Shown here one piece after another: positions 1 through 61,931 of a stretch of 61,931 nucleotides of DNA. The notes under the pieces are model-generated. The model did no database searches. It was not told where the DNA came from and saw only the letters and a program-made list of their open reading frames with translations. Source of the DNA: a virus. Each line of letters opens with the position of its first letter. The stretch's first letter is position 1. The stretch lies in IMG/VR virus record IMGVR_UViG_3300008267_000131, positions 1 through 61,931 of that record; one strand, 5' to 3'. The position numbers were made by a program, and so were the translations under genes.

Positions 1-3000
1 CCATGCTCTCGGCCTCGTCATCAGTCAACTCATAAGACTTTAGGATTCTGTCAATAGCCTCCTTTGTTACTTCTTTAGCGTTTTCCGCAGACCATCTTTC
101 AGCAATTGCTTTGATATCTCTGCGAACACGGGCTCTGGTAGACTCTTCTTCTGAAGACTTATCAAGGCTATCGTATCTGTACGCTGCCTTCCAGCCGATT
201 GCTCCTTCACGAACAATTCGTTTAGTCAGTCCACCACCAGACTTCATGATTTCTCCAAAACCTTCGGCCGGACGAACAGTTCCTTCTACTATACCAGACT
301 CAACAAGTCCATCATAAGTGAGGTTGTCTGTTGCAGAGAACGCAAGACGCAAGAAGTATTGGTTGTCTATCTTGGTGAAGAGCTTTTCAAATGCCACTTG
401 TGCTTGTTTTGGCTTAAGTCCAGTCTTCTGGCCAAGATATACAAATGTAGCGTGTGTCTTATCGTCATACTTATCGCTATCTCTAAGTTCTAAGTATCCA
501 TTTCTAAATACTTCCGCATCCTCAGAACCAAGAAATGTGTCCTTATTATAGTTGTATGCAATATAAGCTGCGACCGTTGGCACCTGACCAATTGTTCCAG
601 TAATTGCACTAATAAACGACTTATTCTCAAGTCCTTGAGCTACTGATTGCCCCACAACAGGCATATAGTATTCAGCCCCAAGTATTAAAGCACTTTTTAA
701 GTTGTGTGGGTGCTTGTCTCCAAAAATTGGATTAATACTTTCTGCAATTTGCTGGGTAAGTCTAATAAATGGAGCAACTTCATATGGTATGCCCAGAACA
801 TATGCCTCTGGGGTTGCCGATTTAGTCCATCCCGTGACATATTCACCAGTGTTTTTGTCTTTCCAGCGACCCGTAAGGATGACCATATTTCTGTCCTTAG
901 TTTGAGGAGAGAAGTATTCAAGTGCGTGTGAGCGCTTTTCTCCGTTCTCATCAAACTCTTCATCAGGTTCGCCGATGAAGTTGTTGAATGCCATAATCGA
1001 AGCGTATCCAACTGCAAACTCAGTAATCTTAAGGAAAGACCATCCGTTTACAAGTCGCTCATCACTAGACACTTGACTTCCAAACAGCTTGTTCCCAGCG
1101 GCTGGAGAAAGATAGTAGATGCTCGTCTCAATCGCTCTTGTGGCGGCGTTGGTGTACGGCATGAACTTCTCGACTAGGTAAGACGCCTGGCCGCTGATAG
1201 CGTAGTCCATGTGTTGTCTAGCCTTGGCGGCAGCCAACGTAATGAGCTCATCCTCAGACAGCGACGGATTTGCCGCCTTTAGGTCTCTGTAGGTCTTCTC
1301 GAAAATCGCAAGTCTCGTGAGCTTCTCCGACTTCTCCTGAAGGAACAGCATTCCTTCTTTGAAGTACGTGAGAGCAAGCGATACTTTGTTTGCTGCGTCT
1401 CCAGAGCGTCGCTCGGTGATTGTTCTAGACACATTTCTGAATCCAAGCGGAGACTCTGAGATGAAGTCCATGGCATATCCACCCTTTTCAGCAAGCCTAG
1501 ATACACTTCTGTCACCAGCGAGTCTATTGACTACGATTGGGGCCGCATACTTAAGATAGTTGGCCATGCTGGTAGTCAAGGTATTTCCGAATGCATTAGT
1601 GAACGTGTTCACGAACAGGAAGTCACGGAATACGTTGACCACAGCAAACGCAGGGTTGACAATCGTGGCCGCAAGTTTCAACTGTGAAGAGCCTGTGGCG
1701 AAACCGATAAGTTCAAAGAACGTCTTGGATGCATCAGTTCCAGCTCCCCACGTCTCAAGACCTCTCCAGCTCTTGTAGAACTCCAAGTCTACACGCATTC
1801 TAACAATGTCATTGTTCTTGTTGTAGAACTCGATTACAGTGGTTCCGGGAGCCATCTTCGGCGGGTACTGAATCACACCAAAACGGTCACGCTTAACGGA
1901 ACCATCTTTGTTTGTCAGCGGCTGTTCGATAGATATAACCTTGTTTTCCGGGCTATTAGACACGTAGTCGTACAGCCTAGCGGTAAGCTCATTTCTGCGC
2001 ATCGTTCTTTCGTGCGACACGATTGTAGCAGCAAACAGCACAACTGGGTTGGTAACCATTGCATCTTCCGTTCCGGAGCCAAGCTTTTTAAGGCCATTAG
2101 ACGGATTCTGAGACAGCACTCCAAGCTCTGCCATAATCTCACGGTCAACGAGGCGCTGGAGCACAATTCTTGGGCTGTATCCGTAGTCCTTGAGGGCGTT
2201 GTAAACCGCCTCAGAAATGAGACCAGCCTCAAACTTTTCTTTAAGAATACGCTTGGTTTCCGCAAACATTTTATCTACTACGCCATTTGCGTAGGCAAAC
2301 AGCTCAGGATTGTCCTTCTTGCGTTGGTCAATATGCTGAACAGCCTGCTCGTAGGTCATTCCTCCCGGATTCTTGATTGGGTCTTCAAGTTCCTTGATTC
2401 TGGTGTCTGAGCCAGTAATAACCTTAACACGAGTGGCGAGCGAAGATGCTGCGTCTTCTGCCTGAATAAGAGACGCTCCGTAGACAGCAATGTCTGAAGA
2501 CAGCTGTGCTTGACGGGGAAGGTCTCCCGTGCGGATAGCTGCATCGAGTTGACGTTCAGCACGCTTAATGGCTGCACGCAAGTCCATACGCTCTTTTCTT
2601 GCCGCCTCAAGGTCAGTCTTGATTTCAGAAAGAGATGCGCCAGCAAGGGCATCTTCTTTTCTCTTGTACTGCTTGGCAAGCATTGCATCACGTCTGTCTT
2701 GAATCTCGATGATGGTGCGAGCGCTCAAAAGCTCCTCAACCTCATCCATTTCGACCTTGGACACATTCAAGACATTCTTTCCGAATGCCTCACGAGCCTT
2801 CTCTTCAGCCAGCTTAGATGCGTAGATAGACTTACCACCTTCAGTGCGGATGTATGCTTGAAGGAGTTCTGCCGGAGCTACGTTTTTAGCGTTCAGGTTC
2901 TTGTTGATGAAATCAAATACTCCAACCTTCTTGTCAAGAATGCCTTCTCTGAATCTTTTTGCTGCTGGTGATTTGCCAGCATCAAGGACTCTTGCCTGCT

Positions 3001-6000
3001 CCTTGCGGACGGTGTTGAACTTGTTGCTGAATTCAGTATTTGAAGGCTTGTATGCAGAAAAGCGAAGTGACTTAGACACCTTTACTTCTGCATTCTTAAG
3101 GTCTTCAGTAGCGTAATATATAGCGTCATCAAGTTCTACTTGGTAAGTAAGCCTATTAGCACTCTCTGCACGAGCTGTGACTTGAAGTCCTTTATATACA
3201 CGACCAACCAAGTAGTCCATGATTAAGTTGGCATCAACAGGTTGGCCGGAAGGTATAACAATGTCCATGTCTGTAAATACCTCAAACGGTGGCCTGTCAA
3301 GCCCGGTGTTTTCATATACCTTTTCGGCGAACATATTAATGAACTCGGTGAGATTCATGTCCTCGCCTTCTAACGTAATAGTAGTATTTTCGTCAGTCAA
3401 GTACATAGACTCAAGCTGTATCTCGGACAAAATGCCATCTGGAGTCACAGCTCCACCGCCAAGCTCTTCGATGAGCTTTTTGGGGATTTCAATTTCAAAT
3501 CCAGAAACAGGCGTAGTCTTATTAACGAACTTGTCTGACGGAGCAAATACAACGTCATTCGTGTTTTCGTTACCAAATACCATGTGCGATGCAACAGTTT
3601 TTACCGCATCGACAACCTCTTGGTTTGCGCCTTGAGACATGATAGCCACGGTATATAGACCGATTCCAGATTGATTCTGCCTACGGATTGCAGCAGTCAT
3701 TCTAGTCAGCTCTTCAGCAGATGGCTTTCCGTCCTTGCCTTTTGGAACATAGAAGAAGTTAACATCCTTAAGCACAAACTCTTGCGAGAACATGTTCTTG
3801 TTCACCGTCAAAAGTGCGACATTCGTAAATCCAGGATTAGACGAAAGTACGGGGCTACTATTCAAGATGTGTACTTGCTCAACTAGCGCCCTCGGAAGAA
3901 CGAGGTCAGCTGAAGAAGGTCCGGTCTTAGCAGATATTACATTGCCAGACATCAATTGGCTAAGTCTAACACCAGTAGAGCCAGCGCTCATAGGCTTGTA
4001 CGGTGCATACAACACCGGCACAGAACTAATGTCTGGATTGTTGTAGTCTTTAATGATATTGCCAAGAGTCTCTTCGCCAATCGGTGGCATAAATGAGAAC
4101 TTGTCACCATTCAACACAATACTTCCACCGTAAACACCCTCTCCAAGGATTTCTCCATACATCAGGTGAACTTGGATGTCGCCCTGAGATGGAGATGGGA
4201 TATCCATTGGGTGGTTATGCAGGATGAATACCTTATTGTTTGAAGGTCTAATACCACGCATCAACTCGAATCTAGCGCCAGCATCACTTACGGTATTGTA
4301 CATGCCGCTAGTAGTAGCACGATAGTCGACCAGTCGACCATTTGGGTCTACCTCGATAATCAATGAGTTCTCTTGAATCGTGCTTCTGAAGAAACTAAAT
4401 GTCTCTGCGATGTCTTGAATTGTCTTGAACTTAGAGCCAATACGTGGTGCCTTCTTGAGTTTAACGACACGTCCACGGCTGAGTCCAGCCTCTCCAGCGA
4501 ACACGTCGTCGGGAGTGACCCCCTTAAGCTCCATCGCAACATCTGGAGTTCCAGTAAGCAATGTGGCGGCAAGCATTTCCTCTGCCTCTGTAGCTGGGGC
4601 ATTTATTAGCGCCGCAGCCATAGACTTAGATATCTGCTTAGACGACTCAAATGTTGCGAACTCAACATCCTCTGGGTTTACGGCAACAATCCTTGCAAGC
4701 TGCGCAATCGGAGACATACCGTTTTTAGCGGCAATCTTGGATATTGCATTTACGGTAGACACAGGAGCTACCCCTTTTACCGGCTCAAGCTTAATGCTTG
4801 ATGACATGGCCTGCTGCAATGTGTTGACGAACAGAGCGTGAGCTGATTGAGCAATATCTATTCCGAGGGCAGCCTGCAACCCAACAAACATTCCGGTACT
4901 TATCTCTTGCGCTGAATTGTATGCATACTGCAAGAACTCAAACGAAAACGCACGGCCATCAAACGGAGATAGTCCAGTGTCCTGCTTGTAGGAAGATATC
5001 AGCGTATTGAATTCATTCAAGAACGCACTCTTGGTATCTTTTATCGCTCCAGCTAAAACCGATGCTATCTTAGACGCTTCACCCAGTTGGGCCTCGTACT
5101 TGAGGTTTTCAATGTCATCATATAGAATTTTTATTTCCTCCTCACTTAACCCTTCTGTGATTTTGTCATTGATGAAGTCACGAACAGGAGACAAGTCAGA
5201 TAGACGTGCCTCAAATGTTCCATTCTCATCAGTGATAATAACAAGCTCTTCTCCAATGATGTGCTTCGATGCAAGTATTGCAGCAGTAACGATGTTTCGC
5301 TCTAGGCTTGCACCGTTCATGTCTGTCATTACAATGGCAGAAAGGTTATCAGATATATCAGTTTTTGGTACAAGCTTGAACACCTCGTCTACCAATCCTC
5401 CAGCCACAAATGGACTGTAGCGGACGGCAAGACGAGCCTTAAGCTCTTCCTTCTGCTTGAAGTCTAAGAAGTTGTACGTGGCCATCTGGTCCGGAGTCAT
5501 CTGCACATTGGCCTTGTACATTACGTCGAACATAACAAGGTAGTCGTATGCATCTTTTCCGTACTGAGAAACAGCATAGAAGTATTGGTCATAAAGCTTT
5601 ATGGCTTTCTCGTCATCTTCTATTGTTCTTTGAATCTCTAGTTCAATACCGCCAGGATTGAGATTGTTCTTCTTTTCCAAGAAGGCTACGATTTGGCGGG
5701 CGGCCAAGGAAGCCCTTGTGTCAGACTCCACGACATCTTGAGCAAGAGAAAGGCCATCAAGCGAAGCTTTTGCTGCACTGTCGAGTTTATACTTAAGCGT
5801 CTTCCCTTTAAGTCCATCTTCAATTGAAGTTGGGACCTTGCCTTCTGCCGCAACAGTCTGGTTGGCTTGACGAATTTTCTTCTTTGTCGCTTCTAGCTTT
5901 TTGGCACGCTTAGCAGCCGCCTCAGCCTCACGCTGTAGAAGGTCCGTCTCCTCGTCAAGAATAGGCTGAATGGTCTCTGTCAAGTCTAATGACAGTGCAG

Positions 6001-9000
6001 CCATACGAGCCTTGACCTCCTCTTGGAAGTCAAGTTCACCGCTGTTGATGCGCTCTTGAAGCGCCTTAACTGCAGCATTAAATTTCTTGCGGTCAGTGTA
6101 CTTAGTCTCGATGAATACCTTTCTGCGGGGCTCACGCTCAGAAATGGTCATCGTGTTTGGATTAACCACTACGGCCACTTCCTTACCACGCTTACCTAAG
6201 TCCCGCAGCAGCTCTGCAATAACGAGGTCGCCGGGGCCCTGCATCTGGCCCTGCTCCGCAGTAACTTCAGGCTTGGCCTTTTGCTCTGTTACCTCGACGA
6301 CATTATCAAACTTCTCACGAAGCTGGTCTGCTACAGACTTTCTGCTTCCGGTCGGGAAGTTGCGGATGTAGTCTACTGTGAAGTCGCTTTCATTCCTAAA
6401 TGCATACCAACGAATGGTGCCATCCTCCATGTATGTGCCACGACGAAGGCGCTGAGGCTCGTATACTCTCCACTGCTTTCCGTCTTTCTTGACCTCAATA
6501 CGCTCGGTTACCTTTCTGCGTTTTGGAGCCTTAGTGGCGATTACATCCTTTAGACTTAGTTTGGTAGCACGCTCAATAAGCGCAGCAGTTTCTTCTTTAG
6601 CAGCACGGGCAGCAGCAGCAGCCAAATCCTTTTTAGTAGAAGCGCTTGGCTTTTTCTCTTGAGCCGATTTTTCTGTTTTTTGAGCCGATTCCTTTTCGGT
6701 AGCCACTGTAGCAGTAGCCCTTTCCAAGAACTCAATAGTGCCGACATTTGGGAACAGGCCGATTGCCGCCTTTGAGCCTTTTGCGTTGCCAATGGTGTTA
6801 CCATCTGCGTCTACTGCGGTCCACTGCTTCTTTTTGCCACGGCCAGTCTGTGATATGGTACCAAGGACATCACCATTAGACTTGTCTACGATGTTCCATT
6901 TGCCACGAATACCAGCATTTGCAGCGACTACTGAACGACCAGTAACCTCAGCCGGTGGGGCGGCCTTTCTTTCCCTCTTGGCCTTAGGCGTTTCTGCCGT
7001 GGGTTCAGGAGTAACTTCAGCAGGAGCTGCGGGAGCTGGAGCGGGCGCAGCCGGCGCTGGGGCAGGCGTTACTTCCGCTTTAGGTGCTTGAAGAACTCCA
7101 CCTGCCGGAGCCTCTTCTGGGCGTCCTTCTTCGACAGGGGCTTCGACAGGGGCTTGCCCTGCTTCGACACCACTTGGTACTTCTGTCCGACTTTCTTTAA
7201 CATCTCGGTTTATTGCATTAGATATGGTTTGTATTGATTCTTCTGAGAAGAAGTCTTGGTTTTCTACCTCCGCAATCGCATCGTTGGTGCTTACAGACTG
7301 GATGTTGTACATCTTGTCGGCAAGTCCGTTTAGTCCCATGTACTCAAATACACGTCCTACAGCACGACGAGCCGAAGGCGCATTGTTTGCGTTAATGCGA
7401 GCCTCAAATAGGTCGCCCATCATTTCAACGATAGACTCGACTTTTGCGTCTTGGTCTGGCATTATGGACTGAATAAAATCAGCCCATTGTCCATACGTCT
7501 TAATATCTCCAAGCTGAGCTTGCTGGTCCTCTGTAAGGCCAAAGCGAGTTGCCAAATCAGCAACAGCGCCCTTGGGCATCTCAACATCTTTTACCTCATT
7601 GTATACAGCAGTAAATCCTTCTGGGTCAGACTCCATCATGAATTCAACAAACGGGTGGCTGAATTCGTGGGCGTACACGTTGTTCACATATGCCGCAGTA
7701 TTTACAAATATCGTATTTGATTTTGCGTCAAAGAACATCGCCCCACGAGACGGACCAAACTGAGCCGTTTGAGACGGAGACATTACAACCTTAGTATCTG
7801 GTCCAGCAATCTGCGCCATACCCTTGGCTTGTTCAACCATTCTACGAACAGCAGAGCGTTGCTCGGGACTTGGGGCCTTGTAAAGTTTAGACAGGATATC
7901 GGTGTATGAAACTGTCTCTAGTTCACTAGCGGTGAACATTGGAGCCTGCTCGCCACGGGTGGTCTCTGGAATGGCCGCTCCAAATTGCTCAACCTGAGCC
8001 TCCATTTGCTCAACGATGTTGCGAACGTCGTCGTTAATCTTTTGAATTTCAGCATTCAAAGACGGCTTCAAGGTCTCGTCAACCTTTTCCATTTCAGTGC
8101 GCAGGTCGAGCTTTCTAGACAAGAGGTCAAACACCTTTCTGCGAGATTCAAGCTGATTGTATCGGTTCATGGTCCGAGACGGCATCATGTCGGCAACCAT
8201 TTTAGCCTTTGACAGGGCTTCAAGCTGTGCATTACCTTCTGCATCTGAAATCTTACCAGCAGCAATAGAGTTGTTGATTGCAGTCATCTGCTCTTGGAAG
8301 AGCTGAGGATTACGCACGGCCATCTCAAAATTGTAGAACTCGCCGTTTTCCATCATGTCGCCAAGTCGGTTGTCCTGAATTGCTCCAGTAACCATGCTGC
8401 GGCCACCAATGATAATAGCGCCCAAGCCCTCTTGAACACCAGCTTTGTTTACCTCATAGGCAATTTCTCCGATTCCAGTTGGATTGTCAAAAAGGTTTTT
8501 CTCTACTGATGCATCGTAGATTGACTTGATGCCAATGTCAGCAAGCTGTTGTGCTGCACCAGTCTCGTATTCTGCTGCAAAACCAGTTGCAGCACGAATG
8601 CCAAGATTAGCAGTGATGCTACGAGCCTCTGATGCAATAACACGCTCTAGCGCCGCTTTCGTTGGAGTTCCGGCCGGAAGGCGCTTGATAGCATTCAGCG
8701 CAATGTTTTTTACAACTGACTTGTTAGACAAAAGGTTTCTAAAACCAATACGCTCCAGTTGACCCATTACTAGGCCAGTGGTAGACTTCAGCAAAAGTTT
8801 GTGCTCCTCGGGCATTTCAGCCAACTCGGGGTCAGCTTCAAGCTCCTCAGCCATAAATCCATACATCTGGCCAGTCATTGCAACCATTCCCGGAGTAAGC
8901 ATTGCTGGGATGGACTGCATTGCGCCAACGTATGCGCCTCCAAGCCAGCTACTTCTGGACAGCTCTTCGGCATACTCTGGAGTAGACATCATTCCTCCAA

Positions 9001-10036
9001 CGGGAGTGATTCCAGTTAGCGACATGGCACGAAGGTGGTCTTTGTATCCCTGACGTGCGTTACTAAATCCTTCTGATACAGACTTTCTAGCTCCCGCTTC
9101 AAGGGCGGTAAGGTCTTCTGGGGTGTCCGCATTAGCGACAGCCTTTCTAGACAAGGCAACACCCTGCCCGCCTTGAATCATAGCCTCGAGGGCAAAGTCA
9201 GCAAAAATCTGGGCAGTGCCTAAAACAGCGTCACCGGCGCCTTTAACAAGCGAGTATAGACCAGCTCCAATGATGCTGCCATCATCAGATAGCGCTTCCT
9301 TAGGCGCCTTGGTTTGGGCTTGTCTGTAAATCTGGCTAGCGAGAGCAGCTTCATATTGCGTGGACTTTTCTGATACATCTCCAGATACTTCGTTGTATCT
9401 CAGTTTCTCAGAGTCTACAAACTTCATTTGAGCCTCGATGTTTTTGAACTTCTCGAGGTCTTCTTTATTAGAGAATGCGTATGTGTTGCCGCTGGTAGTT
9501 ACCGCACCACGTGATTGTGCATCTGCGATAAAATCATCAAGCGCTGTTTTTACTTGAGACTCTGTGGCGCTAATCTGCTGACCAAGAGTCTTTTGCATAT
9601 TGATTCCAGTCTCAAGATTAGTCTTGAGGGCTGAAACCTCTTCGGGAGATGCTACGGGCGTGACAAAACCACGGACCGCAGCCGATACAGCAGACGGGTC
9701 AGTGAACGAAGTAGATAGGCCATCTGAAGCGAATGCGCCAGAGAGCGGCAATTTTTTTTTTACTTCAACAGGCGTGAATCCAGTAGACATTGGGGCCGGT
9801 GCGGCAGGCGCCACAGGGACAGCGGGAGCTCCAGTTACGATTCTGTTGAACTTCTCAAAGTCTCCAATCATGCTCTCGCCTCCAAGACCTTTGTACACCG
9901 TTTGTACAAACGCAGGGTCACTTGCAAGAGTGCTCTTGAAATTATCAAGGCTAATTCCTTGAGAATTAAATCCACCTAGGGCTTCATAGATACCGTTTAG
10001 GTACTGTTCCCTGCTAAGTTTTTTAGGCTCGGGCAT
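1..10036 (-). CDS. Giant polyvalent virion/ejection protein with two predicted metallopeptidase motifs (3' end outside window)
   Basis: A single open frame of 3345 codons starts at the ATG at 10036 and is still open at base 1. The N-terminal third is Ala/Gly-rich with hydrophobic helices around residues 350-400. A zinc-peptidase motif HEFSH (HExxH) lies at residues 790-794. A Pro/Ala-rich linker spans about residues 950-1010, followed by Lys/Glu-rich coiled-coil stretches. A complete JAMM/MPN signature (HxH-x7-S-x2-D) is at H1940, H1942, S1950 and D1953. The C-terminal third is helical and resembles the large polyvalent-protein domains found at the end of giant phage proteins (from memory). 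It is the last gene of the late module, after two internal-protein candidates, so I infer a protein packaged in the virion and ejected with the DNA. Peptidase activity is inferred from motifs only. A weak -7-like box (TATCTTTA, minus strand, 10063-10070) precedes it. The segment at 61751-61931 probably encodes its C-terminus. Confidence 0.85.
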   Translation of the reverse strand, partial: MPEPKKLSREQYLNGIYEALGGFNSQGISLDNFKSTLASDPAFVQTVYKGLGGESMIGDFEKFNRIVTGAPAVPVAPAAPAPMSTGFTPVEVKKKLPLSGAFASDGLSTSFTDPSAVSAAVRGFVTPVASPEEVSALKTNLETGINMQKTLGQQISATESQVKTALDDFIADAQSRGAVTTSGNTYAFSNKEDLEKFKNIEAQMKFVDSEKLRYNEVSGDVSEKSTQYEAALASQIYRQAQTKAPKEALSDDGSIIGAGLYSLVKGAGDAVLGTAQIFADFALEAMIQGGQGVALSRKAVANADTPEDLTALEAGARKSVSEGFSNARQGYKDHLRAMSLTGITPVGGMMSTPEYAEELSRSSWLGGAYVGAMQSIPAMLTPGMVAMTGQMYGFMAEELEADPELAEMPEEHKLLLKSTTGLVMGQLERIGFRNLLSNKSVVKNIALNAIKRLPAGTPTKAALERVIASEARSITANLGIRAATGFAAEYETGAAQQLADIGIKSIYDASVEKNLFDNPTGIGEIAYEVNKAGVQEGLGAIIIGGRSMVTGAIQDNRLGDMMENGEFYNFEMAVRNPQLFQEQMTAINNSIAAGKISDAEGNAQLEALSKAKMVADMMPSRTMNRYNQLESRRKVFDLLSRKLDLRTEMEKVDETLKPSLNAEIQKINDDVRNIVEQMEAQVEQFGAAIPETTRGEQAPMFTASELETVSYTDILSKLYKAPSPEQRSAVRRMVEQAKGMAQIAGPDTKVVMSPSQTAQFGPSRGAMFFDAKSNTIFVNTAAYVNNVYAHEFSHPFVEFMMESDPEGFTAVYNEVKDVEMPKGAVADLATRFGLTEDQQAQLGDIKTYGQWADFIQSIMPDQDAKVESIVEMMGDLFEARINANNAPSARRAVGRVFEYMGLNGLADKMYNIQSVSTNDAIAEVENQDFFSEESIQTISNAINRDVKESRTEVPSGVEAGQAPVEAPVEEGRPEEAPAGGVLQAPKAEVTPAPAPAAPAPAPAAPAEVTPEPTAETPKAKRERKAAPPAEVTGRSVVAANAGIRGKWNIVDKSNGDVLGTISQTGRGKKKQWTAVDADGNTIGNAKGSKAAIGLFPNVGTIEFLERATATVATEKESAQKTEKSAQEKKPSASTKKDLAAAAARAAKEETAALIERATKLSLKDVIATKAPKRRKVTERIEVKKDGKQWRVYEPQRLRRGTYMEDGTIRWYAFRNESDFTVDYIRNFPTGSRKSVADQLREKFDNVVEVTEQKAKPEVTAEQGQMQGPGDLVIAELLRDLGKRGKEVAVVVNPNTMTISEREPRRKVFIETKYTDRKKFNAAVKALQERINSGELDFQEEVKARMAALSLDLTETIQPILDEETDLLQREAEAAAKRAKKLEATKKKIRQANQTVAAEGKVPTSIEDGLKGKTLKYKLDSAAKASLDGLSLAQDVVESDTRASLAARQIVAFLEKKNNLNPGGIELEIQRTIEDDEKAIKLYDQYFYAVSQYGKDAYDYLVMFDVMYKANVQMTPDQMATYNFLDFKQKEELKARLAVRYSPFVAGGLVDEVFKLVPKTDISDNLSAIVMTDMNGASLERNIVTAAILASKHIIGEELVIITDENGTFEARLSDLSPVRDFINDKITEGLSEEEIKILYDDIENLKYEAQLGEASKIASVLAGAIKDTKSAFLNEFNTLISSYKQDTGLSPFDGRAFSFEFLQYAYNSAQEISTGMFVGLQAALGIDIAQSAHALFVNTLQQAMSSSIKLEPVKGVAPVSTVNAISKIAAKNGMSPIAQLARIVAVNPEDVEFATFESSKQISKSMAAALINAPATEAEEMLAATLLTGTPDVAMELKGVTPDDVFAGEAGLSRGRVVKLKKAPRIGSKFKTIQDIAETFSFFRSTIQENSLIIEVDPNGRLVDYRATTSGMYNTVSDAGARFELMRGIRPSNNKVFILHNHPMDIPSPSQGDIQVHLMYGEILGEGVYGGSIVLNGDKFSFMPPIGEETLGNIIKDYNNPDISSVPVLYAPYKPMSAGSTGVRLSQLMSGNVISAKTGPSSADLVLPRALVEQVHILNSSPVLSSNPGFTNVALLTVNKNMFSQEFVLKDVNFFYVPKGKDGKPSAEELTRMTAAIRRQNQSGIGLYTVAIMSQGANQEVVDAVKTVASHMVFGNENTNDVVFAPSDKFVNKTTPVSGFEIEIPKKLIEELGGGAVTPDGILSEIQLESMYLTDENTTITLEGEDMNLTEFINMFAEKVYENTGLDRPPFEVFTDMDIVIPSGQPVDANLIMDYLVGRVYKGLQVTARAESANRLTYQVELDDAIYYATEDLKNAEVKVSKSLRFSAYKPSNTEFSNKFNTVRKEQARVLDAGKSPAAKRFREGILDKKVGVFDFINKNLNAKNVAPAELLQAYIRTEGGKSIYASKLAEEKAREAFGKNVLNVSKVEMDEVEELLSARTIIEIQDRRDAMLAKQYKRKEDALAGASLSEIKTDLEAARKERMDLRAAIKRAERQLDAAIRTGDLPRQAQLSSDIAVYGASLIQAEDAASSLATRVKVITGSDTRIKELEDPIKNPGGMTYEQAVQHIDQRKKDNPELFAYANGVVDKMFAETKRILKEKFEAGLISEAVYNALKDYGYSPRIVLQRLVDREIMAELGVLSQNPSNGLKKLGSGTEDAMVTNPVVLFAATIVSHERTMRRNELTARLYDYVSNSPENKVISIEQPLTNKDGSVKRDRFGVIQYPPKMAPGTTVIEFYNKNNDIVRMRVDLEFYKSWRGLETWGAGTDASKTFFELIGFATGSSQLKLAATIVNPAFAVVNVFRDFLFVNTFTNAFGNTLTTSMANYLKYAAPIVVNRLAGDRSVSRLAEKGGYAMDFISESPLGFRNVSRTITERRSGDAANKVSLALTYFKEGMLFLQEKSEKLTRLAIFEKTYRDLKAANPSLSEDELITLAAAKARQHMDYAISGQASYLVEKFMPYTNAATRAIETSIYYLSPAAGNKLFGSQVSSDERLVNGWSFLKITEFAVGYASIMAFNNFIGEPDEEFDENGEKRSHALEYFSPQTKDRNMVILTGRWKDKNTGEYVTGWTKSATPEAYVLGIPYEVAPFIRLTQQIAESINPIFGDKHPHNLKSALILGAEYYMPVVGQSVAQGLENKSFISAITGTIGQVPTVAAYIAYNYNKDTFLGSEDAEVFRNGYLELRDSDKYDDKTHATFVYLGQKTGLKPKQAQVAFEKLFTKIDNQYFLRLAFSATDNLTYDGLVESGIVEGTVRPAEGFGEIMKSGGGLTKRIVREGAIGWKAAYRYDSLDKSSEEESTRARVRRDIKAIAERWSAENAKEVTKEAIDRILKSYELTDDEAESM

Positions 10037-10078
10037 GTCTCTTTATGTCTATTTTCAGAGCATAAAGATACAAAATGT

Positions 10079-11692
10079 TTATTCGAAGTCTACGTTGTCT
10101 ACGTTGAATGAAGACGAAGGTTTAGACCCTGATGACTTAGATTGCTTAACTCCAGGAATAGATGCAATTGCGCTATTGTAGTGCCCACGAAGGACGCCAA
10201 CAGTAGAACCAGTTCTCATCAGTCGAGAATCTACTCCGATTCCCTGAGCGATTTGAACTGCAGCAAACTCATCCGCATTTACAATCTCGTTGGGATTGAT
10301 ATCCAAAACCTTTACTTGCGCCTGAGCACCGGCTGGGGCTCCGGCAGCGAGTTGGCTAAGTTGAGATTGCACCTGCTGAGCAGTCATTGGACCATCGGCC
10401 ATAGACATAAGCGATTGGATGGCGTTCTGAGACGTTCCGTCAGCCTTAATCAACACACCGCCACGAAGTTTAACAGCCTCTCCAGATACTGCCCATTCGT
10501 TTGGAAGCATGTAGTACTGCTCACCTTTGTATTGAACAGGAACCGGAACTTTTCTTGTCTTGGCCGGAACAGACATAAACTGAATACCGTTTACGATGTT
10601 TGTTCTGAAGCTAAGTGTTTCGGGCTGATTGGTCGTGCCAAACTGAATTCCTCCGTTTACGTACTTGAATGATTGTGAACGGAAGCCTTCAGGTACGGTG
10701 CTAAGGTTGTATTTACCTGCAGCTACATTGTCAAGGAGCTCGCCAACACGAAGGTTCTTTGCTCGGTTAATTTCGTCTGGAGTCATCTTCTCACGCTCGG
10801 CCAATACCTCACGGTAGAACATAGACGAAGCAGGATTGTCATCCGCATATCCGTAAAGACCTACACGCTGCACATCTTCCCAGTCAGCAGGAAGCGCACG
10901 ACCTTGGCGCTCAAAGCTTTCAGCAACACGAGAGTATGCCTCGTATGTCACTGCATCATCTGCAATTCTTGAAAGCAACGGGTTTTTGAGGGCCTCATTG
11001 AAGACCTCTTCTACTACAAGGCCACCAGATGCTCTCTTGGCACGAAATCCGCCAGCAGGAGACTTCTCAAATAGTTCTTTAGCAACCTCAGTTTGAGCAA
11101 TGTAATCTCCCTTGCGTAGGTCTTCTACGCTAACGCCGTAGGCTTTTGCGAACTCTTCTGCAGCCTTTGATTCGTTGATTAGGTATGAGCCAAACGGCAA
11201 CTGGGTGTATGCGCCAGACTCGTTAATCTTGGCGTAAGCCAGTGCCTTCGTTTCTGGGTCGAGACCTCTTCTGCTAACGACCAAAGAGTTGAATTCTTGA
11301 ACACGCTCTGGAATGTATCCCCTAGCATCAGAACTTTTAACAAGGTCATCGCCGAGTTTGTATCCTCCGTTGATGGTCTCAGCCAATGAATTTAGTCTAT
11401 TCGCAGACTTGGATACTTCCACTACAGTAAGCTCTCCAGACTTAGCCAAGCCCTGTAATCGGTCAAGCTCTTGGTTCTGGATGATATCAAAATCAGCACG
11501 TCCACGTGCGTCAATGTTTCTGTCTTTGGTGAGGACATCCATAGACATTTTTTGCATCTGGAGCTCTCTGTCTGCACGGAGCTTGGCAGCCTGCATCCCC
11601 ATATTCATAAGGGCATAGGCTTGACGTGATGCGCCAGCCACCGCACCTTGGGTGTTCAGAACTACTGCAAATCCCTTTTTACTTGGTGTCAT
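10079..11692 (-). CDS. Putative internal virion protein (537 aa)
   Basis: The product has 537 residues with no recognised catalytic motif. The N-terminal 150 residues are charged and helical (likely coiled coil). The middle is mixed alpha/beta. The C-terminus is an Ala/Gln-rich stretch ending in a Ser/Lys-rich low-complexity tail. Its ATG overlaps the stop of the upstream 218-aa gene by one base, and the giant polyvalent gene follows 42 bp later, so the three are probably co-transcribed. By position after the nozzle gene, an ejected internal core protein is the best guess; a tail-associated protein is the alternative. Confidence 0.7.
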   Translation of the reverse strand: MTPSKKGFAVVLNTQGAVAGASRQAYALMNMGMQAAKLRADRELQMQKMSMDVLTKDRNIDARGRADFDIIQNQELDRLQGLAKSGELTVVEVSKSANRLNSLAETINGGYKLGDDLVKSSDARGYIPERVQEFNSLVVSRRGLDPETKALAYAKINESGAYTQLPFGSYLINESKAAEEFAKAYGVSVEDLRKGDYIAQTEVAKELFEKSPAGGFRAKRASGGLVVEEVFNEALKNPLLSRIADDAVTYEAYSRVAESFERQGRALPADWEDVQRVGLYGYADDNPASSMFYREVLAEREKMTPDEINRAKNLRVGELLDNVAAGKYNLSTVPEGFRSQSFKYVNGGIQFGTTNQPETLSFRTNIVNGIQFMSVPAKTRKVPVPVQYKGEQYYMLPNEWAVSGEAVKLRGGVLIKADGTSQNAIQSLMSMADGPMTAQQVQSQLSQLAAGAPAGAQAQVKVLDINPNEIVNADEFAAVQIAQGIGVDSRLMRTGSTVGVLRGHYNSAIASIPGVKQSKSSGSKPSSSFNVDNVDFE

Positions 11693-12348
11693 TATCTCCC
11701 GAGTCTTCTGTTAATGTCTAGTTGCGTGCGATATCCAGGAACATTCATAAATGGATTTCCACCGCCTGCGGCAGCTCCAGTTGCTGAACCACCGCCGAGG
11801 CCATACATGCCTTTATAGATGTCCATCATCTGCTCGTTTTGCCGAGCCGCAACGCCACCGCTAAGCGCACCAAATACATTTTGAATTCCTGCAGAAATTA
11901 ATTGGTCTTTAGCCGCATTTTCTTGCATGGCAAGTTGATTCTTCAATCCCTGCATTCTTTCCTTAGCGCCAGCGGTTGCCATCTTGGCGGCACGAAGAGA
12001 TTGTAACTCGTTCGACTTCTCTCTCAGTTCGGATTGGTATAGTGACCCTATCGATGACTGCTGGGCTCTTGATATTTGCTGCTGAGCACGCATAAGTCCA
12101 GCAACGCTTCCGGACGAACGAAGGGCAGCTGCACGAGCAGATGCAGCCTCTTGTCCCATGGACTGTCTAGCAAGCTCATACGATGCAGACGTTGATTGAG
12201 CAGCGTTCCGAGCAATTTCTTCAGCCTGCTTGTACTCTGGCTGTATAGACGTATCTATCTTTTTTCTGGGCTTAGCAAGCCCTGCGATAGTTTGCCCAGC
12301 TCCGAAAAGAGCCTGAGCACCAAGTAGTCCTAAAGTGATTGGGTCCAT
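11692..12348 (-). CDS. Putative internal virion / ejection protein (218 aa)
   Basis: The N-terminus is a Gly/Ala/Leu-rich hydrophobic segment (about residues 4-25). A long Ala/Gln/Ser-rich amphipathic helical region (residues 40-150) follows, then a second apolar stretch near 150-170, and a Gly/Ala-rich C-terminus. This composition is typical of small podoviral ejection proteins (T7 gp14-like or P22 gp7-like), but no specific family signature was recognised. The gene follows the 1182-aa nozzle-like gene by 1 bp and is coupled to the 537-aa gene. Confidence 0.65.
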   Translation of the reverse strand: MDPITLGLLGAQALFGAGQTIAGLAKPRKKIDTSIQPEYKQAEEIARNAAQSTSASYELARQSMGQEAASARAAALRSSGSVAGLMRAQQQISRAQQSSIGSLYQSELREKSNELQSLRAAKMATAGAKERMQGLKNQLAMQENAAKDQLISAGIQNVFGALSGGVAARQNEQMMDIYKGMYGLGGGSATGAAAGGGNPFMNVPGYRTQLDINRRLGR

Positions 12349-12349
12349 T

Positions 12350-15300
12350 TTAATGTCCTGTTGAATCTTTTAATTCCGTATAAATTCTTTTTACGCTAAA
12401 GGCACTCGGCATGCGTAACAAAGATAGTAATTTACTTCCTCGCACTCTCTTGCCGCTCAGAATGTTTCCACTAATCTTGTCTCTCTTAAAGCTAGCCCTA
12501 AAGAAGCCTTCTTGCTCCACATAATCAGATGGAACGAGCTCGGTTGCGTGGGTCTCGCTCTGAAGTCTTGACTTCGCCGGAGCCGCTGCCGATTCTACTG
12601 AATGGGAAACTGGGATAGATACCACATTTTGGTAGTCGAGATAGTAAGAAAACGCAGTAGGATAAGTAATTCCGTAAAAAGAAGCGGTAGTTCCTTGATG
12701 ATGTTTGTACATCAATCCGTTCTGGAAGGTGTACAACGTGTTGTCTACAATAGCAGATGCCTCAGAGAAATACATATCGTACCCACGCCATTTGTTTGAA
12801 GGCTCACTGAATGCGTGAGTAATCGGCATGTGGTGGTGTACCTGAGAATAGTCGTGGCCGTATTTTTTTATTTGAACCACGGTATCTGGAGAAACTACTG
12901 GGTCTGGTAATCCGGTAATCAAAACATTGCCAGATGCGGCCGTAGGCACAAATCTGATGTATAATGTATTAGTAGATTCGAAGACAGTAGTTCCAGACGA
13001 GTACACGGCATTTCCAGCAAATGACACTCGAATATTTCGCATTTGGTTTCCGGTAAGAGTCTGGATTCGGACTTCTACGATGTTGTCCAAAGACAATCCA
13101 GAAACGGGAACGCTTAATGAGCCGCCAATCGTGCTAACGCTTGCGCTGTATAATACAAGTGATTCATAATCAGCCAAAGAGAACGTAGTATCACGGAGCG
13201 GGTCAGACACGCTAAGCATGTACTCGTCTTGGATGGGGTCATAGTGTCCAATCAGTGAAGCCTTTGATGACAGGCCAGTAGTGAACTTATTTATGGTAGA
13301 CTTATACTTATTCTGAGATATTGGCGTGATTCCATTTCTGCCGTATCTAACAACCTCGGCGTTTATTGAGTCGTACCAGTAAATCGAACCATTTCGTTCA
13401 ACAACAGTGGACGCATGTAGCGTTCCATATCCGCCATTTAAAATGTTTACGCTACCTACTACGCTTCTGTTCACGATGAGGTCAGCATCAGAAGATGACC
13501 CAACAAGCTGCGCCTCACCAATGTAGATAGACGCAGTGTTGTTCCTCCCAATCGAAAGCATTACCGTCCCAATCTCGGAAGTTTTTGAAGCTGCGATAAG
13601 CTTGTTTACCTCTCCGAGTTCTGAGGGCAGAATAGTCTCGTCATTAACCTCAAGAAAATTGAGGTTGTTATTTTTAGTCCCTGACGTATAGATTCCAGAA
13701 AACATAAGTCCTGTCTTCTTTTGGTCGCCAAGGATTAGGGAGGTCAGGTCAAAAGTGATTAGGTCTCTTCCAAAATACTCATCGTAAGTTCTTACAAGGC
13801 TATTTGGGTTTGCTTGAGAATTAATCAAATAGACTTCTTTGGTTATCTGACTTATGTTGGTAGGGTTGAACTGATTCAAATACTCAACCACATACTCGCT
13901 CTTGAAGAATGAACAGTCTCCATAAACCGTAACCGATGCGGGAATGCTCGAGGTACTAAACGTGACACCCGTTTCGTAGAATAGACTTTCTTCAATCTTG
14001 GCCGGTCGGCGAATCGTACAAACTCCGTAATCAGTATTTTTTACTGGAGTCAGTGGTCCCTGAGAGTATAACAGAGTAGAATCCGTAGTATATCCAAGGT
14101 ACTCAGTGATATCTTCGCCGACCTTAGGGAAGATGATATGGCCATCAATTACGTCAATAATCTGACCGCTTACGACGTATTCCTTGTATCGGCTAGTAGT
14201 TGAAGATAATTGCTCGTACTTCAAAAATGAAACTTCAATAGTATCTCCGGGAAGGTAGTCCCAGCCAAGTGCGTCGTCTGTTGCGTCAGAAAGTCTAACG
14301 GCGTAGTATTTCATCGGAGCTGGGTCAGCTACTGAATCCGCATCGTAGGTGTATGTCTCCCGAATGTATTTTGCACTATTCGCAAACACATACGTGCCAT
14401 CGTCCAGCTTGTATGCATACCTGAGCCCAAACTGATACTTAACGATTGGAGAGTCGCTTACCTCAGCATTGTTTTTACAGGTAAGGTAAAACTGGACAAA
14501 ATCGCCATGAGCCCTGTTATTGCTCACCATAATTTCAGCAGTCTTTGCCCAAGATGGAATCATGTTGCTGGTCACGTTAGACAGCGAAACACTTACACCT
14601 TCAATGAAATTAGTGAACGTACCTACGTCGTAGTTGGTGTCTGGTATGTGTATAACTGCAGCGTTTTGCGTTGGAGACACATACGAACCATTCAAGTGTC
14701 GACTGGGGGTCTTGAATGAAGAGTTTAATTTGTATACTGGTGAAGTTCTACCCTTCTCGTCAAGGAATCTTATTCCAAAATTATACTGAGTTCCTTCAGC
14801 AAAGCACTCCCCACTGCCAAACAAAATAGTAACATCACTTTTATTTAGTTGTGTTACTGCAGCAGTTACGTTCTCGATGCTTACAGATGCATCATTCTTT
14901 AGGCTGTCCGAATAGTTTGAGAAGAATAATCTGCTCTTAATCGATGCCATTGCTTTTACGTTGTTCGGTACGGCAAATGACGTGATGAGCATATCGGCCT
15001 CAGCAACATTGCCAAGCAACGCCTTTCCATCAAAGGTAGACCTGATAAATGCGGTTCCGGCATTGTGATTCGCAAACAGCACTTGGTCAGATATTACCTG
15101 CGTTAGGATGTATGCGTTTGCATCTTTCTGATATGCAATGAATTGTATTTTAACAACGCCAGTAGGTATTTTCTGAACCGTGGGGATGTCGACGTATATC
15201 TTGTCCATCCCAAAAATGTCGTAATCAAATACGTTCCTTAATTTACTTGCTGGAGAAGCCGGGCTAATCCTTCCGTCGGCATACTCGAAGCGGTAAAAAA

Positions 15301-15898
15301 ATCTGTACTTATGAATAGAAATGGGTAGATTTCTATTGACCCCAGTAGCAACATTTGCGGTCCAAGTTGGAGCATGAACCGGAGCAATCACATTCAAGTC
15401 AATAAACGAAGGAGTTACTCCGGTAGGTGTATTGCTTCTCCAGTAGGTTGTGTCGATTGCTTTTACTTCACCGGTTCCCGTAGAGTAGACAAGGAAATCA
15501 CTTACTACGGCAATAGCCGTTACTCTTGAGTATCCAAAGCCAAGAGTATTACCTCCCCCGGAAAACTGGCCGTTTGATACCAATTTGGTGAAGCCACCAG
15601 ATTGGTTGAACTCATAGATTCCGTGATTCGCAGCGTTGTCATGATTGAAAATGAGGAAATAAATTCTCGAGTTGTTCTCGTCGGAAATGACTCCAATACA
15701 CGTAGACTGCCCCGTCAGAAGGGCACTGTTGGTTACCAAGGCGTTGCCAAGTACGTTTTGGATGTCCCCCGTATCGCCATCTACAAAGTCTACAATACGA
15801 GTGTTAACCATACTAACCGCATCAGTTGGCTGATGGGCCTTGTATGAATCATCTGCGTTTACACCAAGTAGACTATTGAGAACCTGTTTTCTAATCAT
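12350..15898 (-). CDS. Tail nozzle / stabilization-type structural protein (1182 aa)
   Basis: A large, almost entirely beta-type protein: alternating hydrophobic/polar short strands and many NG/DG turns. The N-terminus is a virion-anchoring segment containing NSLLGVNADD and MVNTRIVDFVDGD. This start and the overall composition recall the long tail-stabilization proteins of crAss-like phages and the beta-propeller nozzle of T7-like podoviruses (from memory). It lies directly downstream of three connector-sized genes, where a nozzle gene is expected. The C-terminal 70 residues are basic. No enzyme motif was seen. Alternative: a tail spike or receptor-binding protein. Confidence 0.7.
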   Translation of the reverse strand: MIRKQVLNSLLGVNADDSYKAHQPTDAVSMVNTRIVDFVDGDTGDIQNVLGNALVTNSALLTGQSTCIGVISDENNSRIYFLIFNHDNAANHGIYEFNQSGGFTKLVSNGQFSGGGNTLGFGYSRVTAIAVVSDFLVYSTGTGEVKAIDTTYWRSNTPTGVTPSFIDLNVIAPVHAPTWTANVATGVNRNLPISIHKYRFFYRFEYADGRISPASPASKLRNVFDYDIFGMDKIYVDIPTVQKIPTGVVKIQFIAYQKDANAYILTQVISDQVLFANHNAGTAFIRSTFDGKALLGNVAEADMLITSFAVPNNVKAMASIKSRLFFSNYSDSLKNDASVSIENVTAAVTQLNKSDVTILFGSGECFAEGTQYNFGIRFLDEKGRTSPVYKLNSSFKTPSRHLNGSYVSPTQNAAVIHIPDTNYDVGTFTNFIEGVSVSLSNVTSNMIPSWAKTAEIMVSNNRAHGDFVQFYLTCKNNAEVSDSPIVKYQFGLRYAYKLDDGTYVFANSAKYIRETYTYDADSVADPAPMKYYAVRLSDATDDALGWDYLPGDTIEVSFLKYEQLSSTTSRYKEYVVSGQIIDVIDGHIIFPKVGEDITEYLGYTTDSTLLYSQGPLTPVKNTDYGVCTIRRPAKIEESLFYETGVTFSTSSIPASVTVYGDCSFFKSEYVVEYLNQFNPTNISQITKEVYLINSQANPNSLVRTYDEYFGRDLITFDLTSLILGDQKKTGLMFSGIYTSGTKNNNLNFLEVNDETILPSELGEVNKLIAASKTSEIGTVMLSIGRNNTASIYIGEAQLVGSSSDADLIVNRSVVGSVNILNGGYGTLHASTVVERNGSIYWYDSINAEVVRYGRNGITPISQNKYKSTINKFTTGLSSKASLIGHYDPIQDEYMLSVSDPLRDTTFSLADYESLVLYSASVSTIGGSLSVPVSGLSLDNIVEVRIQTLTGNQMRNIRVSFAGNAVYSSGTTVFESTNTLYIRFVPTAASGNVLITGLPDPVVSPDTVVQIKKYGHDYSQVHHHMPITHAFSEPSNKWRGYDMYFSEASAIVDNTLYTFQNGLMYKHHQGTTASFYGITYPTAFSYYLDYQNVVSIPVSHSVESAAAPAKSRLQSETHATELVPSDYVEQEGFFRASFKRDKISGNILSGKRVRGSKLLSLLRMPSAFSVKRIYTELKDSTGH

Positions 15899-15904
15899 AG
15901 CCTA

Positions 15905-16696
15905 CTATTTGATTGCTAGTCCATACGAAGCCTTAAAGGACTGTAGAATGTCTTCTTTGGTGAGCTGGAATCTGCGAGCACGCATTACACGATGGGCATT
16001 CTGCCACTCTCTGGTAGCCAGCTGCTTATCGGCAACACCAACAGAACGCTTGCCCTCGAGGTACTTGGCTTTGATGTAGGCAGTGAGAGCCTCGACAGCG
16101 ATTGGATTAACAACCGTTGCTGGAGTTTTCTCATCCGCATCGCTTAAGTAAGTCAGGTAGACATCCTTATCTGCTGCGTTTACAACAGCAAGCTGCTTAG
16201 TAGCAAAGCTGTAACGAAACTGAGTAGGATTACCAGCCGCTGCGCCAAAGAGGCGTCCTTTGGGTTCGCCATGAATATTGAAGTTAAAACCGTTGTACTC
16301 GTATTCGTTTCCGATAGTCATTCCAGCACGTACCGCCTTCGTCTCGTCAGTACGTCTTACGGTAACATATCCGTTGTTGCTGAATGAGTATAGGAAGTCG
16401 TTTCCAGAAGTGGAAACTGGAGCAGTAGAAAGGCGTTCAAGCGATAGGCTATCGTTCTCTGGAACAGCAATAAAGTGACCACCGTTGAGGTAGCGAACAC
16501 CCACAAACATACCAAGCTTGAAGTCTAGACTAGCAGAAGCTTGCGGTAGCTTAACCTCACGGATTGTGCCAAGAGTGTCAATCTCCATCTCTTGCAGTCC
16601 GTGGATTGCGAGGTTGTAAAAGAAAGGGTATTGGTGGATGGTGTAGCCCATCTCCATGATAGTCCTCCGAACGATTTGGTCAATGGTCATGTTCAT
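15905..16696 (-). CDS. Tail tube / head-tail adaptor protein (263 aa)
   Basis: Helical N-terminus, beta-rich middle (residues 45-190) and a C-terminal helical arm (residues 200-263), the layout of podoviral adaptor/gatekeeper proteins at the portal. Its start overlaps the stop of the preceding 226-aa gene (ATGA-type coupling). The nozzle-like gene follows after 6 bp. The assignment relies on size, fold character and position; the exact member (tube versus adaptor) cannot be told from sequence alone. Confidence 0.6.
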   Translation of the reverse strand: MNMTIDQIVRRTIMEMGYTIHQYPFFYNLAIHGLQEMEIDTLGTIREVKLPQASASLDFKLGMFVGVRYLNGGHFIAVPENDSLSLERLSTAPVSTSGNDFLYSFSNNGYVTVRRTDETKAVRAGMTIGNEYEYNGFNFNIHGEPKGRLFGAAAGNPTQFRYSFATKQLAVVNAADKDVYLTYLSDADEKTPATVVNPIAVEALTAYIKAKYLEGKRSVGVADKQLATREWQNAHRVMRARRFQLTKEDILQSFKASYGLAIK

Positions 16697-17373
16697 CGTG
16701 CACTGCTGTCATCAATAACCTTGTCCTCCGGGAGTCTAGCCCGAAGTAGGTTCATTACACCTTCTATCACAGTGGCCTCCATATCGGCAGGAATCGGGAG
16801 GATGTCCGTGTCATTCATACCTGCAATATCCACCAAGAGCAACTTGATTTTTACCGTGTGACCAGTGGCAAAGTCTGAGCTGTTAAGCAGGACCTTTCTT
16901 CCGCCATCCCAAGAGTACCATCCGCCAGTTGCGCCGCCAAAAGACTCGCTAAATGCGTAAAACTTATTTTTCCAGTTAGGGTACAGAGACAAGAATGTTC
17001 TCAGGTATCCGCTTGGCACTGGAACCATCTCGTACTCAATGTTGTCTACGGTATCTACTACAACAACCTCATACAGTCCCATACCGTGGGGTGCGGCAAT
17101 CGGGAACGCAGGAAGCTCAAAGTAACTGCGGTCACCTTCGGCCACCACTGTAGATACAGTGTAATTACTTATGATGGTCGTATCGGGGAGACGGTAGTCG
17201 TTCAGATTCATCTCCTGCAGACGTTCTGTCTTGAGGAGTCTATTGATTTGCTGAACTAGTAAATACTTAATTTCTTCTTCCGTAGTCTTGACACCGGTAA
17301 GCATGGTGCTTCCGCTGTACAGAAGGTTAATCTGTTCAGCTAAGCGACCAAGTGTTAATGCTGCCTTTGCCAT
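16693..17373 (-). CDS. Head-tail connector / virion structural protein (226 aa)
   Basis: An N-terminal helical region (residues 1-60) is followed by beta strands with conserved-looking aromatic turns (residues 80-180). The C-terminal helix begins with a motif of the type ILPIPADMEATVIEG, recurrent in Bacteroidota phage connector-region proteins (from memory). It sits 1 bp after the 218-aa gene and is coupled to the 263-aa tube gene, forming a three-gene connector block. Function is inferred from context. Confidence 0.55.
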   Translation of the reverse strand: MAKAALTLGRLAEQINLLYSGSTMLTGVKTTEEEIKYLLVQQINRLLKTERLQEMNLNDYRLPDTTIISNYTVSTVVAEGDRSYFELPAFPIAAPHGMGLYEVVVVDTVDNIEYEMVPVPSGYLRTFLSLYPNWKNKFYAFSESFGGATGGWYSWDGGRKVLLNSSDFATGHTVKIKLLLVDIAGMNDTDILPIPADMEATVIEGVMNLLRARLPEDKVIDDSSAR

Positions 17374-17374
17374 A

Positions 17375-18031
17375 TTACGAACCTGTTACTACCTGAGAGC
17401 TTCCAAACTGAAGGGCAGGTACGTTTTGAGTATTGACAGATAGAATCTTAATCGCCTCGTTCATGATTTCGTTTAGCTGTGGCTCTTTCCACTGAAGGGT
17501 AACGGAGCCAGACAGGCTAGGCTTGACGGGGCGACGAAGGACGTCTACCGTGACAAGCGAGGCGAACGAAGCAGGAAGGAACTGCATCTTGAAGGTTGTT
17601 GCAGACTTACTGAAGTCGTACAGACGTGCAATGGGTCCAGTGAGTGATGGGCTGTGAATCTTGCTGTCTCTTCTGTAGTGAAACTCTTCTTCGTTTACGA
17701 TGTCAACCTCCGAGGACGCTGAGCTGGCAGACACCACTGACATGATATCCACCAATGAAGAAAAGTTAAACGTGGCGATTCCAGAAGAGGGAGTGGCGGT
17801 AACCTGTGCCTTAAACGGGTAAAGCGCTTCGTCTACTGTACTGGTGATTCCATATGCTGCTCTCGGCACAGGTCTGCCCGCTTGATATTCCCTGGTGTTG
17901 CCTAGGTAATGTCTAAAAATAGACATCTGAGCCCTGTCTAGTGCAATGTCTATCTCTGCGGACGACACGTAACCACCGGTATCTTTGTCTAAGACAAATA
18001 GGATGTAATCATGTATTTCTTGGATGGTCAC
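17375..18031 (-). CDS. Head-tail connector candidate (218 aa)
   Basis: First gene of the connector/nozzle block. N-terminal helices (residues 1-45) contain a segment resembling adaptor proteins (EIDIALDRAQMSIFRHYL); beta-rich central and C-terminal parts follow. A -7 promoter box TATATTTG lies 21 bp upstream (18052-18059), so this gene probably opens its own transcript. No enzymatic motif was seen. Confidence 0.6.
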   Translation of the reverse strand: MTIQEIHDYILFVLDKDTGGYVSSAEIDIALDRAQMSIFRHYLGNTREYQAGRPVPRAAYGITSTVDEALYPFKAQVTATPSSGIATFNFSSLVDIMSVVSASSASSEVDIVNEEEFHYRRDSKIHSPSLTGPIARLYDFSKSATTFKMQFLPASFASLVTVDVLRRPVKPSLSGSVTLQWKEPQLNEIMNEAIKILSVNTQNVPALQFGSSQVVTGS

Positions 18032-18051
18032 TTCGCCTGCATTTTATTAGA

Positions 18052-18059
18052 CAAATATA
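18052..18059 (-). promoter_or_regulatory. Bacteroidota-type -7 box TATATTTG
   Basis: The minus strand reads TATATTTGTCTAATAAAAT here, an exact TAnnTTTG box followed by the GTCTAA extension seen at other promoters of this phage. It lies just upstream of the connector gene block starting at 18031. Confidence 0.6.
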
Positions 18060-18066
18060 CGAATTG

Positions 18067-18432
18067 CTATAATGTCAAATAAAGTAGTGCAGAAGAGAAT
18101 GTAATAAAGTATAATGACATCAGCACATCCTGCTGCGTCATTTTTTTGAAGCTGGGCTTGATAAGAAGTTTGCGATTGAGGTCAGCAATGACTGAATCTT
18201 GTCTAGCCAAGGCTTCACTTGCTTGATGATACTGATGATATTTGAACTTGTAAGCTTCATTGTATGCTTTTATTGTTGAATCCATTGACAGGAATCGCTG
18301 GTTCATAGCGACCGCCTGCGCCTTAGTCATTACGACTACTGTGTCGTTATTTTCTATCCGCTGAATCGGGTACACCGATTGCGAGTACATCGAAAGGCTG
18401 CACAGGAGCAGACTTGATAGTAGTAATCTCAT
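18067..18432 (-). CDS. Membrane/secreted protein with N-terminal signal and C-terminal TM segment (spanin-like, 121 aa)
   Basis: The N-terminus (MRLLLSSLLLCSLSMYSQS) is a signal peptide. The middle (residues 30-95) is helical and polar. The C-terminus (about residues 104-121) is a hydrophobic membrane segment. A cysteine at residue 11 lies in the signal, but the residue before it is Leu, so a standard lipobox is not evident. The gene overlaps the 3' end of the preceding 113-aa gene by 86 bp in another frame, like Rz/Rz1 pairs, and follows a holin candidate. A spanin role is inferred. Confidence 0.55.
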   Translation of the reverse strand: MRLLLSSLLLCSLSMYSQSVYPIQRIENNDTVVVMTKAQAVAMNQRFLSMDSTIKAYNEAYKFKYHQYHQASEALARQDSVIADLNRKLLIKPSFKKMTQQDVLMSLYFITFSSALLYLTL

Positions 18433-18688
18433 TTTGCATCACTGTTACTTGTTCAACGAGCAGTTCCTTCTCTTCCACAAGAACTTCTATAGTCTCCTTC
18501 ATCTCGCCAATCTTTTCTGACACCTGCTGGTCAACCTTTGCAGAAACTACGCTTGCTTGGCGCATCGTTTGATTGGACTTTTCGATAATCAAGTCAACCG
18601 GGTCAACTGGTTTCGTTGGTTCAGTTTTCTTGGCGACTAAGGCACCAACCATGATGCCTGCTGCAATGAGGAGAACTGTACGTGTCAT
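18347..18688 (-). CDS. Inner-membrane coiled-coil protein (Rz-like candidate, 113 aa)
   Basis: One N-terminal transmembrane helix (residues 4-18) is followed by a Lys/Pro hinge and a long heptad-patterned coiled coil (residues 30-95). This is the topology of an i-spanin (Rz), a membrane-anchored periplasmic coiled coil. The start overlaps the stop of the upstream 83-aa gene, and the 3' end overlaps the 121-aa gene in another frame. Sequence similarity to Rz is not claimed; the call rests on topology and gene order. Confidence 0.55.
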   Translation of the reverse strand: MTRTVLLIAAGIMVGALVAKKTEPTKPVDPVDLIIEKSNQTMRQASVVSAKVDQQVSEKIGEMKETIEVLVEEKELLVEQVTVMQNEITTIKSAPVQPFDVLAIGVPDSADRK

Positions 18689-18936
18689 TTCGTTTGAAGA
18701 AGCATTTCGTTTTTAGCACTGGTATAAGCAAGGGCCGAGTCGAGCCTTCTAATGTGTTCGGTGTATTTATCCACCTTCACCTCTAGCTCAGAAACCCTTG
18801 TTTGGCATCTGTTATCCACCTTGCTGTTCATCATCTTCTGGTCTACATACAGGTAGCCAATTGCCACTAGGCCGATGAATGCGATTGCTGCTACTGGGTT
18901 CTTTTGAAACTGGTCAAAAGATACGGGCATCTTCAT
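18685..18936 (-). CDS. Small single-TM coiled-coil protein (83 aa)
   Basis: A transmembrane helix at residues 14-30 (VAAIAFIGLVAIGYLYV) is followed by a coiled coil (residues 40-83). The start ATG overlaps the stop codon of the upstream holin candidate (ATGA). It resembles the neighbouring 113-aa protein in layout. A role with the holin in the lysis cassette is likely but unproven. Confidence 0.55.
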   Translation of the reverse strand: MKMPVSFDQFQKNPVAAIAFIGLVAIGYLYVDQKMMNSKVDNRCQTRVSELEVKVDKYTEHIRRLDSALAYTSAKNEMLLQTK

Positions 18937-19157
18937 TTTTTGGAGAATATCTTACCGGCTTCAGCAATTCCCAAAGAACCGATGGTTATGATAACGAATG
19001 AATTAAAAATTGTGTCGCTAATAACCAACTCTTTTCCGATAATGCCTGTGACAATATCGGCGCCAGCAAAAATACTCATAACAGCAAACGAAAGAAATCC
19101 AATGATTGTCTTCTCATTCCAGGTATTGTCGTCCTTAAAAATGTCTACGAATTTCAT
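18933..19157 (-). CDS. Holin candidate, two transmembrane helices (74 aa)
   Basis: The product has a short polar N-terminus, a first TM segment (about residues 18-40), a short turn and a second TM segment (about 46-68), then a Lys-rich end. This matches small phage holins that permeabilise the inner membrane. An in-frame start exists upstream at 19193, but the -7 promoter box at 19174-19181 lies inside that extension, so I place the start at the ATG at 19157. It heads a four-gene membrane cassette (holin, two coiled-coil TM proteins, signal-peptide protein). Confidence 0.65.
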   Translation of the reverse strand: MKFVDIFKDDNTWNEKTIIGFLSFAVMSIFAGADIVTGIIGKELVISDTIFNSFVIITIGSLGIAEAGKIFSKK

Positions 19158-19173
19158 ATTCCGTTTGTTTAGA

Positions 19174-19181
19174 CAAAGATA
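19174..19181 (-). promoter_or_regulatory. -7 box TATCTTTG for the lysis-type cassette
   Basis: The minus strand reads TATCTTTGTCTAAAC, an exact TAnnTTTG followed by GTCTAA, 16 bp upstream of the holin ATG. An ATTGTCTA element lies about 25 bp further upstream, next to the terminator at 19208-19232. Confidence 0.65.
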
Positions 19182-19207
19182 GGGAATAGACATAAAATTT
19201 AGACAAT

Positions 19208-19232
19208 AAAAAAGCCCCCGGTCAGGGGGGCT
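19208..19232 (-). terminator. Rho-independent terminator after the 92-aa gene
   Basis: On the minus strand, a GCCCCC/GGGGGC stem with a 6-nt loop is followed by TTTTTT. It ends transcription of the fibre-side genes before the promoter of the lysis-type cassette. Confidence 0.8.
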
Positions 19233-19255
19233 CTTGAAAGGTTATTATCCCACAC

Positions 19256-19534
19256 TCAGGGCTTCACAACCTTTAATTCCGGGGTTTCTTGCTCTTGAAC
19301 GGTGAACTCACCAGTCTCAAGGTTTAGGGTTCCGTGGCCGTGCTCTTCGGCAAGTTCGTTCATCAGAGACTGAATCTCCTCACCGCTCTTGCGAAGTTCT
19401 GCAACGAGGGCCTCCTGACGTGCTGCGAGGTCTTTCTCGCTTACGTAGAGTGCACCAAGTTCCATTTGGATTTGTTGCTGCTTAGCACGAATCTCACGTG
19501 CAGAATTTAATTGGGCTTCAGAAATCTGTGCCAT
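19256..19534 (-). CDS. Small coiled-coil protein, possible virion component (92 aa)
   Basis: Residues 1-65 form a near-continuous amphipathic helix rich in Gln, Glu, Ala and Lys; the last 25 residues are acidic and unstructured. No family was recognised. It lies between a 126-aa gene and a strong terminator at the end of the fibre transcription unit, so a fibre-associated or small structural role is possible. Confidence 0.6.
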   Translation of the reverse strand: MAQISEAQLNSAREIRAKQQQIQMELGALYVSEKDLAARQEALVAELRKSGEEIQSLMNELAEEHGHGTLNLETGEFTVQEQETPELKVVKP

Positions 19535-19561
19535 AGTGAATTAAGATTTGGGGGTTATTGT

Positions 19562-19942
19562 TTAGCAGTCTACAGCGTCTTCGTATCCAGCCTGAGCCTT
19601 AAGATGGTCGTAGGCTTGTACGAGGATGTCAGCAGATTCAGCCTCGAGCACGGGCTCAAAGCTAAAGTGCGTGCGGTAGATAGGTTCAGCGTGCGCCTCA
19701 CGAGTCTCCTCAGATGCGTAGGTAGCTACTTCGTAGTGGCAGAAGTTCTTCTTAACCCAAGCCTCGGTCGGAGGGGTAGGCATCGGAGGTACTGGATTGC
19801 CATCAGCATCTACTGAGGGTTCTGCGGGTGCAGCGTATACATAGGTCTTTTGGTCGGTAGACTCGTACGTGAGACGGGTTACCTTGTGATAAGCGTCGGC
19901 GAAGGTGATGCCGAACTTGTCTACAGTTGCGATTACAGCCAT
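19562..19942 (-). CDS. Hypothetical protein, fibre-region (126 aa)
   Basis: Mixed alpha/beta protein with a Pro-rich loop (about residues 45-58); no motif recognised. A TATATTTG promoter box lies 22 bp upstream (19965-19972), so it may start a short transcript with the 92-aa gene. It follows the 1184-aa fibre gene. Confidence 0.6.
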   Translation of the reverse strand: MAVIATVDKFGITFADAYHKVTRLTYESTDQKTYVYAAPAEPSVDADGNPVPPMPTPPTEAWVKKNFCHYEVATYASEETREAHAEPIYRTHFSFEPVLEAESADILVQAYDHLKAQAGYEDAVDC

Positions 19943-19964
19943 TGTGATAACTAATTAGTGGTTA

Positions 19965-19972
19965 CAAATATA
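19965..19972 (-). promoter_or_regulatory. -7 box TATATTTG
   Basis: Exact TAnnTTTG on the minus strand between the 1184-aa fibre gene stop (19977) and the 126-aa gene start (19942). Confidence 0.55.
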
Positions 19973-19976
19973 CAAA

Positions 19977-22900
19977 TTAAACTGGATTAACGGCGGTCAG
20001 TGCGCCCTTGGTGAATGTTAGTTCCATATTGCCACCGTCGGTCATTACTACTATAGTGTAGTCAATACCAACAGGTGCTGCTCCAATCTCAGAAACACTC
20101 CAGCTAAGGTTAGCACCACCATTAAATGCCTTGCCAGTATTTCCAATGGTAAGCGTTCTAGCAGTTTGAAGGGTTGTGGCTGTAGATGCATTACCAGCAG
20201 ATGATGCGTAGTTGACAGATTGAGACCCGATGTTGCCAGAATGGACAACATATCTCCATCCGCTATACTGGTCATTGTTCCACTGGGTCTTAAAGTAAAA
20301 TTCACCAACGTGAGAAGCCCAAAGTTGGAATCCAAAGTTATCTCCACGCATACTAAGAACACCTCCATAGTTGTATCCACCTGGAGGATTTGAGTGCGTA
20401 TTGTAATCGTTTATTTGGTCGAAACGAATAACGCTATCTGAAGATTGATATGTCTGAAAGTCAGATGCTGCGTTTATTCCACGGTAGTATAAGTAGCGAG
20501 ATGAACTCCTTCCATCTAGGTTTGTTGAGTTACCAGCTCCGCTAGCGTAATTTACCGATTGGCTACCAATATTACCAGAAGTAATAAGAGTTCTCCAGCT
20601 ATATACCGTACCATTAGTTACTCTGCGGATGTAAGCGTCATCACTGTGGAATGCGTGAGATATTTGGAATGCGTAGTTGTTAGATGACTGCCAAGAGTTT
20701 CCAGCAATGGTCATCCAGTTCCACCAATCATCAAACGGTCTACCTGTTGGGTTGTCTTTAAAGTAAAAACCAGACTTTTGGTTGGGGTCGTTCATTGACC
20801 CATCATAGTTGCTAGCCCTTCCAGTGCCTCCGTATACAATTGCTGATGAGTCAACTCCATCTACACTTCCAGCATCGCCAGAAATGTTAATTCCCCAAGT
20901 TCCAGAATTCAATACTACACGAGTTCCGTTAACGTATAGGTCTTGGTTGAAGTAAAATGACAAATTAGAATATATGTGTGCCCAAGAACCATTAGCTGGT
21001 CCAAATTGAATCCAACCTGAATCAGTAGTAAGTCTTACACCCCAGTCACCATTGCCAGAAAGCGTACCATTATTAGTTGACGTACCAAAACGAATAGCGT
21101 TCATTACTGACGTAGACGCAAAGTCTCCGTAGTATCCAGTATTATTGGAATCGTAGAAGATTGGAGCACGCATAGAGCCATAAGCCTCAACACCACGGTT
21201 CCAAGTTCTTAGTACCCAGTTTCTATCCTCTGACAAAAATCCAATCTCATTAGACGTTGTCCAGTGAATGTATCCACGAGCCGTTTCATTAGCTACAGTT
21301 CCAACGATACCACCATTACCTGAGCCAGTGCGGAAACGCATATCAGCTTGGTCTTGTGGATATATGTGCCAATAAGCTCCAGAGCCTTCCTGCCAGTATA
21401 TTCCCTTAGAGCCAGAGCCCATAATACGAGTCCACTCATACTGATAGTATGCATTTGCGTAAAAGTCAACACCAGCAGAACCATTCTTATATGCATATCT
21501 ATTATCAGACTCAGATTCAGTGTAGTACCTGTCATCGTGGTTGTGAGTAGATGGAGCAAATGTTGCTGGTTTATTCTGAACACTAGTCCACTCTACAGAA
21601 CCCGAAGACGCAGAGTATCCTGATTCGTCAGCATAGTTTACAGAAAAGTTACTTGGATTCCATACATAGAAGTTCTCTCCGTCATTTGAACCCCACAACC
21701 AAGTAGGCTGTCCGCTTTGGCCTGACCAGTAGAAGTTAATGTTTGTTCCATCAGAACGTCTAGGATACGCTCTACCATCTGTAGTAATCCAGTTTCCGTA
21801 GTTACCCAACTGGTTTCTAACGTGAGCAAGGCTAGATTTTCTAGACCATCCATCTCCATTAGAAGTAATGAAACTACTAATTGCTGGGTTTTCTGTTTCT
21901 GGCGTGTTAAAGTTTATGTGGTTAGCATATATGTATCCATTGCCATCACGTTGAACAACGTGATTTGCTGATACTCCTGTTGAGTAGCTAAAGCCTAAAG
22001 AAGTCAAGAATCCACCATAGTTCCCCAAGTCATTAGTGAACTGAGACAATGCCGTTGGACGAGAACTTACATTAGTCCAAGCCACAGAACCAGCGCTTGA
22101 CGCATAGTTAACCGACTGGCTTCCAATGTTGCTTGTGTTAATCGCAGTAGATGCAGCCTGGTATCCAGCCGTGGCGTGGTTACCCCAACCATATGCTGTA
22201 TTCCAGTTGTTTGAGTTTCCAGTGGCGGCATATATAACCCCACCAAAGAACATATTTCTATCCGCATCCCAGTCATAAAGTCTAGTGAATCCAGAGTATC
22301 CACCCATTAGACCGATGTGGCCTACGCTAATTGAGTTATTTGGGAAATCATTATTGTGGTTTAATTCAAAGACAAAACGTATGTCTCTAGTATCCCACCA
22401 CCCACTTACGTTTGAGTGCTTTGTAAATGTATATCCAGGCCAAGAACTGATTCCATTTTGACGAAAAGCCTCAGTGAAGTTGTTTCCGTTAAGGTCAGAC
22501 TTTTGGAATACAAAGTTGAAGCTATGTCCGTTTGTTGAGTGAGCAAGGGTAAAGTGAGAGAAGAAATGGTAACCAAAGTTTACCCAAGTCATTCTAACAT
22601 ATCTCCATCCACCGACATTGTTTCCGACAGCCATATTAAAACCACCCCACTTTCCGAACATCTTATTGTCCCAAAGCCCAGTGGTTGCAGTCGTGGCTGT
22701 CCAGTTGACACCATCAGTTGAATACTCAATAGAGGTTGGTGGTCTAAATGCTAAAAGGTTCTGTACAGAATCAGTACCCCACAGCCTCTGGTGAGTTCCG
22801 CTGCCGTAGATGTCTCCAGTGGAATATCCATTGTCTGTGGATGCTGGGTAGAAGTAATCAGCGTGTCTTCCGTCTACGGTGTCTGCGTTGCCAGCGCTAC

Positions 22901-23531
22901 TAGCATAGTTTACTGACTGAGAACCTATGTTGCTAGTTGTAATAGCGGTAGAAGCGTTTTGTTTTGCTCCCAATAAGTTAGATAACCAATCTCCAGCCCA
23001 AGACATCCACAGGTTTCCATCTCCAGCAGCAAAATATGCTTTTGTAACATTTGCATTTTGAAAATACCAGTTTCCGCCTTCTGTTCCGAACATCATATGA
23101 CCAGACGAGCGATAAAGACCAGCGGAACCCCATATCTCGCCAACTCGCACATTATAGTTAGTAAAAACGTATGAGTCAGTAGTCATACTGCCATAAACCG
23201 TCATACCAGCGCTATTACCATACGCTATAGTTGCGCCACCATATGTAGACAAACCATACCCAGGAGTACTTCCCTCACCCTGACCCCAACCGCCAGGATG
23301 TCCAATTCCAACCTTGTGATATAAGTGAATGTATTCGTTAGTAAAACGACCACGGATTCCATACAGGTTTAAAGATTCACCATTAGAAAAGTAAGTTATA
23401 CCAGCAATAGTCTGACCACCAGAAGTGGTTATTACATTGGCTGGAACACTAGTTAGGGCATACGAACTAATGTTGTTTGAATGTACTGCGGTGTATCCGC
23501 CGATGGTGGTTCCTGATAATAATGAAGCCAT
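19977..23531 (-). CDS. Long tail fibre / adhesin (1184 aa)
   Basis: Gly/Ser/Asn/Tyr-rich, beta-repeat protein typical of phage fibres. It contains repeated modules such as SNIGSQSVNYASSAG (several copies) and NTAYGWGNHATAGYQ, the latter shared with the neighbouring 1665-aa fibre. Unlike that gene it has no S74 chaperone at the C-terminus; it ends in a short beta segment. Its start lies 1 bp after the 1665-aa gene stop, so the two are co-expressed. It may be a second fibre, or a variable receptor-binding part derived by duplication from the first. Confidence 0.8.
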   Translation of the reverse strand: MASLLSGTTIGGYTAVHSNNISSYALTSVPANVITTSGGQTIAGITYFSNGESLNLYGIRGRFTNEYIHLYHKVGIGHPGGWGQGEGSTPGYGLSTYGGATIAYGNSAGMTVYGSMTTDSYVFTNYNVRVGEIWGSAGLYRSSGHMMFGTEGGNWYFQNANVTKAYFAAGDGNLWMSWAGDWLSNLLGAKQNASTAITTSNIGSQSVNYASSAGNADTVDGRHADYFYPASTDNGYSTGDIYGSGTHQRLWGTDSVQNLLAFRPPTSIEYSTDGVNWTATTATTGLWDNKMFGKWGGFNMAVGNNVGGWRYVRMTWVNFGYHFFSHFTLAHSTNGHSFNFVFQKSDLNGNNFTEAFRQNGISSWPGYTFTKHSNVSGWWDTRDIRFVFELNHNNDFPNNSISVGHIGLMGGYSGFTRLYDWDADRNMFFGGVIYAATGNSNNWNTAYGWGNHATAGYQAASTAINTSNIGSQSVNYASSAGSVAWTNVSSRPTALSQFTNDLGNYGGFLTSLGFSYSTGVSANHVVQRDGNGYIYANHINFNTPETENPAISSFITSNGDGWSRKSSLAHVRNQLGNYGNWITTDGRAYPRRSDGTNINFYWSGQSGQPTWLWGSNDGENFYVWNPSNFSVNYADESGYSASSGSVEWTSVQNKPATFAPSTHNHDDRYYTESESDNRYAYKNGSAGVDFYANAYYQYEWTRIMGSGSKGIYWQEGSGAYWHIYPQDQADMRFRTGSGNGGIVGTVANETARGYIHWTTSNEIGFLSEDRNWVLRTWNRGVEAYGSMRAPIFYDSNNTGYYGDFASTSVMNAIRFGTSTNNGTLSGNGDWGVRLTTDSGWIQFGPANGSWAHIYSNLSFYFNQDLYVNGTRVVLNSGTWGINISGDAGSVDGVDSSAIVYGGTGRASNYDGSMNDPNQKSGFYFKDNPTGRPFDDWWNWMTIAGNSWQSSNNYAFQISHAFHSDDAYIRRVTNGTVYSWRTLITSGNIGSQSVNYASGAGNSTNLDGRSSSRYLYYRGINAASDFQTYQSSDSVIRFDQINDYNTHSNPPGGYNYGGVLSMRGDNFGFQLWASHVGEFYFKTQWNNDQYSGWRYVVHSGNIGSQSVNYASSAGNASTATTLQTARTLTIGNTGKAFNGGANLSWSVSEIGAAPVGIDYTIVVMTDGGNMELTFTKGALTAVNPV

Positions 23532-26500
23532 ATTACTTGTTTTCTAACTTGTTTACTCGTTCCGTTAACTCTTGCACAGCCTTCAGCAAAATTACGCTCA
23601 GGCGTTGGTACTGGATACCTTGAGGCTGTCCGTTCTCATTGTAGGTTACAACCTCTGGGAATAGCTCTGCTACTTCTTCTGCAATCAAACCAACTTCCTC
23701 CTCTTGTGAGGTAATCTTGGTGTATGTGACAGGATTCAACTGCTCGACCTTAGCGAGTGCTGGTTCAAGCGGTTGGATGTTCTCCTTGAAGCGTATAGAC
23801 GAGTTCTCCGTGAACGTGCCACCGATGGTAAGGTTTCCTGGGAACGTGGTGTTACCTGAGCCATCAAGTAGCGTTGCTGTTCTTGTTAGTGAAGAAAATA
23901 CTCCAGTGTACTGTCTAACGTAGATAGGCTCGGTTCCGTCATCTGCCGTTGCAATCTCTAAGTATCCAGCGTTAGAGGATGTGGCGCCGACGAGGATTCT
24001 CGCTTGGTCATTGTCGCCCATATTGCCACGGACTAGTTCGGCGGAGTTGGTTCCAGTGACGGTCCTTACAACTCCAGCCACGGTTCCAGAAGATGTTACA
24101 AAACCTTGGCTGTTTACGTAATCTTCAGTAGCGAGACCCGTTAGCGTGATGTCATTGCCTCCAGATATAGACAATAAAGTCTGACCCTGGTCCCAAGATA
24201 GCGTCTGTGCATCATTATCCGTATCGTAATCAGTCCACGTAGCCGTTAGCGTACCACCATCCTGCTGGGTTAGCGTAAGCGTCTTGGTTCCAGTTCCTGA
24301 CACCGCCACCGCTGTGATTCTGTCGTTGTAGGCAGCGTTCCAGTTGGATATGTTAGTAGAAGTGAAATCACCGCTGTGCCATACTGCATTACCAGAAGAA
24401 GCTCCTATATGTAGTCTTCCACTTGAATGACTATAGTAGTAGTACCAAACGCTATCAGATTGAGAGTACATACCTCCACCATTATTATCCCACATCCAGG
24501 TGGGTTTTCTGGTTAGAGTAAACAATTCAATACCCAAGAAGCTATTTGCTCCGCCTTCAATTCTAAACGAACCGTATGATGTTACCGCTGGGTAAAAGTG
24601 AGTTCCAGCTCCAGATGATGGCGAATAGAATCCGTGAGTACCTGTTGATTGCAGCCAAGTAGTTAATTGGAAATATGAGTTACCGTTAAGGCCAATAAAG
24701 TTGCTGTGATTGTATCCATCCAACAAGTCAGCATCTAGACCAGAGCCAGACCCATCATTTCCAGCGTGCCATACCACGTTGCCGCCAACACGAAGAGTTC
24801 CTTGGCTTACGTTTACTGAGCCGCCATACCCAGTCATATCAAAATCAACTTGGGTATTTGCAGTCTTAATAACCACACCAAAGTATCCAGCAAGTTGAAC
24901 AGTTTGCTGATTGCCGTACCAACCAGTTGATGTACTTTGGCCTATTCCGTACCAAGGTGCGCCATTAGTTACATCATCAAGATTTGAAGATGCTATCCCT
25001 ATCTTGGGAGAATAGATGCCTCCATTAGCTGTTATTTTAGTTGAAGTACTTGCACCCCTACCCGTAACGCTAGCTAACGTGTCAGTCTCCGTGTATCCAG
25101 TAATATATCCTTGAGCTTGTACCCAAGCACGAGTTGCTACCTCAGAACCTCCATATGAGAATACACCAGTGTTGCTTATTCTCGCTACATCACCAGCCGT
25201 ATTGTTTCCAAAATACAAACTAGCTCCAAATCCATAAACTCTTACATCGTTTCCAGCATTAGGACCATAGTCTGGGTGTCCCCCAATGTAAAAGAAGCCA
25301 TTATCTTTCCAACCTACTGCTCCAACACCAGCGCTGTCGCTTCTAACAAAGTTTAAGTTGTTGTGTGAGCCAGACTGTCCAACTCTAATATTTCCTCCAC
25401 CAACTACGTTTAGGTTTCCGCTATGATTTAAAGTTCCATATGATTGAATCGTGCCCCCGCCATTACCGTAGTTGAAGTATAGCGTGTTTCCATTCTTAAC
25501 ACCAAATACAAAATGACCGGTATCTCCTCTAAAGTAGGTTGATGCTCCGTGGTCACTATTGGTATTAGATATGGCAAGGTCTAAACCTGGGAAGTAAGTA
25601 CGTCCATCGGCATATATAGTCTGACGTGTAGAACCTCCAGATACAATAGCTATGTGGCTATCATTAGAACCAACAATACCTTGGTTGCTATTGCCCCATC
25701 TTATATATTGGTCAGAATCAATATAAAGTGTTCCTCCGTTTACATAAGCAGAACCTGCTACTTGAAGTTTGTAAATAGGATTAGTCGTACCAATACCGAC
25801 GTTGCCTGATGAGTTTATGGTTATACCTCTTGTTCGTTCAGTCCCATTTGTTGAGACACCAAGCGTAAGAATACCACCCCAGGTCTTTGTTAAGTTGAAT
25901 TCCCAAGGACCAAGTTCTGCAGTTGAACTAATGAACATCTGATGCCCATTACTTCCGCTATTGTAAATACCAGCAAATTCAGCTATTCTTTTTGTTGGTA
26001 ATGATGCATCGGCTGTTTGAGACTTTGCTGCAAATACAGCATTATCACCAATAATTGTAAGCTTCTCACCGGGACTATTAGTACCAATACCAAGCCCGGT
26101 ATTATTTAGGCGCATTCTCTCAGCACCTCCTTGCTGACCCCAAATCCAAGTTGGAGCTCCTGAACCTATAAGGTTGTATTGAATATTTGTTGAAGCATAG
26201 ATTAAGTGCTCTTGGTTTGAGCCGTTTCTAAGTACAATGTTACTGTACTCAGTTCCATCCCCAACAACTGACAGCTTACCAGTAGGACTAGTCGTACCAA
26301 TACCTACGTTTCCGTCTGGCGCAATATATAGACGATATGTTTCGTTGTTCTGAGCAAATGTAATCGGAGCGTTATCACTAACTGCAAATCCAAGTTGACC
26401 ACCTGGCGTCGTCTTGTATAGGGCCCTAACACCATCGGCTGCGTTTATTCTAAAGCCGTTTAGATAAGAGTAACCTTCAACATAAAGAGCCCAAGGCTCA

Positions 26501-27566
26501 TTGGCTGACCAGCCTCCATTTTGCTTTACATAAAGAATCGCATCTGGTCCGGCGCCAGTTCCAGTAGTTGTACCTTCTATATGTACAACGGAGCTTGGTG
26601 AAGCTGTCCCAATCCCCACCTTTCCAGCAGTGTAATTGATACTTCCTGTCCCAGCGTTCCAAGGTTGGAATGTAGTGAACCCTTGGCTAAGCACATAATC
26701 CTCCGTAGCCAGCCCATCAAGCGTGATGCTATTGCCGTTAGATATTGCAAGCTCTTTACTCGGGGCAGTCCACGTTAATACCTGAGCATCATTATCCGTG
26801 TCATAGTCAGTCCACGTGGCGGTAACAGTTCCACCATCTCCCTGAGTGAGTGTAAGAGTCTTAGTGCTAGTTCCTGTTACGGCAGCAGCAGTGATTCTAT
26901 CGTTGTAGGCTGTGTTCCAGTTAGCACTATTGTCGGTAAAATTTCCAGTATGGAATATCGTTCTCCAAGCTTGCTTAACTCCACCTTGAACTCTCCTAAA
27001 TCTAATATCGTCAGAAAAGAAATTCGTGGCTAATGTGTAACTATAATAAGCGACAGCATCTCCGTGCGACACACGCATACCATACCACCAGTTGTCAGCG
27101 GTCGGGTTTAAATCAGCAGTTCCAGTCTCATATAGATTCCAAGCTTGGAATGCATCTGAAGTATTTAAAGAATAATTCGTAAGGTATCTTGATGAGCGTA
27201 CATCTTGCGAACTAATATTGCTTGTAGTTATAGCAGTTGCCGCTGGTTGATACCCCGCAAGTGCGTGATTACCCCAACCATAAGCCGTATCCCAGTTACT
27301 CTTGTTGTATCCAGAGATGGGCTCAGCGCCAGAGAAGAAGTCATCAATCTCTCCTTCGTTGTAGTAGTTCAGTCCAACCCAAGTCTGCGTAGCGTAACCA
27401 GCCAATGCGTGATTTCCCCACCCGTATGCTGTATTCCAGTTGCTCTTTTCGGTGGTCGTAATAGTCTTTACGTGAGCAGGAACCGTTGGGTCTGTTTCGG
27501 TAAATGATGTGAGATACCCAGCAAGTGCGTGGTTACCCCAGGAATACGCAGTATCCCAGTTAGTGT
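22170..27566 (-). repeat. Dispersed repeats within and between the two long fibre genes
   Basis: A module encoding NTAYGWGNHALAGY occurs near 22170-22215, 27258-27303, 27408-27450 and 27524-27566. A second module of roughly 75-90 codons, marked by TATWTDYDTDNDAQ and LATEDYV, occurs twice in the 1665-aa gene (around 24100-24340 and 26690-26920). These near-identical stretches could support recombination between or within fibre genes. Confidence 0.75.
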
Positions 27567-28530
27567 GGTTATATCCAGCGATTGGGGTTTCGCCACCAAA
27601 GAAAGCCGCTATCTCATTCTCAGTGTAGTATCTGTCATCGTGGTTATGGACAGGGAGAGAGGTGAGGTAGTTAGGAGTCCAGTTCTTCCACAGGCCATCA
27701 GAGTCTCTACGGATAAGCTGTCCTGCCGATGGTGATGAAATCAGCACATCGTGAAGCTCGTTTAGCTCAAAGCCATTCTGTACGTTAACGAAGATTTCTC
27801 CGTTGTTGGCTTGAACCCTAGTAACCACACCCAAGTAAACCAGGTGAGCTGGCGCTACTGGCTTGTTGACCAATCCGAAGATTAGGTTGCCTCCAGTTCC
27901 TAGCCATACGGGGTCGCCAGCGGTTGCCGTAGACGTGTTCAGACCAGCGATTAGACCCTCCGTAACAACGAAGATTTGGTCGTTGATAGCACCAGTAGAT
28001 GCCGCCAATCCGATGACCTTAGACGATGTGGGCTCCGATGCGTTAGACGCAAGCCCTACAATCATATTCGTACCGTCAGAGGTAGTAACGTAAACCGCTT
28101 GACCTTTCGTTACTGCGACACCACACTTAACGAGGTGCTGAACCTTAGACACGTACTCAACGGTAGACAGCGTAGCATTCACCCACGCAGAACCGTTCCA
28201 TTGCAGAATCTGTCCAGCGGTAGCCGTGGTGATGGTTACGTCACTAAGATTATCAATAGAAGAAGATGGCGTAAGGTAGTTTGGCGTGAAGTTGTACCAT
28301 ACTGGCTGCGTCTCCCCAGAGCCCGGAGGTATGCCATAACGAAGCAGTTGACCTGAGGATGGAGATGTTAGGATTACGTCAGTTAGACCATCTAGGTTTG
28401 TGACTCCAGCACTAATACTACCCCAATAGACAGCCCCATTGCCGTCAGTCGTCAACACTTGTCCGTTCACACCATCAACTATCGGCAGGGTGTACTCCGT
28501 GTTGACGTTAATCTGAGATAAAAACTTCAT
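23533..28530 (-). CDS. Tail fibre with C-terminal S74 intramolecular chaperone (1665 aa)
   Basis: Fibre protein built of repeated Gly/Ser/Asn-rich beta modules (GIGTTSPTGKL-type repeats, GWGNHALAGY repeats). The C-terminal 89 residues (1577-1665) are a peptidase S74 domain: SSIRFKENI with Ser1577 and Lys1582 spaced as in the endosialidase-type self-cleaving dyad, then GLIAEEVAELFPE and a terminal coiled coil. The domain trimerises the fibre and is then released by autocleavage before the Ser. The usual Asp after this Ser is replaced by Ser. A TATCTTTG promoter box lies 28 bp upstream of the ATG. It probably binds the host surface receptor. Confidence 0.88.
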   Translation of the reverse strand: MKFLSQINVNTEYTLPIVDGVNGQVLTTDGNGAVYWGSISAGVTNLDGLTDVILTSPSSGQLLRYGIPPGSGETQPVWYNFTPNYLTPSSSIDNLSDVTITTATAGQILQWNGSAWVNATLSTVEYVSKVQHLVKCGVAVTKGQAVYVTTSDGTNMIVGLASNASEPTSSKVIGLAASTGAINDQIFVVTEGLIAGLNTSTATAGDPVWLGTGGNLIFGLVNKPVAPAHLVYLGVVTRVQANNGEIFVNVQNGFELNELHDVLISSPSAGQLIRRDSDGLWKNWTPNYLTSLPVHNHDDRYYTENEIAAFFGGETPIAGYNHTNWDTAYSWGNHALAGYLTSFTETDPTVPAHVKTITTTEKSNWNTAYGWGNHALAGYATQTWVGLNYYNEGEIDDFFSGAEPISGYNKSNWDTAYGWGNHALAGYQPAATAITTSNISSQDVRSSRYLTNYSLNTSDAFQAWNLYETGTADLNPTADNWWYGMRVSHGDAVAYYSYTLATNFFSDDIRFRRVQGGVKQAWRTIFHTGNFTDNSANWNTAYNDRITAAAVTGTSTKTLTLTQGDGGTVTATWTDYDTDNDAQVLTWTAPSKELAISNGNSITLDGLATEDYVLSQGFTTFQPWNAGTGSINYTAGKVGIGTASPSSVVHIEGTTTGTGAGPDAILYVKQNGGWSANEPWALYVEGYSYLNGFRINAADGVRALYKTTPGGQLGFAVSDNAPITFAQNNETYRLYIAPDGNVGIGTTSPTGKLSVVGDGTEYSNIVLRNGSNQEHLIYASTNIQYNLIGSGAPTWIWGQQGGAERMRLNNTGLGIGTNSPGEKLTIIGDNAVFAAKSQTADASLPTKRIAEFAGIYNSGSNGHQMFISSTAELGPWEFNLTKTWGGILTLGVSTNGTERTRGITINSSGNVGIGTTNPIYKLQVAGSAYVNGGTLYIDSDQYIRWGNSNQGIVGSNDSHIAIVSGGSTRQTIYADGRTYFPGLDLAISNTNSDHGASTYFRGDTGHFVFGVKNGNTLYFNYGNGGGTIQSYGTLNHSGNLNVVGGGNIRVGQSGSHNNLNFVRSDSAGVGAVGWKDNGFFYIGGHPDYGPNAGNDVRVYGFGASLYFGNNTAGDVARISNTGVFSYGGSEVATRAWVQAQGYITGYTETDTLASVTGRGASTSTKITANGGIYSPKIGIASSNLDDVTNGAPWYGIGQSTSTGWYGNQQTVQLAGYFGVVIKTANTQVDFDMTGYGGSVNVSQGTLRVGGNVVWHAGNDGSGSGLDADLLDGYNHSNFIGLNGNSYFQLTTWLQSTGTHGFYSPSSGAGTHFYPAVTSYGSFRIEGGANSFLGIELFTLTRKPTWMWDNNGGGMYSQSDSVWYYYYSHSSGRLHIGASSGNAVWHSGDFTSTNISNWNAAYNDRITAVAVSGTGTKTLTLTQQDGGTLTATWTDYDTDNDAQTLSWDQGQTLLSISGGNDITLTGLATEDYVNSQGFVTSSGTVAGVVRTVTGTNSAELVRGNMGDNDQARILVGATSSNAGYLEIATADDGTEPIYVRQYTGVFSSLTRTATLLDGSGNTTFPGNLTIGGTFTENSSIRFKENIQPLEPALAKVEQLNPVTYTKITSQEEEVGLIAEEVAELFPEVVTYNENGQPQGIQYQRLSVILLKAVQELTERVNKLENK

Positions 28531-28557
28531 AGTTTACCAGCCTAATATAGTATCGAA

Positions 28558-28565
28558 CAAAGATA
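28558..28565 (-). promoter_or_regulatory. -7 box TATCTTTG for the fibre genes
   Basis: The minus strand reads CGTATCTTTGTTCG, an exact TAnnTTTG box between the HNH gene stop and the 1665-aa fibre start. Confidence 0.65.
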
Positions 28566-28569
28566 CGAA

Positions 28570-29334
28570 TTACAATATACGCTTCCCCTTAGCTAGGTTG
28601 TCCTTTGCCCAAAGTGGCTGAATGTTAGTATACTTGTTAAGGGATAGAAGCTCAGCTTCAGTTTTTGCTGACGAGAGTGGAACTATATGGTCGAAATGCC
28701 ATTCTCCGTGATTGTCCCAAGACATACCATCTAAGAATAGACTTTCTACGTATTGCTTAAAATAAGACGTGGAACATCCAACAACGAACTCATAGCTATC
28801 AAACCTGCCTTTTATATATCTATATAAGTGAACCCTAGCCAAGTAACGTAATTTAATTTCTGGATTTTCTTTAAATATCGCCCTTAGGTATTCAGAGTTA
28901 GACATTTCAAATCCAAATCTCCTTACACCTCTCCTTTTCTTCTTCGCCCAATTTTTGTAAAGCAAACTACATCTTTCCTTGTTGCGGTTACGATACTCCT
29001 TATTCTTCTCAGATATGTGTTGCTTATTTTTTTCACGCCAAGCTTTGGCGCTTTTTTCTGTTTTCCCTTTTTGGTACTTAATGTAGAATTGTTTGTAATA
29101 CTCATCCTTACCACCATATTTTTCAAAGTTTGGCTTCCTTCCAATATGATTTCTTTTTGAATGCTTATAGTATTCTGTAGCGTCTCCAAACTCTAGTATT
29201 TTATTTTCTCTATAACGCCTATTGTATTCAGAAACACACGGTTTACATTCAGTACTTAATCCATCTGGCTTAGAGGCATTCTTTTTAAAACTAGAATCTT
29301 CTAATACTTGCTTGCACTTGCTGCACTTCTTCAT
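28570..29334 (-). CDS. HNH homing-type endonuclease inserted among fibre genes (254 aa)
   Basis: The N-terminus has a zinc-ribbon-like pair CSKC (residues 4-7) and ECKPC (near residue 35). A long Lys/Arg/Tyr-rich helical region follows. The C-terminus is an HNH nuclease core: HFDHIVPLSS, then NIQPLWAKDN and KGK, the usual arrangement for metal-dependent DNA cleavage. A TTG at 29349 extends the frame by five codons; I use the ATG at 29334. It is AT-richer and more basic than its neighbours, and is flanked by a terminator (29348-29378) and the next promoter (28558). This looks like a free-standing mobile endonuclease gene. Confidence 0.8.
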   Translation of the reverse strand: MKKCSKCKQVLEDSSFKKNASKPDGLSTECKPCVSEYNRRYRENKILEFGDATEYYKHSKRNHIGRKPNFEKYGGKDEYYKQFYIKYQKGKTEKSAKAWREKNKQHISEKNKEYRNRNKERCSLLYKNWAKKKRRGVRRFGFEMSNSEYLRAIFKENPEIKLRYLARVHLYRYIKGRFDSYEFVVGCSTSYFKQYVESLFLDGMSWDNHGEWHFDHIVPLSSAKTEAELLSLNKYTNIQPLWAKDNLAKGKRIL

Positions 29335-29347
29335 TTTGTAAAAGTAC

Positions 29348-29378
29348 AAAAAAGAAAGGGGAGACTATTGCCTCCCCC
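29348..29378 (-). terminator. Terminator after the 391-aa fibre-base gene
   Basis: On the minus strand, a GGGGAG/CTCCCC stem (8-nt loop) is followed by a T-rich run (TTTCTTTTTT). It separates the 391-aa gene from the HNH gene. Confidence 0.6.
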
Positions 29379-29404
29379 TAGTAACATATTACTGCCCAAG
29401 ATTA

Positions 29405-30580
29405 TTAAGGTGCAGTAGGTCCTTGGTTCACAACGTCATCCCCAGTGCTCTTAGCGGCAGACAGGATAGCGATGAATGCTCCGTTGGTTACCGTGCTTGC
29501 GAACGTAACAGTAACGGTAGAAATGGTTGGTCTTGCTACATCAACGTAAACAGTCTCGTAGGTCGTAGCGTCAATGATTTGAACGATTACGGCACGAGTT
29601 GCGAACGGGTGCGTGATGGTGAATACGTTACCGCTCTTAACAACAGCAGCCTGTACATCGTCAAGAGTGTACCACTTAGGTGCGCCTACGAGGTCGGCCA
29701 CGCTGTTTACGCTAGCCTTCTTAATCTCACCAGTCTCACCTACGGCATTGTCGTATACGTAGAAGAAGTCAGTACTGTCTGGAGTGATGGTCTCAACGTC
29801 ACCAACGTGGAACTTCTGGTCTACAGTTGTGAATCTGTCCGCAGCCTCGTCCCAGATGAACGATACGTTAGCGCTAGTACCACGCTCAACCTCGAAGCCA
29901 GCGTTCTGTGATGGAGTACCAACCTCGTCAGCGTTCAGCTTGATGATGGCATCACCGATGTTAACCTCGTTTGAGTTTACGCTCGTGGTCGTACCAGTAA
30001 CGATAAGGTTACCCTGAATCGTGATGGTCGGGTCGTTGTTTACGTCTACCGTGCGGATAATCGGAGCGTTCTCCAACTGACCGCCAGGGGCCCACATCAG
30101 AAGATTGTACTGAGTAAGGTTAGCGTAGTTCTTAAAGCGGATAGCGTCAGCGGTAACCTCAATACCAGAGTCGGTTGTGGCAACCACGTTAAGGGTTACC
30201 CCAGCAGTCAATTCACCACCGCCAGTCAAACCATCACCTGCCGTTACGTTAAGACCAGCGTGGTCGACGTTACGGGTGTTCGTGAGGTCAAGCTGTACGT
30301 CATTGGCGTTTACCGTGATACCAGTACCAGCAACCACGTTAAGAGTTACTGAACCACCAGCACCACCGCCAGTTAGACCAGCGCCAGCGATTACTTCTTG
30401 GATGTCACCCTTGATGTCAACCCACGCCGTACCGTTCCAAAAGTACATCGTGTTGTCGGCGGTGTCATAGTAAATCTGTCCGCTAACTGGAGAGGTAGGG
30501 GCAGTGGCAAGGTTGTGAATCCGAGCATTCTGAAGCTCGAGTTTGCCAAGGTTTATGGATGATAGATACTGAATAGCCAT
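29405..30580 (-). CDS. Fibre / adhesin-base structural protein (391 aa)
   Basis: The N-terminal segment AIQYLSSINLGKLELQNARI resembles the start of virion-attached fibre proteins. A tail-fibre-type stretch GQIYYDTADNTMYFWNGT (about residues 36-53) is followed by Gly/Thr/Val-rich beta repeats (GAGLTGGG and GDGLTGGG units), a capsid-decoration-like middle and a beta C-terminus. It is probably the proximal part of the adsorption apparatus linking the virion to the long fibres. It begins 6 bp after the 108-aa gene and ends at a terminator. Confidence 0.75.
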   Translation of the reverse strand: MAIQYLSSINLGKLELQNARIHNLATAPTSPVSGQIYYDTADNTMYFWNGTAWVDIKGDIQEVIAGAGLTGGGAGGSVTLNVVAGTGITVNANDVQLDLTNTRNVDHAGLNVTAGDGLTGGGELTAGVTLNVVATTDSGIEVTADAIRFKNYANLTQYNLLMWAPGGQLENAPIIRTVDVNNDPTITIQGNLIVTGTTTSVNSNEVNIGDAIIKLNADEVGTPSQNAGFEVERGTSANVSFIWDEAADRFTTVDQKFHVGDVETITPDSTDFFYVYDNAVGETGEIKKASVNSVADLVGAPKWYTLDDVQAAVVKSGNVFTITHPFATRAVIVQIIDATTYETVYVDVARPTISTVTVTFASTVTNGAFIAILSAAKSTGDDVVNQGPTAP

Positions 30581-30585
30581 CTTGA

Positions 30586-30912
30586 TTAGTTAAAGTATGC
30601 CTTGCCGCTAAAGGCTCCGACAAAAGTTAAACGAACAGAGTTTGTGGTTAAATATTCAATCTCCCCCATAACAACGGTGTCCGCTGAATCTACTACAACA
30701 ACCGAAGGTTTCTTATTTAGGTTGTGTGTAACAGTCCAGACCGCCTCAGGGGTTGATTGTGTGTGGGTATAGTGAGCGTCTGCTTTAGACGAAACATATC
30801 CTTTTACGTCAATAGATGATACTTTTGTTTCTACGACTACGGTAGAAACTGGCCCGGGTTGACTAACAACTACAGCCGGAGCTACACTTGGAGATGTTAC
30901 GTCTATTTCCAT
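30586..30912 (-). CDS. Small fibre-associated protein (108 aa)
   Basis: I chose the ATG at 30912, which overlaps the stop of the upstream gene (TAATG), over an in-frame start 45 bp earlier inside that gene. The N-terminus is Pro/Val-rich. The C-terminal 55 residues (WTVTHNLNKKPSVVVVD and onward) form a beta module common at the ends of phage fibre and baseplate proteins. Probably an attachment or cap component of the fibre complex. Confidence 0.65.
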   Translation of the reverse strand: MEIDVTSPSVAPAVVVSQPGPVSTVVVETKVSSIDVKGYVSSKADAHYTHTQSTPEAVWTVTHNLNKKPSVVVVDSADTVVMGEIEYLTTNSVRLTFVGAFSGKAYFN

Positions 30913-31280
30913 TAAATTGTAACGTCTTCGTTTATGGTGAATTTGCCCCGTAACCAAGTATATACTTCTCCACCAACAGTAGTAGCCTGTAAGTCATACA
31001 CATATTCGCCTCCGGAAATATTCATGGTGGCGGCCGTAGCAATAACGGTCATGTTGCCATTAGAAAGACCAGTAATTTCACCAGTTAACTTGGTGAATCT
31101 CAATGTAGGATTGCCTGTCTTTCGGTCGTGGCGGCGAACTTCCATTTTAAAATCGCTGTATGCAGTGAGGTCAATAGCAGCGCCAGTCTCGTCCTTAAAC
31201 GATACTTCAAGGCTAAACGTGTCATTACGTCTACACGTAATGTCTAACTGCGTAGATATGTCTAAATTAATCGAGGCCAT
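30912..31280 (-). CDS. Fibre/baseplate beta-sandwich protein (122 aa)
   Basis: An all-beta protein with the recurrent phage pattern RRNDTFSLEVSFKDETG...IDLTAYSDFKMEVR, resembling baseplate-upper-type N-terminal domains (from memory). It opens the fibre transcription unit: a TAGTTTTG -7 box lies 8 bp upstream (31289-31296) after a terminator. It is coupled to the 108-aa gene. Likely the connector between virion and fibres. Confidence 0.65.
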   Translation of the reverse strand: MASINLDISTQLDITCRRNDTFSLEVSFKDETGAAIDLTAYSDFKMEVRRHDRKTGNPTLRFTKLTGEITGLSNGNMTVIATAATMNISGGEYVYDLQATTVGGEVYTWLRGKFTINEDVTI

Positions 31281-31288
31281 AGTCTATA

Positions 31289-31296
31289 CAAAACTA
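31289..31296 (-). promoter_or_regulatory. -7 box TAGTTTTG for the fibre unit
   Basis: Exact TAnnTTTG on the minus strand, immediately followed by TATAGACT and the ATG. It lies between the terminator at 31312-31336 and the first fibre gene. Confidence 0.6.
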
Positions 31297-31311
31297 CGAA
31301 ATTATAGACAA

Positions 31312-31336
31312 TAAAAAAGGTGGCCTAAGCCACCCT
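31312..31336 (-). terminator. Terminator after the 306-aa gene
   Basis: GGTGGC/GCCACC stem with a 4-nt loop and a TTTTTT run on the minus strand, directly after the 306-aa gene. Confidence 0.75.
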
Positions 31337-31337
31337 T

Positions 31338-32258
31338 TTACTCTTCCGTGCGAGTCCGCCCTCGGCGAGGCTTAACCTCTTCCTCTTGAGGCTCAGGCTC
31401 TGGAGTCGACAACTTGGTCACGTGGTTTCGGCCGTAGATGATGCTTTCCAGTTCGTGGAAAATCTTTACTGCTACGTCGTTAGACATATACCAGTCTACG
31501 AATGATTGGTACATATCACGCTCTGAGTTGCGTGGTAGCGAGCAAATCGTTTGATTTGACGCCTTCCAGACCCATGCGTTTTCAAGAATGTTCTTGGCAA
31601 TGATGTCTCGTGCCTCTGCACGGCGAAGCGTAGCCATGATGTAGCGCTCACGGCTCGATTGAGCTTCAACAAAACCCTTGGGGTCTCTGTCGCACCAATC
31701 AAGAGCCTTATCCTTGAGGACGTAAACATCTTCTGCTTCATTCCATCCAACAGATGCAGCGAACTCACGAAGCTCCTCTTCGGTCATTGATGCTGCAATG
31801 GTGATTGCCTGAACTCGCTGAAGGCGTTGGTCTACACGCTGCTTAGCTTTCTCCTCTGGGCGGAACACTTCGAAAAGTGGGCGAACATTCGGGTCACGGA
31901 ACGGATTGCTTCCGTTAAAGTTGCTGAGTAGCAAGAACTCCAAAATGTCTCGGTCACGAGCGGTGCGTGGATTCAAGCGCTTAAATCCGCCCTCGTCTTT
32001 CCAGAAACCAATCTCGTAAAAAGAGATTTTATCTCCAGAAACAGAAGAGATGGCACCAATATCGTATGAAACGCCGTCAATGATAACGACATCACGGTTT
32101 GGGATTTTCTTGTATACAGGGATGATTGGCTGTGAGGGATTGTCTGGGTCCATCCGGACATCCAATAGCCGAAGGATTACCGTATCAGTCAAACGGTCTA
32201 ATCCGAATTTTTTGATTACAGAGGAATCAAGGTTGTTGTAATATTTTGTGCTTCTCAT
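31338..32258 (-). CDS. Hypothetical protein between capsid and fibre genes (306 aa)
   Basis: Not recognised. The N-terminal third has beta character and a charged region, the middle (residues 130-270) is helical, and the last 30 residues are acidic then Arg-rich (PEPEPQEEE then RRGRTR). It stands as a single-gene unit between the capsid terminator (32285-32316) and its own terminator (31312-31336), which suggests a separate expression level. A head-associated or late regulatory role is possible. Confidence 0.7.
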   Translation of the reverse strand: MRSTKYYNNLDSSVIKKFGLDRLTDTVILRLLDVRMDPDNPSQPIIPVYKKIPNRDVVIIDGVSYDIGAISSVSGDKISFYEIGFWKDEGGFKRLNPRTARDRDILEFLLLSNFNGSNPFRDPNVRPLFEVFRPEEKAKQRVDQRLQRVQAITIAASMTEEELREFAASVGWNEAEDVYVLKDKALDWCDRDPKGFVEAQSSRERYIMATLRRAEARDIIAKNILENAWVWKASNQTICSLPRNSERDMYQSFVDWYMSNDVAVKIFHELESIIYGRNHVTKLSTPEPEPQEEEVKPRRGRTRTEE

Positions 32259-32284
32259 GACAATTAGATTTAGTAAATCAAATT

Positions 32285-32316
32285 AAAAAAAAGAAGGGAG
32301 GAGTTTCCTCCTCCCC
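32285..32316 (-). terminator. Terminator after the major capsid gene
   Basis: On the minus strand, an 8-bp GGGAGGAG/CTCCTCCC stem closed by a GAAA loop is followed by TTCTTTTTTTT. A strong intrinsic terminator right after the capsid gene. Confidence 0.85.
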
Positions 32317-32325
32317 TCAGTTGGT

Positions 32326-33657
32326 TTAGGCAAACTGGGCGATACCGAAGTGCTCAACACCAAGGATTTCAAGACCTTGAGCAGATTCGTATACAGCTTC
32401 CAGTACGCTGCGGCCGTCGGTCGGGGTCGGTGCAAGACCACCCAGCATCCACTCCTTGTAAGCAAGGTTGGTGTTGGGTCCCTCGAGGTAACGAACACGC
32501 ATGCGGTCTACAGTTCCGCTACCAGCATGAACCTTGATTTTGTCGTTCGGTACGAACAGAACAGTCTCAGAGGCGTTTGCGATGGCAGCTTCACCAGCTA
32601 CGTGCGAGAACTGCGGGAACGCCTTCATGATGAAGTTGCGGCCGTACAGTTTAACTTGCTCCATACCGAAGTCAACAGCGGTACCAGCTACGTTCAGGCG
32701 AACGCTAGTAACACCAGAAGAACCAAGGTTCTTGAACAGGTTGTCAAGTTGGATTTTAGCACCGGTTCCAGCGAACAGCATGTATTCGTAAGGAGCACGA
32801 GTCTTGTCCATAACCTTAACGAACTCAGCGAAGTCAGCAAGACCAGCCGTGCCCATCGTGTTCAGGTCGCCAGCAGAACCAGCGAAATCAAGACCGTCCT
32901 TACACCATTCAACAAGACCCTTGGTGAATTGGATGGGGTTGCCATCGGCATCAACAACTTGGGTTACAGCAACACCACCGATTTGACCAGCGGTCGTAGC
33001 AGCAGTGTAGTCGTTACCGAATCCAGAGAAGGTAGAAGCATTACCCTTACCGAACAACAGAGCGTAAGCGATGTCGTTGCGGAACTTCATCAGTGCGTTG
33101 TGCTGGGCAGCGTACATGTAGTACTCTTGACCATTGAACTGAACACTGATTTTGTTGGTCAACTCGACGTCGGTCAACTGGTAGCTGTTCTTGAAGATTT
33201 GAACCTTGTTGCTGTACTTCTTCAAGCCGTACTTCAGGCCAGCAGGAGCGCCAGAACCTTCGCCGTGAGCGTTAGAAATAACAACAACGGTAGCTCCGTC
33301 AGCGATAGATGTTCCAGAACCACCAAGCTTAACGATGTTAGAACCTTCCAAAGAAGCGTTGTTCTTTACGAACCACATCGTGTTGTTGGCTACGTCAACG
33401 ATAACGTCACCTTTGCGGATTTTAGCGTTGGTGAGGTTGTCACCAGCAGCCGTACCGGTCAGGGTAAGCTTTTCGTAAACGGGCTCGTTAACGTAGTTGT
33501 GGAAGATAGCGCTGCTCGTAGGAACAGAACGACGCATTCCTTCCATTACGTCGAGGAACGAGGGGTCTTCGTTCTGGACATCCAGAACTTGCGACAAGAT
33601 TTCACGCTTATCCAAGAAATGGATAGACGAGATGAAGTTTTTGTTGTAAGTGCTCAT
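32326..33657 (-). CDS. Major capsid protein (443 aa)
   Basis: 443 residues, the size of an HK97-fold capsid protein. It follows the scaffold gene by 11 bp and is closed by a strong terminator. The sequence has an N-terminal helical arm (residues 1-60), a long beta-rich middle and a C-terminal strand region. Strong codon regularity (for example GTN, ACC and AAC use) fits a highly expressed gene, and leaves a long spurious open frame on the opposite strand. Identification rests on size, composition and gene order (TerL, portal, scaffold, capsid). Confidence 0.82.
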   Translation of the reverse strand: MSTYNKNFISSIHFLDKREILSQVLDVQNEDPSFLDVMEGMRRSVPTSSAIFHNYVNEPVYEKLTLTGTAAGDNLTNAKIRKGDVIVDVANNTMWFVKNNASLEGSNIVKLGGSGTSIADGATVVVISNAHGEGSGAPAGLKYGLKKYSNKVQIFKNSYQLTDVELTNKISVQFNGQEYYMYAAQHNALMKFRNDIAYALLFGKGNASTFSGFGNDYTAATTAGQIGGVAVTQVVDADGNPIQFTKGLVEWCKDGLDFAGSAGDLNTMGTAGLADFAEFVKVMDKTRAPYEYMLFAGTGAKIQLDNLFKNLGSSGVTSVRLNVAGTAVDFGMEQVKLYGRNFIMKAFPQFSHVAGEAAIANASETVLFVPNDKIKVHAGSGTVDRMRVRYLEGPNTNLAYKEWMLGGLAPTPTDGRSVLEAVYESAQGLEILGVEHFGIAQFA

Positions 33658-33668
33658 GTTATGAGTTT

Positions 33669-34700
33669 TTATTTACGTTTTTGATTTAATGCTGCATCGA
33701 GGAATGCTTGTGTCCAATCTTGAGCTGCCTGCGGTGCCTTAGCTCCAGCGGCCGGGACCTCTGGGTTTTTCAGTGTACGTTCCACATCCCCAACCCCGAC
33801 TGTCTTGCCGTGGTTGACGAGACTTCGCTCGTACACATCAGGTTCTAAGGCAAATGCCACAACTTTATACCATTTTGCTAAATCAACTTCGCCTTCCTCA
33901 TTTAGAAATAAGTTAAAAAACTTGGAATTATCCACCGTCATTTCCATGACTTGCTGAGGGTTTTCAATTTCGTAATTGAACTCCTCACCGTCAAGGTCGA
34001 TGGTTACAGCCTTTGACTGAAGCAGCTGTTGTGTAAGCGCATCGGTTTGCACCCGATTTGCCCACTCTTCCGCAAGCTGTAGACTATCATCTTGACCGTC
34101 TTTTTCTGGCTCGAGGAACTTAGACTGCTCAGACTTGAGCTGTTGACGCAGAGATTCCGCATCCTTTTTAAGAAGCTGTTTTCCGAGTTCTACGTCCTCT
34201 TCTTCGTAAGTGTCTTCGTCAAGATTGTACTTGTCTACGACCTCACGCTTGAAGAGTTTGTTGAAGGCAGTTTCAGACAGGTCCGAGTAGTCGGAGCGCA
34301 GCTTATGTCTCATAAGCTCGATTGGCTCCATCTTATCGTAGTCCATCTGCATTGCCTCCAAGAATGGCTTTAGACTTCCATTCTTTTCGTAATACTCGAC
34401 AGCGCTCTTAATAAAATCATCCTTGAATTGAGGTTCGGGAGCATCCTTCTCCGCCAACTCAAGTAATTCATCCAAAGAACTGTATCGGCCATTCGTTGCC
34501 GACTTCACGTATTCTATCGGGTCAAACGCCGGGGCTGGTTCACCACCACCTGCCGCGGGCTCTGCCGGGGCAGGGGCTGGGTCTGCTGCGGGAGCAGGTT
34601 CAGCAGCTGGTGCTGGTGCCGGTTCTGGCGCTGGGCCGTCAATGTTAATTATTGCAGGCTCTCCTGCGGGAATCGGTTCAAAAGTAACTTCACTAGACAT
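33669..34700 (-). CDS. Scaffolding protein (343 aa)
   Basis: The N-terminal 60 residues are an Ala/Pro/Glu low-complexity tract. The rest is acidic and largely helical, with a coiled coil around residues 150-215 and a short basic C-terminus (NQKRK), the usual capsid-binding end of scaffolding proteins. It lies directly upstream of the capsid gene and downstream of the portal. It is expected to guide procapsid assembly and leave the particle. Confidence 0.78.
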   Translation of the reverse strand: MSSEVTFEPIPAGEPAIINIDGPAPEPAPAPAAEPAPAADPAPAPAEPAAGGGEPAPAFDPIEYVKSATNGRYSSLDELLELAEKDAPEPQFKDDFIKSAVEYYEKNGSLKPFLEAMQMDYDKMEPIELMRHKLRSDYSDLSETAFNKLFKREVVDKYNLDEDTYEEEDVELGKQLLKKDAESLRQQLKSEQSKFLEPEKDGQDDSLQLAEEWANRVQTDALTQQLLQSKAVTIDLDGEEFNYEIENPQQVMEMTVDNSKFFNLFLNEEGEVDLAKWYKVVAFALEPDVYERSLVNHGKTVGVGDVERTLKNPEVPAAGAKAPQAAQDWTQAFLDAALNQKRK

Positions 34701-34746
34701 AATTCAAATTTTTTGTAAAATTAGACAATTTAGAATGTCTACGCAA

Positions 34747-36930
34747 CTATTGCTGCGTAGGCACTCTTTGTGACGCAAGCTGAGCTTTAATCTGCTCTAG
34801 CTGTGCTTCGATTTCTCCCTTGAGTTTTTCCAGTTCCATTTTCATCTGGCCCTGTGCTTCAATCTTAGCGATATCGGCTTCACCCTTGGCTGCAACTGAT
34901 TGCTGCTGTACCGCAGCGTTCTGCTGCTGCAAGAGCATGGACTCCTTGAGTTTCTCTTCCTTGCGCTTCTTTAGTCTGTAGGCAAGTATGTATTGAGCTT
35001 TCTTCAGGTTCTCGCTGTTCTCAATAAGAACAAGGTCCTCGAAGTCAATAAGCCCTGCACCCATGTATTGACCCGCCATGGCCTTTAGCTTTTCACGCTC
35101 AATTACATCAGGCTTGTCTTCGATTTTGATTCCGAACTCACGGTAAGAAAAATCAGCGTTGCCAGAGATGTACTTGATGGTCTCCACGCCAAGCGCTTTT
35201 TTGTATGCGGGGTGGTACGTTCCGAACTTAATAAGGTCTTGAAGTCTTACGATTATCGTTTTAGCCACACGCTCAAGAATGATTCTGTCGGCCTGTACGC
35301 ATGCAAAAAGCGCATTATTAGAAGCCTCTTCCGCAAGTCTGGTTACGTTAGACAGGGTTCTTGGGTCGATGCTGCTTCCGTCCACGTACTCGTTTAGACC
35401 AGTGATATCACGAAGCATTTGCATGTTGCGAGTAATCAAGTCGTAGTACGTGCTTACATCACGACCAAGGCCGTTCTCGATTTCTTCGATTGGCTTGTAC
35501 GGGCTGGGGTTACCGCTCGGGTCAAGATACCTGTAAACGAGCGTTCCCTTCTTGTTGAATAGGTCAAGCACGTCCTTTGGTGAAAGCTCTGCTCCGCCGC
35601 TTCCCAATGGGATGTTTTCAATTGCATCAAGTGCAATCTGAATACCTTTGGGTCTTGCGATGGCGATTGCGTTCTGAAGCTTAAACCAGTTCAGCTGAAT
35701 AGAGTCTGCGATTGGGATTACCTGCTCCATGATTGAAGTGGCACGCATATCGTAAAACTCGGGAGCGAACAGGTGGTATGACATCGTGGTCTCCGTCATA
35801 TTTGACCGCTCACGCTTCATGTTAGTGCACAGGCCGTAGTCGAACAGGTACTCGGTGCCCAAAATCCACTTGGCCTTGTAGACAACCTTGTAGTGAGTGG
35901 TGGTGTAATCGTTTGTCTTGCGCTTTCTGGCTTTGTTAAACACACGACGTACTTGGTTTCCACGCTTATCGACTCTGCTTTCAATGTCAATGCTGTTTAC
36001 CGAGATGAACTCGATGTCCAATACAGGAATCTGGAAGCTATCGTAGTCGGAGCCTACGCCACGCTTGGGGGGCATGGCGCTAGGATTCTGGAATGAGTTT
36101 ACAAAACGCTCAGCAATATCATAGAACTGCTCTTCGCTAAACTCAGCACCGGCTTGTCTGCGAATGTCTGCAAGACTCATCATCTTAAGTTCACCAATGT
36201 GCTGCGCATCGCTGAAGTCACGATTCATGCAGTATGACGTAATCACGTTTTCTGGGCGAACGTGACGTAGACGAACTACGCCATCTTGAACATATTCTTT
36301 TACGCCACAAACACCAAAGTCAAAGGCGTCTTCTAAAAGCTTGTTGCGAATCTCATCGTAGTCGTTGATGTTCAGCACATTCTTGATTACCTCTTCAATT
36401 TCCTCGCTGAGCTTATGCTTGAAGCTGAAGTCCATGTGGATTTGCAGTTCCTCCATATCCCGTGGCTCGCCGTCCTCCATTGAGAATACGCCCTCATTTG
36501 CCAATGGTGAGTTCATCTTCTGAAGCTCAGAGCGCATTTTGATTTTTACCTCCTGCTTGGCCTTGTATCCTTGAATCTCCTCCTGAGAAAGGATATCGAT
36601 TGGCGTAGCGGTGATGTTGTATGAGCGCTTAGAAAGCTTGGCAAGCGCCAGGCGGCGGAATCTAGACACAACAGGAAGGATGGACCAGTCGATATTCAGC
36701 CAAGAGTCGTTTTCGCTTTCGGAAACGTCAAGCATTCGCTTGTATTTGCTGATTGACTGCGTTCCCATGGCGTAGTCACGAATGGTGGCATACGTGTATC
36801 TAGCGCCATAGAATATTTTACCGTTCATTCCATTGAACTCCTTGTGTGCAGCTTTTACATAGGCAAGAATCCAATCCCGATTTTTCTCAGAGTTTGGAAT
36901 CAAGTGTGATGGGTATCCGTACTTGCTCAT
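34747..36930 (-). CDS. Portal protein (727 aa)
   Basis: A large helical protein with the composition of Bacteroidota podoviral portals, ending in a Gln-rich coiled coil (about residues 650-720, EAQLEQIKAQLASQ-type). The N-terminal half contains the clip/wing-like regions. The start overlaps the TerL stop by one base (36930), the standard terminase-portal coupling. It forms the dodecameric DNA channel at one vertex. Identification is by size, C-terminal coiled coil and position; similarity to crAss-like portals is from memory. Confidence 0.82.
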   Translation of the reverse strand: MSKYGYPSHLIPNSEKNRDWILAYVKAAHKEFNGMNGKIFYGARYTYATIRDYAMGTQSISKYKRMLDVSESENDSWLNIDWSILPVVSRFRRLALAKLSKRSYNITATPIDILSQEEIQGYKAKQEVKIKMRSELQKMNSPLANEGVFSMEDGEPRDMEELQIHMDFSFKHKLSEEIEEVIKNVLNINDYDEIRNKLLEDAFDFGVCGVKEYVQDGVVRLRHVRPENVITSYCMNRDFSDAQHIGELKMMSLADIRRQAGAEFSEEQFYDIAERFVNSFQNPSAMPPKRGVGSDYDSFQIPVLDIEFISVNSIDIESRVDKRGNQVRRVFNKARKRKTNDYTTTHYKVVYKAKWILGTEYLFDYGLCTNMKRERSNMTETTMSYHLFAPEFYDMRATSIMEQVIPIADSIQLNWFKLQNAIAIARPKGIQIALDAIENIPLGSGGAELSPKDVLDLFNKKGTLVYRYLDPSGNPSPYKPIEEIENGLGRDVSTYYDLITRNMQMLRDITGLNEYVDGSSIDPRTLSNVTRLAEEASNNALFACVQADRIILERVAKTIIVRLQDLIKFGTYHPAYKKALGVETIKYISGNADFSYREFGIKIEDKPDVIEREKLKAMAGQYMGAGLIDFEDLVLIENSENLKKAQYILAYRLKKRKEEKLKESMLLQQQNAAVQQQSVAAKGEADIAKIEAQGQMKMELEKLKGEIEAQLEQIKAQLASQRVPTQQ

Positions 36931-38921
36931 TAGTAGCGTCCTTGAATTTGATGTTTTTTAAATATGTCCGAGATGGATACTTTAATCTCCTTACGCTCGA
37001 ACAGCGTATTCTTGTCAGCCATCAGTGAGTAACCAAAGGCCATCGCAGCGTCAAATTTTGTCGTTTTCTCTACTCTAAATTCAAGCAAGTCGTTAATCAA
37101 AGATTCGAAATACAGGCTACTTGCATGATTATAGACATATTCCTCCATGTATTCAGCCAATTGTCTATTGGTACGCTCTGTGGCGTGAATACCGTGTTTT
37201 CCTCCTACTTTCATTACAAAGGCATCATAACCCATCTCACAAAGGTACTGAATACAGTTTACTCTGTTTCTTTCAATTAGAGCACTGGCACCATAATAAT
37301 GAATAAGTCTAATCATGTCTTCGTAAAACATCTTGGCCATAGCTGGTCTATAGATATACTCAGCAACTGGCAAGCCAGACATTTCGTCGAATGCGTCAAA
37401 CTTCTTGAACACATAGGCAGCACCTTTAGACCCACGGTCGTCTACTGTCTGGTCCAAGTCATACGGGTCAACTCCAGCTACATATCTTATACGTTCACCT
37501 GGAGTTCGGCGTCCGTTCTTTTCAGATATTGCGTTTGGTTTATCAGGATGCTGTAGGATTTTGTATTTACCATTGATGTCTGGCACAAATACAACCTCGT
37601 CTTTTTTTGAAGCATCTTTCCAGATTAGGTTCCCAACTTCTGGCTTTGATGGAGCCCATTGAATGTGCTCAAGCTGGTCATTCAGCTTCATTGCATCAAA
37701 CAGACACTCATCTCCGTCAGTTCTAAAGGCTTCCTCTGGAGAGAATGGGTTTTTACGGATGTAGCTCGATAGGGATTTACTATCGCCCTGAAGGGCTTTG
37801 CGTTCACCGAGGTAGTAAGCTTTTGATTCTTCTATCCTTGGAAGACCATACTCATCAAAGAACAACGTCTCATATGACGGAGTAAAGTATCTCCAAAGAC
37901 CACTTATTGTCCTTCCTGAATCAGTAAGTTTTGTCTGGTCGCTGTTTCTCCAAAGCTTTTTAAATCCATCGCCTCCGCCAGACATCTCTTCTACTGTTGT
38001 GGTATACAGAGCCTTACCAATAAACTGACCGTCTTGCTCAAGACAGAACCTTACAACCATGTGGCGTTCCCAGATATCGACATCCTCCAGCTTACCAGCC
38101 TCATCCGCAACATATCTGTGTAGTTTGGCGCCATCATATGCGAACAGCTGAGAGTTCCTCCAGTCAATCCAAGATTCAAGTTCTGGGAGACGCTCGTATG
38201 CTGCGTCAACTCGGCCTCTCTTAGTCGTCTTGTAAAAGCGCATTTCAGACGTTGGCGTAACACCCTTTGCTTGGTCGTATACGGGCTTGAAGAAGTCTGG
38301 AAGGTGTTTGAACGGGTTCACTACTGCCTTTGCAAATACGTTACGCTTAGCATCGTCAGCGGTTTTAGATTGGATTCCAGCGTATTTGTTTTTACTCCTG
38401 GACGGAAGGTCGTAAAGGAATATACCAGAGCGATACGTTTTTCCCTGACGGCGTTTGGTTAGTTCTACTACGCCCATGCAAGATGGGGCCTCGATGGCTG
38501 CCTGTAGAAAGTAAAAGAACTTCCTGTCTGGGTCACGATAGCTCGGATATCCGATGTCAATCTTCCACCAGTTAAGGTACATGTAGTGGAGACCGGTCAG
38601 GTACGTTGGCTTACCATTGTTCATGAACCAGACACCGTTTAGGCGCCTGTCCCACTCTTGTTGTCTAAAGGACTCAATCTTAACATCGTAAAAAGATGGG
38701 TCGGTATCTTGCTTCCTAATCTCAGCAGCCCGCATCTTATTGTAGTCGGACGGAAGCTCAGTACGCACCCATTTCTGGTCTTTGTGTTTGGTAGAAGAGC
38801 TCAGTATTGGCCGTTTTTCAATCTGACCCGTCAGTCTGTTAAACACATATCCAGGCGCTGGTGTCCAGCACTCGATGTCGTTTATTACGTGCTTTACGCC
38901 TCCTTTAATCTTATTATACAT
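36930..38921 (-). CDS. terL: Terminase large subunit (663 aa)
   Basis: The packaging motor ATPase and nuclease. The N-terminal ATPase domain has a Walker A variant TKRRQGKT (residues 155-162) and Walker B HRYVADEAGK with Asp273/Glu274. A coupling-type TTT segment (residues 307-309) follows. The C-terminal RNase H-like nuclease begins with VAGVDPYD (Asp485) and ends with a FDAAMAFGYSLMA motif typical of the last nuclease aspartate helix. It overlaps the small upstream gene by 8 bp and the portal by one base. Confidence 0.92.
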   Translation of the reverse strand: MYNKIKGGVKHVINDIECWTPAPGYVFNRLTGQIEKRPILSSSTKHKDQKWVRTELPSDYNKMRAAEIRKQDTDPSFYDVKIESFRQQEWDRRLNGVWFMNNGKPTYLTGLHYMYLNWWKIDIGYPSYRDPDRKFFYFLQAAIEAPSCMGVVELTKRRQGKTYRSGIFLYDLPSRSKNKYAGIQSKTADDAKRNVFAKAVVNPFKHLPDFFKPVYDQAKGVTPTSEMRFYKTTKRGRVDAAYERLPELESWIDWRNSQLFAYDGAKLHRYVADEAGKLEDVDIWERHMVVRFCLEQDGQFIGKALYTTTVEEMSGGGDGFKKLWRNSDQTKLTDSGRTISGLWRYFTPSYETLFFDEYGLPRIEESKAYYLGERKALQGDSKSLSSYIRKNPFSPEEAFRTDGDECLFDAMKLNDQLEHIQWAPSKPEVGNLIWKDASKKDEVVFVPDINGKYKILQHPDKPNAISEKNGRRTPGERIRYVAGVDPYDLDQTVDDRGSKGAAYVFKKFDAFDEMSGLPVAEYIYRPAMAKMFYEDMIRLIHYYGASALIERNRVNCIQYLCEMGYDAFVMKVGGKHGIHATERTNRQLAEYMEEYVYNHASSLYFESLINDLLEFRVEKTTKFDAAMAFGYSLMADKNTLFERKEIKVSISDIFKKHQIQGRY

Positions 38922-39507
38922 TTAGGTCGGCAATATCTTCAGGGGTTATATTCTTCACGACAACCTTAGCCGCAAGCTCTTGGTCTCCTTGGTACAGCTT
39001 GTCATAGTATGCCTCTAGACGCTTGTTGATTTCGTCCATGTCGTTCATAATCTTGGACTTAATCTGCAACGCCTGCAAAAGGTCTTTGTCACGCTCCTCT
39101 TCTGTCCGAACCAACAGCTTAGACTGGTACTCGTAGAAGACCTCCTCATTAGACACAATCATAGACCAGATTCGGTTGTTCTGATGCTTAAGGAACTCGT
39201 CAATTGAGATTATGAACAGCTCGCTCACCATATCAATCATAGCCTCTTCTATGTTTTCGTGTTTAGCGAGGCCAGATAGGTTAGAGCATTCTTTCTTGCG
39301 CTGAGTGAGCTCCGGGTAGTGCCTCTTCATTGGAGAGGACTGGTCGTACATGTAGCATATGTACTTGATAATCGGAGTGGCTACGGCTTTGTACGATTTA
39401 ATTATCTGTGCAAACCCCCTGAGGTTCTCTATGTTGGGAACATCTTTGATGTCTTTTGCGCCGTGCACCTTGAAAGACATTGAACTAAACTCAGAATCGT
39501 GAAACAT
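38914..39507 (-). CDS. Candidate terminase small subunit (197 aa)
   Basis: Mostly helical, charged protein with a C-terminal coiled coil (about residues 140-185). It is the first gene of the late operon and overlaps the TerL start by 8 bp, the usual place for TerS. No helix-turn-helix was clearly recognised, so the function is inferred from position. A TACCTTTG promoter box lies 19 bp upstream, back to back with the plus-strand promoter of the next operon. Confidence 0.55.
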   Translation of the reverse strand: MFHDSEFSSMSFKVHGAKDIKDVPNIENLRGFAQIIKSYKAVATPIIKYICYMYDQSSPMKRHYPELTQRKKECSNLSGLAKHENIEEAMIDMVSELFIISIDEFLKHQNNRIWSMIVSNEEVFYEYQSKLLVRTEEERDKDLLQALQIKSKIMNDMDEINKRLEAYYDKLYQGDQELAAKVVVKNITPEDIADLNV

Positions 39508-39526
39508 AAAATTAAAATTTGTCTAA

Positions 39527-39534
39527 CAAAGGTA
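39527..39534 (-). promoter_or_regulatory. -7 box TACCTTTG of the packaging/capsid operon
   Basis: Exact TAnnTTTG on the minus strand, 19 bp before the 197-aa gene. It is one half of a compact divergent promoter pair (39527-39555). Confidence 0.65.
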
Positions 39535-39547
39535 TAGCCAAAATGTC

Positions 39548-39555
39548 TAAATTTG
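39548..39555 (+). promoter_or_regulatory. -7 box TAAATTTG, near-leaderless start
   Basis: Exact TAnnTTTG on the plus strand only four bases before the ATG at 39560. Transcription would start at or next to the start codon, giving a leaderless or nearly leaderless mRNA. Confidence 0.6.
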
Positions 39556-39559
39556 TAGA

Positions 39560-39853
39560 ATGAAAGCTAAGGACCTTAAGCGTAAAGGTGGTAAGATTCA
39601 ATACCATGGCGACTCATTTGATGGCTACAATAAGCCCAAAAGGGCCCCATCTGGAAGCCCAAAAAAGTATGTTGTCCTTGCTAAAAACAGCTCTGGCGAA
39701 GTAAAGAAAATCGGCTTTGGGGCACGGGGGTATCAGGACTTCCTGCAACACAAAGACCCAAAGAGACGAGCAAATTTCAAGTCACGCCACAATTGCTCAT
39801 CTGAGACCAACAAACTAACAGCAAGGTGGTGGGCTTGTAACTATAACTGGTAA
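39560..39853 (+). CDS. Small conserved basic phage/virus protein (97 aa)
   Basis: Basic protein with a motif of the type GARGYQDFLQHKDPKRRANF followed by a Cys and ending in TARWWACNYNW. I recall this HKDPxRR plus C-terminal Trp signature from small uncharacterised proteins of marine phages and large eukaryotic viruses. It is first in the plus-strand operon with an almost leaderless promoter. A packaged, nucleic-acid-binding role is possible but unproven. Confidence 0.7.
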   Translation: MKAKDLKRKGGKIQYHGDSFDGYNKPKRAPSGSPKKYVVLAKNSSGEVKKIGFGARGYQDFLQHKDPKRRANFKSRHNCSSETNKLTARWWACNYNW

Positions 39854-39855
39854 GT

Positions 39856-40227
39856 ATGTATTGCCCTTCATGTGATTTACCACTTACAGACAAGGATATA
39901 GAGTTATTAAGCAAAAGAAGAGGAGTTCCAAAGTCATACTGCCAGGAGTGTTCAAGAGACTATAGAAAATGGTCCAACATCAGAAGGCGTTACGGCATAA
40001 ACCAAGAACGGTACAATCAAATAGTAGAAGCTCAAGAAAACAAATGCGTACTATGCCATGAAGAGATTGGACCCAAATCAGTTGTCGACCATTGTCACTC
40101 ATCTGGAGTTGTTCGTGGGATTCTTTGCAACAACTGTAATGCCTTAGTTGGATTCTCAAAAGAAAGCATAGAAGTACTTAACAGGACAATAGAATATCTT
40201 AAAAGATGGAAAGAAAAAGCAGAGTAA
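39856..40227 (+). CDS. Endonuclease VII-like HNH nuclease (123 aa)
   Basis: The N-terminal zinc-ribbon has cysteines at 3, 6, 29 and 32. The C-terminal half is an endonuclease VII-type core: YGINQERYNQIVEAQ, CVLC (64-67), VVDHCHSSGVVRG with Asp78/His79/His81, then CNNCNALVG (Cys91, Cys94, Asn95). T4 endonuclease VII resolves branched DNA before packaging; that role fits a gene next to the terminase operon, though a homing-type nuclease is also possible. The start is 2 bp after the previous stop. Confidence 0.82.
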   Translation: MYCPSCDLPLTDKDIELLSKRRGVPKSYCQECSRDYRKWSNIRRRYGINQERYNQIVEAQENKCVLCHEEIGPKSVVDHCHSSGVVRGILCNNCNALVGFSKESIEVLNRTIEYLKRWKEKAE

Positions 40228-40382
40228 ACGAGGCTGGAAACTACACCAAGCCCGGAATGAGAAAGCAGCTTTTTGAGCAAATCAAAGCTGGAGGCAAGGG
40301 TGGCGACCCCGGAGAGTGGAGCGCCAGAAAGGCCCAGATGTTAGCACGATTATATAAGTCAAAAGGAGGGGGATATAAATGA
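40206..40382 (+). CDS. Small conserved basic protein (58 aa)
   Basis: The ATG at 40206 lies inside the 3' end of the nuclease gene; the TGA at 40380-40382 overlaps the next ATG. The product starts MERKSRVNEAGNYTKPG and continues through a lysine/glycine-rich stretch with GGDPGEWSARKAQML. I recall this signature from tiny proteins in marine phage genomes, often near the endolysin or the KSLKxWTxQxW protein that follows here. Function unknown. Confidence 0.65.
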   Translation: MERKSRVNEAGNYTKPGMRKQLFEQIKAGGKGGDPGEWSARKAQMLARLYKSKGGGYK

Positions 40383-40612
40383 AGGCTCCGCAAAAAAGTC
40401 TAAAAAAATGGACACAGCAGGAGTGGACTACTTCTGACGGAAGTCCGAGCGAAGGCAAAAAGCGCTACCTACCAAAAGCAGCGTGGAAGGCTCTTACGCC
40501 GGCGGAAAAAGCAGCTACAAACGCAGCTAAGGCTAAAGGAAACGCTGAAGGCAAGCAATTCGTAGCGCAGCCAAAATCTATTTCTAAAAAAGTAACCAAG
40601 TACAGAAAATGA
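40379..40612 (+). CDS. Small conserved basic protein, KSLKxWTxQxW family (77 aa)
   Basis: Lys/Ala-rich protein with KSLKKWTQQEW, RYLPKAAW, LTPAEKAATN and GKQFVAQPK blocks. These match a family of uncharacterised small proteins known from marine phages (from memory). It is coupled to both neighbours by ATGA overlaps, so it is translated with the 58-aa protein and the endolysin. The high basic charge suggests DNA or RNA binding. Confidence 0.7.
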   Translation: MKAPQKSLKKWTQQEWTTSDGSPSEGKKRYLPKAAWKALTPAEKAATNAAKAKGNAEGKQFVAQPKSISKKVTKYRK

Positions 40613-41058
40613 AACTATCTACGAACTTCTCTCTGGGCGAACTGACCCGTAGCGACGCCGCAAAACGTCAAGGAATTGCTAACGTGCCAACCGAGCAAGA
40701 GATTAAAAATCTAAAGGCAATCTGTGAGGATATCCTTGAGCCATTACGTGCCGATATGGGATTCCCCATTTTCATTAGTAGCGGGTTTCGCTCTGCTGCC
40801 GTAAACAAGAAGATTGGCGGAAGCACCACTTCACAGCACTGTAAGGGTGAGGCCGTAGACATCGATAACGATGGTAACAACGCAGAAATTTTCCATTGGA
40901 TTCTAGAAAATGCTGATTTTGACCAACTTATCTGGGAATTCGGAAATGAAAAAGAACCAGATTGGGTTCACGTTAGCTACGTAAAAGACCGTAAAAACCG
41001 TGGCCAGATTTTGCGTGCAAAGCGTGTCGCTGGTAAAACTGTTTACGAAAAGTTTTAA
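40609..41058 (+). CDS. M15-family peptidase, endolysin (149 aa)
   Basis: Zinc carboxypeptidase/endopeptidase fold. SSGFRSAAVN (residues 57-66), SQHCKGEAVDI (75-85) with His77 and Asp84, and DWVHVSY (118-124) with His121 form the M15/VanY-like zinc site. Such proteins cut peptidoglycan cross-links and act as phage endolysins. No signal peptide, so release needs a holin; the holin candidate is 21 kb away at 18933. It starts 4 bp inside the 77-aa gene. Confidence 0.88.
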   Translation: MKLSTNFSLGELTRSDAAKRQGIANVPTEQEIKNLKAICEDILEPLRADMGFPIFISSGFRSAAVNKKIGGSTTSQHCKGEAVDIDNDGNNAEIFHWILENADFDQLIWEFGNEKEPDWVHVSYVKDRKNRGQILRAKRVAGKTVYEKF

Positions 41059-41063
41059 CTTTG
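41056..41063 (+). promoter_or_regulatory. -7 box TAACTTTG followed by TCTAA
   Basis: Exact TAnnTTTG overlapping the endolysin stop codon, continuing as GTCTAAAGACC. It is the clearest plus-strand copy of the extended TAnnTTTGTCTAA form and lies 17 bp before the 53-aa gene. Confidence 0.6.
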
Positions 41064-41080
41064 TCTAAAGACCTCAGACC

Positions 41081-41242
41081 ATGAAAATGAAGATGCTTAC
41101 TCCTAAAATGTATAAGGAGATTGAAGTGAAGTCTCCTGACCTTATGGAGGCTATGAGGCAGGTGCAGGCCGCCGTGAAAGTGTGTGGCTGTACTCCGCTG
41201 TACTACGAGATTTGCGCCAAATACGAAGAAGAATCAGAATAA
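41081..41242 (+). CDS. Hypothetical small protein (53 aa)
   Basis: ATG at 41081 after the TAACTTTG promoter box; TAA at 41240-41242. The product is Lys/Met/Glu-rich with three cysteines, two as CGC near residue 35. It is too short for confident analysis, but the promoter and the tight fit to the next start (1 bp) support it. No function recognised. Confidence 0.6.
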   Translation: MKMKMLTPKMYKEIEVKSPDLMEAMRQVQAAVKVCGCTPLYYEICAKYEEESE

Positions 41243-41243
41243 G

Positions 41244-41468
41244 ATGCCAAGTAAGAGTAAAAAATTCTACGACTCCAATCCGAAGTCTAAAGAGCTCAAG
41301 AAGAAGTACGATACAAAGTACCATTCTACTGAAGAGCGGAAGAAGTACCGTGCTTTTCTGAACAAAAAAAACAGAGACGCCGGGACTTATGGGAATGGAG
41401 ACGGAATGGATTATGACCACTCTGAAAGGAAGTTTATTAAGAAAGAACGCAATAGAGCAAAAAAGTAA
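41244..41468 (+). CDS. Small conserved basic protein (74 aa)
   Basis: I start it at the ATG at 41244, directly after the 53-aa gene, rather than an in-frame upstream start inside that gene. The sequence KKFYDSNPKSKELKKKYD, then KKNRDAGTYGNGDGMDYDH, matches a family of very basic small proteins common in marine phages and giant viruses (from memory). The function is unknown; a DNA-packing or virion role would fit the charge. Confidence 0.7.
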   Translation: MPSKSKKFYDSNPKSKELKKKYDTKYHSTEERKKYRAFLNKKNRDAGTYGNGDGMDYDHSERKFIKKERNRAKK

Positions 41469-41470
41469 TC

Positions 41471-42097
41471 ATGCCACAGCCAAATAAGAAGCGAGTAACG
41501 AGAGGGGAGAAGCTATCGGCAAAGGCGGAGCTTGAAATGCTCAGCAATCCGTGGTCTGGAGATGCTGGCCTAGAGGCATTTCAAGAGCAACAGCGAAGAC
41601 AAGAACGCCCAGTCCTTGATGCCGCAAAAAAAATGCGCCTTGGATGGAGCGGTCTTGCCCTTGGTGGAAAGAACGGAAGAAGCAAAGCCGAGAACTGGAA
41701 TGAGCTAACCAATAAAATGGAGACACCAACTAGCCTAGACAGCAAAGCCGTTAAGGCTTTGAAGGTTATTGGTCGTGCTACTCCTATTCCACTTGTGGCT
41801 GGGGCCGTGGCATCAGGCATGACGCCAATCGTTGTATATCCAGAACTTCGGGGCGCTGGTGATTTTGTCGAGACGGTTGTTTCCGAGTCTAGAAAAAACA
41901 AAGACTACAGAAAGGATGTCAAGGTATTGGCAAAGTCTAATCGTAAAGATGCGTCTTTGTATGAACAAAGGGCCGGAGAAATAGTCCGGGCCAAATACGA
42001 AGCACGTGGATTAAAGCAAGAGGACATAGATAAACAGAAATACGGCGCACAGCAAACCACATACGCATCCAATCAAAAAACCCTAAAGAAAAAATGA
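41471..42097 (+). CDS. Hypothetical basic protein with one apolar segment (208 aa)
   Basis: Basic at both ends, with a hydrophobic stretch at about residues 100-123 (ATPIPLVAGAVASGMTPIVV) that could insert in a membrane. The last 60 residues are a Lys/Glu-rich helix. It is 2 bp from the preceding gene and overlaps the next start (ATGA). No family recognised. Confidence 0.65.
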   Translation: MPQPNKKRVTRGEKLSAKAELEMLSNPWSGDAGLEAFQEQQRRQERPVLDAAKKMRLGWSGLALGGKNGRSKAENWNELTNKMETPTSLDSKAVKALKVIGRATPIPLVAGAVASGMTPIVVYPELRGAGDFVETVVSESRKNKDYRKDVKVLAKSNRKDASLYEQRAGEIVRAKYEARGLKQEDIDKQKYGAQQTTYASNQKTLKKK

Positions 42098-42198
42098 CCG
42101 GCCAAGAATTCGAAGATTGGGTAAATGACCTTGAAGAGGCAAAGCAACCCACTTGCAATATTGAAAATCCAGAACAGTGCGAAAACTGCGGAAGCTGA
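42094..42198 (+). CDS. Tiny acidic protein with Cys cluster (34 aa)
   Basis: ATG at 42094 overlaps the preceding stop (ATGA); its own TGA overlaps the next ATG (TGATG). The peptide is acidic and ends CNIENPEQCENCGS, so three closely spaced cysteines could bind a metal. The overlaps on both sides are the main support. Confidence 0.5.
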   Translation: MTGQEFEDWVNDLEEAKQPTCNIENPEQCENCGS

Positions 42199-42374
42199 TG
42201 AACGAGGCGTTCAATGACTACATCTTTCACTACAATCCATACTCTCGGGTATGGAGTGCGGTAAAGCGTGAGTATTCCAATGCCTACTTCAATGGGGAGG
42301 ATATCCCTGAGGGTGGAATTCACCGCTCTGAAGATTTGAAGATATTAACGCATTACATCAACTGGAATGGCTAA
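42198..42374 (+). CDS. Small conserved phage protein, YNPYSRVWxAVKR type (58 aa)
   Basis: Start ATG at 42198 overlaps the stop of the 34-aa gene. The sequence FHYNPYSRVWSAVKREY is a signature I recall from small proteins in flavobacterial and marine phages, with a C-terminal helix. Function unknown. Confidence 0.65.
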   Translation: MNEAFNDYIFHYNPYSRVWSAVKREYSNAYFNGEDIPEGGIHRSEDLKILTHYINWNG

Positions 42375-42486
42375 GAGTGCAAAAAAGCGTGGTGAGAATA
42401 CAAGCGGTAAGAAGCGTGTAAGCAAAGACCGTGTGGTAATTGGTATTAATAATTTTGAAATTGTAAATCGGTTATGGCAAAAGTAG
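42367..42486 (+). CDS. Tiny basic protein (39 aa)
   Basis: ATG at 42367 (overlapping the previous gene end) to TAG at 42484-42486. Lys/Arg-rich N-terminus (MAKSAKKRGENTSGKKR) and a short hydrophobic C-terminal part. It overlaps the next gene by 13 bp. Supported by its place in a chain of overlapping genes; function unknown. Confidence 0.5.
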   Translation: MAKSAKKRGENTSGKKRVSKDRVVIGINNFEIVNRLWQK

Positions 42487-42611
42487 CGGCCGTTCTGGTC
42501 AAGCGTGAGAAGAAGCAGGTATCTCGTCCTGGTGTTCACGCAAAAACAAAGTCTTCTAAGAACAAGGGCAGCAAGCTCTACAAAAAGGTCTATAAGGGCC
42601 AAGGAAAATGA
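42474..42611 (+). CDS. Tiny very basic conserved protein (45 aa)
   Basis: ATG at 42474, TGA at 42609-42611 overlapping the spanin ATG (ATGA). The product contains SRPGVHAKTKSSKNKGSK and ends KGQGK, a pattern I recall in tiny proteins of many marine and crAss-like phages. About a third of the residues are Lys/Arg, suggesting binding to nucleic acid. Confidence 0.65.
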   Translation: MAKVAAVLVKREKKQVSRPGVHAKTKSSKNKGSKLYKKVYKGQGK

Positions 42612-43048
42612 AATGGTCGTTCATCTTAATCCCATTACTAACTGGGTGCTCAGCAAGCTGGCATCTAAAGCAGGCAGTGAAGAAGGACCCGTCTCTCCTT
42701 CAAACGAAGACCATTGTCCTTACCGACACCTTGGAGCTTCCGGGGAAGACGATTGTTGACACGTTAGAGGTTCCTACTCTTGACCAGTGGACAGCTTGGG
42801 AGAATGACTCTCTTAGAATCGAGTTGTCTTTAGTTAAGGATGCTGTGACTGGTCAGAGCCGAATCAAGTTCAAGGCTGATATCAAGCCTCAGACTATAAC
42901 CAGGGAAGTGAAGGTAGACTGTCCTCCTTCGGTAATCCAGAAGCCCTCCTCTCGTTCAAGGCTATCAAGCTTTGTGCTCTACGCTCTGGGAGCCTTGTTC
43001 GTTTATGGCGTAGGGTACCTGCACGGTCGAGTAACTGGGAGAGGATAA
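42608..43048 (+). CDS. Unimolecular spanin-like lipoprotein (146 aa)
   Basis: The N-terminus MKWSFILIPLLTGCS is a lipoprotein signal with lipobox LTGC (Cys14). The middle is a periplasmic domain with beta character (residues 30-110). A C-terminal transmembrane helix (about residues 124-140) is followed by a basic end. Outer-membrane lipid anchor plus inner-membrane C-terminal helix is the layout of a u-spanin, which fuses the two membranes in the last step of lysis. It lies in the endolysin operon. Its last 155 bp overlap the 3' end of a convergent gene. Confidence 0.75.
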   Translation: MKWSFILIPLLTGCSASWHLKQAVKKDPSLLQTKTIVLTDTLELPGKTIVDTLEVPTLDQWTAWENDSLRIELSLVKDAVTGQSRIKFKADIKPQTITREVKVDCPPSVIQKPSSRSRLSSFVLYALGALFVYGVGYLHGRVTGRG

Positions 43049-43343
43049 TACGTCCTCTTCTAGATATCCGATATACCCCATATGCTTGTTTATGGATAAG
43101 GTCGTCTTTGATGGCGTCCTTGATGTGGTCTGCGGTTACAGAATACAGCTGTGAGCCATCTATATCGTTGGAGTAGTTGAAGAATCCATCTACGTCTTCT
43201 AGGTGTGCTGCGAACAGCAGGAACATAACGGTGGGCTCACCGATATGATGGTCTTTAGCTATGTACTTGATAGCCCTATTTATTTGGAAATAATCCAACG
43301 CAGCGTCTGATGCTCTACGGATTATCTCAATATTTGACGACAT
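42894..43343 (-). CDS. Hypothetical protein with winged-helix character (149 aa)
   Basis: Residues 1-98 are helical with a plausible winged-helix pattern (DHIGEPTVMFLLFAAHL-type helix, then YSVTADHIKDAIKDDLI and a RISRRGR wing). The last ~50 residues (Arg/Leu/Pro-rich) are encoded antisense to the 3' end of the spanin gene and look like read-through rather than a designed domain. It follows the 103-aa gene with a 22-bp overlap, under the promoter at 43638. Possibly a transcription regulator; uncertain. Confidence 0.55.
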   Translation of the reverse strand: MSSNIEIIRRASDAALDYFQINRAIKYIAKDHHIGEPTVMFLLFAAHLEDVDGFFNYSNDIDGSQLYSVTADHIKDAIKDDLIHKQAYGVYRISRRGRIILSQLLDRAGTLRHKRTRLPERRAQSLIALNERRASGLPKEDSLPSLPWL

Positions 43344-43633
43344 GTCTCCATAATTACTGGGCCTTGCTCACCGAAGTCCTCATCTACAAACTCTTCATTG
43401 ATAAAGTCTATGGCCTCATCTATTTCGATGTCTTTACGTCTCATGGCTATATCAACCATTGCCCAGTAGTCATAGACAAGGCATGGTTTGAGGTTTGGCT
43501 TTACCGCTATACCGAGGAATGCGTCCTCCATATCTCTGATGGCTACAATCCCGTTTACGAATTCGTTGTCATCACCGAGTGTATCGAAGATGTACTTCCG
43601 CAGGGTGTCGTAATCGTGGATTGTTCCGTACAT
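43322..43633 (-). CDS. Hypothetical acidic protein beside the iteron array (103 aa)
   Basis: Acidic, helical protein (MYGTIHDYDTLRKYIFD onward) without a recognised motif. The -7 box TAAATTTG lies four bases before its ATG, so its mRNA is likely leaderless. The first codons contain TGTACGGAA, a half-site of the iterons found 96 bp upstream. It is coupled to the winged-helix-like gene. A regulatory role near the origin-like array is possible. Confidence 0.6.
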   Translation of the reverse strand: MYGTIHDYDTLRKYIFDTLGDDNEFVNGIVAIRDMEDAFLGIAVKPNLKPCLVYDYWAMVDIAMRRKDIEIDEAIDFINEEFVDEDFGEQGPVIMETCRQILR

Positions 43634-43637
43634 GTTG

Positions 43638-43645
43638 CAAATTTA
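43638..43645 (-). promoter_or_regulatory. -7 box TAAATTTG (leaderless-type)
   Basis: Minus strand TAAATTTGCAACATG: exact TAnnTTTG with the ATG four bases downstream. It sits at the AT-rich side of the 43.7-kb iteron array. Confidence 0.55.
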
Positions 43646-43843
43646 AGATTTCCGATTATATTAACTAGTTAGTTAGTTAACTAGTATAGTTATATACTTA
43701 GAACATATATGTGGACTTTTTTGAAAAGTGTACGGATTTTCCGTACATCCACCCCCCAGTTTCCGGATTTTCCGTACACGTGTTACAACTCATGTCCGGA
43801 TTTTCCGTACACCCATAATTACGATGTACGGATTTTCCGGAAA
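43646..43843. repeat. Four-copy 19-bp iteron array with AT-rich palindromic flank (origin-like)
   Basis: Four 19-bp sites lie at 43729-43747 (TGTACGGATTTTCCGTACA, a perfect 8-3-8 dyad), 43760-43778, 43793-43811 and 43825-43843. Start-to-start spacings are 31, 33 and 32 bp, about three helical turns. All share CGGATTTTCCG; only the outer bases vary. To the left is an AT-rich stretch (43646-43728) holding the inverted repeat TTAACTA-N6-TAGTTAA (43661-43680). Two of the sites are identical to reverse complements of iterons inside the initiator gene at 58263-58377. The function (second origin, copy control or operator) is inferred. Confidence 0.85.
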
Positions 43844-44002
43844 CTAGTCAGACCACTTATCCGTTGGGAGTAGTGCCATGAACGTCCACCGCATCCACGT
43901 CACACCAATCCAGTAACCACCCTCGAGTGATTTATCGTAGCCAATGGACACGCACGGCAGAACAACAAACACTCCCCAGTTTTTTAAAAAGTATGTTTTC
44001 AT
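43844..44002 (-). CDS. Small hydrophobic/aromatic protein (52 aa)
   Basis: ATG at 44002, TAG at 43844-43846, ending exactly at the edge of the last iteron. The peptide is Trp/Phe/Val-rich (MKTYFLKNWGVFVVLPC, later YWIGVTWMRWTFMALL) and reads like a genuine small phage protein, possibly membrane-associated. No promoter box was clearly seen; it may be read through from the tRNA and GroES-like genes. Confidence 0.5.
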   Translation of the reverse strand: MKTYFLKNWGVFVVLPCVSIGYDKSLEGGYWIGVTWMRWTFMALLPTDKWSD

Positions 44003-44020
44003 GGTGTGAATATAATCATT

Positions 44021-44036
44021 TTCCTGACGTCAGGAA
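44021..44036. other. Perfect 16-bp palindrome next to the tRNA
   Basis: TTCCTGACGTCAGGAA is fully self-complementary and ends 2 bp from the tRNA 3' end. It could be a dimeric regulator site or an RNA hairpin; no T-run follows, so it is not a standard terminator. Confidence 0.6.
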
Positions 44037-44038
44037 CT

Positions 44039-44116
44039 TGGTGACCCCGGCACGATTCGAACGTGCAACCCACAGCTTAGAAGGCTGTTGCTCTAGTCCG
44101 ATTGAGCTACGGGGCC
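44039..44116 (-). tRNA. tRNA-Arg(TCT)
   Basis: The cloverleaf reads on the minus strand: acceptor GGCCCCG/CGGGGTC (one G-T pair), D arm GCTC/GAGC, anticodon arm ACAGC-CTTCTAA-GCTGT with anticodon TCT, T arm GCACG-TTCGAAT-CGTGC, discriminator A and an encoded CCA at 44039-44041. It decodes AGA. It lies 4 bp downstream of the GroES-like gene stop and is probably co-transcribed with it. Confidence 0.93.
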
Positions 44117-44120
44117 TCTA

Positions 44121-44684
44121 TCACTCTTCGAGCCAGTCGACTAGCGTGGCATCGATATCCTCTTCACACATCACGTATACGTTCTGCATGTCGAGCCTAT
44201 TCTCAAAGGCGTTGCGTGGGTGGAAGGTAACCTTCTGACCAACCATCTCTGGATTGGGGTGTACGAGCACCGTTCCCTGCTTCTCACTAACCAACCCCTC
44301 AGGACGCAATTTCAGCCCTCCTGAGAGCTTTTCTGGTAGCTTGTAAGGTACCACTGCCACATGACCATTAAAACTCTCCCAAATCGAAGAATCTGACCTC
44401 TTCACAAAGAACACAGAGTCCTCTGGCACCAAACACCTCGTATCATCGTCAATAAACGCCACAGAGCCCTCCATCTCTACCACCGTGTAGTGAAAGAACA
44501 ATCTGTCCCCTCTACCTACTCTAGAGCCCCTAGGAGACGCATATACGACCCCCTCCTGCTTAGCATAGTGCGTGGGCCTATACGTCGGGTCGACATACAA
44601 CACCCCTCCACCGTTCAACTCAATCTCCCTATTGTACGCATCCCTATTGATGTCCACAATAAAACGTCCAAATACACTGTCCAT
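44121..44684 (-). CDS. Phage GroES-like co-chaperonin (187 aa)
   Basis: I start it at the ATG at 44684; an in-frame start 51 bp upstream includes the promoter box. The sequence has two GroES-like halves: REIELNGGGVLYVD, then EGVVYASPRG with GDRLFFHYTVVE (mobile-loop/beta-barrel part), and PEGLVSEKQGTVLVH, VGQKVTFHP and MCEEDIDATLVD, matching the GroES C-terminal pattern around DILA. Similar double-length co-chaperonins occur in Bacteroidota phages (from memory). It would cap host GroEL to fold phage proteins. A TATATTTG box lies 18 bp upstream. Confidence 0.75.
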   Translation of the reverse strand: MDSVFGRFIVDINRDAYNREIELNGGGVLYVDPTYRPTHYAKQEGVVYASPRGSRVGRGDRLFFHYTVVEMEGSVAFIDDDTRCLVPEDSVFFVKRSDSSIWESFNGHVAVVPYKLPEKLSGGLKLRPEGLVSEKQGTVLVHPNPEMVGQKVTFHPRNAFENRLDMQNVYVMCEEDIDATLVDWLEE

Positions 44685-44702
44685 AATCAACTTATTTGAC
44701 CG

Positions 44703-44710
44703 CAAATATA
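44703..44710 (-). promoter_or_regulatory. -7 box TATATTTG for the GroES-like gene and tRNA
   Basis: Exact TAnnTTTG on the minus strand; possible -33 TTTG or TTG elements lie 17-22 bp upstream inside a G-rich (minus strand) segment. Confidence 0.6.
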
Positions 44711-44731
44711 ACCTACCCCACACCAACCAAA

Positions 44732-44915
44732 CCAATAGCTAAATCCTATCACCTGCCTGTCTTACCCCCGTAATTTTCGAGACAAACACCATTTCCAATA
44801 GCCAAAACCTATCAGCATCCCAACACCATACCCCCATCTAAATACCCCCACCACCCAGCAAAACCACTGTAAATCAGTTAACTAACCGGGTGCCCATAGC
44901 TAAAAACTATTAGCC
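44732..44915. repeat. Three ATAG-N7-CTAT dyad repeats
   Basis: Copies: CCAATAGCTAAATCCTATC at 44732, CCAATAGCCAAAACCTATC at 44795 and CCATAGCTAAAAACTATTAG near 44894. Each has an ATAG/CTAT dyad with a 7-bp A-rich centre. Spacing is 63 and 98 bp. Likely binding sites for one regulator. Confidence 0.6.
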
Positions 44916-45163
44916 AACAAACCATGTAGGTCGGGAGGAAACAATGTGAGTTGGGAGGGGCAATAACACATACAAGAAGGGGGGAGTGCCTGCGCTGCGG
45001 GAACCGCTCGCACTCACCGGGTACCCCCCGCCGGCTTTCAGCCTCACACGAGGTACCCCAACCTCCCCCAACCAGCCAACTAATGCCAAAGTAAAACTAA
45101 AAGTTTTAACCCTGCTATTAGACTGGCTAACCGGCTGAAAGTCAGTAGGGTTAGACCGGGAAC

Positions 45164-45198
45164 TTCTTGTATTATTGACGAGTCAATAAGTACAAGAA
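45164..45198. other. 35-bp inverted repeat / hairpin
   Basis: Arms TTCTTGTA and TACAAGAA enclose a second stem ATTGAC/GTCAAT with small internal loops. Possible RNA hairpin or dimer/tetramer protein site upstream of the early promoter. Confidence 0.55.
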
Positions 45199-45374
45199 AA
45201 CCCCCCAAAAACTCCCTTGGCTTGACTCGCTCTAACTTAGCGTGTGAAACTAAAGTAAGACTTTAGTCGTGTGTGAAGTTTGCGCTTGGGTTATGCTTGG
45301 GCTTTATGCGCCCTTATGCGATTACAATCCCCTTGCCATCCCTTTAGGGATGATTTCCCATTGTCTTGGATAGG

Positions 45375-45407
45375 TTTGGAAAGTTTCCGATGCTTGCCGT
45401 ATCTTTG
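45375..45407 (+). promoter_or_regulatory. Full Bacteroidota promoter TTTG-N21-TATCTTTG for the early region
   Basis: -33 TTTG at 45375-45378, 21-bp spacer, -7 TATCTTTG at 45400-45407. It drives the first early gene (ATG 45449) after a leader of about 35 nt that ends CCCCTTAATC before the ATG. Confidence 0.8.
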
Positions 45408-45448
45408 CAGCAGTTCAACCGGTCAACCGACCACAATTCCCCTTAATC

Positions 45449-45916
45449 ATGAAAACCACGACAACCACCCCAACCACCCGTAAGACTAACCGCAAGAGCA
45501 GCAAGGCTGCCCCACGTGTTAGTAGCAAGGCTACAAGTCTTGAATCAAAAGAGGCGAAGCCTCTGCCGAAGGACGTTTACTTCCGGCTTCGCTACCGATT
45601 GGCTTTACAAGCCAATAATCTTGGCTCTGCCAAGAAGTTTGCCAACATCCTTAAAAGGATGGAGGCTCCTTTGGAAGTTAAAGGTGAAACCTTTAAGACA
45701 ATGGCTAAAGCCATTGAGTACGTAGATTCATTGAAGGCTCCGAAGGCTACGCCGAAGGCTGCTCCGGTAGCAAAGAAGGTGCGTGAGCCGAAGGCCACGA
45801 GCGATTCTTTGGCTGAAGTGCTGAAGCAAATCAATGAGATGGCTACGAAGTACAATTGGTCTAAAGCCGAAGTAGCCAAAATGACTATGGCTGCTATTGA
45901 CAAGGTTGGTGCTTAA
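45449..45916 (+). CDS. Lys/Ala-rich basic protein, first early gene (155 aa)
   Basis: The N-terminal 35 residues are Thr/Lys/Ser-rich and disordered. A helical segment (about residues 40-95) is followed by a Lys/Ala/Pro linker and a C-terminal helical segment (120-150). The histone-like composition suggests a DNA-binding or host-takeover protein, but no family is recognised. It is driven by the strongest promoter-like site in the window and ends in a terminator that overlaps its stop codon, so it is probably made at high level. Confidence 0.7.
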   Translation: MKTTTTTPTTRKTNRKSSKAAPRVSSKATSLESKEAKPLPKDVYFRLRYRLALQANNLGSAKKFANILKRMEAPLEVKGETFKTMAKAIEYVDSLKAPKATPKAAPVAKKVREPKATSDSLAEVLKQINEMATKYNWSKAEVAKMTMAAIDKVGA

Positions 45917-45931
45917 GCATCAACCTTTTTT
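45904..45931 (+). terminator. Terminator overlapping the stop codon of the first early gene
   Basis: GGTTGGTGCTTAAGCATCAACC folds into an almost perfect hairpin (one G-T pair) followed by TTTTTT. The TAA stop is in the loop region. Confidence 0.75.
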
Positions 45932-45945
45932 ATTCTTTTAAATCT

Positions 45946-46071
45946 ATGAATACCTTCGAGATTACCCTTGACGGCAAGACTTACCGCATAGAGGCTTATA
46001 GCCTCCGTGAGGCAAAGACTGCCGCTGTTCTCCTTTCTATGAATCTTTATGAACTCCCCTTTGAACTTTAA
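45946..46071 (+). CDS. Small hypothetical protein (41 aa)
   Basis: ATG at 45946, TAA at 46069-46071. The product starts MNTFEITLDGKTYRIEAYSL, a strand-turn-strand, and ends in a helical/apolar part. The codon pattern is consistent with coding. Function unknown. Confidence 0.55.
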   Translation: MNTFEITLDGKTYRIEAYSLREAKTAAVLLSMNLYELPFEL

Positions 46072-46107
46072 TTTCTTTTGTCTAATCTTTGGAATCTTTC
46101 TAACACT

Positions 46108-46641
46108 ATGAAACCCTTTTCTGACCACGAAATGAGCCGAATTCAAGCGGCTCTCTTGCAGCGATTTTTAACCACCGAAGGTGCTTATCAAGACTACCTC
46201 AAAGCATTCAAGAGCGACAACGAGGAGGGCTATTCGCTATATGTTTATACCGGTGTTTCGACACATTTATTGTATACTTATTGCGCTATAATTTCTTCCT
46301 TTAATTGGGATTCACATTCAAGAGCCGAAGGAAAAACTTGGGCTGAACTCAATTCTGAGTCTACGGATTTCATAGAGTCAGAATATAAAAAGATAGACAA
46401 GTGGGTTAGGACTTCAGTCATAGCCTATGACCTTTATAGATTCCTTGGACACGAGGTCTTCGCTTCCTTTGTTGCCAATGTAGTAAGATGGAAAGTCATC
46501 AATGAATTGAAAGAATCTGAAGGGCTCAATATCATAGATGATGCGTTCACTTGGAAAGCAACATTTGAAGGTCACGACTTTTGGTCTGACTTAAGTGCTT
46601 CTTATGATGAATTCAAGACAAGTGAAGCCGCCGCACTTTAA
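46108..46641 (+). CDS. Hypothetical early protein (177 aa)
   Basis: Start chosen at the ATG at 46108 rather than the TTG 30 bp upstream. Helical protein with many aromatic residues and an acidic balance; no motif recognised. Between a 41-aa gene and the AAA+ ATPase gene. Confidence 0.6.
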   Translation: MKPFSDHEMSRIQAALLQRFLTTEGAYQDYLKAFKSDNEEGYSLYVYTGVSTHLLYTYCAIISSFNWDSHSRAEGKTWAELNSESTDFIESEYKKIDKWVRTSVIAYDLYRFLGHEVFASFVANVVRWKVINELKESEGLNIIDDAFTWKATFEGHDFWSDLSASYDEFKTSEAAAL

Positions 46642-46680
46642 TTCGGTAGCAAAATCCCTTAATCAATCAAAACCTTAATC

Positions 46681-48144
46681 ATGGAATTTTTAATCAAAAC
46701 CACGGCCGGTCAACAATTATCTTCTAAATCATTAGACACGGCACTTCGTGACGCCGGGCTTCACAAAGCCGGAGGCAGACTCACTAAATCTCAAGCCCTT
46801 TTTCGAATCAAGAAAAACGGAGCCTCTTTATACATCAGAAAGAATCACTATGAAGGCTGGACTTTAGTCGAAGACGTAGAGCAATTCACCTCGGGAGAAT
46901 CAACCTCTCAAGGCGGAAGCCCCGACGATGGACTCTCTGATTCTCAACCAATTCAATCAACCAACCCCGACATGACAACCACCACAATTCAACAAGAAGT
47001 AAAACAAAAGTCTAAAGCCGACCGCATTGCTGAACTCGAGCAAGAACTCAAGGACAAACAAGAGCGCAAGGAATCATTAGAGCAAGAGAAGCAAGAGCAT
47101 AAGAAAGACCTTGCCGAGGCTTGCGAACGCCAACAAAAACTCGAGGACATTGGTCTATGGGATGATGATTCTATGACTACTGCCCGTGAGTCTATTGAGC
47201 AGACCCAAGCCGATGCCCTAAGCCAAGCCGATGATGCTCAAGACTTGATAGAGCAGACCGAGCAGCGGATTGAGGAAATCGAGAAGGAACTCGAAGAACT
47301 CAAGGCTGCACCCGAGGAGTCTACTGATGTTCCGGTCGGCAAGAGCAAGGTCAAGCACCCAATGCAAGATGTCTTGATTCGTCGATGCAAGGCTGTTCAG
47401 ACCGCTCACAATATGAGTCAAGATGCTTTGTATCCTATGCTTGTTGGCCCGGCTGGCTCCGGTAAGACTACGGCAGCAAGGAATGTCGCTCTTGAGATAT
47501 TCGGTGAGACTGCTATCGAGGATGGCAAGTTCGGCATGATGTCTCTCAATGAAGAATCAGAACGCAGCGAAGGCTTCGGCTTCATTAGCCCTATCGACAA
47601 GATGTACAAGTCTACGGACTTCCGCAGAATCTATGAGAACGGCGGAGTATTCTTACTTGATGAGGTCGATGCTGCCAACGCCAACACCTTGACTGCTCTG
47701 AACGCTGCTATCTCGGCTCCGTTTGCTTCATTCCCCGACAAGATTGTCAAGCGCAGCCCTGACTTTATTCTGATTGCAGCAGCCAACACCTTCGGCAACG
47801 GAGCGGATGGCTTGTATGTTGGTCGGAATGAATTAGACGCAGCGACTCGTGACCGATTCTTGACTATGGTTTGGAACTACGATTGGGATGGCATTCGTGC
47901 TGCTCGCCCCGGACACAAGGCTCTTGTGACTCTTATTGAGCGGTTGTCTAACGCTGCCATTTCATTAGAGATGCAGCACATTATCTCTCCTCGGGCTGCA
48001 CTCTTTGCTCCATTCATGATTGCTCAAGGTGATTCATTGAAGGAGGCACTTGATGCTTGTGTATTCAAAGGACTACCGAAGGATGATGTAGATACTCTGC
48101 TATCCAAAGTAGGTATGTCTGTCTCTGAATTGGAAACTATCTAA
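46681..48144 (+). CDS. AAA+ ATPase, MoxR/CobS-like (487 aa)
   Basis: The N-terminal domain (residues 1-70) is small and basic. A long coiled coil (about 108-210) links it to an AAA+ module: Walker A GPAGSGKTT (256-264), Walker B FLLDEVD (324-330), sensor-1 Asn369 in IAAANTFGNG, and the DAATRDRF arginine-finger motif near 387-393. This pattern is that of MoxR/CobS/dynein-like ATPases that remodel protein complexes, often with a VWA-domain partner. The gene at 48238 may encode that partner. It is preceded by the leader motif CCTTAATC-ATG. The substrate is unknown. Confidence 0.85.
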   Translation: MEFLIKTTAGQQLSSKSLDTALRDAGLHKAGGRLTKSQALFRIKKNGASLYIRKNHYEGWTLVEDVEQFTSGESTSQGGSPDDGLSDSQPIQSTNPDMTTTTIQQEVKQKSKADRIAELEQELKDKQERKESLEQEKQEHKKDLAEACERQQKLEDIGLWDDDSMTTARESIEQTQADALSQADDAQDLIEQTEQRIEEIEKELEELKAAPEESTDVPVGKSKVKHPMQDVLIRRCKAVQTAHNMSQDALYPMLVGPAGSGKTTAARNVALEIFGETAIEDGKFGMMSLNEESERSEGFGFISPIDKMYKSTDFRRIYENGGVFLLDEVDAANANTLTALNAAISAPFASFPDKIVKRSPDFILIAAANTFGNGADGLYVGRNELDAATRDRFLTMVWNYDWDGIRAARPGHKALVTLIERLSNAAISLEMQHIISPRAALFAPFMIAQGDSLKEALDACVFKGLPKDDVDTLLSKVGMSVSELETI

Positions 48145-48154
48145 TTGATTCAAT

Positions 48155-48226
48155 ATGATTATTATTGCCGTGTTCCTTGTGCTTGTTGCACTTGCTTATG
48201 ACACTTCCAAAGAAATTCACCATTAA
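48155..48226 (+). CDS. Possible micro-peptide with one TM helix (23 aa)
   Basis: ATG at 48155, TAA at 48224-48226. The peptide MIIIAVFLVLVALAYD is a clear membrane helix followed by a short polar tail. It lies in the 93-bp gap between the ATPase gene and the 282-aa gene. Short length makes it uncertain. Confidence 0.35.
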   Translation: MIIIAVFLVLVALAYDTSKEIHH

Positions 48227-48237
48227 AATTCAAAGAC

Positions 48238-49086
48238 ATGATTTACAAACACATGTATGATTCCCCTCGGGAATTGTTTCAGTTAGCCAAATCGCTGGCT
48301 ATGACCGGACAATCTTCTCACAACGGAGATGCCGATTTTACAGGTACCGAATCTTTTGAGGAGGCCGTAGCCCTAACCGACAACGGATGGAATCCAAGCG
48401 AACTCAAAGCCAAAGCCAAGTCTATTGGACTACGAGCCGAGAAGCAGCGGATGTCTACCAAGAAGGATAACCGGGGCAGCACTCTTTTGATTGACCGATA
48501 CACCGAAGGCAGTCCCGATTGCTTCCGCCGTAAGTATCGAGAGCCAAAGGAGGACAAGCATATTCCCTTAATCTTTGAGGTGAATGAGCCGGCTTCGGTC
48601 AGCAAGAATCAAATGTTCCTCAAGGCTTCGGTAATAACGCAAGTCGTAGAGAATCTGCGCAAGCAAGGAATCTCGACAAGTATCTATGCCTACTTCGCAG
48701 TCCATGGTTACGAACTTGAAATCATTGAGGCTATCCCGGTGAAGAAGCGCAGCGAGCGTCTGCAGATTCATAAACTTGGGGCGATGATGCACCCTTCCTC
48801 CTTCAGAAGAATCTACTTTGGTAGACTCGAGAACGGCAGCAAAGGTCGCAAGTCAGAGAACAATGTACTCAAAGATTGGCAGAAGATGCCCTTCGGTAGC
48901 GGCTATGGTCGACCCACCAAGGAATTGTCTACCAACGCAGTTCAGTTTATCAAAGACTCTCTGAAAATTGACCGAGCCATCATTATCTCGTCTATCTATG
49001 AATCAAGCATTAGCCTCCGCAATGAGAATGATGCAGCCAAATGGGTAAACAAGATTGTCGATGACTGCAATGCGATGTTCAAATGA
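48238..49086 (+). CDS. Hypothetical protein, possible VWA/CobT-like partner of the AAA+ ATPase (282 aa)
   Basis: The segment VSKNQMFLKASVITQVVENL followed by a beta strand (YAYFAVHGYELEIIEAIPV), then MMHPSSFRRIYFGRLE and a GYGRP motif, matches what I recall of phage proteins annotated as VWA-like next to CobS-type ATPases. A canonical MIDAS motif (DxSxS) was not seen, so metal binding is doubtful. The gene follows the AAA+ gene, supporting a functional pair. The last 20 residues are coupled to the next membrane protein gene (4-bp overlap). Confidence 0.6.
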   Translation: MIYKHMYDSPRELFQLAKSLAMTGQSSHNGDADFTGTESFEEAVALTDNGWNPSELKAKAKSIGLRAEKQRMSTKKDNRGSTLLIDRYTEGSPDCFRRKYREPKEDKHIPLIFEVNEPASVSKNQMFLKASVITQVVENLRKQGISTSIYAYFAVHGYELEIIEAIPVKKRSERLQIHKLGAMMHPSSFRRIYFGRLENGSKGRKSENNVLKDWQKMPFGSGYGRPTKELSTNAVQFIKDSLKIDRAIIISSIYESSISLRNENDAAKWVNKIVDDCNAMFK

Positions 49087-49277
49087 AGAATCGCTATGTA
49101 TCCGCACTACTTGTTTTAGTCTTTGTCTATCTCACGACTAAAGCATTGGAGGCCGCAAGCAATGCGGCTTCCTTTCATCAGCACGTCAGATGGGATGCTA
49201 TATTCATATATGAAGGCATCCTACTTCTGATTGCAACTCTCCTCCTTGTCTTATCCTTAATCTCCAAAATCAAATGA
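49083..49277 (+). CDS. Small membrane protein, two TM helices (64 aa)
   Basis: Hydrophobic segments at residues 5-20 and 42-61 flank a polar middle. Overlaps both neighbours by 4 bp (ATGA). Unknown role; could alter the host membrane early in infection. Confidence 0.6.
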   Translation: MKNRYVSALLVLVFVYLTTKALEAASNAASFHQHVRWDAIFIYEGILLLIATLLLVLSLISKIK

Positions 49278-49768
49278 CACTCTCTTCTGAAATCAAATGG
49301 ATGGCTTTCAAAGCCGCACTCGAAACCAATCTCGATAGCCTTGTTCAAACCTTCCGAGGTGAGAAGGCTGGCATCACTATGAATGACGCTATGGAATTCA
49401 TAGACAAGCACTTCAAAAATTCTCTTGGTCATGACCTTGAGTATCATATTCGAAACAATGTCAAGCCCGACCACAAGGCAGCCAACAAAATGGTTGTCGA
49501 AACGCAGATGGGCGTTATACATTCTATCGAAAAGAATCTTGAAGAGCATGATGAAGTCTTATTAGACAAGCAGTCGGTAACGCAGTTTGCTCAAGCAGCA
49601 GTATGGATGCCGATAATGTTAGGGGTTGCTTTAGACATGTGCTATGTCAACTTCCAACATCATGGAATGATTGATGTTCAAATAGATTCAGTCATAGATG
49701 CCGGAACCGAAGAGGTATCCGGTGAACTCGATGACCTTCTCGGTGGACTTGGAATCACTAAAGAATAA
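49274..49768 (+). CDS. Hypothetical protein (164 aa)
   Basis: Helical, slightly acidic protein with a hydrophobic patch near residues 105-125. No motif recognised. Last gene before the terminator at 49793-49821, so it closes the AAA+ unit. Confidence 0.6.
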   Translation: MTLSSEIKWMAFKAALETNLDSLVQTFRGEKAGITMNDAMEFIDKHFKNSLGHDLEYHIRNNVKPDHKAANKMVVETQMGVIHSIEKNLEEHDEVLLDKQSVTQFAQAAVWMPIMLGVALDMCYVNFQHHGMIDVQIDSVIDAGTEEVSGELDDLLGGLGITKE

Positions 49769-49792
49769 TCTGCGCAATTAGTTGAACTTGAT

Positions 49793-49821
49793 GGGGAAGG
49801 GCGCAGCCTTCCCCTTCTTTT
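49793..49821 (+). terminator. Terminator after the AAA+ unit
   Basis: GGGGAAGG/CCTTCCCC stem with a 6-nt loop followed by TTCTTTT on the plus strand. Confidence 0.75.
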
Positions 49822-49838
49822 AAATCCCTTAATTAATC

Positions 49839-49973
49839 ATGAACATACCACAAACAATCCAAGTCCCCGTCTACTACTACATTGCAGACAACGGACAACC
49901 CGTATTCGACATTGAACAAATGGAAGAATACTTTGCTCAAGAATTAGATAAATTGGAAAATCAAGAATACTAA
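49839..49973 (+). CDS. Small acidic protein (44 aa)
   Basis: ATG at 49839, TAA at 49971-49973. Tyr/Glu/Gln-rich peptide (MNIPQTIQVPVYYYIADNGQ onward) with an acidic helical C-terminus. Preceded by the CTTAATTAATC leader motif, which supports the start. Function unknown. Confidence 0.55.
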   Translation: MNIPQTIQVPVYYYIADNGQPVFDIEQMEEYFAQELDKLENQEY

Positions 49974-49979
49974 TTAATC

Positions 49980-50342
49980 ATGACACAACTTCAAACAATA
50001 GACAACTTCATCCTTTATATCACGTCTGCTTCAAGTAGTCAAGATGATTTATTCGATGAGCCGATGACATTCACGCCACGTCAACTATATGACTTGGCAG
50101 ATGTCTATTCTAAACAAGAATCTTCAAATGATAAGATTCATGTTTGCACCCACTTCCTTGGAACAACCGCCGATGTCGATGACTTCACGTTTGAATGGAT
50201 GAGTCTACTTGGTAGCCCGGTAACGGCAGAACTAAAGAAAGATTCTATGGGAGCGGTGAAGGCTTGGTATTGCGAGGCTTTTGTCACGAAAGACCAAATA
50301 GAATCTTTTGACATGAAATCAGATTGGATAATTAACAACTAA
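49980..50342 (+). CDS. Hypothetical early protein (120 aa)
   Basis: Acidic alpha/beta protein; no motif recognised. The leader TAATTAATC precedes its ATG. One of a string of short early genes with gaps of 2-7 bp. Confidence 0.6.
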   Translation: MTQLQTIDNFILYITSASSSQDDLFDEPMTFTPRQLYDLADVYSKQESSNDKIHVCTHFLGTTADVDDFTFEWMSLLGSPVTAELKKDSMGAVKAWYCEAFVTKDQIESFDMKSDWIINN

Positions 50343-50349
50343 CACAACT

Positions 50350-50553
50350 ATGGAAACAAATCACATGGATTCTTACGGAGTCTTTTGTATGTGCGACCGA
50401 CTATTGACGTTTGGCGTATTAGACATCGATGAACTCGATACACGATGGGAAGTGTCTATTGCCGAATACAACAAGTTCCTAAAAAGCAAGTACAATGTTG
50501 ACACCAAGAGCGAACTTGACTGCATTGATGAATACATAACCAACACATTCTAA
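50350..50553 (+). CDS. Hypothetical early protein (67 aa)
   Basis: Acidic, helical C-terminus, two early cysteines (CMC) near residue 14. Separated by 7 bp from the previous and 2 bp from the next gene. Function unknown. Confidence 0.55.
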   Translation: METNHMDSYGVFCMCDRLLTFGVLDIDELDTRWEVSIAEYNKFLKSKYNVDTKSELDCIDEYITNTF

Positions 50554-50555
50554 TT

Positions 50556-50867
50556 ATGGAAACCACATTCAACAAGTACAAGTACCTACAAGAACTAATC
50601 AATGAAGTCAAAGAAGGCATAGCCGATGGGACTATCAAAGATTGGGATGATGTATGCGACCTCGTAGACAATTCTATTTCTAATGAAGTTATATACTACG
50701 ACGACTCATTGCAAATCATATCTCAAACCGGTCTATATGATTGGTCTGGTATTGATGATGACCTGATTACCGATGTGACTCGTGTTGCCTATTGGGGCTT
50801 ACACAACTTTGTCTTTGAAGAATCAGAAGATGAGTTTAACTCAACAATCTTTAATCTACATGAATAG
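50556..50867 (+). CDS. Hypothetical acidic early protein (103 aa)
   Basis: Strongly acidic helical protein (many Asp/Glu), a composition seen in anti-host inhibitors and DNA mimics, though no family is recognised. Overlaps the next gene start by 8 bp. Confidence 0.55.
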   Translation: METTFNKYKYLQELINEVKEGIADGTIKDWDDVCDLVDNSISNEVIYYDDSLQIISQTGLYDWSGIDDDLITDVTRVAYWGLHNFVFEESEDEFNSTIFNLHE

Positions 50868-51108
50868 TCTTGAGTCAAAGATTAAAGCAATCCTCGAGAG
50901 GGGCGGCACTACTGCCGCTCCTTCGGGGGATGCCGAATGGAAGCCACAACGAGGAGAGATGGTGTATGTTACTGATGACCCCGAAGATTCAATAGAGCGA
51001 TGCCTACTCAGAGAATACATTGTGCAAGATGAGAAAGGAAAGCATTGGGCTTGGTCTAAAGAAAAAACGGATAAAGTATCTTGGCTTTATGTCTTCCAAA
51101 AGAAATAG
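50860..51108 (+). CDS. Hypothetical early protein (82 aa)
   Basis: Start at the ATG at 50860, overlapping the end of the previous gene, not the earlier in-frame start inside it. Beta-rich C-terminal half with YVTDDPEDSIERCLLREYI and HWAW. Unknown function. Confidence 0.55.
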   Translation: MNSLESKIKAILERGGTTAAPSGDAEWKPQRGEMVYVTDDPEDSIERCLLREYIVQDEKGKHWAWSKEKTDKVSWLYVFQKK

Positions 51109-51241
51109 ATTTTATGAGGCATTCAATGCCGACACTCTCCGCTATGATGTCATAGACCGGAAGAGTCATAAGATAGTCCGTACCTTCGACAAGAAGTACG
51201 GGGCTATGATGTGGTCACTTATGTTAAACAACCGGGAATAA
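51089..51241 (+). CDS. Hypothetical small protein (50 aa)
   Basis: Starts at the ATG at 51089 within the end of the previous gene (20-bp overlap). The strand-rich, basic peptide RYDVIDRKSHKIVRTFDKKY is a pattern seen in small phage proteins. Function unknown. Confidence 0.55.
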   Translation: MSSKRNRFYEAFNADTLRYDVIDRKSHKIVRTFDKKYGAMMWSLMLNNRE

Positions 51242-51261
51242 TCCCACTAATCCTTAATCCT

Positions 51262-51420
51262 ATGAATGATTTAGATTTAGAACTCGTAAACATGTATATT
51301 CAAATGAAGCGGTCAGGGCATGGTCGTGCCGCTTTAGAACACAAGATTATCTGCAAAGACAAGGGGCATTACTCTGCCGTGTCTAAGATGAATCAGTATG
51401 ATGATGGAATCGAAGATTAA
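51262..51420 (+). CDS. Hypothetical small protein (52 aa)
   Basis: ATG at 51262 preceded by CCTTAATCCT. Acidic N-terminus, Lys/His-rich middle, acidic end. Overlaps the next gene by 23 bp. No motif recognised. Confidence 0.5.
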   Translation: MNDLDLELVNMYIQMKRSGHGRAALEHKIICKDKGHYSAVSKMNQYDDGIED

Positions 51421-51625
51421 GTATGCGGTCGCAGTCGAGGGGTTATACATTGAGGTAACCCCCGACGCAGCCGATAGACTTCTCAAGGCAACCGAATACC
51501 TGGTGCTAAAGTCTAAAGGTCGTGATGTCTATCCAGCCCTTGCGCTTGCGCTCGATGAATTGGCTGAGCTCTCGGGAAAGCGTACCGAAACTGACAACGG
51601 GGATGCCCAAATAAATCTCCCGTAA
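51398..51625 (+). CDS. Hypothetical small protein (75 aa)
   Basis: Helical protein; three consecutive Met codons near the start leave the exact start open (51398 or 51404). Ends before the promoter at 51644-51673. Function unknown. Confidence 0.5.
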   Translation: MMMESKIKYAVAVEGLYIEVTPDAADRLLKATEYLVLKSKGRDVYPALALALDELAELSGKRTETDNGDAQINLP

Positions 51626-51643
51626 AATTTTTGGAAACTTTCC

Positions 51644-51673
51644 TTGTGTAATTGAAATTTGTTTTTATCTTTG
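51644..51673 (+). promoter_or_regulatory. Promoter TTG-N19-TATCTTTG for the second early unit
   Basis: TTG at 51644-51646, 19-bp spacer, exact TATCTTTG at 51666-51673. An AT-rich leader of about 35 nt leads to the ATG at 51712. Confidence 0.7.
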
Positions 51674-51711
51674 TCGAGCAAAGTTGTTTTTGCAAAACTA
51701 AAATTTGATTT

Positions 51712-52098
51712 ATGAAACACTACGTTAAAGGGGTCGTAATCGACCCGAATCTCCAAACCGTATCTACTGCGGAAATCGCTGCAGATGAGGATGGTACGGT
51801 AAATCTTGGCGCACTATATGATGTGCTCGGATGCAACCTAGTAGATAGGTTCTCACTATCATCAGATGCCGACCTTATCATCGACGACGAGGGGCTGCTT
51901 AAGCCAAACAATCCCGGTTTTAAGATTGGAGATTATCCACGTTACTTCGCAGGCAAGGCTCTTATCTTGCGTGTAGATGGTGGCGAGTGGGTAAGCGTAC
52001 CGGCTGTAAACCTTGAGGCGTTGTACTCCATGATTGAGTGGGCTGCGCCTTCGGAGGTACAAGAGCAAGACATGAGTGTTAAAGTAACTACTATGTAA
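51712..52098 (+). CDS. DUF3846-like protein (128 aa)
   Basis: Contains the DUF3846 pattern: an acidic Asp/Glu-rich start, DDEGLLKPNNPGFKI, then GDYPRYFAGKALILRVD. DUF3846 proteins are small, widespread in phages and of unknown function. First gene after the 51.65-kb promoter. Confidence 0.65.
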   Translation: MKHYVKGVVIDPNLQTVSTAEIAADEDGTVNLGALYDVLGCNLVDRFSLSSDADLIIDDEGLLKPNNPGFKIGDYPRYFAGKALILRVDGGEWVSVPAVNLEALYSMIEWAAPSEVQEQDMSVKVTTM

Positions 52099-52104
52099 TT
52101 AGCC

Positions 52105-52443
52105 ATGGAAAAAGTTGAATCAATTATTGAGCGCACTATCAAGGAACTTGAGAAGCGTGGCTACAACGTAAAGCAGTCTAGGAAGCAAAAGAACTCTAGC
52201 AAGTCAAAGTCCGTAGATGTTTCATTCGCAAAGAAACTGATGTTCGAGTCTATGTATCGCATACATGAGATAGCAAAAGACAAGGCTCAGTACAATCGGA
52301 TGTACTACGTTCTTAACAGCGAGGCTTCTTTTTCACACGAAGACGCAATGACTATCATTGACTTTCATTCACGTCAGTCCATGATTATACAACAATTAAT
52401 GCATGAATATTTCAAAGAAAAAACCCAAGCCATTAGTGAGTGA
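52105..52443 (+). CDS. Hypothetical basic helical protein (112 aa)
   Basis: Lys/Ser-rich N-terminus then helices; no motif recognised. Its end overlaps the HTH gene by 41 bp in another frame. Confidence 0.55.
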   Translation: MEKVESIIERTIKELEKRGYNVKQSRKQKNSSKSKSVDVSFAKKLMFESMYRIHEIAKDKAQYNRMYYVLNSEASFSHEDAMTIIDFHSRQSMIIQQLMHEYFKEKTQAISE

Positions 52444-52657
52444 ATCTCTTAAGTCAGCTTGTTTTATGATTTCGGAGACAAAGGGTTATCGTGGTATGGG
52501 CATCACGTCTATTGCCAAAGATTGTGGAGTAGGCCAAGACCGGCTGTACAAAATCATCGAAGGCAAGAGCGGGGTGCGTGGACTTCCATTCGAGGTCTAC
52601 CACAAAATGTCAAAACGATTCCCATTTGTCGAAGAACTGCTATCGAGGGCGTTGTGA
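52403..52657 (+). CDS. Helix-turn-helix DNA-binding protein (84 aa)
   Basis: Residues 30-62 (GMGITSIAKDCGVGQDRLYK) fit a helix-turn-helix, with a basic N-terminus. Could be a regulator of early or origin-adjacent genes; the target is unknown. Overlaps the 112-aa gene and is coupled to the HNH gene by GTGA. Confidence 0.55.
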   Translation: MNISKKKPKPLVSESLKSACFMISETKGYRGMGITSIAKDCGVGQDRLYKIIEGKSGVRGLPFEVYHKMSKRFPFVEELLSRAL

Positions 52658-53013
52658 CCGAAGAGTGGCGTTTGTGTGAGATGTTCCCCATGTACGAGGT
52701 CAGCAACTTCGGTAACGTAAGGAACGCAAAAAGCAAAAGGCTACGTCGTGCAGCAGACCGATACGGACATAGACAAGTACTACTTATTGTTGTCAAGGGT
52801 CGCAAAAGAAGATTCGCTACTATCGCAAGACTTGTTCTAATGGCATTCAAGCCGGAGGACATGGGGCTAACGAAGTGGTGGCACATCGATGGCGACAAGA
52901 CCAACGACCATGTAGACAATCTTAAGTGGGTGACTTGGAATGAACTTAGAAAACTGAGAAAGCGTGCTAAGCGGAAGGCACTAAGATTATCCGCACAAAA
53001 ACCTAAATCATGA
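52654..53013 (+). CDS. NUMOD4/HNH-type endonuclease (119 aa)
   Basis: I start it at the GTG at 52654, whose GTGA overlaps the stop of the HTH gene. The N-terminus matches NUMOD4 (EEWRLCEMFPMYEVSNFGNV), followed by an HNH-like core WWHIDGDKTNDHVDNLKWV. This is the layout of small phage homing endonucleases. The C-terminus is very basic, fitting DNA binding. Confidence 0.7.
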   Translation: MTEEWRLCEMFPMYEVSNFGNVRNAKSKRLRRAADRYGHRQVLLIVVKGRKRRFATIARLVLMAFKPEDMGLTKWWHIDGDKTNDHVDNLKWVTWNELRKLRKRAKRKALRLSAQKPKS

Positions 53014-53447
53014 GTATAGTCCAAGGAGAAATCCAAAACATCGAGGTGACACCATTCAAAGACATGTTTCGTCACCAGCTTACTGTAAACGGCACCAAGT
53101 ATTCCGTATACAAGAAGTCTAACAATCCATTTGCAGCGATTGGCTCGTCCATCACGCTTCAAATCACCAACCCTACCGCCGGAACGGCAAAGGTTCTCGA
53201 GGTAGCAGGGTCGGCTCCGGTAACGCAGCAGTCATTTCAGCAGCCTTCATACACGCCACAACCGCAGTATGTCGCTCCGCAGCCTACGTACCAAGCGCCC
53301 GAGCCTAAGGCAGACAAGGATGTGCTTATCATCCGACAAACGTGCGTCAAGTCAGCTTGTGAGTTCTATGCCTCGCAGCCAATTGAAACGTATGATGATA
53401 TCATTGACCTCGCTCGTAAACTCGAGAACTATGTCTTGCAAGGATAG
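53010..53447 (+). CDS. Possible OB-fold nucleic-acid-binding protein (145 aa)
   Basis: N-terminal ~60 residues are beta-rich (KYSVYKKSN, GSSITLQITN) and could be an OB fold; a Gln/Pro-rich linker (75-100) leads to a helical C-terminal domain (108-145). Resembles phage ssDNA-binding accessory proteins only in outline. Confidence 0.45.
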   Translation: MSIVQGEIQNIEVTPFKDMFRHQLTVNGTKYSVYKKSNNPFAAIGSSITLQITNPTAGTAKVLEVAGSAPVTQQSFQQPSYTPQPQYVAPQPTYQAPEPKADKDVLIIRQTCVKSACEFYASQPIETYDDIIDLARKLENYVLQG

Positions 53448-53565
53448 AAGCGTGTTGTCTTTCATTGAGTGGATGGACAAAATTCAAAACATCTATGCTA
53501 GAAATAATTGGATGATGGATGTCGCAATCGCAAAACTGATGAGCAATGAAATACGCAAACATTGA
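53431..53565 (+). CDS. Hypothetical small protein (44 aa)
   Basis: Start placed at the ATG at 53431, within the end of the 145-aa gene. The helical peptide SFIEWMDKIQNIYARNNWMM is plausible. Overlaps the next gene. Confidence 0.45.
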   Translation: MSCKDRSVLSFIEWMDKIQNIYARNNWMMDVAIAKLMSNEIRKH

Positions 53566-53692
53566 TGAACTGAAGACCGACGTCATGCGCACTTGTTCGT
53601 TCCTTGAGCATTTCTATGAGGAACTTGATGAGTATGGCATGGAAGAGTACAAGAAGTTTATTAAAGTCCACGAATTCCTACAATCACTATGA
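53546..53692 (+). CDS. Hypothetical small acidic protein (48 aa)
   Basis: ATG at 53546, TGA at 53690-53692 overlapping the MazG start (ATGA). Helical, acidic (MKYANIDELKTDVM onward). The overlap with the MazG gene supports it. Confidence 0.55.
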   Translation: MKYANIDELKTDVMRTCSFLEHFYEELDEYGMEEYKKFIKVHEFLQSL

Positions 53693-54000
53693 GCGAAGAA
53701 CTAGAGTTTGAACACCTACGCACCGCCGTATTAGAATGGGCGGCAGAGCGTAGTCTACTGAAACCCGAGAATGCCTTCAAGCAAATGCTGAAGGTATCAG
53801 AGGAGGTCGGCGAGCTAGCCGGAGCCATTGCCAAGAATAACCGAGAGGATACCATTGATGCTATTGGCGACACACTTGTCACCATCATCATCCTATCGGA
53901 ACAACTTGGCTTAGACCCAACCGTTTGTCTATTGTCTGCCTATCAGACTATTGCCAACCGCAAGGGTAAGACTGTAAATGGTGTATTTATCAAAGAGTGA
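53689..54000 (+). CDS. MazG-like nucleotide pyrophosphohydrolase (103 aa)
   Basis: All-alpha NTP-pyrophosphatase: EEVGE at residues 38-42 and EDTIDAIGD at 53-61 supply the metal-binding acidic residues, and the C-terminus matches the family (AYQTIANRKGK). Such enzymes hydrolyse NTPs or (p)ppGpp-type signals; in phages they may keep nucleotide pools favourable. Coupled to both neighbours. Confidence 0.85.
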   Translation: MSEELEFEHLRTAVLEWAAERSLLKPENAFKQMLKVSEEVGELAGAIAKNNREDTIDAIGDTLVTIIILSEQLGLDPTVCLLSAYQTIANRKGKTVNGVFIKE

Positions 54001-54257
54001 TGAGCGAAGAACTTGCACACGATGATGTAGCATGCAACGTATGCGGCCGTGTCGGATTCCATGCGGATGATTGCTGGAAGCGTTCATTCATTGCATACAT
54101 ACCCAATAAGCATGTACTTGGTTTGTCTAAGGACAAGTCAAGCCTAGAGACTCTTTATGCAAATAAGGAGGGAGTTGTTATTGAGGAGCGTGACCCATTT
54201 GGAAACTATCCATATTACCACACTGAATTTTATTACCCATCACTTCGTGAAGACTGA
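54000..54257 (+). CDS. Small protein with zinc-knuckle-like motif (85 aa)
   Basis: Start at the ATG at 54000 overlapping the MazG stop. CNVCGRVGFHADDC (C-x2-C-x4-H-x3-C) is a zinc-knuckle pattern near residue 14; the rest is beta-rich and acidic at the end. Function unknown. Confidence 0.6.
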   Translation: MSEELAHDDVACNVCGRVGFHADDCWKRSFIAYIPNKHVLGLSKDKSSLETLYANKEGVVIEERDPFGNYPYYHTEFYYPSLRED

Positions 54258-54573
54258 TTTATTTGTAAAGAGAGTGCGTGAGCGCATGGCACGTTCGATG
54301 AGCGTGTTAGACAGCAAGCGCAAAGAGTATGTGTTCAATGACAATCCATTCCAAAACTTTGAAGAGGGTGTTGGTCTAAGCGTCGTAAGCACAAGAGAGG
54401 CTGTAACCTATGGGTATGCAGTAAAGCACCTGCAGTCAGTTCGGGCTATCATCGATAATTTCGAGTCTACAGGAGCCCTTCCGGATGAGGCGGTGATACA
54501 AGAAAAGTTTGGTGATGCAATTAATTATCTAATCATCTTAGAGCAAATGCTTCTTGAGCATTTAGAAGACTAA
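54247..54573 (+). CDS. Hypothetical phage protein (108 aa)
   Basis: I use the GTG at 54247 (11-bp overlap with the zinc-knuckle gene), because residues from DLFVKRVRERMA onward resemble a phage family with a DPFxNF-type block (here NPFQNFEEG) and a terminal DxxNYLIILE helix. An ATG at 54286 is an alternative start. Nucleotide-metabolism association with MazG is possible. Confidence 0.5.
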   Translation: MKTDLFVKRVRERMARSMSVLDSKRKEYVFNDNPFQNFEEGVGLSVVSTREAVTYGYAVKHLQSVRAIIDNFESTGALPDEAVIQEKFGDAINYLIILEQMLLEHLED

Positions 54574-54575
54574 TA

Positions 54576-54680
54576 ATGGGCAGCAGCAAGTTGGTTACGC
54601 TATGCATTAGGTTGTTCCGGTGGGGCATAGCGGCTGCCTTTTTTAGACTTTTATGCAATTCATACACTTGGTACCAATGA
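54576..54680 (+). CDS. Possible small hydrophobic protein (34 aa), overlaps a hairpin
   Basis: ATG at 54576, TGA at 54678-54680 overlapping the next ATG (ATGA). The peptide MGSSKLVTLCIRLFRWG and its continuation are hydrophobic/aromatic. The same DNA folds into a nested hairpin followed by T6 (54579-54644), so it may instead be an RNA element. Confidence 0.35.
   Translation: MGSSKLVTLCIRLFRWGIAAAFFRLLCNSYTWYQ
54579..54644 (+). terminator. Nested hairpin with T-run (possible terminator or attenuator)
   Basis: Outer stem GGCAGC/GCTGCC and inner stem GCTATGC/GCATAGC, followed directly by TTTTTT. The outer and inner stems are separated by 14 nt on the 5' side and 1 nt on the 3' side, so the fold is asymmetric. 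Confidence 0.45.
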
Positions 54681-54937
54681 ACAAGTACACCAACAGATAC
54701 GGAGACGAGTTTACGTTTGAGAAGAACGAGAACGGCAACATTGACTGGAAGGGGAACTTCAAGTACACACGATTCGGATGGGATGACGATGACAACATCA
54801 TATTCGTAGACCCAAGCGGTGGCCCATTTATATCTATTGGCTACCCACTTGAGGTCGCAGAAATCGACCGCAAGGTTGTTGGGTTTATAGACCACACAAC
54901 TCATTGGGAGATTCTAATTGAGGATAATGTGCAATGA
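54677..54937 (+). CDS. Hypothetical acidic beta protein (86 aa)
   Basis: I choose the ATG at 54677, after the hairpin. Beta-rich, Asp/Asn-rich (DDDDNIIFVDPSGGPF). Four-bp overlap with the next gene. No family recognised. Confidence 0.55.
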   Translation: MNKYTNRYGDEFTFEKNENGNIDWKGNFKYTRFGWDDDDNIIFVDPSGGPFISIGYPLEVAEIDRKVVGFIDHTTHWEILIEDNVQ

Positions 54938-55236
54938 AACGACTAACGAGAGAACAAAAGAAGGAGAAGGCAATGATTGACATCGTCAATAAGATGTTTG
55001 AGATTGCTGGACACGACGTTACCTACGACGACATCGTGGGCGTAGACGAGTGGTGGCAGAAGTACACTATGACTGTTGCTCAGGGAGATGAACTTGAGGA
55101 GTGGGGCAAGAAGTACCTTATGCGTGAACTCAAGATGCGAGCAGTCTACGCAGAGAAGGAAATGATGTGGTTCAGTGTAATGTGGGGGCTGAAGTATTCA
55201 GACTTTGACGAACACATTAAGAGTAAATTAAAATGA
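54934..55236 (+). CDS. Hypothetical protein with WW-type motif (100 aa)
   Basis: Basic N-terminus, then DEWWQKYTMTVAQGDELEEW, a pattern I recall from small phage proteins of unknown function. Coupled to neighbours at both ends. Confidence 0.6.
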   Translation: MKRLTREQKKEKAMIDIVNKMFEIAGHDVTYDDIVGVDEWWQKYTMTVAQGDELEEWGKKYLMRELKMRAVYAEKEMMWFSVMWGLKYSDFDEHIKSKLK

Positions 55237-55400
55237 AAATAACACTTTGTCCATACGTACACCATTGTGGAGATGAATGTTGCTACACCACTGGGTATGA
55301 TGTGTGGGTAGATGGTAAGAGAATAGGATTTACCACTGGAGAAGATGCCCAAGAGTTAGCAGAGCTACTAAACGAAACCTTTAACACCAACGAGAAATGA
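55233..55400 (+). CDS. Small Cys-rich protein (55 aa)
   Basis: ATG at 55233 overlaps the previous stop; TGA at 55398-55400 overlaps the next ATG. Cysteines in CPYVHHCGDECC could bind zinc; the second half is a helix. Clean coupling on both sides supports it. Confidence 0.6.
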   Translation: MKITLCPYVHHCGDECCYTTGYDVWVDGKRIGFTTGEDAQELAELLNETFNTNEK

Positions 55401-55753
55401 AAATCAGCACAGGAAAATACGTTGACCAATTCGCCATCGGTATAACGTGGTTACGCTACCCAAACGTAACGTGGTCAATCATCTTTGACCTTGGTCTATG
55501 GTACGTAGAAGTATCAAATGATTTCAAAGAAACAGATGAATGGATTCCATACTTCACAGAGAACGCTATCGTATGCGACAGATGCGGCTCTCCAAATGAC
55601 GTAAGCCCTCATTTCAACGACAAACAAGAATTGGAATTGGTATGTGCCGAGTGTATACGCTATGAAGACTACATGAATAGCTTAACCAATGTCAAGCCAA
55701 AGGCTGACAAAAAGAAAAGCAAAGTAAAATCAAAGGTTGACAAGAAATCATGA
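55397..55753 (+). CDS. Zinc-ribbon protein (118 aa)
   Basis: The N-terminal half is beta-rich; CDRC (near residue 60) and CAEC (near 83) form a zinc ribbon; the C-terminus is a Lys-rich tail. Possibly a nucleic-acid-binding protein; unassigned. Confidence 0.6.
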   Translation: MKISTGKYVDQFAIGITWLRYPNVTWSIIFDLGLWYVEVSNDFKETDEWIPYFTENAIVCDRCGSPNDVSPHFNDKQELELVCAECIRYEDYMNSLTNVKPKADKKKSKVKSKVDKKS

Positions 55754-56055
55754 CAAAAGAAGAACAAAGCATTTACTTGGAGCGAGTTCTCGTAAAGTTG
55801 ATTATCACCATGCAGGTACAGCTTGAGCTATTTGATGAACTACAGCTAACAAAAGCATATCGGCACAACATTAAAAAGTCTACCAACATGCTGTCCAAAG
55901 ACCTCGAGGAATATCTCCGAGAGATGTATGGATACATGAACATGGACAAGGAGAAGGAGGAGTCTTTTCTAGCCATCAAGCGTGGTGTAGAAATGATGCT
56001 AAAACGCACCGTAGATGAACTTTACGATGATGGGTTTGAACCTATTAATGAGTAA
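55750..56055 (+). CDS. Hypothetical helical protein (101 aa)
   Basis: Almost all helix, acidic and Met/Leu-rich. Coupled to the zinc-ribbon gene. The stop codon is part of the next promoter box. Function unknown. Confidence 0.55.
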   Translation: MTKEEQSIYLERVLVKLIITMQVQLELFDELQLTKAYRHNIKKSTNMLSKDLEEYLREMYGYMNMDKEKEESFLAIKRGVEMMLKRTVDELYDDGFEPINE

Positions 56056-56060
56056 ATTTG
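56053..56060 (+). promoter_or_regulatory. -7 box TAAATTTG upstream of the recombination genes
   Basis: Exact TAnnTTTG overlapping the preceding stop codon, 19 bp before the HNH gene ATG at 56080. No well-spaced -33 element was found. Confidence 0.5.
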
Positions 56061-56079
56061 TACGCTAATTTTTACTGCC

Positions 56080-56337
56080 ATGAAGAACCACACCAAAGTT
56101 TATCTAACCGAAATGGGATACGACACAACCGATTTCATTTCATGCGAGGTGTGTGGCAAAAAGGCAGTAGACATTCATCACATTCAGCCACGGGGCATGG
56201 GCGGCAGCAAGCTTCTTGACACCGTAGACAACCTTATGGCGCTATGCAGAGAGTGCCATCACGAAGCGGACTTCGGAACCAAATTACCCAAAGAATCATT
56301 AATGGCTATCCACACAATGCGCATGGCCGGACTATAA
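56080..56337 (+). CDS. Small HNH endonuclease (85 aa)
   Basis: CEVC (22-25), the HNH core DIHHIQPRGMGGS (31-43), Asn51 and CRECH (56-60) make a complete compact zinc-supported HNH nuclease. Such stand-alone domains cut DNA in packaging, recombination or homing. Here it heads the recombination/replication unit. Confidence 0.82.
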   Translation: MKNHTKVYLTEMGYDTTDFISCEVCGKKAVDIHHIQPRGMGGSKLLDTVDNLMALCRECHHEADFGTKLPKESLMAIHTMRMAGL

Positions 56338-56342
56338 ATTTT

Positions 56343-56648
56343 ATGAGCAAAGTTGTTTATCGAAGCACCAGCGGACGTGAGGTGTTCTTCGAAAAGGTTG
56401 ATGACGAGACCATCCTCATGACCAATGTCCCAAAAGCCAACCTGAAAACACATGATAGGTGTGGCAGAATTATACTACCAAGCGTAGTTAAAATCAATTT
56501 TCCTGGTGGCCCATACCTTACCCAGCACATGAAAATGTCGCTGATAAGTCCTGAGTTCGCCAATATGTACGCAGATATCATAATCTCCAGAAGTAAAAAA
56601 ATCGGCAGCGGTTGGTATATCGTCTGCTACAAACGCTATCCAAAATGA
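56343..56648 (+). CDS. Hypothetical protein (101 aa)
   Basis: Start at the ATG at 56343 (an earlier in-frame start overlaps the HNH gene). Beta-rich basic protein ending KIGSGWYIVCYKRY. Coupled to the YqaJ recombinase (4-bp overlap), so a role in recombination is possible. Confidence 0.55.
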   Translation: MSKVVYRSTSGREVFFEKVDDETILMTNVPKANLKTHDRCGRIILPSVVKINFPGGPYLTQHMKMSLISPEFANMYADIIISRSKKIGSGWYIVCYKRYPK

Positions 56649-57655
56649 TTACAAACAAATCCTTACCCAAACACATCAAGGCGGTAGACACATCCAAAAT
56701 GTCCCGCAAAGAATGGGAGCAGTTCCGTGGAACGCTCACTACACTTGGAGGCTCAGATGTTGGTACATGCATCGGCCTCAACAGGTGGAAGTCTAATATC
56801 GAACTATTCTATGAGAAGCTTAAGCTATACAAGCGTGAGTTTCATGATAGCATACCTATGATGATGGGTCGTGAGCTTGAGGCTTCAATCCGAAAACTTA
56901 TTGCCTACTATGACATCGAGAACCCAGATGCATTCTTAGACAACTACCACGCTGGGAAGAAGGTCAACTTAATCCGTCAGCGTCATGCCACGTTCTTTAA
57001 CGATAACGTACCTGAGCTTCATGCAAACATTGATGGTCTAATCAAAATCAAAGGGCGTGATGATTGGGGTGTTGCAGAGATTAAGTACCAAAGCGGTCAG
57101 TCTACCCGTGTTTGGGAGAACGGAATCAACCCGTCGTACATCGCTCAGAGCATGGCATACATGGAGGTTCTTGAACTGGATTACGCTGTGCTTGTCCTTA
57201 TCGAGGATGCTAACCAGTGGAACGTGCACGTTATTGAGCGCAATGATGAATTGTGGGCTCAGTTCTATCCGACCATTAAGGATTTCGTTGAACGCTTATC
57301 TATGGCGAAGTCAATGATTGAAGATTCTGTCGATGAGTCGGAAAAATTCCAACAAGCATCCACGTTCGAGCCTACGGCTTACACGGAGCAAGCCAAGCCC
57401 TATGAATCTTTTCTCTCCGACTACGCTAAGACAAGAGACAATGAACTCGTAGTGGAAGGCGATGAAGAGACTTTGCTTATCGCCAAGGACATCGTTGAGC
57501 GAAGCGAGGAGTTAAAGGGGCTGGAAGAGCAGCTTAGACACCGTAAGAACCTTGTTAGGAAGTACATGCTCGACAATCAAGCTCAAGTTATTACCTTTGG
57601 TGACGCCGGTAACATAACCTATCGGAGCCAATTAAGATTCAACATCAAATTATGA
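56645..57655 (+). CDS. YqaJ-type viral recombinase / exonuclease (336 aa)
   Basis: Start at the ATG at 56645, coupled to the previous stop. Lambda-exonuclease-fold markers: TLGGSDVGTCIGLNRWKS (33-50), a conserved Glu region around MMMGRELEAS, catalytic Asp130 in HANIDG, and E145-x-K147 in WGVAEIKYQS. The C-terminal third is a coiled coil. Such enzymes resect dsDNA ends for single-strand annealing; the SSB-like gene follows immediately. Needs a free DNA end as substrate. Confidence 0.85.
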   Translation: MITNKSLPKHIKAVDTSKMSRKEWEQFRGTLTTLGGSDVGTCIGLNRWKSNIELFYEKLKLYKREFHDSIPMMMGRELEASIRKLIAYYDIENPDAFLDNYHAGKKVNLIRQRHATFFNDNVPELHANIDGLIKIKGRDDWGVAEIKYQSGQSTRVWENGINPSYIAQSMAYMEVLELDYAVLVLIEDANQWNVHVIERNDELWAQFYPTIKDFVERLSMAKSMIEDSVDESEKFQQASTFEPTAYTEQAKPYESFLSDYAKTRDNELVVEGDEETLLIAKDIVERSEELKGLEEQLRHRKNLVRKYMLDNQAQVITFGDAGNITYRSQLRFNIKL

Positions 57656-57960
57656 AAGACGTAAAATTTGCAGCAGAGGGCGTGTTTGTCGGCAAAGTAA
57701 ACACCACCTCAATCGGTTCTGGAGCCGGTAAAGGAATTGTTCTTGTAGACTTTGTAATCAATAACAGCATCCAAGATAACCGTGGAGTTGTCAAGGAGCA
57801 GCCGCTCAAGATTACGGCCTACAATAAAAACGCAGCGCTGTTGGATGCAATCAAGATTGGTGACACGGTAGTTGTTAATGGGTACGTTCGTGGGAAGTAC
57901 AACGATGGTAAGGACGAGTATTGGACTAACCTCGTGATGCAAACTATCCGCATCCTGTAA
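57652..57960 (+). CDS. Single-stranded DNA-binding protein, OB fold (102 aa)
   Basis: OB-fold pattern: GVFVGKVNTT, VDFVINNS, PLKITAYNKNAALLDAIKIGD and VVVNGYVRGKYN fit SSB strands L1-L5. It lacks an acidic tail (ends TIRIL), unlike the second SSB-like protein at 60412. Overlaps the YqaJ stop by 4 bp and probably works with it. Confidence 0.75.
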   Translation: MKDVKFAAEGVFVGKVNTTSIGSGAGKGIVLVDFVINNSIQDNRGVVKEQPLKITAYNKNAALLDAIKIGDTVVVNGYVRGKYNDGKDEYWTNLVMQTIRIL

Positions 57961-58044
57961 AAAAGAAGAGGGGCCGTAGCCCCTCATCTCCCCTTAATCA
58001 ATCATTAAACACCAACCAAAGTGTCCAACTATGACCACAAATAT

Positions 58045-58059
58045 ATGGAATAATTCCAT
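58045..58059. promoter_or_regulatory. 15-bp palindrome ATGGAATAATTCCAT upstream of the initiator gene
   Basis: Perfect 7-bp arms around one base, in the leader 14 bp before the initiator ATG. A candidate operator for initiator autoregulation or another dimeric regulator. Confidence 0.5.
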
Positions 58060-58073
58060 CTAAACAAAGTTGT

Positions 58074-58886
58074 ATGAGCAGTATTTTAGAAAAAGTTGTT
58101 TTAGATGAGCGTTTGTCGCTCAAAGCCAAGGGGTTATTTGTGCTTTTGTACACCTCAGGCACCAACACTAGGAGGGCAATTTCAATGTCAAAGGATGGGC
58201 GTGACGCACATTACGCTGCCTTTGCGGAGTTGAGAGAGCTTGACTACATTCAGCACCTACCATGTACGGAAAATCCGGACATGCCATCGAGTGAGTGTAC
58301 GGATAATCCGGACACAAGTGCCGTTTCATGTACGGAAAATCCGGAAATTGCACCCGAGTTTCCGGAAAATCCGGACACATCAGAAAAATTGGTCTCCCCC
58401 CTTGACAATCCCCCCTCCCCAAAAGAGAAAGAAAAGACTACTACAAGTAGTAGTCCAAAAGAAAGAGAAAAGGGGTTCAGAGCGCCAAAGGTCGAAGAGG
58501 TCATGGTGTACATGACCGAACGTGGATGGAAGGGTGCCAAAACCCAAGCCGAGGCATTCATCGATTTCTATTCATCCAAAGGCTGGATGATTGGGAAGAA
58601 CAAGATGAAAGACTGGAAGGCCGCTGTCCGCACTTGGGAGCGCCACGGAGATGTTGAACGTATCGAGACACAACAAGACCCACGGGTTGCAAGATTGTTC
58701 GAGATAGACTGGGATTCGCAGCCAGATGAACGAGTCGTGAAAGCATCAGTCTATTGCGTTGCCAACAGAGTTAACCCTCCAAAGGCGCTTGTCAAGCGGT
58801 ACTTCAACAACCTCAAGCTTGACCACGAATTCAAAGCGGCATGCAAAGAGCAAGGACTTGAACCAAAAATGCTTGCTGCCAAATGA
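58074..58886 (+). CDS. Lambda-O-like replication initiator with iterons in its coding sequence (270 aa)
   Basis: Three parts: an N-terminal winged-helix domain (residues 1-60; LSLKAKGLFVLLY and AAFAELRELDYI fit replisome-organiser proteins), a linker made of near-repeats CTENPD/CTDNPD/CTENPE/FPENPD (64-101) encoded by four 19-bp iterons, and a C-terminal helical domain (140-190) with FYSSKGWMIGKNKMKDWKAAVRTW, the pattern of Bacteroidota phage replication proteins. The architecture parallels lambda O: DNA-binding domain, origin within the gene, and helicase-recruiting C-terminus. It is coupled to the helicase gene (4-bp overlap). It is expected to bind the iterons and load the helicase. Confidence 0.78.
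   Translation: MSSILEKVVLDERLSLKAKGLFVLLYTSGTNTRRAISMSKDGRDAHYAAFAELRELDYIQHLPCTENPDMPSSECTDNPDTSAVSCTENPEIAPEFPENPDTSEKLVSPLDNPPSPKEKEKTTTSSSPKEREKGFRAPKVEEVMVYMTERGWKGAKTQAEAFIDFYSSKGWMIGKNKMKDWKAAVRTWERHGDVERIETQQDPRVARLFEIDWDSQPDERVVKASVYCVANRVNPPKALVKRYFNNLKLDHEFKAACKEQGLEPKMLAAK
58263..58475. other. Predicted replication origin inside the initiator gene
   Basis: Four 19-bp iterons at 58263-58281, 58296-58314, 58329-58347 and 58359-58377 (spacing 33, 33, 30 bp, all in one reading frame). They are followed by purine-rich A/G tracts (58421-58435 and 58457-58475) flanking the perfect palindrome GACTACTAC-AA-GTAGTAGTC (58436-58455). This matches the lambda ori plan of iterons, A-rich unwinding region and inverted repeat. 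Confidence 0.75.
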
Positions 58887-59842
58887 AAGACGAGCGTTTT
58901 GTAAACATGGACGAGCACCTTCGCACAATCGACCTGAAGCGCAAGGGTAGACTCAAGATGGGTATGGGTATTGGCGTAGATGTTTTCGACCGCCATATCC
59001 AATTTAAGAAGGGCGAGATGACTGTGATAGCCGGACACGCCAACGCAGGGAAGACCACCGTGATTCTTTGGTACATGCTGGTCAACGCTGTGAAGAACAA
59101 CGTCAAGTGGCTCGTATACTCATCTGAGAACGATGCCTGGATTTTGATAGACAAGCTCATTGCCATGAAGCTCCAGCAGCACACCGAGGATGTTAGCGAC
59201 ATGGACTTCTACAAGGCAAGGGATTTCGTAGTCGGTCACTTCCGGTTTATCGACGACACCCGTAGCTACACAGCATACGAGTTGTTAGACATCGCACGGT
59301 CAGTGAAAGATGAATGGGATTATCAGGCACTACTCTTAGACCCATACAACTCCATTTCCAAAGACAGAAAGCTGTACGCAGAACTTGGAGGACACGAGTA
59401 CGATTACCGAGTGCTTGGCGACATCCGAATCTTCTGCAAGCAGACATCGATATCGGTATACATCAACGCTCATGGCGTAACAGAGGCACTGAGAAAGGTA
59501 CACACCAAAGGAGATGAGTACCTTGGATATGAACTCGATGGTCATCCTAGGCCATTGGCACAGGCAGACATTGAGGGCGGTTCTAAGTTCTCGTCTAGGG
59601 CGGACAACTTCTGGTGCGTGCATCGCTACACAAGACACGAAAGTCTATACAACTACACACTGATTCACGTCAACAAGGTCAAGGTAACGGAGACCGGAGG
59701 GTCACCTACGTTCTTCAATGACCCGGTTAGACTTCAGATGCGTATGGGCGGTACGTTCTTGATATCAGATAGATACGACCCTCTTGGCCAAACTGGCCGC
59801 ACAGAGGAAGTCATTAATACTAACGATGACGACGTATTCTGA
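58883..59842 (+). CDS. DnaB-like replicative helicase core (319 aa)
   Basis: A RecA-fold ATPase: Walker A GHANAGKTT (51-59), Walker B LLLDPYNS with Asp153, and a sensor-like HVNKVKVTETGGSP region (near 275). It covers only the DnaB C-terminal domain: the N-terminal primase-binding domain is absent, so host DnaG contacts would be lost or indirect. The initiator gene directly upstream would recruit it. The C-terminal tail is acidic. Confidence 0.82.
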   Translation: MKDERFVNMDEHLRTIDLKRKGRLKMGMGIGVDVFDRHIQFKKGEMTVIAGHANAGKTTVILWYMLVNAVKNNVKWLVYSSENDAWILIDKLIAMKLQQHTEDVSDMDFYKARDFVVGHFRFIDDTRSYTAYELLDIARSVKDEWDYQALLLDPYNSISKDRKLYAELGGHEYDYRVLGDIRIFCKQTSISVYINAHGVTEALRKVHTKGDEYLGYELDGHPRPLAQADIEGGSKFSSRADNFWCVHRYTRHESLYNYTLIHVNKVKVTETGGSPTFFNDPVRLQMRMGGTFLISDRYDPLGQTGRTEEVINTNDDDVF

Positions 59843-60138
59843 TGGATAGAGCAAACGAACTGTTGCTTTTAGCGCAACTGTTAGAGCTTGGACAAGCTCA
59901 AGAATGGGTTGCCGAATGGGCATCAAAGGCCAAAGGCGAAAGCCAAGATAGACTTATCACCTTACTACAAATTTTATCAAGAACTCAATCATCATTAGAA
60001 ACACTTAGATATGAAATATCCACACTCCAACAACAGGTCAACTCCGACCGAGCAAGAATTACGGCAGCAACTGAGGCTGAAAGAAGCGCTCGAGAAGAAG
60101 CAACTTCTCTTCGAAGAAGCATCGAAGAAGCACTCTGA
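59842..60138 (+). CDS. Coiled-coil protein (98 aa)
   Basis: Heptad-rich helix over most of its length (Leu/Gln/Glu/Ala); starts one base from the helicase stop. Its last 128 bp are also read in a second frame by the next gene. A helicase-accessory role is a guess from position. Confidence 0.6.
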   Translation: MDRANELLLLAQLLELGQAQEWVAEWASKAKGESQDRLITLLQILSRTQSSLETLRYEISTLQQQVNSDRARITAATEAERSAREEATSLRRSIEEAL

Positions 60139-60382
60139 GTATACCAAAGTGAAGATTTATCATAAGGGTGGATTCTTTCTTGTTGGAGAGCACCTACTCA
60201 CCGCCAAAGGAAAGTTTCAGATTCTAGACATTGATGGTGCGTTCAATGAATCAACGAACAAAAGAGATTGGCTCCTCACGCTCGAGAACTTCGAGAGCTT
60301 TGTGAGGATGACCATTTGGTACAGCGACCTGCTACAACGCTACGAGGCAGGAGAAGCTGTGTTAATCACGTTTAAATCGTAG
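60011..60382 (+). CDS. Hypothetical protein overlapping the coiled-coil gene (123 aa)
   Basis: From the ATG at 60011 it overlaps the 98-aa gene by 128 bp in another frame; its own N-terminal 40 residues are coiled coil, the rest beta-rich (KIYHKGGFFLVGEHL). A GTG at 60149 would avoid the overlap, so the true start is uncertain. Confidence 0.55.
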   Translation: MKYPHSNNRSTPTEQELRQQLRLKEALEKKQLLFEEASKKHSEYTKVKIYHKGGFFLVGEHLLTAKGKFQILDIDGAFNESTNKRDWLLTLENFESFVRMTIWYSDLLQRYEAGEAVLITFKS

Positions 60383-60387
60383 TTTTG
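60380..60387 (+). promoter_or_regulatory. -7 box TAGTTTTG
   Basis: Exact TAnnTTTG on the plus strand, overlapping the stop of the 123-aa gene and 24 bp before the second SSB-like gene. Confidence 0.5.
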
Positions 60388-60411
60388 TTTAATTACTAAT
60401 TTTTCTTTAAA

Positions 60412-60660
60412 ATGGAACAATACAAAAAATTGGTTGTCGCTTCAGGAAAGTACACCGTTAATGGCGAGGAGAAGACTCGCTGGATTGAGATTGGCCGAGT
60501 GCTTAAGGCACCGACCGGTTTCAAGATTAAGCTTGACAGCATCCCTGTCGAGTGGAACGGATGGGCCGAAATGGTAGACATCGAGCGTAAAGACGGAGCT
60601 GCTAAGCCAGCACCTAAGAAGACGCAAGTAGTAGCTGGCGACGACGACCTTCCTTTCTAA
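60412..60660 (+). CDS. Second SSB-like protein with acidic DLPF tail (82 aa)
   Basis: Residues 1-58 are beta-rich; a Lys/Ala/Pro linker leads to the tail GDDDLPF, the same kind of acidic, phenylalanine-ending tip that bacterial SSB uses to bind replication partners. The body is short for an OB fold, so it may be a different domain that mimics the SSB tail. Own promoter box upstream. Confidence 0.6.
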   Translation: MEQYKKLVVASGKYTVNGEEKTRWIEIGRVLKAPTGFKIKLDSIPVEWNGWAEMVDIERKDGAAKPAPKKTQVVAGDDDLPF

Positions 60661-61062
60661 GTGAAACACGAAGAGTCTAGACTCCAGCGTTCCTGCGTGG
60701 CTTGGTTCAGGCTGCAATATGCAGATAAAGCATATTGCTTGTTTGCCATACCAAACGGGGGACGCAGAGATAAGATTACTGCTGCCATAATGAAAGGGGA
60801 AGGCGTACTCGCAGGAGTCGCCGACCTCTTCCTTATGGTGCCAAATAAGTCATACCACGGTCTATGGATTGAGATGAAGACCCCAAAGGGAAGGTCTTCT
60901 GATTCGCAAAAGTTGTTCGAGTCCCTATCTAAAACCCAAGGATATGAATACAGAATCGCAAGAACTTTGGATGAATTCCAGTTCATCGTCAATGATTACC
61001 TTTGTACAAACTCGAAAGGAAATGTCGTACTACACGAACATGAATATTCGGGAGCAGATTGA
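60661..61062 (+). CDS. VRR-NUC-type nuclease (133 aa)
   Basis: Starts with GTG at 60661 directly after the SSB-like stop. VRR-NUC signature: FAIPNGGRRDK, GEGVLAGVADLFL with Asp55, WIEMKTPKG with Glu71 and Lys73, and Gln83. These form a PD-(D/E)XK metal site for cutting structured DNA. It fits recombination or repair at forks. Confidence 0.85.
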   Translation: MKHEESRLQRSCVAWFRLQYADKAYCLFAIPNGGRRDKITAAIMKGEGVLAGVADLFLMVPNKSYHGLWIEMKTPKGRSSDSQKLFESLSKTQGYEYRIARTLDEFQFIVNDYLCTNSKGNVVLHEHEYSGAD

Positions 61063-61222
61063 CAACGTACTGAAGGACAATGCGATTATGTTCGCAAACC
61101 TTGGGTTAGGGTCTAGCAAGGCTGAGGTCGAGCGTGCCAAGATTATGGAACGCAAGAACCTTAGACAAGTTCGAAACCTAGACACTACGTTCGTTGATGC
61201 GCTCCTTACGGCCTGCGACTGA
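61022..61222 (+). CDS. Small conserved phage protein (66 aa)
   Basis: Start at the ATG at 61022 (41-bp overlap with the nuclease gene); a later Met is an alternative. Pattern DNAIMFANLGLGSSKAEVER is one I recall from small phage proteins of unknown function. The stop codon lies in the dyad CGACTGAT-A-ATCAGTCG (61216-61232). Confidence 0.55.
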   Translation: MSYYTNMNIREQIDNVLKDNAIMFANLGLGSSKAEVERAKIMERKNLRQVRNLDTTFVDALLTACD

Positions 61223-61280
61223 TAATCAGTCGGATACAAGCCAAGAGCCGCCCAAAGAGGGGGAAGGGAATCATTCCCCC
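61216..61280 (+). terminator. Two hairpins after the 66-aa gene (weak terminator)
   Basis: Perfect 17-bp dyad CGACTGATAATCAGTCG (61216-61232) and a GGGGGAA/TTCCCCC stem (61259-61280). No T-run follows closely, so termination is uncertain. Confidence 0.4.
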
Positions 61281-61318
61281 AATTCAAACTGGATTTTTAT
61301 TTACTGGGACACCTAATT

Positions 61319-61741
61319 ATGGATTTTAACAGCGACTTCCGATACGACCTTGCTTTGGGTCAACTCGGCGAATCATTTGTTGCACAACTATTTCAAAGCA
61401 AGACAGTTGAGGTCAAATTCGACTTCGGCACTCACCGCACAGGAAACTTCTACATTGAGTATGAGTCTCGTGGAGTGCCGTCGGGACTAGCCACCACGCA
61501 GGCCGATTATTGGATGCTGATAGCAGCATCAGAGAAAGGATGTAGACACAAGGAAGAACTCGGCACACTCGAGCATGATGACGTCATGTACTGCATCTTC
61601 ATGCCCGTAGAAGAGCTCAAGATTAAGTGCCGTAAAAACTACTACAGAAAAGACGTACCCGGAGGAGATGATAACACCTCCCTCGGGGTACTCATAAAAG
61701 TTGAGAGTCTATTTCTCGGAACAACCCAGCGGTTTAGATAG
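61319..61741 (+). CDS. Possible PD-(D/E)XK nuclease-like protein (140 aa)
   Basis: An N-terminal helix with GQLGESFVAQLF is followed by VEVKFD (E-x-K, residues 31-33) and GNFYIEYESRG, then LATTQADYWML, a layout seen in small PD-(D/E)XK-type and resolvase-like phage proteins. The first acidic residue of the motif is not certain. Converges with the C-terminus of the giant gene, 9 bp apart. Confidence 0.6.
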   Translation: MDFNSDFRYDLALGQLGESFVAQLFQSKTVEVKFDFGTHRTGNFYIEYESRGVPSGLATTQADYWMLIAASEKGCRHKEELGTLEHDDVMYCIFMPVEELKIKCRKNYYRKDVPGGDDNTSLGVLIKVESLFLGTTQRFR

Positions 61742-61750
61742 TCACTATCA

Positions 61751-61931
61751 TCACTCGCCTCGGTACTCCATAAACTTCTCCTCCGTCTTCTCGGATATAA
61801 CCGTTTCTCCGGACAGCTGTTGGTATCTGAGAATTTGCTGTAGTGTCTTCCTCAGTGTTTCTTGGCCATCCTTCTCAAGAATTTGAGTCAGTATCTCTGC
61901 TCTCTTCTCTGGAGTGTTGGCACGGACAACT
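61751..61931 (-). CDS. C-terminal fragment, probably of the giant polyvalent protein (5' end outside window)
   Basis: Minus-strand frame open at the right edge and ending at TGA 61751-61753: 59 complete codons reading VVRANTPEKRAEILTQIL, then a Lys/Glu/Gln-rich helical end finishing KFMEYRGE. The sequence continues the helical style of the giant protein at the left edge (ending TDDEAESM). If the molecule is circular and one base is missing at the ends, the two join in frame to about 3405 codons. Confidence 0.7.
   Translation of the reverse strand, partial: VVRANTPEKRAEILTQILEKDGQETLRKTLQQILRYQQLSGETVISEKTEEKFMEYRGE

Follow-up and report, generated by a model that had tools for sequence, protein, structure and literature searches.

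Sequence evidence for one initiator with two origin-like iteron arrays in a phage of a likely Bacteroidota host

The virus contig IMGVR_UViG_3300008267_000131 (61,931 bp), analyzed over its whole length and called the window below, appears to encode one replication initiator with two origin-like arrays of the same site, array B inside the initiator gene and array A in an intergenic region; this reading of the sequence is well supported. The layout looks like the two-origin layout of Bacillus phage SPP1, in a different phage group, and the finding adds a further case to a kind of system already known and does not establish a new one. The first-pass annotation had proposed one initiator acting at two origins, or at an origin and a control locus; that proposal fits the sequence, and the arrangement, which it did not know from Bacteroidota phages, has a precedent among phages at large in SPP1.

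Results

Six related contigs bridge the end of the window to its start, adding 58 bp, which makes the genome circular or circularly permuted at a length of about 61,989 bp; the two arrays are therefore separated by 14.5 kb in one direction and by about 47 kb in the opposite one. Because the terminase relatives are mostly Flavobacterium and Cellulophaga phages and promoter-like TTTG-N-TAnnTTTG motifs of the Bacteroidota type occur at 44731 (-) and 45375 (+), a Bacteroidota host is likely.

Exactly eight perfect CGGATTWTCCG cores occur in the window, and they form two arrays of four, with core starts at 43733, 43764, 43797 and 43829 (+) in array A and at 58267, 58300, 58333 and 58363 (-) in array B, in the places that the first-pass annotation had given for the arrays. 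The interval of about 32 bp that it had given between sites was measured as 31, 33 and 32 bp in array A and 33, 33 and 30 bp in array B, each about three helical turns, and the two pairs of sites that it had read as reverse complements of each other across the arrays are exactly that (Table 1). Allowing up to one mismatch gave 11 matches, against 1.5 expected from dinucleotide shuffles, and none of 100 shuffles reached 11. A window-wide scan for clusters of dyad-symmetric 11-mers returned arrays A and B alone, and a scan for 10-mers common to two distant clusters gave 19 k-mers, the 15 of which that were listed all lie within the two arrays.

The full site is the 19-bp dyad TGTMCGGATTWTCCGKACA, conserved in arrays A and B across related phages. 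When 14 array A sites from three lineages were compared with 16 array B sites from four, the outer positions -2 (T) and +12 (A) were invariant, and -4 (T) and +14 (A) nearly invariant, in both arrays. The arrays share this dyad although array A lies in non-coding DNA and array B specifies a variable, disordered linker, so recognition by a shared protein is the simplest cause of the common extended dyad. The window is the only contig on which both arrays were seen together.

Table 1. Positions of the arrays, their flanks and the neighboring genes in the window
Feature	Position	Strand	Basis or remark
Leftward gene	43322..43633	-	phrog_13182; start about 20 bp past the AT-rich segment
AT-rich, palindrome-bearing segment, proposed DNA unwinding element	43654..43713		duplex stability ranking
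Array A iteron 1, 19-bp dyad	43729..43747	+	perfect core
Array A iteron 2	43760..43778	+	perfect core; reverse complement of 58329..58347
Array A iteron 3	43793..43811	+	perfect core; reverse complement of 58263..58281
Array A iteron 4	43825..43843	+	borders the stop codon of the ORF at 43844..44002
Short ORF of 52 aa that ends at array A	43844..44002	-	read from the sequence
YqaJ/RecE-like recombination exonuclease	56612..57655	+	homology
Possible single-strand DNA-binding protein	57652..57960	+	weak: PHROG SSB E=0.02 only
Initiator, replisome-organizer type	58074..58886	+	winged helix, disordered linker, C-terminal domain; homology
Array B iteron 1, within the initiator ORF	58263..58281	-	perfect core
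Array B iteron 2	58296..58314	-	perfect core
Array B iteron 3	58329..58347	-	perfect core
Array B iteron 4	58359..58377	-	perfect core
Array B flank: CT-rich tract, ACTACTACAAGTAGTAGT palindrome, GA/A-rich tract	58398..58482		synonymous-site constraint
DnaB/RecA-like replicative helicase	58883..59842	+	PF03796 above cut-off; PHROG primase/helicase
VRR-NUC nuclease / Holliday-junction-resolvase-like	60661..61062	+	PF08774 above cut-off; phrog_5702

The ORF positions bear out the earlier placement of array B within the initiator gene and of array A between genes. This gene encodes a 270-residue protein whose N-terminal helical domain aligns with relatives that reach PF13730 (HTH_36) above cut-off; the window protein itself gave no direct Pfam match. 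In its structural model, a linker of residues 69-132 at pLDDT <50 is followed by a C-terminal domain. We make no claim about the fold, because a Foldseek search of the model (mean pLDDT 68) against the PDB gave no meaningful match (best E 2.4); a BFVD search yielded weak matches, "replisome organizer" among them, and no match to a plasmid Rep family was found. The gene for the DnaB-like helicase overlaps the end of the initiator gene, and a separate helicase loader gene was not recognized in the window. Identities of the genes are assigned by homology.

The array B iterons correspond to residues 64-102, a stretch that falls almost wholly within the linker. At residues conserved in four lineages, identical codons were found at 14 of 15 positions in the iterons and 22 of 24 in the adjoining flank of about 85 bp, compared with 50 of 132 elsewhere, and the synonymous constraint of the flank is significant (p=7e-7). 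The array B iterons and their flank thus have a function at the level of DNA. The flank is only moderately AT-rich, and in 40-60 bp windows its duplex stability places it in the lowest 3-4% of the genome; it has no classical AT-rich tract, and its single-strand folding was not significant (z -0.8). Array B is kept in all ten relatives of the initiator (95-100%, 83% and 76% protein identity), with three to four sites at steps of 33, 33 and 30 bp; one 33-bp unit of the array has been lost in frame in L013, and one site is altered in L012.

Array A is situated in the gap separating a small leftward ORF, with its stop codon at 43844, from a leftward gene that starts at 43633. The third-position substitution pattern of the latter gene confirms its frame; the third-position signal of the small ORF is weak. 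Beside the array, the AT-rich segment ranks first in the whole genome for duplex instability in 40-, 60- and 100-bp windows, and it is nearly invariant in G012 and G014, where the neighboring genes are 70-80% identical; it has the look expected of a DNA unwinding element, which we propose it to be. The low-GC or A-rich segments that had been noted beside both arrays, on the same side when read in iteron orientation, are present and so placed, but that description understated two things: no other DNA of the genome is as unstable as the array A flank, and the array B flank, though only moderately AT-rich, is under constraint at synonymous sites. Single-strand folding of the array A flank was weak (z -1.7), an Rfam search near the array returned a tRNA alone, and a BLASTN search of the region against 50,697 phage records gave no match.

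Three contigs cover the array A locus and all keep the array, with four to five sites each. One is 99.8% identical to the window and has four sites, which rules out an assembly artefact at array A; the two further lineages, at about 73-81% identity, have five sites at steps of 31, 33, 31 and 32 bp. Relatives that keep the initiator while losing the sites, which the first-pass annotation had named as telling against its reading, were not seen at either locus (10/10 at array B, 3/3 at array A).

GC skew tracks gene strand and did not locate an origin, and no DnaA-box-like sites were found near array A or array B. For bidirectional forks, 71% of coding bases would be co-oriented with replication from array A versus 29% from array B, which is weak evidence in favor of array A as the first-firing origin.

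Independent support for shared recognition comes from a DNA-pattern search of 2.9 million viral contigs for paired CGGATTWTCCG cores: at 39 of 42 loci tested, the cores lie inside genes that match the N-terminal (winged-helix) profile of the initiator, a count in which the loci are not all independent, since several are closely related to the window and a few members of the profile were drawn from the set; the three array A contigs stand outside the 42. With so many arrays in such initiator genes, array B is predicted to be an ordinary in-gene origin array of the lambda O type. Similar in-gene arrays recur across phyla, and in-gene CGGAAAATCC repeats occupy the same place in cultured Bacteroides and Parageobacillus phages.

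The second, intergenic array was found only in the lineage of the window, where it is constant. No convincing second array was seen on the whole contigs with in-gene arrays, among those listed, in ten genomes or contigs whose initiators are related, scanned for two clusters in a way that is blind to P4-like repeats spaced <12 bp, or in five cultured phages, which gave noise-level 9-mer pairs only; many of the contigs searched are fragments, and absence is not proven for each. A second cluster on a 93-kb contig (G064) was rejected as an independent intergenic array and resembles a decayed copy of the initiator linker. Two terminase relatives, MW202828 and a Flavobacterium elemo phage, have no comparable arrays.

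Discussion

We think it probable that one initiator recognizes the same dyad at two places, with array B as an origin of the oriL or lambda O kind and array A as a second origin of the oriR kind. Initiator binding, DNA melting, origin firing and any theta-to-sigma switch are here inferred; of the recombination functions that go with such a switch, the window has the exonuclease, the possible single-strand DNA-binding protein and the resolvase-like nuclease. The initiator would bind the 19-bp dyad at both arrays, and an ordered complex on sites about three helical turns apart would open the adjacent element; the bound initiator would then recruit the helicase encoded beside its own gene. Theta replication could start at one array, array A having the better melting element, and the other might be a second start, or a protein roadblock that stalls the fork and leads to recombination-dependent concatemer synthesis. 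Concatemer synthesis following fork stalling at a protein roadblock has been proposed for SPP1 (PMC3485210, PMC6316719). Against this reading stand the flank of array B, which has no classical AT-rich tract, the sighting of both arrays on one contig in the window alone, and the 71% of coding bases that bidirectional forks from array B would meet head-on. A more specific version, in which a family of Bacteroidota-type phages has two unequal origins served by the one initiator, the intergenic array A with its exceptional melting element starting the first theta rounds and the mirrored in-gene array B, with its palindrome-bearing CT/GA-rich element, acting either as a fork barrier or as a site of recombination-dependent restart, is put forward tentatively and may well not hold.

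Array A could instead be a transcriptional operator for the leftward genes (43633-42894), with the AT-rich segment as their promoter. Regulation of transcription is common among winged-helix proteins, and the segment stops about 20 bp short of the start codon at 43633; however, it contains neither a TTTG-N-TAnnTTTG motif, the nearest leftward one (44731) lying upstream of the whole leftward group, nor a leftward sigma70-like match, and four to five sites together with a 45-bp near-invariant segment exceed the usual operator. We consider this role unlikely. More doubtful still is a locus for copy control or titration, similar to P1 incA, at which handcuffing of array A to array B would restrain firing and leave array B as the sole origin. 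The same sites do occur, in mirrored orientation, at a distant locus of the same circular genome, but such a locus would not need a melting element, yet array A adjoins highly conserved DNA that is the least stable in the genome. Copy control would also bring this phage little benefit if it has no plasmid stage.

The remaining alternatives concern how the work of an origin might be shared. That the arrays together make up a single bipartite origin, each being required in cis in the manner of ori and crr of P4, has a precedent in the type 1 repeats common to those two loci, and the unequal flanks (AT-rich at array A; CT/GA-rich with a palindrome at array B) could mean different jobs. A single in-gene array is nevertheless the norm for this class of winged-helix initiator, so that arrays of the B type normally suffice, and the P4 initiator (alpha) is unrelated; we would give a bipartite origin little credence. 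It is comparably improbable that array A is the only working origin and array B a site of autoregulation of the initiator gene, or a relic. The extreme flank of array A, set against the not strongly AT-rich flank of array B, would suit such an arrangement, but the array B iterons and flank are strongly constrained at synonymous sites in four lineages, and their recurrence across phyla also argues against it.

To our knowledge, the case for two-origin phages with one shared initiator rests largely on SPP1. If two origins served by one initiator are indeed present here, the recurrence of this layout, at a similar spacing, in another and apparently unrelated lineage would suggest that the arrangement is useful in itself, as a start and a switch, and the lineage of the window offers a system for testing why. 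Its interest would lie in how labor may be divided between arrays whose flanks visibly differ. A practical by-product is that pairs of CGGATTWTCCG may serve as markers of initiators and in-gene origins in uncultured phages whose hosts belong to several groups.

Among known systems, P1 incA-type copy control involves a plasmid RepA-type initiator, for which the window has no Rep family match. P4 is alike in that two distant loci, ori and crr, both hold the repeats of the initiator (the P4 record annotates type 1 repeats in common, about 4.5 kb apart); it differs in its alpha primase-helicase initiator, in place of the 270-aa winged-helix protein found here, in its 8-bp repeats, in a crr made of two 120-bp repeats and in having neither array in the initiator gene. 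HTH_36 replisome-organizer or DnaD-like initiators with in-gene CGGAAAATCCG ("TENP") repeats, such as those of Bacteroides phage C1_85S2P and Parageobacillus phage NIIg3.2, are of the same N-terminal class and have the same core in their linker DNA. They differ in that no convincing second array of the same sites was found in these phages and that the steps between sites are mostly 15 or 30 bp.

Array B resembles ori-lambda, whose four iterons lie with a melting region beside them midway along the initiator gene O, and the features of a lambda O-like in-gene origin, iterons in linker DNA, a winged-helix N terminus and an adjacent helicase gene, are present. Among lambdoid phages the count of iterons changes in steps of in-frame units, as it does here in L013. 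Lambda differs in having one array, with 18-bp sites at 20-24 bp steps rather than 19-bp sites at 30-33 bp steps.

In SPP1, oriL lies inside gene 38 and oriR is intergenic, 12-13 kb away, and both contain similar direct repeats and an AT-rich element served by one initiator, gp38 (G38P) (PMC3485210, PMC6316719). The window departs from it in host group, in its mirrored arrays with unlike flanks and in having no recognized separate helicase loader gene, and the likeness drawn here is one of layout and gene content. Within those terms the resemblance is close: one in-gene and one intergenic array of the same sites, here 14.5 kb apart, in a phage that, like SPP1, encodes exonuclease, helicase and resolvase or resolvase-like genes.

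Paired CGGATTWTCCG Sites in Initiator Genes

A DNA-pattern search of 2.9 million viral contigs placed CGGATTWTCCG pairs within winged-helix (HTH_36-like) phage initiator genes at 39 of 42 loci, which include close relatives of the window and are thus not all independent. The in-gene pairs correspond to 'TENP' repeats in the initiator linker. Judged from sequence, paired CGGATTWTCCG sites in HTH_36-like initiator genes are a widespread signature of predicted origins, and they could serve for locating in-gene origins of uncultured phages. In L013, a relative carrying array B, one iteron unit has been lost by a natural, clean 33-bp deletion that keeps the frame. The ~85 bp of coding DNA adjoining array B shows near-complete synonymous conservation and holds an 18-bp palindrome flanked by a CT-rich and then a GA-rich tract.

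Features and their positions
Feature	Sequence	Position	Strand
CGGATTWTCCG pairs in initiator genes	L093-L135, L253, L254, L255, L258
Stretch with the 33-bp deletion	L013	729-1505
Conserved element	window	58398-58482
Three CGGATTTTCCG-like sites	G064 (93,412 bp)	56958-56998
Three GTCGGATTATCCGAC-type sites	L242 (34.9-kb viral contig)	3955-4414
Putative origin	L256 (LL-H)	11170-11440
Long gene	window	2-10036	-

The long gene (at least 3,345 aa) extends past the window start, and its region seemingly lacks long ORFs if ORF calling disallows open ends.

Sites Away from Initiator Genes

The G064 sites lie 30 kb from an intact initiator gene and look like a decayed second copy of the initiator linker, a possible path to the emergence of intergenic arrays. 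None of the L242 sites falls within an initiator-like gene. For Lactobacillus phage LL-H, where comparison of the putative origin with the initiator gene ORF299 revealed no 9-mer cluster common to both, the annotation places that origin intergenically, far from ORF299.
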